Of a stretch of DNA of 64,000 nt, positions 1 to 64,000 are shown one piece after another. Position numbers and translations under genes: made by a program. This stretch comes from Sinohyriopsis cumingii (taxonomy: Eukaryota > Mollusca > Bivalvia > Unionida > Unionidae). Positions within the stretch are counted from its first letter, which is position 1; the number at the start of each line of letters is the position of its first letter. Location: contig CM068838.1 of assembly GCA_028554795.2 (NCBI GenBank), forward strand, positions 123,821,928 to 123,885,927. Reading direction: 5' to 3'. The notes under the pieces were generated by a model. That model did not search any database, was not told the origin of the DNA, and was given only the letters and a program-made list of their open reading frames with translations.

Positions 1-225
1 AACAACATCAACGAGTCCTTCTCCATAAATCGCTTCTTACGTTGGTAATCGTGAATTTACAGGTCCACGATGTATAATCAATTTTCAAATTACAAGTTGA
101 TTAGTTAATTATTTCCATTCGCTGTAACAGTCATCCACAAATTTATTAATGAGAGGGTGATAAACATTATTTTCCATAACACCGCCTATATATAATATTT
201 GGCAAATATCAATATTTCATTAATA

Positions 226-1373
226 ATTTATAGAAAATTATTTCCTGCACATTTTCCTCTAATCAGAATTTCTAGTCGGTCAACATCATCAAGAACAATG
301 TCAGGACAAATTCCTTGAGTAACAAAACCACCTTCAGTAGCACCAGGAGGTGTGCAAGATTCTCTTTGTCTTACATCCTTTTTACATTGACTAAAATTAT
401 GTCATCATCTTCAGCAACGTTATTAATATATATGGAATATACATCTTTAACCCAATTATCTTTTGTTTTCCAATATCCAAAATATTTTTCTGTTTTATTG
501 TATCCCTGTGCGGCAATATCTACTGTGTCTCTATATTCTGCTTTTGTGATATTTTCTTAACCACTAGTTTTAAATTTATTCTTAATATCAATTAGCAGAA
601 TTGTGATTTAGGAAATTGTAGTTTTAAAGATTGTGGTTTGAAAAATTGTAGTTGAGGTTGTTTTTAAACTTTTTGTGTTTTAAAAAGTTGTGGCTCAGGT
701 TGAGAAATTTGTGGCTCAGGAATGTTTGGGTTTTGTGGCTCGGGTTGAGAAATTTGTGACTTAGATTGAGATTGTTGTTAACGTAAATCCGCATAACAAC
801 TATTTATATTTTCAATATATTCTCTAATTTTTGGATCAACATTAATATTCTGATTTTTCTTGTAATATATTCGATATATCCATTTAAGAAAATTATCAAT
901 ATTTACGCTAACATATTCAGGTTTTAAAAGTTCAAACTTTCGAAGAAAACCCAACGCTAGAGTACTAGATAATTCTTCCTATGTAATAATTTCTGTGTTA
1001 GTAAGTTCTTCAATAACACATTCTCTAAATATATTAATCAATGCTATATTTTCTTTTCTGACTTTAGGTTTTGGTGCAAAATCATTTTTTATTTCACCAA
1101 ACCTTCAATTATTTCTTCCTCTCTACCAGGAGGTTGAGCGGCAAGTATTAAGTCCAGAAGATCTCTGAATTTTTTTTTATCTGTTTGGTTCTTCTTGCTA
1201 TTTTTTTCAGTTTGCTCAGCTGTTTGTTTTAACGTGGGAAAAAGACATTCAGTAGCTTCTGCAATTCTATCAGTAACCTTTGTAACAGGTTTAAATATTT
1301 TTTTTACCTTCTGTATATTCAATGTGTGCTTCTTGTCATTCCTGCACTTATTGTTATAGAACATTTCGAACAA
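226..1373 (-). pseudogene. Decayed minus-strand coding sequence with Q/P-rich repeats
   Basis: Three minus-strand pieces read in the same direction. An open stretch from 1373 to 1089 encodes a lysine-rich, probably helical segment. After a frame change, 1080-580 continues with a Q/P-rich part carrying repeats of the type SQISQPEPQ (about 668-782). Then 556-371 is open (ENITKAEYRDTVDIAAQGYN at its start), and after another frame change so is 375-226. The segment at 556-371 vaguely recalls KilA-N/MSV199-type viral DNA-binding domains (DTxxIA...NKTxKY...W), but I would not assign it. Stops and frame changes show it is no longer functional as read. It may be the edge of a virus-derived element; no termini are visible. 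Confidence 0.35.
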
Positions 1374-1380
1374 GAAGATA

Positions 1381-3000
1381 GTTTCTAATTGCTTCTAATC
1401 TTTATCGAGCTAGTCTGCTACTCAACGATTCCATTATTGGTTTAATAATCTTTTAATTAGTCACACATTTATAGCAGTAGAGAGGGTCGACTACATATAA
1501 GTGTCACGGTGGATAAACAAAATTTTGAAAAACACGAACGACAAAGATAAAGTAACAAAATAAACTAACCCAATTAGAGAAGCTCTCGGTTTTAGTTAGA
1601 GACTTCGGTTTGACGTTATTAACCTTTAATTTTCATTTTTCGTAGAAAGTTTTATTTTTCAAAAATAGACCTTCCAGCAAGTGGTCTGTTCACCCTCCCT
1701 GCTTCTCTTCACACTTATGGTCAGCGCACCCGGCGTATTGTTGGTATAATGTGGGTTAGTAGATAGTAATGACCACGTGCTGAATAGTAGTTCGCTATTT
1801 CACATTTCAATGTCCACCTAAACCTTTGATGTTCTGTTAAGCCTGCCATTTTATAAAAATAAATTGCTTTACTCAAACGAAAAATCTCATGTTAAATTTA
1901 ACATTACATTTCCCGTTGTAGTCTATAAAGTCTTTTAATAACGGGCTTTTCCTAAGAAATAGATGCTTTGTATTAATGAGTAGATAAGGTTTTGTCCAAA
2001 GTTATGATTTTCCATGTGAGAGTTGCTGTACGAAGTTGAAAAGAAATATTTGTTCCCTACTTTAGATTTTAATATGGTCAAGAACTATTTTAGCCGTGCC
2101 ACATATGATGGAACATTCTATGCGTGCAACTTAACTCGAAAATGTCTCAATCAACAAACTGTCGCATGTATGGACTTGAGCAACTGGTATCTCAGTACTA
2201 GTTGTTTTATGGGACTTTTCCGCAGACACTGCTTTTATTCAAAATAATGTAACCATGTCGACGGGCGAAAGGTTTAATTATAGTAATTATGTTTAATTTG
2301 TAAAAATAAAACCTTTCTAGACGTCGTGGTGACTGTGCGTGGTTGCTGACTTATTGTTTTGTTGTTGTTGTGAAAATGTAAAAATCTACACATTTTTGGG
2401 TCTGATCAGAGACATAAATTTATGTTCTATAAAATTAGGGCCCCTCTTTGAGCCGTTGGCGGTAGGTAACCTAATCAACGATACTTTTCTATCAGATTGC
2501 AGGTAAAACATTGCAAAAAAAAAGGCATTTAGAGGGAGATGTACAAATGCATTCTCTAGTCTCTTCAAAAATACATTTTTTTTGCTGTAGACACAATCGA
2601 AGCAGTTAAGAAAATATAGAACTATAAAAGGAAACGTACACGAAAAGGTATGATAAATTTAAAGTTCCTTTTTAAATATATTTGCAGATTAACTCTTACT
2701 TACTTTCAATATTTAAAAGTATTTTTATAATTGTAATACTATAAGGTATTTTCCATACTTATTTTAGTTCGCTTTCATCCCTTTTTGCTACTTGTTTCAA
2801 TGTTCGTTCATTTTTGTGAGACACAGCGTCTTATGTATGACAACTTTGTAGTTCCAATGACTGATGGAAATTTACCAGCATGACTGTGTAACATGTTTGT
2901 GTATCTAAAGGCACAGTCAGTCGCCTAACATTCATCCTGGATGTGTTTTGAAAACCTAGATGCGGATGTGTCATTAAATCCACAAAACGCGTATGTGACC
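1381..3000. other. Intergenic, nothing recognised
   Basis: AT-rich sequence with short open frames only, for example 74 codons at 2023-2247 on the + strand. None shows a recognisable motif, splice context or low-divergence repeat. I see no gene here. Confidence 0.5.
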
Positions 3001-3004
3001 AAAT

Positions 3005-3380
3005 GTTCAAGACTGTTTCTTATAAACCTTTGCCAACATCGTATTCTTTCGTCGATAAATAGACTAGACTCAGCCAAATTTACAACTTTAGTTTTATTTA
3101 AGTAGGCGGAGTATTTTAAACATTTCGATCGACCTTACAAGGTCACGATTCACATTTAAATGTGATCTTGGACATACCTCTTTAATGTCCCTCGTGCAAT
3201 ATTTGTTTGCGTGATCTGATGAAATTGTACTTGATTTAATGCTGGGTTTTCAAAAGAAACGGAATTAATTTTGAGCACAATATGTTACTAGGAAATGGTA
3301 TTTTAACTACGGAGAAGTCAACTGCAGTTATCGTTTAACTATATCCTGGAATCCTTTTCACGTGACACACACACGAATAT
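3005..3380 (+). repeat. Segmental duplication block A, copy 1
   Basis: This non-coding block matches 11535-11870 in the same orientation. Both start with CCTTTGCCAACATCGTATTC, and matches continue through the GTGCAATATTTGT / GTACAATATTTATG and CAGT(A/T)(A/G)(C/T)...GTTTAA stretches with many substitutions and small indels. It lies upstream of the UNC-93 relic just as its partner lies upstream of UNC-93 copy 1, so it marks duplication of the whole locus. Confidence 0.7.
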
Positions 3381-3399
3381 TCTTCAAACGACATAGCGA

Positions 3400-4523
3400 T
3401 TTGCAGTCTACAGTAATAATGTGGCATTAATTAAATGAAATAAAGAACCTATTGAAACTGAAGAATGATATTGATGCTTTAGATGTAAGATGAACTATCA
3501 TTCTAATACTAAATGATCAGTCCATAGCTATTGAAAGCAAGCAAATCTGATTGCAAAATATACATACCGTATTTACAACTTTGAATATTCCATAAAGTTT
3601 AAACCCCATAGGAAGTGTTCTGTTACAAAAGGGGGATGCAGTGATGGCGTACTCATGATGCAAGACTAAGATATCGGACTTTGGTGTTTATCTTCTGTTC
3701 CATTTGCATAGATTTTTCAGTCACACAACCTTCACGTGTCTTGTATGGTTTATGTATTAAGGTTAAACAAGTAATGACATTTTTTCTTAGGTAAACTGCA
3801 TTCACTTTATTGACACTCTCAAATGTCCTCGATACTGGGAAGAGAAGCAGTCACATGACATTGGGTGATAGCCAGAATGCAACGCCGTCGGTAGCAAAAG
3901 CGAGTTCATTGTAAACAGTGAAATGTTTGGGTGCTTCTTATTCTGATGGGGAGTGTAAGTGCGTGATTAAACAACATTTGAAAAGACCTTGTAATCACAT
4001 CAAGCAGAAAAGGTCCCTCTTTTTGTCAAGCCGTTGCAATCAAACTTATTTTGTTCAGAATCTGGTATGTATGATCCAAGAGAAAAGAACATTTAATATT
4101 ATAATATTCGTTCTTTTGCATCAGAATTAAATGTTTGGCAACTTTTGCTCATGCTGATTACATCCAAACTCAGATCGTACGTCGGTCTTGTAGTAGAGTC
4201 AGATTACTTTGTGTCTTCATTATATATATATCATGGATCGGTATGGGTATCTGTCTCTGTATTTAACAAGGCGAATTTAACATTGTTCCTCCATGTTGGT
4301 AAATTGATATGAGAATGTGAAATGTAATGTTAAAATTGTCTATTCGTTTAACATTAGGGGTAAAAATGTAGACAGGATGAGTGCAATATTACATCATTTT
4401 ATAAACACACATCTTCCTACCACCCTAAGAATCCATGAGAAAATTTCACCGAAGTGAATATGCACGTAAATATACTTATGTACCATCATACGTAGAGTGA
4501 AATGGGAAAAAAGTTTCAAAGTG

Positions 4524-4525
<2 letters not shown>
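3400..4525. other. Intergenic, nothing recognised
   Basis: No supported gene. A 70-codon + strand frame at 3918-4130 has no recognisable motif. The end of the stretch runs into a (TA)n microsatellite. Confidence 0.45.

Positions 4526-4526
<1 letters not shown>

Positions 4527-4591
<65 letters not shown>
4527..4591. repeat. (TA)n microsatellite
   Basis: About 32 uninterrupted TA units. It produces spurious IYIYIY reading frames on the minus strand. Confidence 0.95.
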
Positions 4592-4593
<2 letters not shown>

Positions 4594-4599
4594 AACATA

Positions 4600-5898
4600 C
4601 GTATGCACGATAAGACATGGAGCAAAGTAAGAGAAAATAGAGGGAGTGCTTCGTCTTGAATACATACAATGTATACAAGCAATTTACAATGTGTTATACT
4701 GTGTTCTTTCTTATTATTCTATTCTCTCATTAATTTGCTACCCCTTGTCCTTTAATACACACTGGCAGAAAAAGGTTGTGCAAAATTTTAGGATGTCAGT
4801 ACTGTATTCACTTTGTGTACGGTTTGTGTTTGGCCACGCTAGATATTATAGACTCACGGATCAGTTTCGTTCATTTTGTTACCAGTGTTTTATTTGACTA
4901 GATGTAATACGCTGGGAGAAATGTTACTGATGGTAAGGCGCTGTAGGTGAGGACAGGAGAGAGTATACCACACTGCCAAGTCAAGTCGGAATGTGGGGTA
5001 AGCTAAGCGTTTCTTTTACTGCAAGGTTATGACATTTTCTGCTTGACTTTGAAAACCACAGATCTGAGTACACTGAATTTGTTCATCTTAAATCAGCGTC
5101 CTTACTTATTAAGAGAAGAGTTCATTCTCCTTGAAAGTGACTTTAGGCCCATGTATCAAAATTAACATTGTATGTATGAGTTTTACCGCAATATTCATGA
5201 CTTTTTATTTCTATAAGCTTTGAACGTAAAAAAGATAACAAAATAGACACTTTACTGTTGAACATTCAACCGTATCTAAAGTTGGTAAATAAATATACAA
5301 GCATCAGTGACTGGAAATGTTTTGTACTAAACAAAACTCTGAAGTTATTTCTGCTCTTACAGGCGTCGGTAATGGTCCTCGTTCAATCCATTCTTTGTGG
5401 ATTCGCTTCTGGTTATTGATCTATGCATTCTTTGTCCATTCGGTATTGGTTGACAATCGATCCATTCTTAGCAGTCTTTGTATTGGTCTAATATATAACC
5501 ATTCCAATCGGTGCTTGTCATCAAGCCATCCATTCTTAGCAAGGATAGTAGCGATCCTCGATCGTTCCACATAAAGTTTTCATATTATGATTTATTCACC
5601 ATCGTCATCATCATTTACCCGGCACAAATTCAATATTAAAAGCATTATATAAACCAACTGGAAGTTACTTACGACCTTGAACAATTTAGTATAAGCCATG
5701 TATATTTCAAACGTTTCAAGGAAACAAGCGCTTCTGGTACTTGTATTAGTGCATCTGCAGACATCAAAGACCTTAAACTCACGAACAGAAACATTACGGA
5801 TACAATATAGAAGTCAATATTATATATTACCTGCTTGAATCTGTGTGAATGAAATGTACATGCAAGAAAACATTTCATGTAGTAACAAATGGTATGAA

Positions 5899-5900
<2 letters not shown>
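4600..5900. other. Intergenic, nothing recognised
   Basis: Short frames only, such as 85 codons at 5317-5574 (+). This sequence carries loose internal repeats of the type CATTCNTTG(T/G) and GATCNATTC, which suggest decayed low-copy repeat DNA rather than a gene. Confidence 0.4.

Positions 5901-5902
<2 letters not shown>

Positions 5903-5980
<78 letters not shown>
5903..5980. repeat. (TA)n microsatellite
   Basis: Long uninterrupted TA run of about 38 units. Confidence 0.95.
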
Positions 5981-5982
<2 letters not shown>

Positions 5983-6064
5983 ATCACATAGCTCAATAAA
6001 AGTAGAAAATATTAATTAAATATAAATGTGTATTAGATATTGAGTCAAGAGTTATCACAGGCTT

Positions 6065-6600
6065 ATATTTGATTACTTCCTATCATCAACGTGACAGAGA
6101 AATCTTTTTGATTTTCTAACCCTACGTTTCTTATCTCGGTCCGCTTGTCGCAGTCATGGTGTTAACACGCTAGTAACTCCTCTCAAGGGAAGCAACGATT
6201 TTTGTCTTCTGTTGAGGCTGACGGAGTTGTATCGAATCTTAAGTCAAGTTAACAAAGTTATGAAATTATTTTGTAGGACAGATATAAAAATTTTTTTTTA
6301 AAAAACCCACAAAAAACAATCAAATTGGATAAGAAAACAACAGAGATAACATAACAAGATAATGGATTATTAAGAATTTAACCAGAGATGGACGAAGACT
6401 GGGAAATATGCAAAATTAACCATAGGAAATAAAAAAATAGTTCTTTCATTTATATCACTTCCTGTTGCACACAAGACAGAGAAATCTAGCTGATTTTCTA
6501 ACCTTGTTTCGTTTTATCTCAGTCCTGTTGTTCCAATCAGGCTCTGAAAGTAAAATATGACTGAGCTGGACTCTAAACGCATTATCAACTCAGTTATGAG
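6065..6600 (+). repeat. Diverged tandem duplication (about 385-bp period)
   Basis: The segment at 6065-6170 recurs at 6448-6550. Both contain the core GACAGAGAAATC followed by TGATTTTCTAACC and TCTCNGTCC. Matching continues weakly into the following bases (GTTATGA). No coding capacity is visible. Confidence 0.55.
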
Positions 6601-6655
6601 AACTTTTTATGTCAGAAACTCATCCAATGTACGATAACCTCCAGAGTCTCTATAT

Positions 6656-6757
<102 letters not shown>

Positions 6758-6849
6758 TGCTATTTCTAAATACCCGTGATCAAACCTGCAAAATAAACAA
6801 AAATGAACTTTTTCTAAAGTGATGCTTCAACAAATGTGCATCATTATTA

Positions 6850-7215
6850 TTGCTATGCCATTTGTCAAGATGAACACTTGCTCGCGTACATTATTCATAA
6901 AATGCATAGAGTTTACAGTTTGCTATTCTTACTCTGTGACGAAACATAGGCAAGTCCCTTCATTACTGATATTTTGTTGAAACATTACTAAGGCACCAAC
7001 TTATGTTGACGATCTAAGGGTCATAAAGAAAGTATCCTAGTGTATGTTCTTCAGATGAAGCTTTCGAAACATGTATGTTGTATTGGAGAATGAACGCAAC
7101 TATTGAGTGTGACAATGTTTGAAGTTCCTAAATTTTCCCACGTCTCTTGACCACTCAGTGTAGCAATTAGTCACAAAGTTTTAGTGTAGATTAAACATTT
7201 CAACAGCTGCATTGT
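6850..7215 (+). repeat. UNC-93 5' leader block, relic copy
   Basis: This block matches 61925-62270, the sequence immediately upstream of the UNC-93 copy 2 start codon. Shared stretches include CGCGTACAT(T/A)...TTCATAAAATNCATAGAG, GATCTAAGGGTC and the final CATTTCAACAGC / CGTTTCAGCAAC. In copy 2 the start codon follows at once; here the corresponding bases no longer read ATG in the same position. It is therefore the promoter and leader region of a dead paralogue, and its conservation in two copies suggests the block contains the UNC-93 promoter. Confidence 0.7.
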
Positions 7216-7431
7216 TCAAAGAAATGTGGTCTTGAATGAAGAAGGTATTTTAATCATGGGCAATGGTCATGATTCTGTCAGTTTTATAAAGGACACTTGT
7301 ATAAATACTGCAGGACTTTCTTTCAGATCTGACTATTTCCATATCCATAATAATCTAAGCTGACTTCAAGATATAGTATGTCAAAGTTAGTGCCAAACAT
7401 AAGTAACATAATTCTCAGTGAGTGCATTTGA

Positions 7432-7600
7432 ACATTGTGTATCCTTTGCGTAACATACTGCGAGACACGTAGTTGTTTCAGTATTGTAGATCCTACGTGT
7501 AACATTCTACAAGATACCTGGTTAATTCAGCATTGTGTATATTATGTATAACATGTTATGAGACACAGCATCAGATGATGAAAGGAAACTAAATCATTTA
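7432..7600 (+). repeat. 49-bp tandem repeat, three units
   Basis: Three units of about 49 bp, each built on CATTGTGTAT...GTAACAT...GAGACAC...TTCAG. A further related unit lies at about 63850-63905 downstream of UNC-93 copy 2 exon 1. The repeat therefore belongs to the duplicated UNC-93 locus unit, and the distance shows that copy 0 has lost the region equivalent to exon 1. Confidence 0.65.
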
Positions 7601-8005
7601 ATAAAGTTCCTGCTGAAAATAGTTTTGAATGTTGATATAAATTAAAATTGGGTCTAAAGAAATATTTGATCATTTTTATGTTATATACAATAGTCCTAAT
7701 GACATAATTTTGCAGAATAAATCACAAACTCTGATCATATCCACTTAAGGTATTTACTTTTACAAACTGTAAGTAATTGATAGATAAACTATATAGCATT
7801 GTTACAATACTTTTTTAATCAATTACTGAGATAACGTGGTCTATTCTGCTGTAATCATTTTGAAAAGTATAACATTATTGTTGAAAAAACTGTTACGTCT
7901 AACTGTTAACCCAAATACTGCCCTACTGGGGACGAAAACAATACAAACCTAGACCGGCCTGATAGGACGGATCCTAGAAAAACCGTTAGCATAGCAATCG
8001 TTCAA

Positions 8006-8010
<5 letters not shown>

Positions 8011-8053
<43 letters not shown>
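8011..8053. repeat. (TC)n microsatellite
   Basis: TC run just upstream of the relic exon at 8069. Confidence 0.95.
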
Positions 8054-8057
<4 letters not shown>

Positions 8058-8068
8058 CCATCTGACAG

Positions 8069-8325
8069 AAGATCTTCACTGTGTGTGGATTGTATCTGGC
8101 CTCGGTTGTGATATGATATCTTACAGTTATTTTCCTTCTGGACTATATAGCTATGTATAAGATAAGGAAAGCGACAGGAAACCAGGAAGATATGGGGGCG
8201 ATCCTGTACATCTGCTTGGGGAGTTCGTCAAGCACTGGCAAGACTCTCGATAACAGAAACTACATATCCCACGTACGGTGTACAACGGAATCAAACAAGC
8301 TTTCATTGTCAGCGATTTTACCAAG
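8069..8325 (+). pseudogene. UNC-93 relic exon 3 (copy 0)
   Basis: The translation begins IFTVCGLYLASVV and aligns with copy 1 exon 3 (IYTVCGIYIASAVV at 15718). A TGA at 8114 interrupts the frame. The reading frame then shifts near 8220, after which FVKHWQDSR is followed by a TAA stop and then TVYNGIKQAFIVSDFTK, equivalent to TIYSGIEQAFIAGDFTV of copy 1. The acceptor (GACAG at 8068) and the donor (AAG/GTTATC at 8325) are still in place. Two stops plus a frameshift make this a dead exon of an UNC-93 paralogue. Confidence 0.85.
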
Positions 8326-8618
8326 GTTATCAACACCGTCACCAAGGACAACACTGTCATTATCACCTTATTCTTTGTCTTCGTAGGCGTCGTCTTCATC
8401 ATTAAGATGCTCCTAAAACATCGTCTTATGTCTTGATCTTGTAATCGTTTTCTCCACCTAATCCTCATTATCATCAACGATTTCAACAAAATTTCTAAAA
8501 AATTAAAATTCTTAAGATTTCTTAAAATTCCAAATTTTATACTATATATTTATCTGTTGTTTACGTTTGTAAACGAGCGAATGACATATGATTCAATGAT
8601 ATAAAAAGGGCACTCACC

Positions 8619-8761
8619 ATCTTTTTTCCGACTTCCGCATGGTCGTTGTTGTCGTTGTCACCATTGCCACTTTCGTCATCACTTCTTTTTTTCGTCCCTT
8701 GGTTTCCTTTGGTTTTAGGTTCGTCGTATTCCTTCTTGTCCTCAGGACAGAATACTTCCAT
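8619..8761 (-). CDS. Possible acidic minus-strand exon, unidentified
   Basis: An open minus-strand stretch of 48 codons runs from an ATG at 8761 to a good donor context (AAGATG/GTGAGT at 8619). It encodes a highly charged low-complexity segment rich in D, E, K and N (MEVFCPEDKKEYDEPKTKGN at the start). Composition alone could produce this by chance, and no second exon was located. It lies between two dead exons of UNC-93 copy 0, on the opposite strand. I do not recognise it. Confidence 0.2.
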
Positions 8762-9202
8762 CCATAAATGTCCAGGATTGATTAAATGATGAGCATAGAT
8801 TTCTCTTGTTTCTAAGAGTTAATTCCCTTTATCAAATACCAGTTATTTATAAACACCTTTGTATTCGCATATTGAAGCCTTAACTAAACAAAAGCTACAA
8901 TAAATAAGTTCGTTTATGGCCCGATGTTAACCATGTTTTACAGAGTAATGGCCCTGGTTAGACTGAGAGTAGACAAAAAAATTGACTTATGAGCACCAAC
9001 ACTCGTTGTTTCTCTTTTATTTCTAAATTTTGTTTCATATTTCAGGTAAAATAACTGTGTACTTTGACTTCAAGAAGGTCCTAGAAAAGATCTTGGATGA
9101 GTGGTCTTTTACATTTCTTATAGAGTTATGGCCCTCGTCCAGTTTACAATAACCATCGCTTTGGCTTGGAACAATTTAGGCGTTACGCCATTATATGTCC
9201 AG

Positions 9203-9316
9203 TCTTTCGTTAGTTGTACTATAGGAATCTGGAACGTTGGTTGCGTGATCAGTGCGTATGCAAAAGCCTCTTGTTCCCTGTTGTTTAGTGCATTATTTTC
9301 TCAAGAGAAACTTTAG
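9203..9316 (+). pseudogene. UNC-93 relic exon 4 (copy 0)
   Basis: After an AG acceptor (TGTCCAG) the translation reads SFVSCTIGIWNVGCVISAYA, which aligns with SYVSCASGVWNVGFVMICYG of copy 1 exon 4 (30866). Compared with copy 1 it has lost several codons (YGVVDAACS to YAKASCS). The end of the exon is replaced by QEKL and a TAG stop, so the donor is gone. This is the second surviving piece of the copy 0 paralogue. Nothing equivalent to exons 5 and 6 was found before copy 1. Confidence 0.8.
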
Positions 9317-9319
9317 TAC

Positions 9320-10005
9320 ACAGTATTTAGTGAACGTTCCGGTAAATGTTCCAATATCTCAGTACCAAATTGGGTTTAAATTTTGATGATTAAAAGTTAA
9401 ATAAAGTAATAATCCATTGCCTAACTCCCGCTTTCAAGCAACCGTAAGTCAATATGAGATGAAACCATCGGTTCATTTGTAAGCAACACAAATTATTTAA
9501 ACAATTTGAGTACGAAAATCAAATTCACTGTCAGTACGATACACTCCCGTTCCAACTTAAACCAGTATTAGTTCAGGGTGTGTCAGTTTCCAGGGGCTGA
9601 TATTCCAGGGTGGGTTTCCGATCGGTAAGATTAAACAAAAACGAGATCTCGACAAGACTTAGATCTGACACGCGCCTTTAAAAGTTGACGTACTTCTGAC
9701 CAAAACAATTTCCTGTCCATATCATTCGGTATATACCCAGATAAATCTTTCGTAATGTGTTTAAGATAGTCCTCATGTACGTTTTGTACTTTTAGATAAC
9801 ATCGTGTAAGTTGTATGTTGATAGCCAATGATATAATGTTTCAAACCAATCATACATTTGTTATGCTTTTGCATAGCTAACCCACAACCAAGGTAAGCAT
9901 CAAAGCAGTATAAATTTATGACTTTTAAAATATGTTTTAGAAACAGCTGAAAGCAATTTGTTTTAGTCCACTATTATCATCAATTACTTTTATTTTTAAC
10001 CATAA
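9320..10005. other. Intergenic, one unexplained minus-strand frame
   Basis: A 65-codon minus-strand frame (9828-9631) has ordinary amino-acid composition (MAINIQLTRCYLKVQNVHED at the start) but no recognised motif. Otherwise nothing is visible. Confidence 0.35.
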
Positions 10006-10125
10006 TTTATGGAAAATATTACGCCGGAAAACAGGAATAAGTACATGAAACTGTGTAATATTATTTATTTTCTAGGCTTCCATCATAGCAACGTTTTACC
10101 AAAAACATCTTTTGTAAGAAGATGC

Positions 10126-10221
10126 GCATCGAAGGGTAATAAAATATACACATCAAAGGCTAATAAAACATACACATCGAAGGCTCAAAAGGAATACACA
10201 TCAAAGGCTAATAAAAAATCA
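10126..10221 (+). repeat. 24-bp tandem repeat, four units, open in one frame
   Basis: Four units of 24 bp built on ACATCRAAGGSTAATAAAAYATAC. They lie in an open frame of 113 codons (10009-10350) in which each unit encodes about YTSKANKT. The unit length divides by three, so the frame stays open by construction. The frame outside the repeat has no recognised domain, and I would not call a gene. Confidence 0.6.
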
Positions 10222-10349
10222 ATAAAAGGGGTTGGGCTTGGAACAAAGTCAAAATGTTTAGGTGCAAATTATTATAATGTAAAATGTTCTAATTTGTTTA
10301 ATGTAAAACTTTTTCAAATCTGCATAATGGACTTTCGATTTAGCCACTA

Positions 10350-11230
10350 AAATGAAGTACTCCTTATCCTTTCCCCGCAGCTCTGTTTAATACTGTAGTT
10401 AAGTAATACACTTCATAACATTTAAAGAGATAAAACTGTACAACTCCAAAACAATTATTGGTGCAGACAGGCCATTAAATATTTCTGATTACTGTTATCA
10501 GTCAAGCGTTCAAGCGTTAGGTAGTATTTATACATACCCAAACTGAGCATTACACAGGGGTATGGGGTGTTTAAGTGCTTTTGTAGAAAACAGACATGCA
10601 CAGATAAGCACGTACTGGCAAAACCTGGTATTGATAGAAGAGTGTCTCTTTTTTAAGAGACGTGGACGGCTCTCAAAAGGGCTTTTTATTGTTGTACTGG
10701 AACATTGAGATGTTAACGACAATATCCATGAGGAATAGGTCTCATCACGCGCTTGACTTCAGCACAAAGGTAAGCACATTCTTAAGTAGAAATTGATCTA
10801 GTATATCTACATCTGCAGATTCCTCCACTTCATCGCCCTGCCGCTGCTGGTGTTGCTTTTTCTGCTGCTTCTCTGGTCATTCTTGACTTCCTTTTTTATT
10901 TACGAATGTGACAATGCATGTTCACAAATTATTTTAGAAAATACAAATAAAACATTTTGTTTCTAAATCCACATGTTTATTTCATAAGCCCCACCCGCGG
11001 AAACATCAGTTATGAAGAGAACGGACTAGGGCTAGTCTCTGACTCTTCGTTTACAAGTACCAAAAGCATTAACGAGTAACGTATTTAAAGGGTTTACAAC
11101 ATTTTCGAATCAGACTAGATTTTTCCAATGATCTAATACCGCGTCATTTTTCTATTTGTGCACACTGCTATTCGATGCTAATGAAAATAAAATAACTATA
11201 TGCGCCTCTCAACAATTAGATGCTTTCAGT
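10350..11230. other. Intergenic, nothing recognised
   Basis: No gene seen. A pyrimidine-rich stretch near 10820-10880 contains CTGCTG-type trinucleotides. Confidence 0.4.
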
Positions 11231-11231
11231 T

Positions 11232-11440
11232 GACTAAATCTTGCCAGTCTTATCGGGACAAATCCAGTAAACTACGTATCATGACTGTTCTGTACTTTTA
11301 TTTTAAGAGAGGCCACCTTTTTGGTCGCAGCAGCAGCAGCAGCTAGGTCAGTAAAAGAAGACTTCGACGGAATACTAGTTTCTTTGGAGATGAATGTCCA
11401 TTTTTTCATTAAATTGGAAAACATTACTACATGTTTCGCT
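11232..11440 (+). repeat. Segmental duplication block B, copy 1
   Basis: Matches 53682-53890 in the same orientation. Shared words include ATCTTGCCAGT, CCAGTAAACT, GCAGCAGC and TAG(T/A)(A/T)GTTTCTTT(G/A)GA(G/A)ATG. It lies about 300 bp before block A in copy 1, so the two blocks form one duplicated upstream region. Confidence 0.65.
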
Positions 11441-11534
11441 TAATATTAGCGTTGTTTTTTAAAGCCTTGACTCAACGGTGTCGTTATACCCTTGACACCA
11501 AGTCGATGATTGAATGTTAAATAATGATCATGAT

Positions 11535-11870
11535 ATACCTTTGCCAACATCGTATTCTTATGTCTATAATATAAGTGTACAACTCTCACTGTAATTTCAC
11601 TTAGTATGTATGGATTATCTTAAGCATTTCAACCTTGAAAATGCACGGCTTACATTTGAATATAGTCCCGGACATATCTAGTTAGTATATCTATCGTACA
11701 ATATTTATGTCATGTGATCTGTTTAAATCAATCGTAGGTTAATCCTGAGCTTGCAAATAAATATATTACATACTGAACACATTATACATTTTTAAGTGTT
11801 GTTTTAGCCGTGGAGAAACCAGCAGTAGCTGTCGTTTAATTTCAATTCTACACCGTCTTCAACTGATACC
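11535..11870 (+). repeat. Segmental duplication block A, copy 2
   Basis: Partner of 3005-3380. It sits about 2 kb upstream of UNC-93 copy 1. No coding potential is shared between the two, so it is duplicated non-coding DNA. Confidence 0.7.
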
Positions 11871-11899
11871 ATGAATATTGACAAAACTACCTAGAGATT

Positions 11900-13330
11900 A
11901 AGGGAGTTTCTTCTCAATAAATCATTATATGGTATCTAAAGAGATGACATGACATTTAAATTATATGAAATTAAGAATATGTTGTGTTATTTTATAGTAT
12001 GTTGTGTTATGAAGAGTGATGCAGATGAAATATTAATTATTATTAAAATATGATATGACCAGTTCATTCAAAGTAATTTTTAATGCAGAATGACTTGATT
12101 TTACACCATGTGTCAAAATGGCATTATGATCAACGAATAAACACGTTTAAGACACCTTCTACTACAATATTGAATTTATTTTCTCAAAATAATAATGTGA
12201 TATTTTCTTTTCTCGCCGGGCATTGCTAGTATTCGATGCCATCTGCCACACAAGTGTCATCCCAGCGTAGTCCTAGAAGTGGACGAACGTCAAGAGTAGC
12301 TTTATACCAAATTTTGCTGAACCTGCTTATCAAGGGCGTTGAGTTTGCACGTCTTTTCATTTATAGTATCTTCGTCACAAACAACTCTACGATGAGCCGA
12401 TGCGTGCTGTATTGTACGTCTGGATAGTGTGGCAAGACTTTAGAATAGAACCCTTATATTCTTTAAGTTGGTAAGATTTTTCAAAATTAACATTCTTATG
12501 GCGGCGAGTCAAAGTAGGGTTCCATCGAATACACTATTTTATCAGGCATTTGTCTGATACTTGGTATACCTTAAAACGCTTCGACAGCCTACAAGAAAAA
12601 TACATTATCTTGATTTGTATATTTTTCAGCTTTGCTTGTTGCGAAATTATTTACACACAGAAACTCAATTCTATTGAATATCGGAAAAATATGGATTTGA
12701 AAGTCAGTAATTGTGATAGGCAACATTTACGACAAAGACTAAGATCCTGGTCTATGAGTCATATCATGTTCTACTTGTAATATCTTTTCAGTGACAGCAA
12801 TGTACCGGGTCTTCTAGCTTAACCAATTGTGCAGAAGATTGGTGTTTGAATGTTAAGTAGGTAATAAATTATCTCACATAAATTGCAACTATTTGAATGT
12901 GGATCTCAAATGTCTATGTTACCATCAATTGTTTCTTCGATCATAAATTGATATGATCGGTACATTTTTACTTCCTGCTAAAGTTCAGTTATAAACAGTA
13001 ATATATTTGGGTATGTTGGTGTTATTCCCCAGTAGAGGGTAAGTACTTGATTGCATGGCCAGGGAGTGAACAATAGTAAGAAATACAAGTATTTCGTTCT
13101 TTTTCTATATGTTAATCGTCAGAGAAAACTGTGCAATGTCATTTCTTACATTTCATTATATTTTAAAACATCTTGTAATTCTTTCAAACCAATTGAATCA
13201 AATATTTGTTCAGAATCAACGAAATATTATCCAGGTATAAACTTAAGGACTATTCCTTTCGCCATTTTCCTATTGAAGTGGAAGCTATTTGGTAAATCTC
13301 GTAATCAGGTTTGAAATTCAGGACTCATCC
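11900..13330. other. Upstream region of UNC-93 copy 1, no gene seen
   Basis: Short open frames (63-87 codons) without motifs. The sequence just before 13742 ends in a plausible acceptor (TCTTGCAG), so a non-coding 5' exon of UNC-93 copy 1 may lie somewhere in this stretch. I cannot place it. Confidence 0.4.
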
Positions 13331-13335
13331 CGTCG

Positions 13336-13442
<107 letters not shown>

Positions 13443-13776
13443 GTTAAACAATTTCCGGCAAATCGAACAGTTTATTTAACTTCGTTTGGCAGTAGGCCAA
13501 AATCCTCGATCATGCATAGAAAAATGAAACAAGAGTAACACGTTTTACAAATACAGAAATATTGTGATAATAAAAATGCCTTGTTTATAAGAGATCTTGG
13601 TACATTCGGAAAGTTGAGACATCTGCCGATGTTTTAAACTATTTGTTCCTTAAGACAACAGAACAATACTAGTGCTTCTATTGACCACAATGAACTAAAG
13701 ATATGAAATTTATATATTGTTGACTTTTTGATCTCTTGCAGATATTTACGAAAAGCCTCTAGAAACTATACAAAAA

Positions 13777-14317
13777 ATGAGGTCCGCAGAAAATGCAGCC
13801 AAGTCAAATAACAACACGGAGAGGAATCTGAACAATTCAATGGAAATAACGTCAGGAAACACATTTAAAATGACAAAGTTTCAAATTATCAAGAACGTGT
13901 TGGTGGTCAGCTTAGTGTTTCTGTTTGTGTTCACATCCTTCCAGTCCTTGTTCAACCTTCAAAGCAGTCTTAATAAGGAGGCCGGGTTGGGAGTCATTGG
14001 TTTATCAGTGATATACGTCGCTCTGGTCGTTTCTTGCATGCTTTTGCCGCCAGTCACAATCGCCCATCTTGGTTGCAAATGGACTGTGGCATTTTCCATG
14101 CTGTGCTATATCGCGTATATGGCAGCCAACTTTTACGCCATCTGGGGTACAATCATCCCTGCTGCTATTATTCTCGGACTTGGAGCAGCGCCACTACGGT
14201 CCGCAAAGTGCACGTATATTACACAGATCGGAGTTTGGTACGCAAAAATGACCGGTACAAGAGAAGATTACACCATCAACCGATTCTTTGGAGTATTCTT
14301 CATGATATTTCAGACGA
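13777..14317 (+). CDS. UNC93A: UNC-93 copy 1, exon 1
   Basis: The exon probably starts at 13742 after an acceptor, with the ATG at 13777 (MRSAENAAKSNN). It encodes a polar N-terminus of about 45 residues, then four or five hydrophobic helices up to the donor ACGA/GTAAGC. The same exon exists in copy 2 (62271-62820) with the same phase-1 end. Confidence 0.92.
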
Positions 14318-17300
14318 GTAAGCAACATACCTTTTATGTGGTCGCATTATATCATGCATTTAAGATTAAGATATGCGGACTAAGGAGAAAATCATTGTGC
14401 ATCATCCTCCATTAGAGTTTCGTATTCTCAAAAATTATATACGGTATGATCTAAGAAGGAAATGGTATAGCATATGTTCATAATGTGAAGGATGCGTGTG
14501 ATAATATAATTAAAGAAGTCCTTAAATGACCAAAATATTCTTGCTAAGAAAGCTTCTTTTCACGTTAAAGCTTCTACGAAACAAAATTATTCATTAAATA
14601 TTGAATCGCTTTTAAATCGCTTGCTTAATTGATCAATCAATAAATTCTTTGTTGTATTGATTCGTTTGCTGATTCCAGGTCAGATCTGGGGCAACTTGAT
14701 TTCTTCCATGGTGTTCAGTCAGAGACCTGCGAACTCCGCGAATAAAGTGTCGACTGAAGATCTCCAAAAGTGTGGAGCTAATTACGATCCAACAATAATC
14801 GTTAAGAACGCCAACCTTGACAAACCAGATATGGATAAGGTAATACCAAAGACTAGATGCTGAGTCTTCATTTTACAATATTTTTTAGAATGAACTTAAT
14901 ATGTCATATATCACTATTACTATATGACAGATGACTCCTTCCTTGTACATCACGTGATGGAACCAGAGACCAGTGAACGTCACGCTTATCGTGTCGTTTG
15001 AATGTGGGAACAGTTCAACTAGCCACGTAAATAATACCCACATGGATGAACCAGTTATGAACAAAGTAATGCCAAAAAGTAAACCTACATCTTCAAATGT
15101 GAGCCTTTATTTTGAATCTCCCTACCATTGCAAATTTTATAATAGCTTGGATGTGACAGGTATCACTTTTAAGTCAGTCCCAATGGCATCTGTTTACTTC
15201 CTTGTAATTCAAGTAACGGATCCAAGAATCTTACAAGTAAGATTTCTAATAATACCTTATATGATAATTGGAGTAAGAGTTCACCACGTTACACAATGCT
15301 ATCATGTTTATTTGTTTTCCTCAGTCTCATCCACTATTTCAAACTTCGCTGTTTTACATCAGAATGATAATTTAAATATTATTTGTAGGAATGAAAAACC
15401 CTGCCAATGCTATTGCATCCATCCAGCCATCAACAGTAGTTCTGTTTCAGATTATAAACGGTGTGAATAACATTTTGTAATGTTTACATCCTACCTGAGA
15501 TTTAGCAAATTAAATTTGCGCAATGTATCTTTATATATGTAACTTTCCCTGCCACGGACCCTGTTTGGTTTTTCTTCTCGAAAATCACCATGTTTGCGGT
15601 TTCTATAACATTGCATACTATTAACCAATTTTACTGGGGGGGGGGGGGTATGGTTAATTTACCTGATTTTTCCAATCGCAATCATTTATTTATTTTATCA
15701 AATATATTTAACTTTAGATTTATACAGTCTGTGGTATTTACATCGCAAGCGCAGTCGTAGGCTTCCTGATTATCATCATATTTCTCGACCGGATCGTGTT
15801 GGACAAGGACGATGAAAAGGAACCGGTTGAAGCCAAGAAGATCTCCCCCCATCTGTTGATGAAAACCTTCAAACACTGTTGGCGGAGCAATTATCAGAAG
15901 CTCATCGTACCCCTCACCATTTACAGCGGAATCGAACAGGCCTTTATAGCTGGAGATTTTACAGTGGTATATTTAAGTCCAACAACTCAGTATGCTTATT
16001 TTTTAATTGAACATGCTGTTACTGCAAGATAGTCCGCTGAAATACCTATAATTACAATCCATGTATGAAAACATGTTTACTGAATCGGAATATTGAAATG
16101 ATTACCTCGTCAACCTGTTTCCTTCGCTTTCCTGTTTGTATATTTTTCTACTGTGGCATTAATTACAAGGCCCACCGAAATGTAGTAATCTATGGAAGAG
16201 ATGAGGATCGTAATTGGCCATAGACTCCAGCAGCAAGGAGGGTGGGGACTGATAGAAAATAAATGGCCGTCGACAAAGTTTATTTACCCAACCTATTAAG
16301 TCTCAATGTGGAATCAGATGCTATTATGAGCAAGAAACAAAACATTTATCCCGAACGATCTAGATTTATACTCAAAGAGCCACCATACTGTAATCTGACC
16401 TAAGAACAAATTAGCAAAAGGAAGTGCTTGCGACCAGGTTGAATGACATTTGATATCTGTTGAATCTTGGGTAATTGTTGTATTTTTCTTTTCCCATTGC
16501 CATTGTTGGATCACCAAGTGCGCAAATTTTGAGATTCAGAGGATTTTTTTGTTTGTTAATTTGTAGTCAACCACACACACACCCCTTAAGTGAAACATGG
16601 ATGCTTTAGAATTAATACTCTTAATTAGATTCGAATTGGCCCACGTTAGTGCAGCTGGGTTAGATTTATTTTTATTAAGTTTACAATTAGCCTTTTATAT
16701 GTTTCGTCTATTTTCATTGCATCGCGGGTATTTGTTTCATTTTACGCCATTTATATGATTTTATCTTCTTCTAATATAGCTTTATTTTTCAGCAGAGGAA
16801 TAATCGTTTGCGTCTTTTATTCTGATGTAATCAAAAGCATTTTTTTTCTCATAATATCGTTTAAGCGCTCGAAATTCTTGTCCGCCGCAAGAAACACATA
16901 AATGGGTATTTCCCTTAACACCACTCCACACTTCAGACATGGTTGTGGTCCAGTACTGCCACGGTGAACACTGGCCATGTGATATCCACAGTAATTTCCA
17001 TGACAATTTATTTACAAGGTGTGACTAATCGGATCATGACCCACCAACAACTATCTTTTGCCTTATGCATATTTTATAATTGGATAAAGTTCAATTGAAC
17101 ATAATACTTTTCCTAATTATATATATGACTAATTCTAATGTTGCAAAGCAAATGCAAGAAAAGAAGTTTAATCTAACCGGGACAAAAACTGGATTCCCTT
17201 AGGTCGGAAATCGCACAAGAAAAACACTAAACGAGATGAAATCGTTATTAACTGCGAGTGAATTTGAGAGATTAACATAAATAGAACCAGAGAAGAATAG

Positions 17301-20300
17301 ATAAGTTTTTTGAACGAGAACGAAAAAGAATGGAGATTGAACCACAACACACCACTATATATGATTTTGACCAACTGAGTTAAAGTTATGTGATTTTATC
17401 AAACAAGCAAAGAACAAATTTATCAACAAACGTGCGTCTCATGTTTTTTTCAACATTTAGGATAGATGGTGATGGTATTTTAATTGGTTCCACAATGACT
17501 GACAAGCGAGCATTTACTATTGTTAATAATCTAGTTGATAATTGCAAGTACATATTCAGAACAAAAAATTATTCTAGAACATATCATACAAGATGGATCA
17601 GGTGGATTATTTGTGATAAACTCGACCCTGTTAAACAATCACGTCAACATAGCAATGTAGTTTCAAAAGAAAAAATTCTAAACCGGTTATTTTCAGTGTA
17701 ATATACAAACCATACTACAATAACTCTTAACAAGTTCCGCAGTTGTTCACGCAATTTGTCGTTTAAATGAACGAGACATAGCCGCTCTGCTTCGATGAAA
17801 TTACGTTGCTAAACGTGTCAGACAGCATTTTGTAAACCCAAGCGTGGAAATGGACTTAGAGAATCAAGAATAAAATATAGCACACTGGGAAAACTCTCTT
17901 ATCAACGGAGCTAAGACGGATGAAGGGGTCATTTTAGAAAAAACACTGAAATTTCCGATAATTATAAAAACAATCTCAAACAACAATTTGTACAATTCTC
18001 GTAAATACTGTAGTAAGGGTGCTCCAGTAATTTTGCATGATCATAATTCGCATGCGCGGACGGACTCGTTGACAATATTTCCAAGAGAGAGAATAATACG
18101 ATTTTACCACGGTGCCATTTACGAAGAAATCTACAACATAAGTAAGCATGATCCTGTATCAGTCTGGTTATTTCATAGAGATGATTCTGAGTATGGAGTT
18201 ATTTATATGAACAAACCGCTCCAACATACTATAAAACATATTTTGTTAAAATACTACATAGACAACGATGAATTACTCAAATATTCTTTTAAGGTGTCGT
18301 TTGTTGTTGTGCATATAAGCGAACAAAAAATTCATGGCGACCTACTCAAAAAAATTCTCGATGATGTATCACGATCATCTTTTGTCGAATTTGGTCTAGC
18401 GGTCTTTGGAAAACAAAATATAATTCCTCCCATATGATTTCTCTGACAATTCCTTTTATTATTCAATTAAGCGATTGAATATCAATTCTTCTATGGAAAT
18501 AACTGCTATGTTCATTAATTTGGCGTATCAGGTCATATTTTAATCTTCGAAATGAAACAACCATGTTATATACGTGATCTCTAAAATATTTCAATTCACC
18601 CACAGGTAATTCCACTAGTCTTCTAAAATATTCAAGTCTGGCATCTGGTAAATCTGCCAGGGTACGACAATCGTGCATGATAAATACTTGATTTAAATAT
18701 TTATACTTGAAATAAGTCCCCATCTAAACAATATTACATGACTAATGGCACTGGTCAACAGTGAAATCATTACTGACTTAAAAAGGCCCTAATCTGTAGT
18801 ATTTTGGTGTGCCGAACACGAATATAACCGTGAAAAATTTGTATTGGCTCTCGTTTTGAAGATATTCATATACCTCATTTTCTATGTTTCACTGTGTAAA
18901 TTTCTCCAGTAGGACTGCAGCAACATCCGGAATAATGATGTAACATTGCATAATACCATCATGCTCACATCATCCACAGTTGATTGCATCATTTTCTGAT
19001 GCAATGCAATACTAATGCCATGCGGCTGCTGAAGTAAGTTGACGTCAGCAGTGTACTATACATGTGTAGGCCTATTATACTAATGCCAGGCGGCTGCTGA
19101 AGCTGACGTAAGCAGTGTACTATATAAAGCCCAATCAGATAGGTTCAGCATTTAAAATATTTTAGACGTTGTGCGAGACAGTTCAAGCTACTGTTACATA
19201 AAACTTATTATTTTATCCATTTACGTACAATAAAGAACAGTAATGCCTCGAAAGTGTGTTAATACCGCGGACAATTTTTGCTATATTTGTGGGGAAGTGA
19301 CATTTGCCAACCAGAAGAAAAGTATCAATTCTCAAGTGAAGAAGGCATATCATCTTTACTTCGGATGCAAGGTTGGTGACCAAGACAAGCCTTGGGCTCC
19401 GCATATATGCTGTGCTACATGTACAACACAGCTTTCACAGTGGTTGAATTGCAAAAGGTCATCAATGCCGTTTGCAGTCCCAATGGTGTGGAGAGAGCCA
19501 AGCAACCACCTAAATGACTGTTACTTCTGCTTGGTTCCTCCTCTTTCCGGCGGAATAACAAAGCGAAAGAAGTCGAGAATAGTCTACCCAAACATTCCGT
19601 CTGCATTGAGACCAGTTCCACATGGTGAGGGACTTCCTATTCCAGAACCTCCAGCAGAATATTCTCTTGATTCATCTGACGAAGACAAAGGTGAGTCGAC
19701 CTGTTCTTCTCCTGGTCCATCAGCATGCAGTGATCCAGATTTTCACTGTGGTGCATCATCAACCCCACACAGAATAACACAGGAAGAACTAAATGACCTG
19801 ATTCGTGATTTGGACTTATCAAAGAACAAGGCAGAATTGCTAGGATCAAGACTCCAACAATGGAATCTTCTAGAAGAAGATGTCACAATTACTGCATATC
19901 GAAAGCGCCACCAGCAATTGGAGCCTTTCTTCAGAAAGGAAAGTAATCTGATATTCTGTTCCAATATTGAGGGCCTCATGAATGCTTTAAAAATCACTCA
20001 TGACCCACAAGAATGGAGACTATTTGTGGACTCTTCGAAACTGAGTCTCAAGGCTGTGCTTTTGCACAATGGAAACATTCTTCCATCTATTCCAGTAGCG
20101 TATGCTGTCCACATGAAAGAGACATACGATAACTTAAGGCAGCTACTGAATTCCATTGAGTATAACAAGTACAGCTGGCACCTCTGTGGTGATTTGAAGG
20201 TAGTTGCCCTTTTAATGGGACTGCAGCAAGGATATACAAAATACATGTGTTTCTTATGCGAGTGGGATAGCCGAGCAAGGGAAATGCACTACATGAGGAA

Positions 20301-23300
20301 GGAATGGACTCACAGGCAGAATGTAGCCATTGGAGAGAAGAATATCCAACACCCAGCTCTGGTTGAGGCTCAGAAAATCTTGCTACCACCCCTTCACATC
20401 AAACTAGGTTTGATGAAGAACTTCGTGAAAGCCATTGACCGGACTTTGCCAGCATTCCGATACCTGCATGAAAAATTCCCTCGACTCAGCGAAGCAAAGA
20501 TTAAAGAGGGAGTTTTTGTGGGTCCTCAGATTCGAGAGCTTTTCAAAGATGACCGGTTCAACAACTTGCTGGAAGGTGACGCGAAACAAGCATGGAATGC
20601 TTTTCGCCTAGTTTCTACAAACTTCCTCGGAAACGTTAGGGCAGAAAACTATAAGGAACTAGTAGAAGACATGTTGATGAAGTATAAGAAACTTGGCTGC
20701 AATATGACTCTAAAGATTCACTTTCTTCATTCCCATTCGGATTTCTTTCCTAGCAACTGTGGTATTGTTAGTGATGAACACAGCGAACGTTTTCATCAAG
20801 ATATCGCAACAATGGAACAAAGATACCAGGGAAAATGGTCCACTACAATGCTGGCTGACTACTGCTGGACACTCCTCAGAGATGCTCCCGAACAGCTGTA
20901 CAAGAGACAGGCGAAGAAATCTAAGATGTAGTCAATGACTTGATTTTTTATAGGTAGGCTATTACAGTTGACCTTTTACTATTGGAATGCATTTCGTTAT
21001 GTAAACATTAATTTCTTGCAGATTACAAAAAAACTAGAGCCAATTTTGCAATTTGACTGTCATATTCGTGTTCAGCACATAAAAATTGATAAGAATTGAC
21101 TAATTTTATTTCAGTAACATGACTTTTGTAAAAATTTGTTGTCCAGTGTGGTTAAAGACCGTTGTCTTTTATTATTATTATTTTCTTCGGAACAAAATCA
21201 GATTTGTGTGGTCCTGGTTTTTGTTCAACAACAACTGGTGTTATGAACGGTCATACCAGCACTGTTCTGATCGTTGACTTATATATGTGAACGGCGTAAT
21301 TTGAAGTCGCAGAATCCCCCGCTGTAATTTCAATACCGGTGCTCAACTTTGGCTCGCCCACTTTCATAGCGATCCTTGATTCTTTTCGTGTTATTGATTT
21401 AATTCTACGCTGAAGTTCATCATTGATTTGTTCGATTTGATTTATTCTGCTGGTGCGTTGATGAATTTCCAATCCGAGAGTGGCTGCCATTCTCATCAAT
21501 CTTGGTTTTATGCGATAATACCAGTGTATTGTTGGCGTCTAATCCACCAAATGATTATTCTCTGATATGTGGCCAACTATAATGAAGTCGTAATTGTGCC
21601 AGTGCGATTTCAAGTGACCGACTATAAGGAGCTTTTATCGGAGTTGGAAAACCAACATCGTTTTCCGGCCGTGTTGAAGTCGCTGTTATCATTGCGGTCG
21701 TCGGTGACGTTGTGTTGGCGATGATCTGTTCCAGTCATGGTTATCTATACGGTGGATTCTAAATGTGGCCCTGTCAACGTCGGCAAAGGTATGTTTACGT
21801 TTTTGTGATACAGACAATAAATATCACTAATTGCATCAAATTCATTGTCCGATGTTACACCATCGTTTAACTCCGCTGACAGTATCGATGATATATTTTT
21901 GCACGCATATGTCGCCGCGTACGTTATTTCTGTGTGCTCGTGCAATTTCTTGCTGGCACATGTAGATAATTTGTTCGTGATAATATTGAGGATAACAGCA
22001 ACACAGACAAGAACAATGACACTGATTCCACCCGCGTGCGATATCCCGTGCTTCGCTGATAACTTTCTGATTAATGTCGTTGTTATAACAAGGAGACCGC
22101 GTTAATAATATTGTTGATGGCGAGGAACCGTATACGATATTTTTTGTTTATCATCTGCTCGTCGACGATTTCTTTCAGCGGCGCCTTCTACGCACCTGCT
22201 CGATTATACCGAAAGGATTGCGTGTGCTTGATTATGCGTTATACTAAGTTACCAGGTGAGGTGATTTCGCGACGAATTCCAGACACCACCAATACGTCGT
22301 TGCGGTTAGGGTTGTGTCTTCCTGATCCAGTATTAATGTTTCCTCGGTATTTTAATTTAACACGACTGTCAAAGTTCCGGAAAACGACCGGTGGAATGAC
22401 GACATTGATATGTCTTAAATATCCTAAATTTAGCGGCAATAAACACGGAGTGACTGTACACCCCAGTGATCTCAGCGGTATGTTTGATAAAGTTTTTCGT
22501 TGTGACCATGTTGTTGTTCCAGTGTATGCCGTGCTGATGAACGGAGTCGTGTGAATTGCGCTATCTTGAATGGTTTTGAGTTTTCAACGATTTCAGTGAG
22601 CTTAATGTTGACGACTCTTGTATTTCCAAAGAAATTATCTATGGTTCTATTTATGTGTCTACGAAAATCCTAAAACATGTTTATGTCATTAACATATTCA
22701 GGTCTGAATGTGGTCAGTCCATCATTGGTTGTTATTAATGAGGTCACCATCGGGATGTTGCTGTTGACCATGTATTTCGTCGATTCAGCGTCATCTTTTG
22801 ATGTTGGTTCTCTCAAATGAGCTTTGCTATTTTCGCTCATGTTCAGATCGCCAATCATTGTATCACCGGCTTTAGTAACGCATTTACTGATCTCAATTCT
22901 GATCGTGGCCTGGTTGTTGTTCACGTATTTGTTTGTTGCCACCTCATCCTCTGATTTTTTCTCTCACATTGATAATTGTATTTCTGCTCATGTTGAGATC
23001 GCCACACAATAAATCTCTACTTCTTCTAATACGTCCAGCAATCTCTCCAGTGATTCTTAGAAGTGATTCCTTTGAGTTTTTAATTTTACCGGTTTTAGTA
23101 AATACCACTAAGTTATCTTTGGAAGCCCCCGGATCTCGCAAAATAATATCTGTAAATGGAATATTGCTCGTCTTTAACCGTCCTCACTGATCCTGGAAAA
23201 CAACAACTTCATTTGTGTCAATATCGGCGATCAGCAAGTTCATCTCGTGTTGCATATTTGGATAAATCAATATCACCCTGGGGCTTGCCTTTAGCAGATC

Positions 23301-26300
23301 CTCCTTAAATATCTATCATTATAAAATATAAACTTGATTTAAACATTGCCGTCTGATGGTATACTCATGCATATCTATATGAGGCGGCATAATGACCTTG
23401 ACACATTATTAAGTACAACAAGTACGTCTGGACCGCATATTGGTGGATCCGTTTTTGCATGTGTTGGTAATGTTGAATACCAGATTGGTGGAATAATATA
23501 CATTCTACTGCTGATATAACATAAACATTCTTATGGTGGCGTCAATCCGTACGAATAAAAAAAGTTACAACGCTACGTGGGTCAAATGCGTATCAAATCC
23601 AGTGAGTAGCTGGACTAGAACGCACATCGAGATTAATGATACCGGTTTCAACAGGGTTTGGTTTTACCGGTAATTGATCACGCATGAAAAAAAAACTCTG
23701 AAGTAAAGCAAAATTGGACATGGAAATCTTTAACGAAGCGTCCCCGGCAGTTGCAGACGTAGAACATTCCGCGTTCCTGGTAACATTAGACCCCGTCTTT
23801 TTTTGAAGCGTTTAGACCATGTCGAGAAACGCCGTGTCCAGCCGTTTTTTTTTTTTCCAATGCCATACTGGCAGCTGTTTCTATAGCACCAAGTGCAGAT
23901 GCTTTGCACAAGCTGGAGCCGCTGATTCAATTGGCGATGGCAACACTGCCAGAAACGGAAATATACCGCGTTTTTTGTTGTATCGCTGATCGCATCCGCA
24001 GAAAGATCACGTAGAGCGGCAGGTTTTGATTTCTTGCCGTTATTGTAATGTTTGAGCTGAATTTCAGTCAACGATATATTCATTTGGGCCCTGCAACACC
24101 GCTGATTTCGGAGTTATTTTGTCACATAATTCTTCTTCATGCGGATTGAAGTTTGTTAACCTGACCAGGTGTCAGAGTAACATTGACGTGATGATATAAC
24201 AATATAACATCATGAATGATCTAATTAACATTTGCTTGTTTTTCAACGGGCGCGTCAATGACTCTCATTCGTCCACCAAGGCCTTCAAGTAACATTGTTT
24301 TGCCTGACAGAATAACAGCGATTGCTCTGGATTTAGCAATAGCACCTGGTGCTGCATGAGCCGGAACATGTATATCAACGACTGATTGCCTAAACAAATT
24401 TAGGTGTTCGAGCGGGAATTAATAGATCGAATACAATGAGGTAAAATCTCGCTGAGATATCTGCAAACCAGAATCAATATCCTGATTCCGACCCATAAAT
24501 GTCATCAAACGATGATACAAACGTGCAAATTGATTATTCTCAAAATTCAATAACACTTCTTCAGATGGTTCTGTATGACCATTTATTCTCAGAGAGGCTT
24601 CAGAAACTCCAAGCAGGTCAAACACCATTGGGTTTTGCACTTGTGAGTCTACTTTGATGTTTTCCTGAATCGCTATGAATTTATGTTCTAGCGCTGAAAC
24701 TCGCTATTATGATGCAACCTGCCATGTGAATACCCCAGCAACGTTACTCTGGACGCTGTCTGTTGTTATCGACAACCACGACAGCGTTGACTTATCACCG
24801 CTGCACATGTCAGAAAGCAGCCGTTGTGTCTCAACGAGCGATGGTGTCATTGTTGGCATCCACAAATAAACTAAACATATTAATAAAATTGAATAGGCTC
24901 ATAATTCCCTTTATTATTCTTTATATCATTAATTGTTCACAATACATAATGAAAAATAAAGACAAACATCAGCTAAAGTGAAGCAAATCTTTGTCGGCGG
25001 ACGATATGAACGATATAGAGTGCAGTCATTCCCACCCTTCATGGTCATTCAAACCAAAGACTTTAACGAGCACTGACCGCTCTAATGTCATGTATAGTCG
25101 AAAAGACTAAACTTGGTTTATTCGGCACTGTAAAGAAATTTCAAAACATTAAAACGGGTAGCTTGTTAGTGCAGAGTGAGCGAAGAGGACAAAACAGCCA
25201 GTAAATTAAGACATTCTTTGATATTTCAGTACCTTTTTCTCCCACTCTTCACTGAATTTGTTGAAGGGCATGATTCGTTGTCGCGACCTGAATTCATCGC
25301 AGGCATTAAGAACCAAGGTGTCACTACAATTCGACGAATCTGTATCGGACGTGGTGGAACTTTGCATGACACAAAAAAATCATCCTTACCTTCAAGGTTG
25401 ATTTTTACATTTCATTTTCACTACCATGTTTGAAGTTTCAGAAGTACGGTTATCACAAAGAGAGATACTTGAAAAGGAATCCCACATTATATTATCTGTG
25501 GTAACTTGACAACATGACAAAGAATTTTAAAGGATGAAGTTCACCTCCAATGTATCCTTTTCAGTGGCAAAAAAGACGGTAAAATCCCAAATCTCTCTGC
25601 ATGGTTCAACCTTCTAAAACATAGTAAAGACCAGTCCAATGATACCAAAAGAAGCACAACTTTACAAGGCATTACTAAAAGCGTCATTCTACATAGAGTG
25701 ATCACGTTTTGTTCCAGTTATATACTACCAAATTCCAACTTTCTACCTAATGAGTTAAACAACTTCTTTCAACAGTTGCCTACCCCATTCTTCTATTCTG
25801 GGATTGCAATGCCCGTAACATTTTATGGCGATCGATGTAAATAAATGACAGACACAAAAGGGTAAATGTTTTCATTTCATTTCCAAACATGATTTATGTC
25901 TATATAACACAAAATCACCGACATGTTTACATCTGGGAATAAATACATATACCTTCATAGTTCTGACAACTATTTCTTTGCTTGAGGATTATTATTGGAA
26001 GGTCGCTGATGACATTCATAGCAATTACCTCTTACAAGTTTCTCTAAAGAACATTAAATACTCTACTATCGAAGCGCCAATTCCACACTGAAACCCTTTT
26101 TAAAAATAGACTTAACAGAGATTTATTTTTTAACGTCAATAATTAAACATTTTGCGTCTATTTTATTCGGAATTGCAGAAAAATACATTCCAAAATCCGC
26201 AATTAACTCTGAAAGAGCCCATTCACTAAATAATGTAATGAAACTATTAAACAATGCACAGAGGCAGCCAGAAAAATTTTCATTCGTCAGGACGCCCGAA

Positions 26301-26865
26301 AATTTAAATAGGTACCCCATATTTCAGACTAAAGCATGCTGCGCAATTAACGAATCCAAAGAGCATCATCTACTTTAAACTCTCGCTCCCCCTGTGGTAC
26401 GGCAAACATCAGTTCTTCCCGGCAGTTACAAGTGTCATCTAAATATTTACCAGAGTTTCGAAAGCTGAAAAGTCAAAATGGAAGGATACATTAGAAATTC
26501 AATTCAAATAAGTCAGAAAGTTATAATCTACCACTTTCACTTTTGGATCTTATCATACATCCGCTAGACCTGAAGATTTGAAACAAATACCAGAACCAGC
26601 AATTATACCTCTTTTGAAACTTTTCAATGATTCATAGACCACTGGTAGATTACAAAAATTTAGAAAGATCATACAGTAATACCTGTTCCCAAAAAATGAA
26701 AGGATAGCACATATCCTATCATGTACTATCCCATTGCTTTGACGAGCTGCTTGTGTAAAGCAATAGCACGCATGGTCAATGAAATGCTTGTTTGGTACTT
26801 GGAGACTAATAATTTAATATCTCTTTTCCAACGTTGCTTCCTATATGGCCGTAGTACTAATAATA

Positions 26866-26899
<34 letters not shown>

Positions 26900-29800
26900 T
26901 AACGTTGCTTTAACAATTTGTCATTCATATCGCTACGATGTCTGCAGTGTGGCAGTTTATAGTGATGTCTAGCACTGAGGCATCATGCCTTATACATGTA
27001 GTATGATGTCCCACCCAGTCACATTATCCTGACACGAGGCCGACCAGTCCTAACACTAATTCTTAATGCTGAACGCCGAGCGAGGCAGCTGTTAGTACCA
27101 AGAAATAACATTTAGTAATTGTTTTCAATATCTTATCTGTGAACTTGATCCAATTCCAACATCACTGCTGCATGAGTGCAAAGATCCAGTATCCTTCACT
27201 AACTGATGTTATTAATACCTATCTCTCATCAGGGGAATCCCTATCATTTTTCAAAACTGCCATTGTAAAGCCTCTGATGAAGAAACCAACACTAGACCAT
27301 AACGATTTAAAGAACTACCGCCCAGCTTCTAATCTTCCAGTCATATAAAAAATCATAGAAAAGGTTGTTCTATGCCAGCTTGTATCTCATCTGAATTCAA
27401 ACAGTCTTTTTAGTAATATACAATCTGCATATCGCCCTTGCCACAGTACTGAAACTACTCTTCTAAAAGTAGTTAATGACATTCTCTCTGCTTTGGATAG
27501 CGGAAAGATTACAGTCATCGCCCTCCTTGCTTTGTCTGCAGCATTTGACACAATAGACCATGATATATTACTTCACCGTCTCCAGCATGTATTTGGCATT
27601 CGTGATACAGCCTTACTGTGGTTCAAGTCCTACTTTGTCAACAGGACACAAATTGTGTCTGCAAATGGAATACACTCCAGCCCAGTTGATCTATGTTGTG
27701 GTGTTCAACAGCGGTCGTTCATTCTATACACTCAGCCGCTCTCAGGTGTCATAGACCATCATCCAGTGTCGCACCAATTGTACGCTGATGACACCCAAAT
27801 ATACAAATCTAGCCACCCAACTGAAGTTGATGCTACCATCCAAGGTGTAGAGAGGTGCATTTCTGATGTGAAATCATGGATGACATGTAACAAGCTGCAG
27901 ATGAATGATGATAAAACTGAGGCCATTCTAATTACAACACAAAGACTTTCTCATTCACATCCTTTACATCAAACAATAAATATCAGCAAGACCAACATTA
28001 AATTCACACAATCAGTACGAAACCTAGGTGTTACTCTAGACAGTACTCTCACAGTGACCAACATGTAAGACTGCATATCTTGAGCTGAGACGCATCAGCT
28101 CCATTCGCAAATATCTTTCAGTTGATGCCACTAAAACACTTGTGTGTTCATGAGTACTTTCAAGACTGGATTATTGTAATTCAGTTCTGTCTGGTTCATC
28201 TCAATATCTACTCCAAAAACTTCAAAAAACACAGCTGCTCGGATCATACTTAGAGTACCACGATCAGAGCACACCTCCCCGCTGCTCTATACCCTACACT
28301 GGCTATCCATTCGATCCAGAATCAAACACAAAATATGTTCTCTGTGCACCGTTTCACTGTCGGACTCTAGTCGAACATACCTATCCGACTTAACCCATGT
28401 GTACACACCAGCAAGACACTTACGCTCCTCTTCTGACAATCGTATACTCATTATTCCCACTATGAAAACAAAGTCATATGGACAGAGTTCTTTTGCATAC
28501 CAGGGTCCAGCAATGTGGAATGAATTGCCCACTGAACTTAGATACAAAGACACGGTGATCACATTCAAGAGTGCTCTCAAAACTCACTCATTTCGACTAC
28601 AAGAACAAACATAAAGACCTAATAATGTTTCCTACCTTAATTATTCTCAGCATGTTTTTTATGTTTTCTAATTTCACGGTGTTTGTGTTTGTAACAATAT
28701 CATTATATAATGTTTTTTATCTCATAGGTGTTGTCTAATGCTGTAAAGCGCTTAGAACTTCTAAAGATTGGGCGCTATACAAAGTCCTCATTATTATTAT
28801 TACTAGGTTTTTGACATCAAAATTAATAGCAATACCAAGCTCTTGGCTCATGGTGCGGATTGCTCCCTATAGGCTGATGATTTTCCAATATGTTATCAAT
28901 GAGGCATAAAGAAAGACAACTGCAACATGATTGAACATTGGGCCACTCTCAATGGTTTTAAATTCTCAAAATCACATATATGCATTTATGTCAGCTACGA
29001 AGAAAACATGATGATCCGTAATTCACTCTGGACGGAAGACATTTACTGATTGTTGAGGAAACATGGTGTTTAGGTATTGGCTTGACAAAACGTGCGTTCA
29101 TTCCACGCATTAAAAATTTGAAAGCTAAATGATTGAGGGCCATTCATTTACTCAGAGGTCTCACTGGAGAGTTTATCTGATGAATTTTCATCCTACAATG
29201 ACTTATTTCAGAAAAATGAGAATAATTTTAAACTGAAGATACAAATAAAAACAAACTAATGATTTTTCTAGCAGGCATATGAGATTTTGACTCCGGCAAT
29301 CAGGTTAATTCCTGATACAACTGGTGGCTTTTATACTGAACCAACACTGCCACCAACCCCTGAATTTTACATTCATTTTGACAGCAAAAAGGCTGTTTTG
29401 AATATTCTCCTGTGACAATGCAACTAGAAGAATCAGTATGTGCCTTAGGCATGAATAAAGTTCACTAGTACTATAACAAATTAGCATACTTTCATCACCC
29501 CTCAGCCATCTAGATTTTTAGATATTTACCTCTGTAGCAGACACACGTAAATACGTAAGCCAAGTCGGCTGCTCATTTGCAGCCTAAGTTACGCATTTGA
29601 TCTCCAATGCTCGTCTAACTGTGACAGGTAGTCACCAACAAGCCAATTGATTTCGAAGCCTAACTCAAAGTAAATCTCAACCACATTACATATTTAGCTT
29701 CTGTGTGAATTTATAAATGCTAGGCTTGTGATAATTAGGTTCATGACCTTTACCTTAAAAGTTAGAGAGGTCTACAAATACGAAACTATCCTGTGATACC

Positions 29801-31582
29801 AAAGTAGCAGCGCGCACCGACTGGGTTGCTGATAGAAAAGTCGTTATTAACCCATATAGAACCTTTTTAAGATCCAAACTGGACTATGGTTGTGTTGCTT
29901 ATTGTTCAGTCAAAAGTCGTACTTGACTATTCTGGACCCAATTCACAAACAATCATTACGACCCGAGTTGTGAGCATTTGGGTCATCCCTATGTGAAAGC
30001 CTTTTCCATGAATCGAATGAGCAAATTTGTATCACATCGCAGAGAACCATTATATGTGCAATATGTCCTAAACTTAAGATCAAACCTTTCGAATCCTGGT
30101 TTTGCGTCTGTTTTCCGACCAATATAAATAACGTTATACCAAAATAAACCAAGTGTCATACCTATATATGGCATTAGAATATCTTCCAACGTTGACAGTA
30201 CAGACATTAACCTTTCGAAAATCAAACGTCTTTCGTTTTCCCTGGATACTTAAACAGCCCAACGTGCTTTTTAAGCTCAGCAACGGAAAAAAACGTCATG
30301 TAAAGAAAATCCTTCTACGTTTCATAACTCTTTCATAACTCTCTCCAAATTTAATAACTTCTGAAACTTTTACACGCATGACTCAGAGGATGGGAAAAAG
30401 GATGATTAAGCCTTCATTAGCGGAAATCACAATACAACTGTTCGCTTACCAGAAGGTGGTTCAATATTTTTTAGACTAAATCATGTAAACACACATTGCC
30501 CTGAAACATATCGAAACCAAACTTTTTGTTTTATCTGATTTAAAATCAGTACGGAGGTGATCACAATAATTGTTAAGCAATTTTATCAATAGAGAAAGAA
30601 AGAGAGATTCATATTGTCAGACATACGGAGAGGCAGATGTTTTAATAGAGGGACAGACACATAAGCAATGAGTCAGAGAAACAAAGAATGAGGTAGTACA
30701 TATTATCAGAACTAAAGACAAAATAATAGATAACATAATGGTTGGATATATAAATATAGATTGAAGAAGACAAATAGGTTGATAGGTGAAGATTGCAAAA
30801 GACCAAAAAGAAATGAAAAATTCATCTCACGATTTTATTCTTTGATCTCTTTCATTCCTTTCTAGTCCTACGTCAGCTGTGCATCGGGCGTCTGGAACGT
30901 TGGCTTCGTCATGATCTGTTATGGAGTGGTTGACGCCGCATGTTCATTTATTTTTGTTCGTCTCGTGCAGTACGCGGGACATATTCCATTCTTCGTTCTG
31001 GGTAAGAAGCTCAGTCAATCCCATCAATACAATGTCAGCCATACAAAAAATCATTCCAATAGTGTCAGATTATGTTTGTGTTTGCATTATTTTAGCAATT
31101 TAGAGCCTGTTCATTAACTTTGTGTATCCTTGTCCAGACAATGATACGAATTGAACTTTACGGTTTTATATTTTACACGATCCATGAAACCATGAAGCTT
31201 ATGTTCGATCACACACTACTAAACGATATTTCTTGATTTGCTTCTGGTAGCTAGAAAAGACATTCAACTGCCTTTTTAAATACCACCTTTCGAAAAAAGT
31301 AAGCATATATTAATAAAATTGAATAGGCTCATAATTCCTTTTATTCTTCTTTATAGCATTTATCGTTCACGGAGGATGCCAGATCATCATGTTGCAATGG
31401 CTACCAGACCCAGATGCTGTGTATGAATTTTACATCGTGGCAGCCCTATGGGGGGTGGGTGACGCTGTCATCCAGACACAGATAAACGGTGGGTTTCCAA
31501 ATCTACGTCATGCAGTTATTTTATCGAACAATAATCTAATTTTGACAAAATTAACAATTCCAATACTTTTAAGATCAAGTCA

Positions 31583-31625
<43 letters not shown>

Positions 31626-32093
31626 TCATTCAAAACAAGATCACTTTCTTTAAAGATGATTATTACGTTTTCTTTTTTTAAAGAAAAATAATGATAACAC
31701 TTCTTGCTTTGATTATGTTTTTCTTATTCCAAGCCAATTCAGTAGTCAAGGTGTTGACTAATTTTACTGCTTGTACAGCCAACATATAAGATACCTGTCG
31801 TAAGAAAACAGCATACATGATATTTTTGAAGCAATAACGTTGTAACTATCATCATTAAAAGTGAATAATGCCTGAAATGCTTGCCTGTCTTGGCTTTCAG
31901 CACTATATGGCTTCTTATTTACGAAGAATACCGAAGCTGCATTCGCCAATTATCGGCTGTGGGAATCCATGGGGTTTATCATTGCATTTGGCTACAGCGG
32001 TTATCTGGTTAGCAGAATGAAGCTATACGTCTGTCTTGTATTCCTGTGTGTAGGGATGTTCTTCTATGGAGTCATTGAAGTCGCATACAGAGG
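13777..32093 (+). CDS. UNC93A: UNC-93-family multipass membrane protein, copy 1 (6 exons)
   Basis: Exons at 13777-14317, 14679-14839, 15718-15966, 30866-31001, 31357-31488 and 31901-32093 all have GT-AG borders and matching phases (1,0,0,1,1,2), giving about 470 codons, the usual length of UNC93A. Family signatures include LQSSLNKEAGLGVIGLSVIY, AANFYAIWGT, RFFGVFFMIFQTS/QIWGNLISS across the first junction, GIEQAFIAGDFT, WNVGFVMICYG, GLWGVGDAV-type ALWGVGDAVIQTQIN and EAAFANYRLWESMGFIIAFG. These correspond to a 12-helix MFS-like transporter fold. UNC-93 proteins act as channel subunits in worms and as trafficking partners of Toll-like receptors in mammals (UNC93B1); the role here is unknown. 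Intron 3 is 14.9 kb and full of mobile elements. One oddity is APLRSAKCTY, where copy 2 has APLWAAKCTY. If exon 6 is terminal, the frame stops at 32115; otherwise it splices to 34441. Confidence 0.9.
14679..14839 (+). CDS. UNC93A: UNC-93 copy 1, exon 2
   Basis: Phase 1 in, phase 0 out. It encodes the helix QIWGNLISSMVF and the long extracellular loop that in UNC93A carries a conserved CGA (here KCGANYD). Confidence 0.9.
14967..15065 (+). CDS. Possible cassette exon 2' from a partial duplication of exon 2
   Basis: The sequence 14957-15105 is a diverged copy of the 3' part of exon 2 and its donor (exon 2 ends NLDKPDMDK/gtaata; this copy ends HMDEPVMNK/gtaatg). Between an AG acceptor (AACCAG at 14966) and the donor at 15066 it is 99 nt, open, and phase 0 at both ends. 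It could therefore be spliced between exon 2 and exon 3 without changing the frame. It would add 33 residues with three N-glycosylation sequons (NVT, NSS, NNT) to the extracellular loop. Its use in mRNA is inference; it could equally be a dead duplicate. Confidence 0.4.
15637..15649. repeat. Poly-G tract
   Basis: Run of G bases inside intron 2 of UNC-93 copy 1; a likely sequencing and slippage hotspot. Confidence 0.9.
15718..15966 (+). CDS. UNC93A: UNC-93 copy 1, exon 3
   Basis: 83 codons, phase 0 to 0. It contains the helix IYTVCGIYIASAVVGFL, a charged cytosolic loop (LDKDDEKEPVEAKK) and the helix TIYSGIEQAFIAGDFT. The donor is taken at ACAGTG/GTATAT because the family has one residue between GDFT and SYV, as the relic also has (GDFT-K). 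Confidence 0.9.
16030..17380. other. Intron 3 start, mostly unrecognised
   Basis: The minus strand at 17020-16790 has a short frame with a CxxC pair (LCVSCGG) in one frame and several Cys/His residues in another. This could be a decayed coding fragment belonging to the virus-like relic that follows. Nothing else is recognisable. Confidence 0.3.
17390..17701 (+). pseudogene. Unidentified coding remnant, + strand
   Basis: An open frame of 103 codons with globular-protein composition (TFRIDGDGILIGSTMTD within it), ending with TAA at 17701. I do not recognise the protein. It lies beside minus-strand Polinton remnants and points the same way as the next remnant, so it may belong to the same decayed element. 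Confidence 0.35.
17850..18437 (+). pseudogene. Unidentified coding remnant with one stop, + strand
   Basis: One frame is readable for about 195 codons, from the ATG at about 17850 to TGA at 18437, broken only by a TAA about eight codons in. The open part from 17988 holds 149 codons (KHDPVSVWLFHRDDSEYGVI within it) with the composition of a folded protein. No family is recognised. It converges with the minus-strand frame 18723-18463, a tail-to-tail layout common in Polinton-type elements. Confidence 0.4.
18463..18723 (-). CDS. Unidentified 86-codon minus-strand ORF
   Basis: Complete ATG-to-stop frame (MGTYFKYKYLNQVFIMHDCR at the start), rich in Arg, Leu and aromatic residues, probably helical. 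It begins 26 bp from the end of the DNA transposon at 18749, so the transposon split it from whatever lay upstream on the minus strand. It is in the orientation of the Polinton-like remnants at 21251-24870. Function unknown. Confidence 0.4.
   Translation of the reverse strand: MGTYFKYKYLNQVFIMHDCRTLADLPDARLEYFRRLVELPVGELKYFRDHVYNMVVSFRRLKYDLIRQINEHSSYFHRRIDIQSLN
18807..18828 (+). repeat. Internal inverted repeat of the transposon, left
   Basis: GTGTGCCGAACACGAATATA and the following bases pair with the reverse complement of 21059-21079. It lies 58 bp inside the left end (69 bp for the right partner). Subterminal repeats of this kind are usual transposase binding sites. Confidence 0.7.
19010..19128 (+). 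promoter_or_regulatory. Transposon promoter with two 68-bp-spaced repeats, CRE and TATA
   Basis: Two copies of TACTAATGCCANGCGGCTGC...GTGTACTATA lie 68 bp apart (19010 and 19078). The first contains TGACGTCA (19040-19047), a CRE-type octamer; the second has TGACGTAA at the same place and runs into TATATAAA (19121-19128). The coding ATG follows 115 bp later. The layout fits an upstream activating repeat plus core promoter. Confidence 0.6.
19243..20931 (+). CDS. Putative transposase, 562 codons
   Basis: An intact single-exon frame. The N-terminus has a Cys-rich module (CYICGEVTF, then FGCKVGD, then HICCATC) that looks like a DNA-binding zinc finger. An acidic Ser/Pro linker follows (about residues 140-175). 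The C-terminal two thirds carry candidate catalytic acidic residues in DPQEWRLFVDSSKLSLK, WHLCGDLKVVALLMGL and SDEHSERFHQDIA, plus a CFLCEWDSR motif between the second and third, typical of DDE transposases with a Cys-x2-Cys insert. I recognise the protein as a family found as single-exon, repeated 'uncharacterized' genes in many arthropods and other invertebrates. The inverted-repeat frame around it supports a transposase. Better preserved than every neighbour, it is a recent arrival, possibly by horizontal transfer. Confidence 0.8.
   Translation: MPRKCVNTADNFCYICGEVTFANQKKSINSQVKKAYHLYFGCKVGDQDKPWAPHICCATCTTQLSQWLNCKRSSMPFAVPMVWREPSNHLNDCYFCLVPPLSGGITKRKKSRIVYPNIPSALRPVPHGEGLPIPEPPAEYSLDSSDEDKGESTCSSPGPSACSDPDFHCGASSTPHRITQEELNDLIRDLDLSKNKAELLGSRLQQWNLLEEDVTITAYRKRHQQLEPFFRKESNLIFCSNIEGLMNALKITHDPQEWRLFVDSSKLSLKAVLLHNGNILPSIPVAYAVHMKETYDNLRQLLNSIEYNKYSWHLCGDLKVVALLMGLQQGYTKYMCFLCEWDSRAREMHYMRKEWTHRQNVAIGEKNIQHPALVEAQKILLPPLHIKLGLMKNFVKAIDRTLPAFRYLHEKFPRLSEAKIKEGVFVGPQIRELFKDDRFNNLLEGDAKQAWNAFRLVSTNFLGNVRAENYKELVEDMLMKYKKLGCNMTLKIHFLHSHSDFFPSNCGIVSDEHSERFHQDIATMEQRYQGKWSTTMLADYCWTLLRDAPEQLYKRQAKKSKM
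21059..21079 (-). repeat. Internal inverted repeat of the transposon, right
   Basis: The reverse complement reads TGTGCTGAACACGAATATGA and the following C. It matches the left copy with two differences. Confidence 0.7.
21251..21499 (-). pseudogene. Polinton-type remnant, 82 codons, unidentified protein
   Basis: Minus-strand frame with a coiled-coil-like start (INQIEQINDELQRRIKS) and a beta-rich end (NYAVHIYKSTIRTVLV). It ends 102 bp before the transposon. I do not recognise the family. Orientation and position suggest it belongs to the same virus-like element as the frames at 22239-24870. Confidence 0.4.
22100..22560 (-). pseudogene. Polinton-type remnant, structural-protein-like
   Basis: Minus-strand coding sequence readable in two frames, with an open part at 22439-22239 (INVVIPPVVFRNFDSRVKLK within it). 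A shifted upstream part lies at about 22560-22380. The long + strand frame over the same bases is a shadow. The protein is not identified. Confidence 0.35.
22670..23141 (-). pseudogene. Fibre-like remnant with GDLNMS repeats
   Basis: Two adjacent minus-strand frames (23141-22944 and 22942-22670) each contain GDLNMS followed by a short N-rich linker. The second continues LREPTSKDDAESTKYMVN. This pattern (GDxxxGDLNM...NxxxNLxEPTxxxDAxxKxYVD) is typical of viral and phage fibre or spike repeats and also occurs in animal Polinton/adintovirus-like elements. The two frames are offset, showing decay. Confidence 0.5.
23405..23685 (-). pseudogene. Adenovirus-type cysteine protease relic of a Polinton
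   Basis: From an ATG at 23685 the minus strand reads a short N-terminus, then GIINLDVRSS..THW, the beta-strand and catalytic-His region of the adenain/Ulp1-like protease found in Polintons. After an in-frame stop and a frame change, YSYGLTPP corresponds to the family's FDSFG.PPP and CGPDVLVVLNN to the catalytic-Cys strand. Stops and frame changes make it inactive. In the family this protease matures capsid proteins. It is one of the two remnants that identify the surrounding block as a Polinton (Maverick). Confidence 0.65.
23730..24083 (-). pseudogene. Basic-protein remnant of the Polinton
   Basis: 117-codon minus-strand frame. The first part (ALRDLSADAISDTTKNAV) has normal composition; the rest is Arg/Cys-rich and probably frameshifted. 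It lies between the capsid-like and protease remnants. Not identified further. Confidence 0.35.
24230..24859 (-). pseudogene. Polinton capsid-like remnant (F54H12.2-like)
   Basis: One minus-strand frame runs from an ATG at 24859 to 24419, broken by adjacent TAA and TAG codons near 24703-24708. It contains NFENNQFARLYHRLMTFMGR followed by GLQISQRDFTSLYSIYSIN, the order and spacing of the animal Polinton capsid proteins often annotated F54H12.2-like (asparagine-rich turn, Arg-x-Tyr helix, then a DF..LY strand). A shifted frame continues to about 24230 (IAVILSGKTMLLEGLGGRMR). It was once a virion protein and is now dead. Confidence 0.55.
24877..24940 (+). repeat. 64-bp copy of the UNC-93 intron 4/exon 5 boundary
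   Basis: Matches 31307-31370 with five differences. The original contains the end of intron 4, its AG acceptor and the first bases of exon 5; in this copy the acceptor AG is changed (TATAG to TATAT). It lies directly beside the Polinton remnant, in intron 3 of the same gene. Confidence 0.85.
26869..27102 (-). mobile_element. SINE family 1 copy, inserted in the Jockey-like LINE
   Basis: Begins with a (TG)n run at 26869-26895 (the element's 3' (CA)n tail on the minus strand). The conserved body follows, with TAACGTTGCTTTAACAATTT, ACGATGTCTGCAGTGTGGCA and CCCACCCAGTCACATTATCC. The tRNA-like head is missing. Confidence 0.85.
27125..28806 (+). mobile_element. L2-like LINE, 3' half with reverse transcriptase, decayed
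   Basis: The frame from 27139 reads ...LSFFKTAIVKPLMKKPTLDH..LKNYRPAS, then after a TAA (27346) continues in the same frame with QSAYRPCHSTETTLLKVVND and LSAAFDTIDHDILLHRL, HQLYADDTQIYKS (intact YADD), then VLSRLDYCNS and GPAMWNELPTELRYKDTVIT. The GVPQGS motif is damaged (GVQQRS with codons lost), and a second TAA follows at 28066. The 3' end has the typical AAGCGCTTAGA..GGGCGCTATAC and an (ATT)n tail at 28791-28803. It was inserted into the Jockey-like element. Confidence 0.85.
30866..31001 (+). CDS. UNC93A: UNC-93 copy 1, exon 4
   Basis: Phase 0 to 1. It encodes the helix SYVSCASGVWNVGFVMICYG and the next helix ending in FVL. The relic equivalent is at 9203. Confidence 0.92.
31357..31488 (+). 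CDS. UNC93A: UNC-93 copy 1, exon 5
   Basis: Phase 1 to 1, 44 codons. It contains the family signature ALWGVGDAVIQTQIN at its end. Confidence 0.92.
31587..31625. repeat. (ATT)n microsatellite
   Basis: Thirteen TTA/ATT units in intron 5. Confidence 0.95.
31901..32093 (+). CDS. UNC93A: UNC-93 copy 1, exon 6 (last membrane exon)
   Basis: Starts ALYGFLFT and contains EAAFANYRLWESMGFIIAFG and the last helix, ending YGVIEVAYRG. Two ends are possible. Either a phase-2 donor at AGG/GTATGA (32093) is used, or there is read-through to a TAA at 32115 that adds only YEKSYE. The donor matches the acceptor at 34440 in frame. Confidence 0.88.
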
Positions 32094-32119
32094 GTATGAA
32101 AAAAGTTATGAATAATTTA

Positions 32120-34020
32120 CTACCATATAATTTCCACAGTGCCAGTTTATGGAGCAATTGAACGCAGTGCTCCTTAAACACGTATTCATTTCATTGCTGT
32201 GATCAAAACATCCTGTGCTTTTTCCGTCGAGATAGAAACATGAGATGTTTTTAGCTGCCATTGAGAAATATATTATGAGCACAATATGGCGGCGAAAGCA
32301 GACAAAATGAACTTCCTCGGCATCTGCTTTAGTAACATATGTGGTACACTCCGACGGAGGCTGCACAAAAACGCATCAAATGTACATGTACTTCTACAGC
32401 TACTTACGGTGTTATTATGTACTTGATGGCAAAGAATGGGCTATTTTCAGATTTACACCTAAATAAGGCTTTGTGATTATTGTAAAAGAAAGAAAAATTA
32501 AAGTGATCTTTACCTTTGTCAAACATAGTAGTCGTATTATTTTAATAGAAATGCAAAAACAGAAAGTCACAATAATAGCTGGATATGAACAAAAAGTGTT
32601 GTTCAATGTTTTGTAACAAATTATAAATCGTAGACATCTGGATGAGTGGTACCAATAGAGTCCATCATAAAATTTTCCAAATTGGAAACTGCAACCAACT
32701 TATTATCAATATCTGCTTCGTCGTATTATAATTATGAAAAGCTGTCTACAGGGTCCTATAGGTCGCGCAAGGGCGGTCCACAAGAAAATTAACTACTGTG
32801 GGTTTCGATCTCAATATACTGGATTTGCACGTTAAGCACTGAGATATCCAAAGCGCATCATTTCGAGTGGCATGTGGGATCTCAGAGCACAAAGCACTGT
32901 AGGTTTCAAAACATATTTCAATTTAATGATATATTTAACGTTAAATAAACATCAGAGTTCCGCTGTTGCCGTCATATTAATGCTTAAAATTTCCCTTCAA
33001 TTTATTGTATAAATATTGATTATCATTAAGACAAGAGACATGGGTGTATATGGTAGTTTTAGTTTAAATGATTTTTAAGCGGTCAGATATGGTAATGTTA
33101 GAAACAAATTCTACATAGTTCACACATCTGATACTGATCAAAATTCTGGTCCATAGGACTTGGAGTCTGTGTTTGTCACCACTTTAAAAGCAAGAATTTA
33201 TAATGTTAATGAACCCTGACTTTGTCTCTATTTTGTAGCTTTGATAAACTATTGGCCTGTTTTAAACTAACAGTGTGTTCTGTGTAAAGTGCAGTCGTGT
33301 TGAGCCCTAGCTTGGGTGAACATTAATAATTGGTTAGAAATCTTCTTTGTGTTCGATGTTATTGTTCGCAACATTTGTACCCCGTACCTCGTAACAGCCT
33401 CCGAAACGTGTCGATAAACTTATGTCATTTTATTATAAATGTCTTTGAAGAAACAGATTTTGCAAATTGAACTAAGTCTCTTGTTTGATGTTTTACTCAG
33501 ATTTATATTCGTGCTGCAATCTCACTGTTTTGTGTAACTTTATAGACTTTGGAAACAATAGTGCAAATACCGATTATAATTTAATATAGTTGTTTCAAAA
33601 ATCGACATCTTTGAGGCAAATGCCCAATAAAGCTAGACCTTTTCCTTTAATGTTGTAGATGCCCCATGAGGAAATAGAATTGTACCTTATAGAATGATTA
33701 CCTTTTTCACAAGCAATGACACATATATATTATTATGACGTACTGTGACAAGTATTCCGAATATCAACGTGTTACATAATCATTTGATTCTTTTTCAGTA
33801 GACTCTAGAAACAAAAATGTCAACACTTTTGGATTAATTATTGCTGTGCAGCAGAAACAAACAAGCAATGTTTATTTGGGTTGGGCTGAGGCTGCTTTAT
33901 GGAATTTTATCTGCAATGCAGTTTGTCTCACTTTATGCTGAACTTATTTTGATTGACGCATATTAGCATTGTTTGGCGAATGTTAGAAGAACTCACTCAA
34001 ACTCCGGTTTGGTTTGGTTG
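32120..34020. other. Stretch between UNC-93 exon 6 and the ITAM-like exon
   Basis: I searched both strands for a signal peptide, transmembrane exon or start codon that could begin a separate gene for the downstream phosphatase exons, and saw none convincing. There are short AT-rich frames only. Confidence 0.45.
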
Positions 34021-34039
34021 GAGACTGAGCCAGCTTGAA

Positions 34040-34126
<87 letters not shown>
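34040..34126. repeat. Compound (TA)n(TG)n microsatellite
   Basis: About 27 TA units then about 16 TG units, in the putative intron 6. Confidence 0.95.
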
Positions 34127-34127
<1 letters not shown>

Positions 34128-34440
34128 CAATTTAGGAAAAGTATATGAGCATTACCCTAAATCCTGTGCTTAGAAGATATACACACACACCCCATTCATT
34201 TTTGTGTCTTTAAAGAATCGGATTCGTTTAAAAACGCGAGAGTATTGTCACAGAAGACTGACTTTAGTATTTACATGACCAGGAAGTAAAGATGAAGTAA
34301 TTTGCATCTTCAAAGTCATGGAAGATGTAAATTCTGCAATAACTGATCGAGTTATCAATGTTTTCTTGTCTTAATTTGCTCATTAAATAAGTATGATTTT
34401 ACAACATAATGCACTGACGCCTGCTTTTAATAATTAATAG

Positions 34441-34658
34441 ATCGGCTGTTGATAAACACTTTGACGATCTTCAAGCAAGAGGCCACACAGATGAAAATTA
34501 TTCTGGGATAAATGGTAACCACGATAAAACCTATGACGATCTTCAAGCAAGAGGCCACACAGATGAAAATTATTCTAGGATAAATTGTCACCGTGATAAA
34601 ACCTATGAAGATCTTCAAGCGAGAGGCCGGACAGATGAAAATTATTCTAAGATTAATG
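34441..34658 (+). CDS. Exon with three 24-residue ITAM-like repeats
   Basis: Acceptor TTAATAG and donor AATG/GTAAGC. The frame that continues UNC-93 exon 6 (phase 2 to 2) is open throughout and leaves in phase 1. It encodes three near-identical units. Units 2 and 3 read TYDDLQARGHTDENYSRI and TYEDLQARGRTDENYSKI; unit 1 has HFDDL, so it lacks the first tyrosine. YxxL, nine residues, then YxxI, with acidic residues before each tyrosine, matches the immunoreceptor tyrosine-based activation motif consensus (YxxL/I-x6-12-YxxL/I). If attached to UNC-93 it would form the cytosolic C-terminal tail; phosphorylated ITAMs recruit tandem-SH2 kinases. The function is inference from the motif. Confidence 0.75.
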
Positions 34659-37600
34659 GTAAGCGTAAACGAGCTAACATTAAAGGCGTACTTATGCTGT
34701 AAAAGTAAATATTACTGAGGTTGAGGGAAATGCATTATGCATTATTAACTTGCAGTCTTCTATGCTAGTTTTATGCTATGTTTCCTTAAACACGAAACTA
34801 ATTTACCATATTTTCTGGGTGAGATGCTATAACCGCTTACTTCGACAACGACTGCGACAGCGAAGAGAAAACACCACAACCACACAACCTCCACACTGTC
34901 GTGAACAGTCGTGCTTCACTCAAATCCTCCGTCATTTAGATCTCTACTGTTTGGCTGAATTAGTGAAACAAAGCTAAAATAATATCTGCAGCGAGGTCCA
35001 CTTCCTTAAACATAAGCCATCTGACATCTGTTCGGGTTATAATAATGTCTTTATTTATTTGTGTCACTAATTTTAGAATACTTCGTGCAATGCATTGCGA
35101 ATCTCGTTAATTTGGTGCATCATAGATGGACACGGATAATTAAAATAAGAAAAAAATACGAAACCCATGTTATTTGATGCCTATGATAGAAAAATAATTT
35201 TAAAAACTATCTGGCGACATAAATTTAAAACGATGAATTCAAATGTTAGTCAAAGAGTGTTTTGTGAAGAAAACTACGAAAACAATGATGACCATTTATG
35301 CTGTTACTGTTTCAGACACGTCAACAACGATAGCAAGAGCTACTAAACTAGTGTTACTTCTACTTCTTCCATTTCTATTATAAAAACTATTGTCGCTATT
35401 CAAAAAATATTTTAATACTATCATTACTTCAGTTTTACAGGTACCACCATTGTTAATACTAACGCTATTGCAGGTACTACAACCACCACAATTATTGCTA
35501 CCACAGCTACTGCAACAACCGCTGCCACCACCACCACCACAACTACTATTGTTTCTACTACAACGATTGCTACTTACAAGAACAGTCTTGTGATAGTAGG
35601 AATAGTGCTAATAATAATAGTAACAAAGTAATAATAGGAGTAGTAACAGTCGCACAACATTACTAGTAGTTGTCTTAAATTTTTCTCAAAGTTAAACTAA
35701 CAATACCTGAATAATAAAAAAAAAAAAACAGTTATAAGGCTGTGCGGAAGAATCAACGTATTTTAGGATTAATACAGCTGGTAAAAATGTTTAGAAGCAG
35801 GTAGACCTCATAAGATTTCGACTGTGCAGAGTTTTTGTTCTAACTGTAATTTTATTTTATAAGGTGCTGAGGACATTCCATTAGAGAGCCAACCAAATAC
35901 AGAACGAACTCCTGAAAAACACTGCATTGCTATTGGACATTATCTTCAGTTTTATGAAACACTTATGGAGGCCAATTTAAGCAGTGGGAAATTGAATATT
36001 TTGCATAGTTTTGAGGTAAATTGCAGCATAGCTTTTATAACATCCTATTCTCGCCACATAACGCGTTTAGGATCCATCAACAGTGTCCAAAATTTGAACT
36101 CCTTGTTCTATCTCATACTTTTTCCATCAATTAAATGTTGATTCTTTACTTGCACACGAAGCATGCTTAAAACAACCATCATTGCCAAACCGGGGGAAAA
36201 TCACATTAAAAACAATTTTAGAATCGTCGGTACAAAATAAAGTAGCAACACCATATCTGTCCACAGAACCTCCAAAGTGTATTACAGTGAACAAAAAGAT
36301 ATATCAAAAGACACCCGAGGAAGACACATGCAGTTAAAGAACATTTTTGCAAGAAGTGTGGATGGATGGACCGATGGATAAGATGGGTTAATAGATGCAT
36401 GAATGTAGGTGGGTAGGAAGTTAATGTACATAAAAGTAGGTAGGTATACGCTATAAATGCAGACAAACGAGCAGGCAAATAAATGGGATATGATCTATAT
36501 ATGTCAATGGTCCCGCACGATATGTATTTTGGAATTTTAATTGTGTGGAGAAGGAAACTGTTACCTCACAGTTACTAGTTTATTTTTAGTTATAAATTTG
36601 TTAATTGTTCAGACGTTTACATTTCTTTATGTAGTAGTATATATGTGATAAATATATTTATGAATCTGTACTGGAAGACAAAATGTGATCTGGATTGTTG
36701 TAAGGGACAAAAGAGCTTGATAATTCATGAATGGTTGCAAACCAATTTAAAAAAAAACTTTAAAATGGTAAGAAATAAAACAATTTAAGAAAAAAAATCC
36801 ACATGGTATGTAATAATGGTCTCACTCTGTATAATCCAGCAAACAAAGGATGTTTTTGTCTTTCCTAACACGTGAGCGTCCGTTTGAAGTCCATTTAAAA
36901 AAAATTATAAAATGTTTTAGAAATGGATGTAAAGAAGTTTGATAAGTAACATGTTCAACATGAATAATCATCTTAAGCCAAATTCAAATGCTGACTTCTG
37001 ATTATTAGCGTGCATTATTGGGAAGCCGACATCTGATTGTGATCACTCTCTATTCGTCCTATAGAATAATTGACATTAAATTACTCAGATGCCGACATCT
37101 TATTAGGAACAAGCAGGCGTTATTCGAATGCCGATATCTGATTATAATCACGCTTTATTCGAATGCCGACATCTGATTATAATCACGCTTTATTAGAATG
37201 CCGATACCTGATTATAATCACGCTTTATTCGAATGCCGATATCTGATTATAATCACGCTTTATTCAAATGCCGACATCGGATTATAATCACGCTTTATTC
37301 GAATGCCGATATCTGATTATAATCACGCTTTATTCAAATGCCGACATCGGATTATAATCACGCTTTATTCGAATGCCGATATCTGATTATAATCACGCTT
37401 TATTCAAATGCCGACATCGGATTATAATCACGCTTTATTCGAATGCCGATATCTGATTATAATCACGCTTTATTCGAATGCCGACATCGGATTATAATCA
37501 CGCTTTATTAGTTTTACAGAATAATTGACATTAAATTATTTAGATGCCGACATCTGATTTAGGAGCAAGCACGCTTTATTCGAATGCCGACATCTGATTA

Positions 37601-38103
37601 TGATCAATCTTTATTCGTTTTACAGATTAATGGACAAAGAATCAATCATAATGCCAACATCGCTTTTAAAAGATAGCACCCCCTTCGAACATTATAAAAC
37701 CAAACTGAGGCAACATTAACATATTATTTACTGTTTGGAACAAGAACGAATTTAAAGACACATTATTTTGCTTTGCAAGCGTCATTAAGATACTGATGAC
37801 TGGACTTTGCGGAAAGGATGATCTCTAGCCTTTTGGTTTATTTGATTATAATAGAGTCAACCAATCTCACTCATCAGCGATGCTGATATTAACACTGTTC
37901 TTATTTTCTGCCAATCGCATTTTACAATGATGGCTGCGGTCATTTGCAACAATTTAGACTCATTTTCCTTTCACATATTCAAATATATTACTTTAGTATA
38001 CAGAAATAATATAATTTGCCTTTTAGGATTATTTGACAAGGATGAATCGAGACCAAACCTCCAGTCAATACGACTATCCAATCTTTATTTCAGGTAAAAT
38101 ATA

Positions 38104-38149
<46 letters not shown>

Positions 38150-38668
38150 TTTGCATTTTTAACGTAGCTTTACAAAATTTTCAGTCATATCACTAAGATG
38201 TTTGCAGTGTGGCAGGTTATAGCAATGTCTAGCACTGGGGCATCATGCCGCAGACATGTAGCACGATGTCCCACCCAGTCACATTATCCTGACACCAGGC
38301 CGACGAGTCCTAACACTAACCTCTTAATGTTATGTGCCAAGCGAGGCAGCTGCTTGTACAATTTTTATAATAATGATTTTGCAAATTTTGTTGGGTCATA
38401 TATACTTAAGTGAATGTATATATCAGATCAAGAACGCTTTTCAGAAAATGAGTGATAGGATTTCAGAAAATTCATTCACGTATATTATTTTTGTTAAAGT
38501 TGTTCGAAGCCTGTATAAAAGAAAACATTATTTTGCTAACGATCTTATGAAAAGACCGATATCAACATGTTAGAATTTTATATTCGGTTATTTGATCCAT
38601 AGTTTGGTATAGTTTATTAGTTTATACATTAAAAAATAACATGACGTTGGGCACTCGGTTTAGCAACA

Positions 38669-38729
<61 letters not shown>

Positions 38730-41700
38730 TGCTTGTGTATATGTGTGCAATCAAATGTCAAACCTGTGTACGAAACTTTTCTTAGTGAGGAAAATGAAAT
38801 GGTCATAAGAAATCGTTGGTCTATATTATACACGTACAAACGCATTGGTTTATGTACGAAACAAATAACAAAGCGGTGGCACAAAGATGATGGTGCTTCT
38901 AGAATAATTTGTTTATTTTAATTTTAATTTGGATGAATTTAAAATTACTGTTCTAACTTCAAACAGATGAACCATTATCCAAGGATGGTGCAGGTGCTAT
39001 GGACATATATCACGTGAGCTATTACATTATTCCACACATTTATTTTGTCAATGCGATTATCAGAAATGTGTTATATTCCCAAAATTATCATCCATGTCAA
39101 ACAGTAACTATAACAAAATTCATTAAAAGGAAAGGAAAAGCTTCAACAAGTTAGGATGGACATTTGGATAAAGGAAACCACGATACGCTTAGGGTATTAC
39201 ACAACATTGACAAAGACAAAGAAAATTGAAAGGTAGACGGTCATAACATTGCAATATAAGGAAATCAGATTAATGACAGAAACATTAATAAATGCTTGCT
39301 TATATATATGTTTGTGTTAGGTACATTCTTCGGTAGCTGCATATATGAAAGATAAAACAATAAAATGTGTACGTTGCAAGGAAAATTTAAAAAGGAAATA
39401 AAAGACTGTTCAATGAAAAGATGTGAGGGAATTAATAATGATGCTACATTTAACCTAGTCTAACATAATTAATTTTTATGTAAATAATGAAGATTTGATA
39501 ATATCCAAGCCATTTTGGAATATTTGATTTTAATAGTAAGTTGTTGAAATGATTTTTATCTTGCCTTAATACAAACGTAGAATACGATATGTACTTCTAT
39601 AAATACACACTGTGACATTTTGTTCCATCTTTTTTAATTTAATTTTGTATGTGTATGCCATATAAATCAATAATGTATACAGTGACATGGAAGAGTTAGC
39701 ATTTGCGGAACATATCCTTAAACGATTATTTAAAAGCGGGTATATTTTCTAAGATTCACAATTAAGCTAAAACTTTGAAATACCTTCACAGATGTTTTGT
39801 TTCACAACTAACTGCACTTATGTGTTCCTGTTTTGATTGCAAGAACAGTTTTGTTGCTGGTGCACGAATAATGTTATATATTGCATTTTGTGTAATTGAA
39901 ATATGTGCCAGAGAAAAACAAGTAAGTTTAGAAATACATTGCAACATTTCCAAGAACACTAATAATTTGAATGGTAGTAGTAAAGGTCAAATATGTGGGT
40001 TTCTGTCCAAACTCATTGTTGTGTTGTCCCTTGCCTGATAACCATGTATTTGACTTTAATATAAATCAATATTGTAGACCTCTGTGATATGAATGCGGAG
40101 GTGACATAGCATTAGAACAAAGAACGAGTTAATGTTAAAAAATTATAGCGCAGGAAACTTGTACTAAGCTATGAACAGTGATTTTGTTGAAATTTGGGAA
40201 ATTGAAGGATTAATACTATAACTACGGTCAAATTAGAAATACGAAAATCTGGCAAATCAAATTTACCCACGTCTACTAATTAGCTCTAATCTTTAAAAAT
40301 GAAATTTAGAAAATAATTTAACTCCTTAGAACATTAATCACTTTATTGCTATGTGACTTTTGCTTTCATATTGATCATTTCGAAAAAGTTAGCGAAAAGA
40401 TTTTGAATAACATCGGTATGAATCTGTTCATATCATATAGCACAACTGGCCAAACTTACCAATTTAAGCTTAGGTAGGCCTCTTTGTAACACGCCAAGCT
40501 TTGTACAACAGATGTTATCACATAATGAATCAAACTTAACCTGGTAGAAGAACCGACATCGGTCCGTTGGAATACCTATTAAATAACGCTTTACCGACAT
40601 CTGGTGATCGGTAGGTGGAGGAGCTTGGGTATGCCCTAATTATGGAGATTAATTAGGAAAATACTCTGTATTTGAACAGGGAAGCGTGATCTCAGCGTAG
40701 TACCTAACTTGTATATTATGTAAGACATTGAGAAAATAAATACATCGATCGATATCTTTAGTCTTTATAAAAGACAATGACTTTCCTCCATCTCCAAAAT
40801 TATACCGTCTCTCGCTACATAATATTTTGCTCTGTTTTACTTGGTGTTTCCGGCCTTATTTCTCCATCATAAATCTATAAATTAAAGGTTTGAGTTACAT
40901 GTGTGTCTTCTCTCTCTCTCTCTCTCTCTCTCGATCGATCGATCGAATGTTCATTGTCCTTAGATTCTTGCCCAATCCTTTTTGTCGATATTTGTAAAAG
41001 AATTTGTGACGATTTGGTCGCTTGTAAAATGCTTGGAACAAACAAATAGCAGTAGGACATTCTCTGACACTTCTTCATAATACTTCTCGCAATGAGACAA
41101 TACAATCGGTTGATCGCTAAAATTTAAGACAAAGGAAAATAATAGCCCCTAATTTGTTACAGCATACTGCACAAAATACGTAATGTTCACTTGGAAAAAA
41201 CTTGTGATTAATACATTTCTACATTAGTGGCTTGTCTGCAATGACGTCACGCGTAACAGCAAACCGAGACTTAGTCAAGAGAAGTTGATGTTGTTGTTGT
41301 ATTAGGGTTTAACACCATGTTTCAGCACATGATAGGCTATACATGGCGGCCAATATTAATGGTGGAGGAAGAACCCGGGAAAACCCCGGTTAGAACCACC
41401 GACCCACGAGAAGCTGCTGGCAAGCTTTAGCTGAATCCGAGACTCGAACCCACGCAGACAGAGGTAAGATGGCAGTGATCCGTAACGGAGAGTGCGTTAG
41501 ACCACTCGGCCACTCGGGGCCCCGTCAAGAGAAGTAATGCAGTCGGTAAGTTTAGATAACCTAACTCGTCATTAAATTTAAGAGTATGTTCTGGAATTGG
41601 TTTGGAATAAATTTCACCGGAAAATGCATGCTTAATCTGCACATTTTGTTCTATCAAAAAACAAAAATTAGAACTTGACACTTTGAAGATTTTGTGCCTA

Positions 41701-42601
41701 ATTGACCCTTAACCTTAATTTAACTTCGAACGTTACCTAACAATATTTGCTAAATTTCTAGCTTGGCGAGAAAGGAAGAGTCTGCATGGTAACAGCAACG
41801 TCGGTTATGACTTCAAACTTCTGGAATAACGTTGTGGATAATAATATTACGACCATCGTGGACCTTGATGTGGAGGTAAATGTTTGACGTTTCATAATAT
41901 GTTAATTCTGTTTAAAGACAACTCTTTATTAGTTTTGTTTATACTACGACAATTACCAACAATTATGTGTGCTATTTGCACTGTACACGTATATACAAGG
42001 TGATATTTTAACATAACCGATTTATTCATTTCTAAAGATAGACAGCAGTTTATGTAAAAACTGAACTAGTTATTTCAGTCTTAAAAAAACAAACATGTAT
42101 CTATATTTTTTCGTCTTTTTGTGTTGTTGTGTGAATGGAACAGATTCATATCTTTTGAAAATTGGATAAAGTCCCATGCGAAGATCTAATATCCGTTACT
42201 TGTTTCCTATAACCTTTCTGGGGTTAGAAAGTTGTCCACTTACGTTGATCTCTACATTATTTCAGGGAGATGTGGATCTGAATAAGAGTACCAACATTTC
42301 GTTCATACATGTTCAAGTTCAAGGAGTTAATGAGAAATACTTGTCGGGAATACGTGTTGTGAAACTTCAGTTAATATCTGGTAACAAAGTATGTACCCAA
42401 TTTTACTGATCCATTCCTTGCATTGCTGTATTGCTGCAAGTCTAAAATATATTTATATATTCAACAGTTTACACACAATGAATACAGACTAGAAAACAAT
42501 ATCGTTTGGAAATTAACGCAGTCTTGAAACCTTCCTTGGGAAATATACTTTGCATAATAGGAAATATCATAATAAATCATTTCAAGCACTGGCTGTAACC
42601 A

Positions 42602-42649
<48 letters not shown>

Positions 42650-44164
42650 GTTTGGACTTGCCTGTGGGCAAGTTACTTGGAAATCTGAGCTTGCCCGAGC
42701 CGGATTTGAGCTTGTCCCGGGAGCTGGGCAAGTTGAAATGTAAATCCCCACACTAGTCCATCTGGTCTGTGGGATCCACCATCCATCGAATGCTTTTAAT
42801 GAAAATTAAAAATTCTACAACATCCTACTAACATGCACGGTATTGAAGCTTGTTTATAAATTACAAATATAATATTTACCTACTAAGGTGACTTATCTTC
42901 AAAGTTGTACAAATATTAGAGTGGCATGGCACAAGGTATGGAAAATAAATTCTAAACACATTCCAAATATTAGAGTGATCTAGCACATGGTGTGGCCTAT
43001 ACATTCCAAACACATTCCAAATATTAGAGTGATCTAGCACAAGGTATGGCCTAGTAATTCCAAACACATTCCAAATATTAGAGTGATCTAGCACATTGTG
43101 TGGCCTATAAATTCCAAACACATTCCAAATATTATAGTGATTAAGCACATGTTGTGGCCTATAAATTCCAAACACATTCCAAATATTAGAGTGATCTAGC
43201 ACACGGTGTGGCCTATCAATTCCAAACACATTCCAAATATTAGAGTGATCTAGCACATGTTGTGGCCTATAAATTCCAAACACATTCCAAATATTAGAGT
43301 GATCTAGCACACGGTGTGGCCTATAAATTCCAAACACATTCCAAATATTAGAGTGATCTAGCACACGGTGTGGCCTATAAATTCCAAACACATTCCAAAT
43401 ATTAGAGTGATCTAGCACATGGTGTGGCCTATAAATTCCAAACACATTCCAAATATTAGAGTGATCTAGCACACGGTGTGGCCTATCAATTCCAAACACA
43501 TTCCAAATATTAGAGTGATCTAGCACATGTTGTGGCCTATAAATTCCAAACACATTCCAAATATTAGAGTGATCTAGCACACGGTGTGGCCTATAAATTC
43601 CAAACACATTCCAAATATTAGAGTGATCTAGCACACGGTGTGGCCTATAAATTCCAAACACATTCCAAATATTAGAGTGATCTAGCACATGGTGTGGCCT
43701 ATAAATTCCAAACACATTCCAAATATTAGAGTGATCTAGCACACGGTGTGGCCTATCAATTCCAAACACATTCCAAATATTAGACTGATCTAGCACAAGG
43801 TGAGGCCTACATATTCTAAACATATTTCAAATATTAGAGTGATCTAGCACAAGGTGTGTCCCATAAAAGCTACGCACATTCCAAATAATAGAGTGCTCTA
43901 GCACAATTTGTGACTTACTAGTAGTACAGGCATTCCAAAAAGGGAAGCAAAATTCCCGATTTAACCAGCTGGATTATTCGCAAAATTATATGAAAAACAA
44001 CTTTACAGGTCCTGAAAGTAGAAGAAGGTGGTCTAAATTACAGAGACAACGACAATGTAAATGTTTGTATTGGGCATGTGTGTTATAAATTGTTTGTTAA
44101 CGGGAGGAGTGACATAACAGAATAATGATTTTCGTTTCATATTGATAAATATTAAATATATTAA

Positions 44165-44258
<94 letters not shown>

Positions 44259-46388
44259 TTCTTTTCAGGAACGCTCTGTATTGTATATTGCAGCAACATT
44301 TAAGCTGGATGAGGAATTACTGGTCAATGCTAAGAAGCTGGCAATAATTTATATCCACGGTGTCAAGGCCACTTCTGAAAGTGCCGAACAAAATGTCATG
44401 ATTCACATCAAGTAATTACTCACTGCAATGCTAACTTAATTTTTATAAAGTTGAAAGTTTTGTCATTTTTCAAAAATATTTAACAAACACGAAGTAAAAC
44501 ATTAAATTATATTACAATGATGATTATTACTGCGAGTTTCGACGCACTTCAGTCAATGCTAAGCTTGGCAATAATTTTATTTTTAAAAAAGCTCCCCCCC
44601 CAAAAAAAAAAACAAAGCATGGTAAACATTAAATAGGAAAGATATTGCAGAAGTTTACAATGATATTCGGTAAAATACAATCTAATTTAAGCTTTCTACA
44701 TTTGCTTTTTTCGAGAGAGATGTGTGTTGGAATTTTCTACTCATTTCTTTTTTTAAGGTATGTTATGCATCTATGTTCTTACTTCTACATTGCAGCTGAA
44801 ATAAAAGGGAAGCAACTGTTAACTGTTTAAGTGAAACAAAATATCTGGGAATATTTTGACGAAAAGTACCATAAGCCGGTCTCGTCAAAGTTAAAATTAA
44901 AATTGTGAAACGTCTGAACACTTTCCTGTTGCATATTGTAACTGTTATCGTGTTGCAGGGCGACCAGTTCAGGCCAACATGGAATAGTTTACGGCGTATT
45001 TTCTGTTCTGCATCATCTGGATGAGACGGGATTTTTTGACCTGGACGAATCGCTGAAACACACAAGAGAAAAATCATTTTTGAAGTTGATACATTCGTAA
45101 GAAAAAGCTTTCATCATATACAGTACCTACATTTCCATTAAAACAGTAAAGTAAAACAGGAAAGTAAGAACAATTTACGTTTCTTATGAAAGGACGAACT
45201 GTTTCAGTGATATAAAACTCCATATTCATGTAAGCATATATACAAATAAGTACATATGTGTACTATGTATGTATATAAACATTACATACATGTAAGTATA
45301 TACACATACATATTAGTACACACAAACCTGCACGCACTACACTATGTATCCTACAGATACATGTAAAACTATGTTTTCCTACCTGGGGTGGTGGGGTGGT
45401 GGTAGGCACTTGTGTACCTAACAACGATGGTTTGGAGAGTGTTGTATTGAGTAGCTATATATGCCATATGTGTCAAATTGGAAATCGTCCGTGTCGTATG
45501 AAAATGCATATAAGTATAGTTAAATCCACTCCTCGTTACCAATATCCTCTCTAAACCCTACAGTTTAGTTTCCAGTAAATGTTATATGGAAACAAAGCTG
45601 AATAAAGAAATGAAATAATGAAAAATAATGAAAAGAATTTCGTGTTTAATATTTACAGCACAAGGCGTTTGAAAAAGATGACACATGTCACATATTGTAT
45701 CTGCAAACTCGTCTGCTTTTTTCTGTAGTCTCTGGTCAGGAATACAGTTAAATAGGTGTGGAAGTTATTTTGGAGAGATAGATAAAAGCTTCGCGATCAG
45801 GCCTAAATTTACCTCAAATTAAATAGGATTGTTAATATAGTATTGGCGTACTTTTCTCGCGACGTTTCAAACATTTATACGATACCAACAAGAAAAGAAA
45901 CAATACTGGAGAGAGAATATTAATAAACGGAGTTTAAACATTCACTTTAGGGAATCTCTGACCAGTTTTATAGCTTTGTATTGAAAAGGATTTATACATA
46001 TGACCATAAACGGAAAATGTATTTGCATTGCCCCGGATGCAGATGGTCTCGGGTTCGAACCCCGGCCGAGTCATATCAAATACTTTTAAAAATGGTATTA
46101 GAAGCTGGTATCTGGTGGAGTAAGAATGTGGGGGAAAAACTTAAGGAACAATCACCGACCCACGGGTAGCTACTGGCAAGCGTTCTCACATACCGACGTT
46201 GGACAAGCCTGAGACTCGAACTCAGGATAACAGAGGTGAGATGTTCGTGATCCATAAAGGCGAGCAACTTAGATTACTCGGCCACACAAGGTACGTAAGC
46301 GTATTGACATTTAAAGCCAGAAAAATATCCATAACATCCGACTGAGCTTTATTTACCTGTAGGAAAATGTTATGCTATGCAATGTAAA

Positions 46389-46422
<34 letters not shown>

Positions 46423-47074
46423 GGATTTTTAACGTAGCTTTAACAAATGTTCAGTCATATCGTTACGATGTCTGCAGCGTGACAGTTTATAGTGATGTCT
46501 AGCATTGCGGAATCATGCCGCAGTCATGTGGCATCATGTCCCACCCAATCACGTTATCTTCATGCCAGGCCGATCAGTCTTATCACTAACCTCTTAAGTG
46601 CTGAGCGCCAAGCGGGGCAGTTGTCAGTACCATTTTAAAAGCTTTTGGTATGACATGGCCGGGGTTCGAACCCGCGACTTCCCGCATCCGAGGAGGACGC
46701 TGTAACCTTGTAGGACATGACAAGGGTGCAAAGAGTTAAATTACCCTTGTTAATACACAACAGGATGTTAATTACCTTTGTTAATATACAACATGACGTT
46801 GTCACCATTTAATTATCTTCGAACTTGATACAGCATTTGCTAAGTGCATTATTTTTGTATTAAACGAGGCAAGGGAGATAGTGTGCATAATACACGCATT
46901 CATAACACATCCATACATACACAAACACACTTTTATGCATACAATATGAAATACTCAAAAAAAAAAAAGATTATCTTTACATTCTAGGAGAAGTTCAGGC
47001 TTTTGCATGATGCTGCAAGACTGTTCATTCTGAATCTCGAGGGAAAAGAAAACGTCAATGGAACACAGCTATAG
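34441..47074 (+). CDS. ITAM-like tail plus PTP pseudophosphatase exons (probably continuing UNC-93 copy 1)
   Basis: Ten exons: 34441-34658, 35864-36015, 38027-38093, 38967-39013, 41762-41875, 42266-42388, 44009-44056, 44269-44411, 44959-45096 and probably 46988-47074. The first nine have GT-AG borders and compatible phases. After the ITAM-like repeats comes the C-terminal helix of one phosphatase domain, then a whole divergent domain of the D2 (inactive) kind. The WPD motif is absent. The P-loop HCSAGxGRTG is replaced by IKATSSGQHG, so the nucleophilic Cys is Lys and the Arg is Gln. Receptor phosphatases often carry such an inactive D2. A complete active D1 is missing. The last exon is out of frame by one base relative to its neighbour. 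Confidence 0.65.
35400..35600. repeat. Imperfect trinucleotide repeat (ACC/ACT/ACA)n
   Basis: Loose repeats of TAC, ACC and CAC triplets. They create a proline/leucine-rich spurious frame. Confidence 0.7.
35864..36015 (+). CDS. Exon: end of a PTP D1-like domain
   Basis: Phase 1 to 0, with acceptor ATAAG and donor GAG/GTAAAT. It encodes an acidic linker (AEDIPLESQPNTERTPEKHC) and then HYLQFYETLMEANLS, which fits the last helix of a receptor phosphatase D1 (QYxFxxExLxEAxxS), followed by SFEDYL, as in D1-D2 linkers. Confidence 0.6.
36040..36970. other. Intron, nothing recognised
   Basis: AT-rich. Contains a purine-rich GTAGGTAGGTA-like stretch near 36410-36450 on the + strand but no gene. Confidence 0.4.
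36982..37660 (+). repeat. 35-bp satellite array with 70-bp dimers
   Basis: The unit is ATTATAATCACGCTTTATTC + GAATGCCGAYATCTG (35 bp). In the core (37120-37510) units of the types GATATCTG and GACATCGG alternate with TTCGAA/TTCAAA variants, giving a 70-bp dimer repeated about four times. Both flanks hold diverged units (GAATGCCGACATCTGATT...). It lies in an intron of the ITAM/PTP gene model. Confidence 0.9.
38027..38093 (+). CDS. Exon: PTP-like domain, N-terminal part
   Basis: Phase 0 to 1, with acceptor CTTTTAG and donor TCAG/GTAAAA. Encodes DYLTRMNRDQTSSQYDYPIF. It joins the previous exon in frame. Confidence 0.55.
38104..38372 (-). mobile_element. SINE family 1 copy
   Basis: (TG)n at 38105-38148, then the body TTTTTAACGTAGCTTTACAA...CCCACCCAGTCACATTATCC...GGCAGCTGCTTGTAC. 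The head is missing. It abuts the preceding exon's intron start. Confidence 0.85.
38671..38731. repeat. Compound (TC)n(AC)n microsatellite
   Basis: About 22 TC units then AC units. Confidence 0.95.
38967..39013 (+). CDS. Exon: PTP-like domain, short
   Basis: Phase 1 to 0, 47 nt, with acceptor AAACAG and donor CAC/GTGAGC. Encodes EPLSKDGAGAMDIYH. Supported mainly by its splice sites and by joining its neighbours in frame. Confidence 0.5.
39020..41280. other. Intron, nothing recognised apart from simple repeats
   Basis: Short frames only, for example 87 codons at 39775-40038 with no motif. A (TC)n run with GATC repeats lies at 40907-40946. Confidence 0.4.
41281..41522 (-). mobile_element. SINE family 2 copy, tRNA-derived
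   Basis: The minus strand starts GGGGCCCCGAGTGGCCGAGT, then GGTCTAACGCACTCTCCG, and later GTGGGTTCGAGTCTCGG: an A box and B box of a tRNA-derived promoter. The conserved central part (on the + strand TGGTGGAGGAAGAACCCGGG, then ACCCCGG, and GGCGGCCAATATT) and the start of a (TTG)n end (41289-41301) follow. A second copy is at 46107-46292. Confidence 0.8.
41762..41875 (+). CDS. Exon: PTP-like domain, FW..V segment
   Basis: Phase 0 to 0, 38 codons. GRVCMVTATSVMTSNFWNNV then VDNNITTIVDLD aligns with the phosphatase stretch FIATQGPxxxTxxDFWRMVW-ExNxxTIVMLT. The TQGP core is changed to TATS. Confidence 0.7.
42266..42388 (+). CDS. Exon: PTP-like domain, central beta sheet
   Basis: Phase 0 to 0, 41 codons, with acceptor TTTCAG and donor AAA/GTATGT. 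EKYLSGIRVVKLQLIS fits the DYTIRTFxL strand of phosphatase domains. Confidence 0.6.
42608..42646. repeat. (TC)n microsatellite
   Basis: About 19 TC units. Confidence 0.95.
42930..43885 (-). repeat. 54-bp minisatellite with a 270-bp higher-order repeat
   Basis: About 17 units built on TTCCAAACACATTCCAAATA + TTAGAGTGATCTAGCACA + variable C/TGGTGTGGCCTATAAA. Units vary at CACGG/CATGG/CATGTT and ATAAA/ATCAA. The blocks 43201-43470 and 43471-43740 are identical, and the next block starts the same way at 43741, giving a 5-unit period of 270 bp. Because 54 divides by three, the minus strand is open for 315 codons (repeat NIWNVFGIYRPHRVLDHS); I regard this as a by-product. It lies in an intron of the ITAM/PTP model. 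Confidence 0.95.
44009..44056 (+). CDS. Exon: PTP-like domain, 16 codons
   Basis: Phase 0 to 0, with acceptor TTTACAG and donor AAT/GTAAAT. Encodes VLKVEEGGLNYRDNDN. Small and supported mainly by its borders and frame. Confidence 0.45.
44171..44256. repeat. (TA)n microsatellite
   Basis: About 43 TA units, ending 12 bp before the next exon's acceptor. Confidence 0.95.
44269..44411 (+). CDS. Exon: PTP-like domain, region of the lost WPD loop
   Basis: Phase 0 to 2. RSVLYIAATFKLDEELLVNA aligns with the stretch in which active phosphatases have HFHFTxWPDxGVP; neither WPD nor its Asp is present. It then continues with a helix and VMIHIK, the start of the P-loop strand. Confidence 0.65.
44959..45096 (+). 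CDS. Exon: PTP-like domain, degenerate P-loop
   Basis: Phase 2 to 2. ATSSGQHGIVYGVFSVLHHL then DETGFFDLDESLKHTR aligns without gaps to the phosphatase P-loop and next helix (HCSAGxGRTGxxIAL...EGVVDxxxxVKxLR). The catalytic Cys position is Lys, the Arg position is Gln, while the Gly before it and the Gly two positions after it are kept. Confidence 0.75.
45100..45980. other. Intron, nothing recognised
   Basis: Contains ATACA/TGTA-type simple sequence near 45230-45320 and a G/T-rich GGGGTGGTGG stretch near 45384. No gene seen. Confidence 0.4.
46033..46106 (+). mobile_element. SINE family 1 fragment (tRNA-like B box and start of body)
   Basis: GATGCAGATGGTCTCGGGTT followed by CGAACCCCGGCCGAGTCATA and TTTTAAAAATGGTATTA matches the head of the copy at 63473. 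It is cut by the SINE family 2 copy that follows in the opposite orientation. Confidence 0.7.
46107..46292 (-). mobile_element. SINE family 2 copy
   Basis: The minus strand reads TGTGTGGCCGAGTAATCTAA and GAGTTCGAGTCTCAGGC, the same A and B boxes as the copy at 41281. The body ACCGACCCACGGGTAGCTAC (on the + strand) is shared too. Confidence 0.75.
46390..46722 (-). mobile_element. SINE family 1, near full length
   Basis: (TG)n at 46391-46420, the body (TTTTTAACGTAGCTTTAACA, ACGATGTCTGCAGCGTGACA, CACGTTATCTTCATGCCAGG), and at the far end a tRNA-like head whose minus strand reads GATGCGGGAAGTCGCGGGTT + CGAACCCCGG. This is the most complete minus-strand copy and defines the family: tRNA head, about 220-bp body, (CA)n tail. 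Confidence 0.85.
46988..47074 (+). CDS. Probable last PTP-like exon, one base out of frame
   Basis: After an acceptor (ACATTCTAG) the frame EKFRLLHDAARLFILNLEGK ends with TAG at 47074. It fits the last phosphatase helix (EQYxFxHDAxxE) with no gap after the previous exon. The previous exon ends in phase 2, whereas this frame needs phase 0, so one base is unaccounted for. A base error in the assembly, a real frameshift, or an unseen small exon are the options. Confidence 0.55.
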   Translation, partial: EKFRLLHDAARLFILNLEGKENVNGTQL

Positions 47075-47089
47075 GATTGCAACCATGTA

Positions 47090-49740
47090 CATATGCCCAT
47101 TTTAACTGATGCTATCATAAGAAGATAAATGTGTAAAAAGTGTTTTAATATTTCCCTCCTGCGTTTTTATGTATATCCCTGTACTCTTTCTGTATTATCT
47201 TTAAATTTGTAAATATGTTTTAATTCAAAAATATACTGGAATAATATACACTTTAATTATTGGGATACAAAGCCTTAGGATCTTGCTGTAATAACTGGGC
47301 GCATGTGCTATTTGTATTTTCGTCTCTGTATATAGCTTTGATTGATTTTCGTGATTATTTGTTGATTACGGGAATTCAGTGTTAGGAAGATATGTCTCAG
47401 ACCGAGTAATTAGCCAGTATGGAGGAGCAGACGTCATAACGTACAGTATTAAAGAGGCTTTATGATAGAATCAGTTTGGTTCGTAATATGAACCCTCCCT
47501 AATTTCTTAACATAAGGAAGTCGTAGGATTCTTTGTATTTGGTGTTTGGGTAGTGTTTCTTGATGCATGGTGTAAAGTATCAATATTCGGCTTTGAACGT
47601 CTTGCTGATGAGTCGTGCAAATGTGAAACAGGGAAAACATGCAAATGAAAACTTCAGTTGACAAAGGCAGTTGTCTTAAGGTCCTTGAAATAAAGGAAAT
47701 AATGGAACACAATGAGGTGATTTATTCGCTCTGTAGTGAGCACCCCTCCCCCGCGTTTAGCATTATACTGACATACATATGAGATGGCCGCTACTTCTAA
47801 CCTTTTTACATGACTGTTCGTAAGATTTATCTAATGTCTATGTGCTTTTTTCTCTTCAGCTTTAAATTCAAACCAATGCTATTATAATTAAAAGCGGGAT
47901 ATTTCCGTTAAGTGATTGCCCTGTATCAAAGCCAATCCGATTCTCAATAGAAACAGTCATTGTTGTCTACTTTGTATTTAATATCAAATATGTTTACCAA
48001 TATCCAGTACTAATATACATTCATAACTTGTTTGCTTTAAAATACATGTACCTATGATAATCTTACCTTGAAAACTTTGTTCTAAATAATGTTAAAGACG
48101 AACCGAATTAATTTCACCAAGTACAATATTCAACATAATACCATGGGTCAAAACTAAATTATGCTGGTAAATTTTGTGAAACTGAAGAGCATTATACCAA
48201 ACGCACCCCAAACCACAACATTGTCAAACGTGCACGCCGGCAATGTCAAAAACGATGTTAGTATCAGCTGTATATACTAGAAGAACTAACTCCCTCGTAC
48301 ATAATTTTGAACACTCTTCAATTTTGGAGGTATTATCTCTCTCCTGACATGATCGTGCTTTATAACCCTAACCCTCTAACCCTAACCCATTTGCAAGATC
48401 CATTTCTGATGTTGATCAAATCAGCAAAGGTATGGTGTAAGGAGCCTCCGTGCATGCATGCATGCCAATAACTTCCAAGAATATCACGCGGGGATTGAGA
48501 CACATGCTTTCAGAATGTATGGTGTTTGTTTGAGAGTTTTTACAAAGCAGTGGGTTCAACTCTTACTGAGGCACTTCAAACCATTACGTCGAATACGGCA
48601 TATGATAGCTAATTGTGTTTTACATTAATATTTTGTTATTACATGAAGTGTAACAGTCACTCTCCTGTCGTGATCTGGAATAAAATACAAGTATAAAGCC
48701 GTAATATTTGTTTTACTTTCTGTGTCTACCGCATCTAATGACCTATGTTATGTTCTTAAACAAATGTTAAAGCATGTGTATTTAATTTAAGGTATATCAA
48801 CAACCACCTCATGGAATAGCATATTGACAAGCATGTTTCATATTTCATACTTCATACTTCATACTTCGTGAAATACCCAAATACGATTATTTAAATATAC
48901 ATTTTAACTCCACAAATTTATATCCATTTATTTAAGCAAAACTATCACCAGACTCTGAACGACAACCTTAGTCGTTGGTCATCATCTAAATATGAAAAGT
49001 TGCTGAATATTAAACCCCATACATACAACAGTTCCAACTTTAGAAAGCAATTATTAGTATTTGTGCACAGCATCGTCAACAATTTATGTTAATTAGATTC
49101 TAGATTCAAAATTATTCATTGGACAATCTAGGTCACTGGCCCACATTACAATTATACATGTATAAACAATCGAATATGTCCACATTATTCTAAGGTGATG
49201 ATGTATGTTGTTTCTTATCTACATGGTAACTTGTAGATGCTGTAATTCTGTGAATAACAAAAAGATTTGTGTTGACATCAAAACCGTTTGTGTCTTGTCT
49301 AGTTTTTATGTCTCTATCGTTAACTTGTACCTAGAAAATATACATCTATTCCATTATATTCCTACTGGAAAACAAATGCACTGTACACCCTCAGGTTTAA
49401 GTTGGAACGTTTGCAAATTATCAGCATTACTGTTAGACACATCTTACCAAACATCGATCAACTAAGATTTACGATACAAACTGAAGTGAATATTTAATAA
49501 AATGGACTATATGAAACGTGTCTTGATTGCAATATGCTTGAATGTACTATTTTTATTTTATTTTTAAATCTTATTTTTTGGAAAAACAACATAGAAATGA
49601 GTAAAAGCTTGGAGGGAGAGTCATGTATGTTTCAAACAAGATATCATATATATATTTTAAAAAAAACAAAACAAACTAATTTTGAAATAACCACTGAATA
49701 ATCAATATGGGTCAAAGTAAATTTTCTGAATGCCAAAATC
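47090..49740. other. Intergenic or 3' flanking, nothing recognised
   Basis: Short frames without motifs. There is a telomere-like (CCCTAA)n piece at 48366-48391, CATG repeats near 48452-48466 and a TTCATAC repeat near 48842-48866. Confidence 0.4.
48366..48391. repeat. Short interstitial telomere-like repeat
   Basis: AACCCTAACCCTCTAACCCT + AACCC: about four CCCTAA-type units with one interruption. Confidence 0.8.
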
Positions 49741-49769
49741 TACCGATATATACTCCGTTTACTTACCTC

Positions 49770-49770
<1 letters not shown>

Positions 49771-49836
<66 letters not shown>
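49771..49836. repeat. Compound (TC)n(AC)n microsatellite
   Basis: TC run with one interruption, followed by about 16 AC units. Confidence 0.95.
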
Positions 49837-49837
<1 letters not shown>

Positions 49838-50238
49838 ATACACAACAGATAATTTTAACTCGAACTACAGACCGCTTTACTTTTAACAATGAAGTTATCA
49901 CCAAGTGAAACTGTAATATTGATTTTGTTTTCAATATTTTTGTACACCTAATCGCTTATACAACTGAACGACGTTACTTAACTAATCAACTGATCTCTAT
50001 TAGTCATCACTAACCCATTTCATAAAAGTTGTAAACAGCAGAGTGTGAAAAAGAACATTTCACAATCCTAAAGAAAAACAGCACCAGATTATGACATACC
50101 TATCTGGATACACTATTTTCTTATCATTCTTACGGTCCCATATAAATTGAAAGAATCAAGCGATCAAAACGAACTACCTTAGTTGAAGCACAACGTAAGC
50201 GGGACTATTATCATAAATGTAGAGATTTTACTAATTAT

Positions 50239-50241
<3 letters not shown>

Positions 50242-50301
<60 letters not shown>
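50242..50301. repeat. (TA)n microsatellite
   Basis: About 30 TA units. Confidence 0.95.
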
Positions 50302-50304
<3 letters not shown>

Positions 50305-50309
50305 ATTTT

Positions 50310-53300
50310 GCACAAAAACGGTACATGGCTACAAGTCAGGTGCTCACCAGAAACAATAACATTATGATTGACTGAGAGTTTATTACATTCTAGTAGCACG
50401 TATAGAACGGAGAAAATCAAAGTTCAATCAAGTAAAACGTCTAAGGGTTATACAAAGCGAGTATCACTGAAAATAGAAGTGAGAATCGAGCAAAAATCTA
50501 AATAATGAGAAGAAATAAAAACTATACGAAGAAAAGAACATTCACACATTTCTAAACGTGATGGCGATGAATTGACACGCGCCTTTTAACGTTGTTTACA
50601 TATTTGTTTTTCTCCCCCAGACTAAATTTTTATTTGATTAGTCAGTACAATTATAGTGGATGTTGGCCTAGAAACAAATCTAGCTGTGCTCTGGCTCTAT
50701 CTTCCACAGCTGATACGAAATATGCCAGATCTCGACCTTGCTTCACTGTACGTAATTAAAGTAACCAGCCATAAGCCATAAATGCTTTAGCAGTAAACAT
50801 GTATGAACCGTGTCACTTTTCACCGTGATTTAAAATTAACTGAATTATTGTAACATTATCTTCGTAGAAACGTATGAGTATCTATAACAGTATTGACATC
50901 TCGACATATTACAGTATTTTGTTAATATGCCTCTATTATTATACGGGTTACAGACAATAATGTATACTTTGTACATGCTTCCAGCGTAAATCATACTGAA
51001 TAATTTATAAATGACTGAGATTACGGAACTAATGAGAGAGCACAGCAAACAAGCTATCCCCTTGACCATAAAGGCAAGTTGGCATATATGATGCTAATTA
51101 TAAATTATTTAAGAAACTAATTCTCATCTCTGTCTTCTTAAGGTCGAGAAAAAAAAACTGTCAGTACAGTTGTATGGATGATCAGTGAGAGAATCAACTA
51201 AGGCAATAGATAGATAATGTACTAGTGAATTAGTTTCGATTATTCACAAGCGAAATTGTTACGAATAAAGGCGAGAATGTTTTAAGCGAACTTACCTCAG
51301 GCAAAACGTAAACGGTGTTTCAGCAGGGCGTGTACGAATTTCCAAACTATATGATCCTTGTTCACCTTGAGCCGAAGGAGAAGGGTGCAATGCAATAAGA
51401 CAGATTGAAGTATTGAATCTGTCGGGTTTCTGGATAGATGTTGTTAAAGTTGCTAGATAATGTTATAGAAGTAACGACCTACAAACATTAACATTTCGAC
51501 CATCACCCATACTAGAAAATGTTGTCGCTTTTCGATCACTGCTTTAAATTAGTAAAGTACAACATATTTGTCAGGAATGAAAAGGAAATTCTTTGAGATT
51601 GTCTCAATAAACCCCAATTGAATAAAGCTAGCAGTAGTATGTCCATTACGCACGAATCCAAGTCAATATATCATTATAACTGTTGTACTTGGTAGCTATC
51701 AAATTAAATGCATCGTGACTTATTTCATTCTTGTTAGTAGCTTTACTTACTATGTCAATACTTACAATAGCAATACTTACCATATCAATACTTACCATAG
51801 AAATACTTACAATATATTATCAATAGCATCAAAAAGCATAGGATAGTGTCACGTGGTCTTTTTAAATTTACCAAAAAGCTTATATGCTGCTCAGTACTTT
51901 TCTGATACAGTTGTAATATTCGATTATTTTTTTTGCCAAGTCATTCTGAGTTGATTTTGATCCAACTAAAGAGAATTCCAATGTCTGTAGGTATCGTAAA
52001 TATTATTGGATGCAATGGCGATCGCATTTAAATACTGGATCTGGTGGCTGACCCATTCAATGTATGAAATAGAGTCATTGCATGCACAACCATCAGTTGT
52101 ATCAGATTTATCCTGATTTGTTTGCTTACATTTTATCATAAACTTGTTGTTATTGGTTCTCTTTGTTTTCTTTCTTTGCTTTTCAACAGTAAATTATGTG
52201 TATTAACCTTTGGTCCACTATGATTGATTCTTTTAAAAATTATTTTGTCCGGTAATATCCCTTGTGCTCCCTGCTAACCAGTCGTAAATTGACTAAATGA
52301 AAACATAATTATCATCTTAGTAACAACTTCAAAATCCACTCTTCTAGTGAATCTATTGATATGTTAGCTTCTTTAAAAGCACACTGTAGCTAACTGTAAA
52401 ATTTAGTGACACATGATAAATAGAGTTAATGATATTGTAGGTCTCACTATATATTACCATCAAATTCACGAATTTCTTGAATGTTCAAATATTTTTTCTC
52501 CATGATTACATTAGTTCTGGCAATGGATTTGCCGATTACTAAATAAGCTACTTACTCAGTAAACGTATAATGTATAGCAGTAATAAAAGCAGAGCTCAGT
52601 CGGTCTGATATTGGATACAGCATTCCCCATCCTAAGAAAGTAATTGTAGCATCTGTGAAGTAGTACATTTACCTCGTGTATGTTTTGTAGCTTATTCCTT
52701 GTTTATCTTTCACAAATACTGTTTCATCATATCCTTGCTTTCCTTCTGGATCTTGCTTCTAACTTTTCTGCTTTGTCTTTGTCCTTTTTCAACCTCAACC
52801 CTACGTGAACTTTCTACTTTTGTGATGTTATCTTCTCTCCTGATTAAAGAGTTTGTTAACTTCTCTTTCGCACCACGTCTAGTAGTATCTTCCCTTTTTT
52901 AAACTAATTTATTTGCTTTTTGTTATTGCGCACTTTGCTGCTACCAGCAATTTTATTTATTGCGTTACATAATTACAGATTACTATAAATATGATTTTAC
53001 TATTAGTGGTAAGATATTTATATCATGTTTCAACTAAACTATTTTTGAACATGAATATCTTTTAATCTTGTTTGAAAATTGCGTTAGCAAAATGAGAAGC
53101 TTCAAAAGAAATAGATGTAAACAATTAATTTCATAAAGAGAAAAAGGCATGCCTTATATACAACAAAATTGAAATACATTACTGAGTTCAACAAAAGATG
53201 TTGCAAAACACGTATGAATATATACGTAAAAAAGGTAGAGGTAACAAAGCGACACGTATGAATATGTACGTGAAAAAGGTAAAGGTAACAAAGCAACGAA

Positions 53301-53680
53301 TGTGCAAGAAAATACATAATTTATTTTTCACTTCTGTCTCATACACTCTCTTGTTTCGTCTTCTGACGAAGATGTCGACATTATCCTTTTTATCTAAGAT
53401 TTCAGTTATATCTCCTCTGGGAGTAGGTAAAGGTGTCTACTGGTCAGTAATGACAAAATATCCCAATGCTTAGCTAAACGAGGAGGGAGTCCCTTGTGTT
53501 TCATTTTTTTGGGAAGAATGCTTGTGTGGATGATGGTGTGAATTTTGTGACATCTTAGTTTCAAGAGGTGAATCTTATCCAACCCATCGTCTTTTCTATA
53601 GCGGATTTCGTCTCTACTGATTGTCTGGAGGCAGTATCAGCTTAAATGTAGGTAATATGGTTTTCCTAACGGACTATATC
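50310..53680. other. Intergenic, nothing recognised
   Basis: Both strands were read without finding a motif. It contains an imperfect 18-bp tandem repeat (CAATACTTAC-type) at 51745-51815 and a 44-bp two-unit repeat (ACACGTATGAATATRTACGT...GGTAACAAAGC) at 53207-53298. Confidence 0.4.
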
Positions 53681-53681
53681 T

Positions 53682-53890
53682 TGCCAGTTTTTGTTTGGAC
53701 AAAGCCAGTAAACTCTGTAACATGCGTGTTCTTTCTTGTACCTATTCCTTAGGAGATTGCACTTTGTACTGCAGCAGCGGTACCTAGAGCAATATAAGAT
53801 TTAGATGAAGTAGAAGTTTCTTTAGAAATGGGTTTTCAAATTGGGAAATACGGTTCATAAATCAAGTTTTGCAGGCATTATCATTTAGTG
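53682..53890 (+). repeat. Segmental duplication block B, copy 2
   Basis: Partner of 11232-11440. It shows that the UNC-93 copy 2 side of the cluster carries the same upstream DNA as copy 1, here 8.4 kb before the copy 2 start. Confidence 0.65.
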
Positions 53891-54364
53891 AAAAATATCA
53901 AAGTGGAAGGAGATATGGTCATCATCAACATGATAATGAGTACTTGTACTTACTTGAAAAATTATCTGTCTTTCATGCAGATGTTTCTTCTTTGGGATTT
54001 TCTTCTCTTCTTTTCGTACTGTCTTTGAGGTATTGTGGCTCTTATTAATTTCGGCATTAGGATCCCATTTTAAAAAGTGAACGAATAATAAACCTTCTAA
54101 AGATTCAATTCCACCTTGTTTAAAAATGAATATTTTAGTGCCGCTGAAAAGGCACGGATGTATAACGGGAGTTTAAAATCTCCAAGACAGTTCTATATAC
54201 ATTGATGTAGGGCATATCTTTTCCTTATGCATTGATATAGGACATATTATATTACATACATTGATATATGACCTAATGTGTTCCACACACTTTAATTACT
54301 AATTAAACCCACATACCAAACATGTCAGAACACCATCATATTAAAAGTTCACCAGCTTGATAGT

Positions 54365-54600
54365 TTCTATCAACTCTTCCTCAAACCAATCAGTATAGTC
54401 CCATCCTTAATGTAAGCTTCTGCGTGGAGAAAACCATGAGCTGGGATATTTGTTGTTTGTACCCTTGTTTTAAACATGTGTTTTTAATTCAGCATCTAAA
54501 GGATCACGTGCTAATTTCAGTAATGACTATTTCCAAATGATGTTTGCAGAAGAACTGAAATTCCATCAGTATAGAATGGCTTCTACTTATTTCTGTTAAA
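54365..54600 (+). repeat. Duplication block C, copy 1
   Basis: Matches 60590-60860. Shared words include AGCTTCTG(C/T)GT(G/A)GA(G/A)(A/G)A, CA(C/G)GTGCTAATTT(C/T)AGTAATGA and GA(A)CTGAAATTCCATCA. Confidence 0.65.
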
Positions 54601-55719
54601 CATTTGGTCGATTGACTGACTGGTTCTCTTTTACCCAATTCAATTTGATAATTTGGGCATAGTTTAAAATGTAGAGTGGAGTGTTGGAGTGGAGTCTGGA
54701 GTGGAGTCTGGAATCTGGTGTCTCGGCTGTATTAATCTAGACGAAATTACAAATGTTTGTTGGCATTTGCATGTGTTTATGTCTGAACCTACGATTATAA
54801 CACTGTCATTGGAGCTCAAACTCTATAAAGGACCCCCCCCCTCCTGCCGAAACAAAAGAAGGAAATACCTATAACATGTAAACTTTTATCAATGATGTTT
54901 TACAGTATTTGCTGTGAACGCATATAGAATAACTCAGCCCAGTATATATTGAAAGTCATCTTCGCTGTATTCCACTGTAATGGTATTTGTAAATGAAGAT
55001 TAATTGCAGAAGGCGTTCTATACTATTTATTAAATACAAGACATCAATATAACTAGGAAGGGGATTAAAGTCTGCCCTGAAAGTATTTTTCCCATGGAAC
55101 ATAAACCTAGCGAATGTATAATATAAACCAGCTGTTGGTGTGTATCAGTTCTAATCCATTGTGTAATATCTGATTACTTTGACTGTCAAGTGATGTTACA
55201 AAGCAGCTACTTAGATTAAAGCTTTCACTACAAATAACATAGTATTAAAGTCATTTCTGCATCTTGGAATTCTCGATTATATCATCGTCAAATTAAAAAT
55301 CAGTGACAATAAGAAAATCTCAGTCAGGTGTAAGAAATTACCAAAAGCAATGAAGTAGATGCCAGTGTTTGTTTTATCTGCCAACAGTCTTGCTTTTAAT
55401 CAGGAAGTGAAAATTTTATTCATGTAAATTTCAATTGATACTAGACTGCCAGCTGACTGTCCAGTTATAAAGCCCCTATTTTGAGTTCCCTGTGTATACA
55501 ATCCAGCCTTTAAATTTGGGATGTTATACTGTATTACAGCTTACTAGACTGTTGGTCTATATCTTGTACCAAATGAGACTCGATTACTGTTGTTCCAATG
55601 TGTTGGACAATCATTCCAAAGAAGAGCAAAAACAGTGAAATATGAAGGAATTACCTTTTCACAACCAATGAAAACTAATGATCGTATAGTCTATTCCTAC
55701 GATAAAGCTAAACGTGTAA

Positions 55720-56640
55720 CAAACTCACTGTACTAAATTGGATTAAATGCAAATGGGAAGAATCCTATAGTTTCTGTGAAAGTCTGGGAAAGAGTTATAT
55801 TACCGTCTGCTTTGTATGGCTTAGTTTGTCATATCAGGGCTTTGAAGCAATGGAGAAAATACGATATTTCGCCCGGAGAGTACAAGGTTTCCCTCATAGA
55901 CAGCCTATTGGATCTACAACATCGTGATTGGGGATGATATCAATGGAAGCTCGTATAGATAAGCAAAACCTCGTATTCCTTGGTCGCATGTGCAGAATAT
56001 CAAACAACTTAACTGCTAACTTAACTAATAAAAAGGTTTTCCTCTGGGCTGTTGGAAATTTGATTGTTGACCCCCAACATAGGTACAACTCTTTTATATA
56101 TGATATAAATACTGTACTTAAAAAGTATGCTTTAGAAGAATATCTCAACGACTTTATTTTCACTTGAAAATTTGCAGACAAAATAACATGGAAAAACTTA
56201 ATTGGGACACGAATACAGATATTAGAGGAGAGAAAACATGAAATAAGTATAAAAAATCCATCAGAGGGATTCGGTAGATTTTTAAAAATTAATCCAGGAC
56301 TAAAAATGCATCATCTATGGAAAATAACTTACACTGACTCAAGCAGAAAAATGGAATATCGGACATGAATTCGTATTGGAGGAGTGCAAGCAAGACCTGG
56401 ACTGTGTCCCCTATGTGGCAAAATGAGTCATGACCGTATTTTGCACATTTCGATGAATTGTGCCTTAACCGTAGACGACAGAAACCACTTGATGGAAAGT
56501 CTATTTTCATATATGCCTCCAGTAATTTACCGTGATTTCTGTGATCAGATCGATGATGTTATACTGATTATACTACTTGGTGGTTTAAAGGAGACCAGAA
56601 ACCAATGGAAATATAGCATAATAATAAAAGTACTGTAGCA
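55720..56640 (+). mobile_element. 3' end of a decayed non-LTR retrotransposon
   Basis: Fragments KVWERVILPSALYGL (about 55780), then SMEARIDKQNLVFLGRMCRI (55940) and RYNSFIYDINTVLKKYALEE, and finally RPGLCPLCGKMSHDRILHIS (56390) fit the C-terminal part of LINE ORF2 proteins. That part ends with a region comparing helices (..IDKxKLxFxGRLCR) and a CxxC-H-C zinc knuckle (CPLCG...H...C). Frame changes and stops separate the fragments. The reverse-transcriptase core is not seen. Confidence 0.65.
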
Positions 56641-56835
56641 GAAAACCTTATTCTAAAGTATCATCTGCGACCGTAATGCCGATATTAAAATATTGGCCTA
56701 TCTTCTAGGAGCTGAATTTCCGTGACCTCGTATGCAAAATTTCCGCGCCTATTCGGTTACTTTCGGGATGTGACGTCATAGTAGCGACTCCAGCAGCCCA
56801 AGTGGGAGTTGCCAGAGTAAAAGACAATACCGTTT

Positions 56836-57161
56836 TGCGTTGCTTACTGGTGTAATAGAACATTAAGAAAAGCCTGTGGACAACATTTTTTTTTTCTTTT
56901 TCGAAAGATAAAGGCATAATGAAAGAATGAATAACATTATTACAAACGAGTCGATTTCAAAGCAACACCATACAGCACTCTGTGCTCGTTACATTTCTCA
57001 AAGGACTGTTACGAGAGGGATTCTGAAAAAATGGCAGTTCAAGGATACGCAAATGCTAGGCCTAGACTAAAAGTTGGCGCTGTTCCAGACATAACGTTGA
57101 ATATTTTAAATACTGGGAAAAGTGTTAAACGTGCGAGTTACGAAAATAGGCAGAAGGCCGA
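56836..57161 (+). pseudogene. Broken THAP-domain sequence
   Basis: CVAYWCNRTLRKACGQHFFF then SFSKDKGIMKE, after a TGA and a one-base frame change, DFKATPYSTLCSLHFSKDCY and finally PRLKVGAVPDI. The order C-x4-C, FPKD-like, W (here the stop), KATPYS.LCSLHF (Cys-x2-His) and RLKxGAVP is that of the THAP zinc finger (C2CH). A strong donor (GA/GTAAGT) follows at 57161. THAP domains occur in P-element transposases and in host regulators; which one this was cannot be told. The stop and frame change indicate a pseudogene, unless the two parts are separate exons. Confidence 0.65.
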
Positions 57162-57179
57162 GTAAGTGACCACAAAATA

Positions 57180-58480
57180 CAACAATCAACTCACAGATCT
57201 TTTATCTACACCAGCAGTGCTAAAAATAAATCTGATAGCCCGACACCCTGGGCCCCTCTGGTTTTAGTTCCGACCCATCCTTTATTCAAAGTGAGGTGCC
57301 CGTCAGGCTTGTCGAAACAAAAATTGTTTGCCTGAGGAAACTTTTGAAATGAGTAAATGTATTTTCAAGATGTTGACATACATGCCTTAACACGGCACAA
57401 CCTAAATCAAATCTCTACTGTCCAAGGTGAAATTTAGATTTGATTTTGATCAAATGGAGGCTTTGCCAAAAATAAGATTCTAAACCTGTCGTGTTTCGAG
57501 AAAACACAATTTTCAGTAATCTTATAAAAATTACAAATTTAAAAAAAAAATCATTGTATACATGTAGTATGTATAAACGGTAATCTGTAATGATTGGAAC
57601 TGATATAAAACTATTCCTTGGGCAGTTTAAATAGCAGCGATTAAAAGAAAAGAGGTCAAAGTTTCACATTAAATGGCTGAAAATAGAAACTTGGGGGGGG
57701 GGGGGGAGACTATTGACCAAACCCCCAACCCCTTGCCCCAATGTGCGAGCGCCCATGGGACGCACCTTTTCTCCATGTGATACGCCTTATTATTCCCCCA
57801 GGACAAGCCCATTTTGCATATTCTGGTCAGCTCTGGCTAAATTGCAAAATAGCTAAAGTTTTGATTTAAGTACGCAAACAATAAAGCCGGTGTGACTAAT
57901 GAACATACTCCTTATCCTTGCACTGATCTTGTGAAAAGGACTGCCCTTCTAACATACTTCAAAGAAACCATGTTCGAGAGTGTGTGTATGTGTAAGCACC
58001 AGCAATTGCTTGCCAAATAAACGATGCCTATTTTGTTGTTACTTACGATGCCATGGACTTTAGGTTTAAGTTTTAATGCATGTAACACTGTTTGCTGAAC
58101 AAAATATTTATTCAGAATTAGTTCTTTAGGGCCACATATACTGCATGGTATGGTTTGTTTTATTCCTTGTAATTTAATCATGGTAATTAAATTTTACATA
58201 TACGGTAGAGGAATGTCAGGTGTTAACTGGCCGAGTTTCTTTGGCGGAAATTGAGATGCGATTTTGTTTGCAGAGAAAATTTCACAGTGATCATTCATTT
58301 AAGCTAATTGGTGACAATTTTATTCTTTTAATTTTTGTATACTATAGTACTGTTGTAGTTGTTTAAATACATCTGAAATTTACTTGAATAAAGTTTAATT
58401 TTCACGTTCTGTTTACTGAAGAAGAAAAAAAACGAAAAAAAAAAACTGTTGTGTGATATTAATTATTTCGTCCAGTGCCG
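57180..58480. other. Intergenic, nothing recognised
   Basis: Includes a poly-G tract near 57694-57707 and a GC-richer piece at 57230-57310. No gene or repeat family was identified. Confidence 0.4.
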
Positions 58481-58488
58481 GATTTAGA

Positions 58489-58574
58489 CGTGTGTGCGTG
58501 TGATTTGAATTTTTAACGTAGCTTTAACAATTTTTCAGTCATATCACTACGATGTCTGCAGTGTGGCAGTTTAG
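58489..58574 (-). mobile_element. SINE family 1, 3' fragment
   Basis: TGTGTGCGTGTGATTTGAAT + TTTTAACGTAGCTTTAACAA and ACGATGTCTGCAGTGTGGCA, then the match ends. Confidence 0.8.
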
Positions 58575-58579
58575 ACTGT

Positions 58580-59400
58580 GGATTGCATACGTTACATCTA
58601 TTTATAAATGTTTTGGGGTTGGGGTTTTTTCTTCTGACAAATGAAAATTGAGAGACATAATGTAATAATCGGGACTTCACTGCGAAAAATTTAGAGATAT
58701 TACGAGATCGGGATGTAGATGAGGAAATACCCCCAAAATCGGGAGGTTTTTCTCCCGGCTTGAGAGTTGACAGGTATGAACTGTCCGGGCTTGTGGAATT
58801 TCAGTCAGGGCTTGAGTTTATTTAAGTCACCAGCCCGGGGCCTGTGCCTAAAACATTTATTTTAGCACTGACCAGTACAGTACACAAACTATTATATCAG
58901 ACTGCAGATTCAAGTTTTCAATGTGCAACCCAGATGTGGTCTCCTTCCGTCTGCCTCGCTCACCAATGTTTATGTTTGTATTCGAGGACTGGCTAGTATT
59001 GCGTCACGGTACCACGTGATCTGTCGTCTCATCAAAACTCGGAAAAACTCGGCAATTTACGGAATCGTGGTATCTTCCATGCAATAAAATCACTACCCGC
59101 TTACGATATTTAATTTACAAACATGTCAGTCGAATTAAAATCTGTAGAGAATTACATACGTAAAAGGAAAATTTTGATTTCTAGTCTCCTTTAAATGACA
59201 TATCAGAAAGTTTAGAACTTGAGGCATGGATAAATGTGATCAGACTATCTACCAAGTATTTCATTAAGACAAAGGATATTATATATTCGATTCAATAGAG
59301 AACTCACACAGAATATAAGGAAAGTAATACTTGCACTGGATTGCAAAGCCATTAGGAAACTAACTATTTTTGTTGTGAGGATACATTTTCAAATGTTCTA
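58580..59400. other. Intergenic, nothing recognised
   Basis: No motif, splice pattern or known repeat recognised. Confidence 0.4.
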
Positions 59401-59405
59401 TCATT

Positions 59406-59514
<109 letters not shown>

Positions 59515-59688
59515 TTATTTATTAATGATATTAATTTATTTATTCGTTTGCTATTTGGAAATAATTCAGAGGACTTTATAAGTAACGAATCCACTATTTT
59601 TGTGATTCTATGTATTTCATTGCATTTCTATACTTTGTCTTAAAATCTTCAGAAAATGGAGGAATAAAAGAATATCATCATCTCTCTG

Positions 59689-59691
<3 letters not shown>

Positions 59692-59760
<69 letters not shown>
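59692..59760. repeat. (TA)n microsatellite
   Basis: About 34 TA units. Confidence 0.95.
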
Positions 59761-59764
<4 letters not shown>

Positions 59765-60312
59765 CTGTTGAGAGCTTCTTTTTATATAATGATATACATT
59801 TCTGAAATTTCAGAAACAGAAATAGTTCTATATCATGGTAACTTCTAATTTTCACTACTGACACTTTTAGATCATCCAATAACAGCGCTATCTCCAGAAG
59901 TTTAATCTCGTCAGTCTCACACGCCTCTGAACATCAAGCAACGCAGTGTATATGTCGCTATATTTCTCATATGTTGGTCAAAGTATATCAAGGAAAAGGT
60001 ACCTTAAGACATGATATTGTGTTTGAGTATATTAAAAGTGTATGATCGGTAAACAATTGCAATATCTCACAAATAAGATCAATATTGTGAAAATTGAAAC
60101 TAGCCTTGTGCAAACAGCATTCGTGCAACAAGTTGAAGAAATTGGCATAATGGTCAAATTACCTTTTTGTTGTTTACATTTCTATCCATATCTGATTTTC
60201 AATATCAGCCATAATTGCATTCTTTTATATTCCAATATATAAAACCTAGCACTATAATAAGAATTTATTATTCTGTATGAATATCTAGTTTGACTGAATT
60301 ATTGTCAGGTAG

Positions 60313-60570
60313 TTAAATAATTTCATTGTTCAACTGAGTTCCATCTGCATAGCATTTCTGGAGTGTCTACATTTAAACAATGAAGATGGAACTTTCATAG
60401 TCATACATGCTTTTGTCAAGTTCCTTAAATCAGAACATGTGATTCATGACAAGAAAATTTGTGTAGACAGAAAATATTTTGCAAGAATTACAGAGACACC
60501 ATGCTGGGATAACACAGACAGAAGAAAAGAAATTGGTTCCATTGCCGTCTTTCTTTCATCGCTATTATGA
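60313..60570 (+). CDS. Unidentified 85-codon open stretch
   Basis: Open from just after a TAG at 60310 to TGA at 60568, with globular composition: LECLHLNNEDGTFIVIHAFV, then KICVDRKYFARITETPCWDN and DRRKEIGSIAVFLSSLL. It looks like a fragment of a real protein rather than a chance frame (balanced hydrophobic and charged residues, few Lys/Asn runs). No start codon in good context, no family recognised. It lies just before duplication block C copy 2. Confidence 0.35.
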   Translation, partial: LNNFIVQLSSICIAFLECLHLNNEDGTFIVIHAFVKFLKSEHVIHDKKICVDRKYFARITETPCWDNTDRRKEIGSIAVFLSSLL

Positions 60571-60589
60571 CTTCTTCATTTGTAAAGTG

Positions 60590-60860
60590 TCACGAGATGA
60601 GCACTTAAGCATGGTGTCCACCACTTTAATTATGCCACTCATGATCAATCCTAAAGAAAACTTGGATATCAGCTTCTGTGTAGAAGAAAGGATATGAGCC
60701 GTGGCATTTTCTGGACCTGTGTGTGTTTGAAACATTTGCTTTCAATTCCACACCAAAGAGTCAGGTGCTAATTTTAGTAATGAGTGTTCCAAACTCAAGA
60801 CTGTTAAAGGACTGAAATTCCATCAATAAACGATGTCTCTATTTATTTATTTTTCACTTA
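60590..60860 (+). repeat. Duplication block C, copy 2
   Basis: Partner of 54365-54600, 1.4 kb upstream of UNC-93 copy 2. Confidence 0.65.
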
Positions 60861-60869
60861 CAGCAAGGA

Positions 60870-61920
60870 TAGGCTCTCAAAAGGTTCTTTTTCCTACAAC
60901 ATATCTTACATTATTAACCAATCCTGACCAGCCAAACCCATATATACTTAATTTTACGTTAACCCATTTCCAGGCTGGTTCCCATTTTTCCATACCATTA
61001 GTACCGTGTGTCCTATATTAAACGACAAATAGTCAACATCTTCAAACAGATCCCAAAAATAAACATGGAACCTGAATTAACAATTAGCATTTCTTGCTAT
61101 TTTAAGTTTGGGTTTGTGTGATGTGTTACAACTCTAACGTGTTAAACAAAACAACAGAGAAGCGAAAGGTCATTATGCGGACTAATAACCGGAGGTATAC
61201 AGTGGTTTATACCAGCAAGAATCCGTCAGGCTTAAGGAGTCCTGTTTGATAGCAGGGGGCCATTCAACTTGGGTGTCATATTACCAAATAAATAAACTAT
61301 ATAGATTTTTTGGATCTGTCATACATGTATAACCAGCAAAGAAAACTTAAGGTACAACTGTTAGAAAATGGCAGATGTGTGAAACTAATAATGAGTCCTG
61401 TCAAAAGAAACAAAATGCCCTGGTCACTAATTGGTAACCCCTGCTAGGACTGTATTAATGCGCGCATTTCTCTCAATTATAACCTCCCAGTGATGGACTT
61501 GAAATTTAAGGAGCACGAAACTAGGTCATGGCCATGAAATAAGCGTTATCTTTAACTGATATGTAACAGATTGCCAGCACTAACACCTAGGAAATATGTA
61601 CGGATCATTTCAATTTGTTACGCTTGCACTACGAGTGCATGTGACCCGGAGTGGTGTGGGAGGGATAGGAACTTATCATACTGCCACATTTTGATCAACT
61701 TGGACGGCCTAAATGTGAGCTTACGATATTGCGTTCTATGATGATAATAATTTGCAAGTTTATGAATGTTTCTCTAAACGGCGTAAAGTTCATATGGCTG
61801 TTATTTGTTTTCGCGCATGATTTCTTGTCCTTGTCATATTTCTCTTCCAAGTACTCCAGATGGTTAAAATTGTACATAAATGCACTTCTTATACAATGAC
61901 TAGTTTCAAGAAATGGTCGT
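60870..61920. other. Intergenic, nothing recognised
   Basis: Short motif-free frames only. Confidence 0.4.
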
Positions 61921-61924
61921 CGGT

Positions 61925-62270
61925 ATCAATGATACGTCTTTAGTCACGAAAACACTTGTACGCGTACATACTTCATAAAATTCATAGAGATTCCAGTTTT
62001 GCATGTTTCCTATTCTACCTCTATGACTAAACATAGATATGTCCTATTTTTGTTTATAATCTTTAACCAAGACATAGATTTATGCTGAGAGATCTAAGGG
62101 TCTAAAGGCAGCATCTGGTCAAGTGTTTTCAGAAGAGGGTTTTCGAAACTGTATGGGAGATCGGACATAATTAAAGCACGAGGAAGTACATAAATATTCA
62201 GACTTCTGACCACTCATTATAGCACTTTGTCAAAAGGTGTGAGGAAAAATAAACGTTTCAGCAACATAGT
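61925..62270 (+). promoter_or_regulatory. UNC-93 copy 2 leader/promoter block
   Basis: Immediately upstream of the copy 2 ATG and conserved with 6850-7215 before the relic copy. No TATA box is obvious. Conservation between two copies in otherwise diverged DNA suggests promoter or 5' UTR function. Confidence 0.5.
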
Positions 62271-62820
62271 ATGGAGCCAAAGTTGACCGTCAGTGACGAA
62301 GAAGGCGCTTTCAAGATGGACAATGTTCTAATGTCAGAACAAAATGATACCGAAACCACCACAGGTCCTCCAATGAACAAAAGAAAAATATTGAAAAATT
62401 TAATAACTTTAAGTACATCGTTTCTCTTCCTGTTCACTGCATTCCAGTCCAGCCAAAATCTCCAGAGCAGTCTAAACAAGGCCGAGGGACTGGGAACGGT
62501 GACTTTATCCACGGTGTACGCTGCCAGCGTGTTATCGGGACTTCTACTTCCGCCTCTAGTCATCCGCCATCTTGGATGCAAATGGAGTCTGGTTCTCAGC
62601 ATGCCGTGCTATATCCTGTACATGGCGGCAAATTTTTACCCTGTTTGGGGTACCATGCTCCCAGCTTCAATTTTATTAGGGGTTGGGGCGGCTCCCCTGT
62701 GGGCGGCCAAGTGTACGTATTTGACGCAGATTGGGACGTGGTACGCCAAGTTGACAAACACAGACAGGGATGATGCAATCAATCGATTCTTTGGCGTATT
62801 CTTCATGACGTTTCAGACAA
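62271..62820 (+). CDS. UNC93A: UNC-93-family protein, copy 2, exon 1 (gene continues beyond the window)
   Basis: The ATG at 62271 opens MEPKLTVSDEEGAFKMDNVL, a polar cytosolic N-terminus. Hydrophobic helices follow, with LQSSLNKAEGLGTVTLSTVY, LAASVLSGLLLPP-like ASVLSGLLLPPLVIRHLGCK, AANFYPVWGT, GVGAAPLWAAKCTYLTQIGT and NRFFGVFFMTFQTS. It ends at the donor CAA/GTATGT in phase 1, exactly as copy 1 exon 1 does. It is clearly paralogous to copy 1 and keeps the family Trp in APLW. The remaining membrane exons are not in the window unless exon 2 is the unusual one at 62997. Confidence 0.92.
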
Positions 62821-62996
62821 GTATGTGATATTTTCCTAACGTTATTGAATTTGAATGCATGGAGCGCATCATTAAACGACATAAAATAATAACTTAAAAT
62901 TACTAACGATATTACTATAGATGTTTGAGTAAGTTATCCATTTTTGCATCGTATTATATTCACTTAGAAATGTATGAAATGTTTTCCTTTATCCAG

Positions 62997-63052
62997 GAGA
63001 ATTGCTAAGCGGTGAAGAATGTGTCTGCACACAACATAAAGCTGCGTTAAAG
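62997..63052 (+). CDS. Possible exon 2 of UNC-93 copy 2, atypical
   Basis: After an acceptor (TTATCCAG), 56 nt are open in the phase left by exon 1 and leave in phase 0 (donor AAG/GTATAA), the same phases as copy 1 exon 2. It would encode RELLSGEECVCTQHKAALK, which lacks the conserved QIWGNLISS helix. It may be a vestige or a chance match, and the true exon 2 may lie beyond the window. Confidence 0.25.
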
Positions 63053-63472
63053 GTATAAACAGAAAATAACATGTTTATTGAGCCCAGACTCTAGGGTTTT
63101 GTGTACGATAACAATGTAAGTAGTCGTTGCCAGTTTTGTAAAGGTCAAAGTTTACGCTGATAGATATATTATATTTAAGTTAGTGCTTACCATGTTTAAG
63201 ATAACCGTTGTGCATTTGAACGCATAACTTAAAATTACGACAAACAAAAAAATAACATATATAGAATGTAATATAGTATTGGGATTTATTTAGCACGTAT
63301 TTAGAATGATAGGCAGGTTCTATCCCAAATGATTCATGCACACCCAAATAATACGTGCAAGCAGCTTTCAAAGGTTTGCATCTTTTCTATCCCATTTAAT
63401 ATCCGTGTCAATCAAAATGAAATACAAATAGTCTGTCGGGTAAAATTTTGACGAAGACTTAAATCATTCTAT

Positions 63473-63768
63473 ACCGCCTGGGTGGCCTAGTGGTTCGAGC
63501 GTCCGCCTCGGATGCGGGAGTTCGTGGGTTAGATCCCCGGCTGAGTCATATCTAAGACTTATAAAAATGGTACTAACAGCTGCCTCGCTTGGCGCTCAGC
63601 ATTAAGAGGTTAGTGTTAGGACTGGTCGGCCTGGTGTCAGGATAATGTGACTAGGTGGGACATCATTATATGTGTCTGCGGCATGATACCCCAGTGCTAG
63701 ACATCACTATAAACTGTCACACTGCAGACATCGTAGTGATATGACTGAAAACTTGTTAAAGCTACGAA
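63473..63768 (+). mobile_element. SINE family 1, near full length, + strand
   Basis: The tRNA-like head GGGTGGCCTAGTGGTTCGAG (A box) and GTGGGTTAGATCCCCGG (B box) is followed by GGCTGAGTCATATCTAAGAC, the body GTGACTAGGTGGGACATCAT and AGACATCGTAGTGATATGAC, ending GTTAAAGCTACGAAG without a long CA tail. The head could be mistaken for a tRNA gene. Confidence 0.85.
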
Positions 63769-63849
63769 GAAGAAACAATTCCAAACCAAATCAAAATCAT
63801 TCTCTGTCAGGAAATGATGCAGATAATCAGCAGCTGTTGATCCCATTAC

Positions 63850-63905
63850 GCGTGTGTATCATTTATGTAACATGCTTTGAGACACATGGTTAATTCAGCA
63901 TATCC
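63850..63905 (+). repeat. 49-bp unit shared with the UNC-93 relic locus
   Basis: GTGTGTATCATTTATGTAAC + ATGCTTTGAGACACATGGTT + AATTCAGCAT matches the three units at 7432-7600. It shows that the duplicated unit extends past exon 1. Confidence 0.65.
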
Positions 63906-64000
63906 GAAGGGTTAGATGTTACTAAGAGGATCAATTCATCACTGTGTCTTCCTGTTATGTTTCTGTATTACATACAAGAACAGAAACTTGCTGCTGGTAT

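Follow-up and report, generated by a model that had tools for sequence, protein, structure and literature searches.

A candidate freshwater-mussel gene joining an UNC-93 protein to a tyrosine-motif exon and a pseudophosphatase-like tail

Introduction

Mammalian UNC93B1 escorts Toll-like receptors and, to our knowledge, carries no pseudophosphatase tail. Receptor-type PTPs consist of an ectodomain, one transmembrane segment, and the domains D1 and D2; inactive domains are common in D2, and the loop of an active PTP domain reads HCx5R (HCxxGxxR). ITAMs follow the consensus YxxL/I-x(6-8)-YxxL/I.

Here we describe a locus of the freshwater mussel Sinohyriopsis cumingii, contained in a stretch of 64,000 nucleotides (the window, C15:123821928-123885927), at which the exons of an UNC-93 gene are followed by a tyrosine-repeat exon and exons of an inactive PTP-like domain. 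Like UNC93B1, the mussel candidate is a membrane protein of the UNC-93 family, and is UNC93A-like by database names. It has the family membership and exon content of UNC-93/UNC93A-like proteins (PF05978) such as Sinanodonta woodiana ACJMK2_008964 (P0009), but P0009 and P0010 are short-tailed, ending in ...RRSSKNSADSTTKL and ...RRSMKNKAAIN, respectively, and lack the PTP part of the fused candidate. The tail is similar to receptor-type PTPs in having, by a weak profile match, a PTP-like fold, but it differs from them in being a single domain with the loop Cys and Arg lost, and no ectodomain or single-pass transmembrane exon was found with it. In the literature searched (partly by title), there was no report of an UNC93 joined to a pseudophosphatase, or of UNC93 in freshwater mussels, and the domain order UNC-93 then pseudophosphatase appears to be new for a chimeric gene.

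Results

Three tandem copies of the unit

The UNC-93-plus-tail unit is present in three tandem copies on C15, namely the window copy (W) and two copies nearby, units A (C15:123628001-123678000) and B (C15:123684001-123734000). Their shared parts are 80-94% identical, non-coding DNA included. The initial annotation had overlooked this triplication. In W, the six UNC-93 exons, together with nine exons farther downstream, form a fused frame open for 798 aa, with GT-AG at 14 of 14 introns. Its features, in window coordinates, are as follows.

12000-54129, plus strand: extent of the tandem unit, common to A and B; large stretches within the UNC-93 intron are not shared
13840-14317, plus strand: UNC-93 exon 1, its coding part given from a possible ATG onward and its N-terminus uncertain (tblastn to UNC-93 open reading frame, splice frame)
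14679-14839, plus strand: UNC-93 exon 2, SQIWGNLISS... (tblastn, splice frame)
15718-15966, plus strand: UNC-93 exon 3 (tblastn, splice frame)
30866-31001, plus strand: UNC-93 exon 4 (splice frame)
31357-31488, plus strand: UNC-93 exon 5 (splice frame)
31901-32093, plus strand: UNC-93 exon 6, with AGG|GTATGA as its proposed donor, phase 2 (junction matches Potamilus P0008)
32094-32117, plus strand: tail YEKSYE*, reached by read-through where the donor is unused (in-exon tails of seven paralogues)
34441-34658, plus strand: tail exon carrying the 24-aa tyrosine repeat three times (preceded by AG, phase matches exon 6)
35864-36015, plus strand: exon leading into the PTP-like domain (splice frame, Potamilus alignment)
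38027-38093, plus strand: PTP-like exon (splice frame, Potamilus alignment)
38967-39013, plus strand: PTP-like exon, the least conserved with Potamilus, 9/16 (splice frame, Potamilus alignment)
41762-41875, plus strand: PTP-like exon FWNNVVDNNITTIVDL, 36/38 identical in Potamilus (profile match, splice frame)
42266-42388, plus strand: PTP-like exon (splice frame, Potamilus alignment)
44269-44411, plus strand: PTP-like exon (splice frame, Potamilus alignment)
44959-45096, plus strand: PTP-like exon in which the active-site loop is dead; 1-nt deletion relative to units A and B
46988-47033, plus strand: last exon, out of frame in W (splice frame)

The initial annotation had phase-matched exons running on to 47074. 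Eight exons do continue the phase after 34441, but the frame is not kept to that point in W, which meets a stop at 47031; in units A and B the last exon is read in phase, as EKFRLLHDAARLFI. This frameshift in the W tail counts against the fusion. Unit B has an intact fused frame of 875 aa, open throughout and with GT-AG in 14/14 introns. In unit A both halves are broken: the UNC-93 half has lost the exon-5 acceptor and has a TGA within exon 6, and the tail has indels and weakened splice sites, with one extra base in the counterpart of exon 44959-45096; exon 9 of the tail is frameshifted. That a broken UNC-93 goes together with a frameshifted tail without significant constraint against B (see below) favors their belonging to one gene.

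Several other elements lie in or beside the unit. The large UNC-93 intron contains a reverse-transcriptase frame (PF00078; 27349-28068) and, in a part absent from A and B, a 565-aa open frame (19234-20931) for which Pfam gave nothing at E<=0.001. At 51744-51815 lies a short tandem repeat, advancing in 15-nt steps, that is strongly expanded in A and B (L046 and L052 regions).

The UNC-93 half and its last exon

With exon 2 read slightly longer, the W UNC-93 scores 75 bits against PF05978, for which the curated cut-off is 22.9 bits. Its nearest proteins, among the best 120 of 528, are those of freshwater mussels, being Sinanodonta (84% and 81% identity, with 374/443 residues identical in P0009) and Potamilus. 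The window also contains a second UNC-93 gene, whose first exon (62253-62828) resembles Potamilus CHS0354_030269 and Sinanodonta ACJMK2_008970, and an UNC-93-like piece with an in-frame stop (8227-8328), which is probably a relic of another copy.

The initial annotation had exon 6 ending in phase 2 at a usable donor, and this was borne out, with the donor GT present in all three units and scores of 6/9 in W and 7/9 in both A and B. If exon 6 is instead read on in W, a stop is met at 32115-32117 and the product is an ordinary UNC-93 of 456 aa, which weighs against the fusion; units A and B have no stop near 32115, a point in its favor, and in B the exon read on gives 503 aa. Among the best candidates scored, we found 16 UNC-93 last exons in the genome; three of them (L053, L054, and L059) belong to units W, B, and A, respectively. 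Seven of the 13 non-unit exons are readable past their ends (L055, L056, L057, L060, L065, L066, and L068), and the other six were left out as lying on the other strand (L058, L063, and L064), being degenerate (L061 and L062), or giving no alignment (L067). All seven readable exons run on for 9-12 residues to an in-exon stop, which suggests that the ancestral UNC-93 ended in its last exon with no intron there. A GT at the donor position was seen in one of the seven (L055), which shares the codons holding the exon 6 GT although no PTP exons were found near it. The exon 6 GT may be plain coding sequence, and because seven paralogue exons run on to a stop, one of them with a GT, the donor at 32093 is by itself weak evidence; the phase match between exon 6 and 34441 would arise by chance one time in three. 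These paralogue endings argue for two separate genes and against a fusion, and the in-exon stop was at one stage taken as an outright refutation, a position that we dropped after the junction described below was found.

A predicted Potamilus protein that shares the junction

Molluscan proteins in which an UNC-93 domain is followed by a PTP domain had been proposed as a check on the initial annotation, and one was found in Potamilus streckersoni (CHS0354_030268, or P0008; 795 aa). It is 68% identical across 100% of the fused W query, and the other 119 proteins among the best 120 of 528 cover <=59% of that query. The junction in P0008, ...GVIEVVYRR to SAAEKSNDDPQAKVQTDENYSRINGTEDIPLE (VVYRR-SAAEK), is at the same place as the exon 6/34441 join, and the protein has the same order of UNC-93 (69 bits against PF05978, above the same cut-off), tyrosine exon, and one dead PTP domain. 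Identity to W is 84% (212/252) in the PTP part and 70% (302/431) in the UNC-93 part. P0008 differs from W in having one incomplete repeat rather than three, a strongly diverged UNC-93 half, and the status of a gene model only. In a tree of the UNC-93 half, its branch is 0.45, versus 0.07-0.15 for W, A, B, and Sinanodonta; the mussel group is poorly separated, and the grouping of the fused genes together is neither shown nor contradicted. This long branch and the unsettled grouping count against the fusion. P0049 (CHS0354_030269), the neighbor of P0008 by locus tag and on a contig of equal length, resembles the second UNC-93 of the window at 62 kb, so gene order beside the candidate fusion seems to be kept, which supports it.

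Merging of neighbors is a known fault of gene models, and P0008, as the single EVidenceModeler model on which the Potamilus support stands, could have merged neighboring genes. According to PMC7937423, the Potamilus annotation used EVidenceModeler to merge the output of several ab initio programs with protein and RNA-seq transcript evidence. A protein search with the P0008 tail gave P0008 as the sole match among 2624 candidates. A PTP-only search gave 0 of 1927 candidates at E<=0.001; it was of limited sensitivity, with a length window of 188-597 aa that excluded the 795-aa P0008, but its finding no separate protein speaks against two genes.

A single dead PTP-like domain

Similarity of the tail to PTPs is low. 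Against PF00102, with a curated cut-off of 20.9 bits, unit B scores 19.7 bits (E 7e-4, profile positions 41-231 of 234) and P0008 scores 15.2 bits (E 0.016, positions 5-231 of 234 in one stretch); W, taken to exon 9, has no match at E<=1. PDB searches gave nothing significant (best E, 0.76), and an hhalign comparison of two-row profiles for the tail and a PTP of the same genome gave a probability of 5%. The initial annotation described the end of one PTP domain followed by an inactive second one, and this is wrong in its first part, since there is one domain and exon 35864-36015 stands ahead of that same domain; nor is there the tandem arrangement behind a single-pass membrane segment, as no membrane exon common to the units was found upstream. 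Its call of inactivity stands. The active-site loop reads HIKATSSGQHG in W, HIKATRSGQHG in A and B, and HIKATSSGKHG in Potamilus, so that HCx5R is absent from all four, with the catalytic Cys and Arg gone, and the tail is, by its sequence, a pseudophosphatase in every copy seen.

Elsewhere in the genome, the PTP part has its nearest relative on C3, with about 44-55% identity over short stretches. Counterparts of exon 35864-36015 and of the FW exon were found there, with no repeat exon within 3.3 kb ahead and no UNC-93 match among the best candidates scored; a PTP relative standing apart from UNC-93 is in keeping with two genes. More broadly, PTP matches are clustered on C1, C6, C12, C107, and others (150 scored of 497 candidates), and PTP genes look strongly expanded in the S. 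cumingii genome. An additional 48-nt exon of phase 0 at 44009-44056, although open in both W and B, was omitted, as it is not in P0008 and the frame does not require it. On the minus strand, 42876-43826 holds a 316-aa open frame consisting entirely of a 54-nt tandem repeat.

The tyrosine-repeat exon

A genome search with the repeat exon matched solely units W, A, and B (36 candidates scored). The 24-aa repeat is present three times in W, four times in unit A, five times in unit B, and as one incomplete unit, without the first tyrosine, in Potamilus. Strict YxxL/I motifs at both ends occur in 2/3, 3/4, and 3/5 repeats of W, A, and B, respectively; repeat 1 of W reads FDDL. The initial annotation was thus right about the matching phase and the three repeats at 34441, but both tyrosines are in only two of the three and nine residues separate the motifs, outside the x(6-8) of the ITAM consensus. 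With this spacing, a variable repeat number, and no conservation in Potamilus, the ITAM label fails, and a conserved ITAM is unsupported. Compared in every pairing, the 12 repeat units give a pS of 0.25 and a pN of 0.15, and they appear to be under mild constraint. The W repeat exon has no in-frame ATG, which is easier to reconcile with a fusion.

Selection on the two halves

Substitutions in the phosphatase half were counted over exons P2-P6 and P8, with a one-sided Fisher test. W and B differ at 13 of 136.8 synonymous sites and at 12 of 505.2 non-synonymous sites (ratio, 0.24; p 0.0005), which shows purifying selection on the phosphatase half between these copies; for comparison, the W-B ratio is 0.32 in UNC-93 exons 4-6. 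The ratio is 0.45 (p 0.034) for W-A and 0.67 (p 0.24, no significant constraint) for A-B, and unit A looks relaxed. The donor GT shared by W, A, and B, taken with the W-B selection, is favorable to the fusion.

Discussion

On balance, we lean toward a chimeric freshwater-mussel gene in which UNC-93 exon 6 is spliced to the tyrosine exon and a dead PTP tail. The intact fused frame of unit B and the Potamilus protein with the same junction support it, and these are the parts of the proposed UNC-93/PTP fusion that have lasted; the ITAM component is weak, and the two-domain component was mistaken.

We regard it as a real prospect, although not the probable one, that there are instead two neighboring genes, which the Potamilus model merges: an ordinary UNC-93 that stops at 32115 and, independent of it, a cytosolic pseudophosphatase. 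The phosphatase gene would then have its own promoter and a first exon at 32.1-34.4 kb that is short or non-coding, or else a Met start in 35864-36015. Between exon 6 and 34441 there are 25 ATG-led exons with a phase-2 donor of >=5/9, and three of these are open in W, A, and B (33716-33744, 33735-33751, and 34275-34285, of 9, 5, and 3 codons). With three such candidates open in all units, a separate soluble pseudophosphatase gene is possible, at those same lesser odds, and they count against the fusion; however, at 3-9 codons they are what chance would be expected to give. A block near 33740-33860, 0.92-0.97 identical between units and above its surroundings, is also compatible with two genes, but in the Potamilus model these two exons are joined as well, and at the identical codon. 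The initial annotation had seen no separate start or membrane exon in this interval. For a start, that was too strong; for a membrane exon, the hydrophobic scan and the ATG-led exons agree in giving none common to W, A, and B, as the two short hydrophobic stretches that the units share (near W 32953 and 33457) are in no ATG-led frame reaching a phase-2 donor in all three. Four AATAAA/ATTAAA poly(A) motifs lie between W exon 6 and 34441, which by our estimate, made with no control, means little in AT-rich DNA.

That the PTP exons are instead a decaying pseudogene fragment co-duplicated with UNC-93, its frames open since the duplication is recent, we consider improbable: the 1-nt deletion in the W tail, the indels and weakened splice sites in unit A, and the high identity of the non-coding DNA between units would suit it, but unit B is intact, the W-B comparison indicates selection at least before the last duplications, and the PTP half is 84% identical in another genus.

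Returning to the chimeric gene, we infer a fused transcript, and the topology, binding, and function of its product, along the following lines. A degenerate, dead PTP domain and a tyrosine-motif exon lie 2.3 kb behind an UNC-93 gene, and exon 6, the last coding exon of that gene, would splice to this tail from a donor within itself. The resulting UNC-93 protein would be multi-pass, and its cytosolic end would consist of a tyrosine-motif linker followed by a pseudophosphatase; where the splice is skipped, the product would be an ordinary UNC-93 ending at 32115. The UNC-93 part might determine membrane and cargo, SH2 proteins might dock on phosphorylated tail tyrosines, and the PTP fold, being dead, might bind or shield phosphotyrosine, or bind a partner, without hydrolysis. 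By analogy with the families, a scaffold or decoy mode is the likeliest, but in such detail it is doubtful. Tentatively, and with somewhat better prospects, the locus may be a mussel-specific chimera kept since before the Potamilus/Sinohyriopsis split, with a conserved dead phosphatase as the cytosolic tail of an UNC-93 protein and a linker that grew from one to five units in one lineage; a protein of membrane trafficking would thereby have become a phosphotyrosine-sensing scaffold.

A real fused transcript would mean that two families, which are not known to occur joined, form one membrane protein under selection in freshwater mussels. Such a gene would illustrate how a last exon can be opened, by a donor in the coding end of exon 6, to capture a neighboring gene, and would provide a natural test of the role of a pseudophosphatase when tied to an UNC-93 protein, in which the copies with three, four, and five tyrosine repeats would be an internal dose series.
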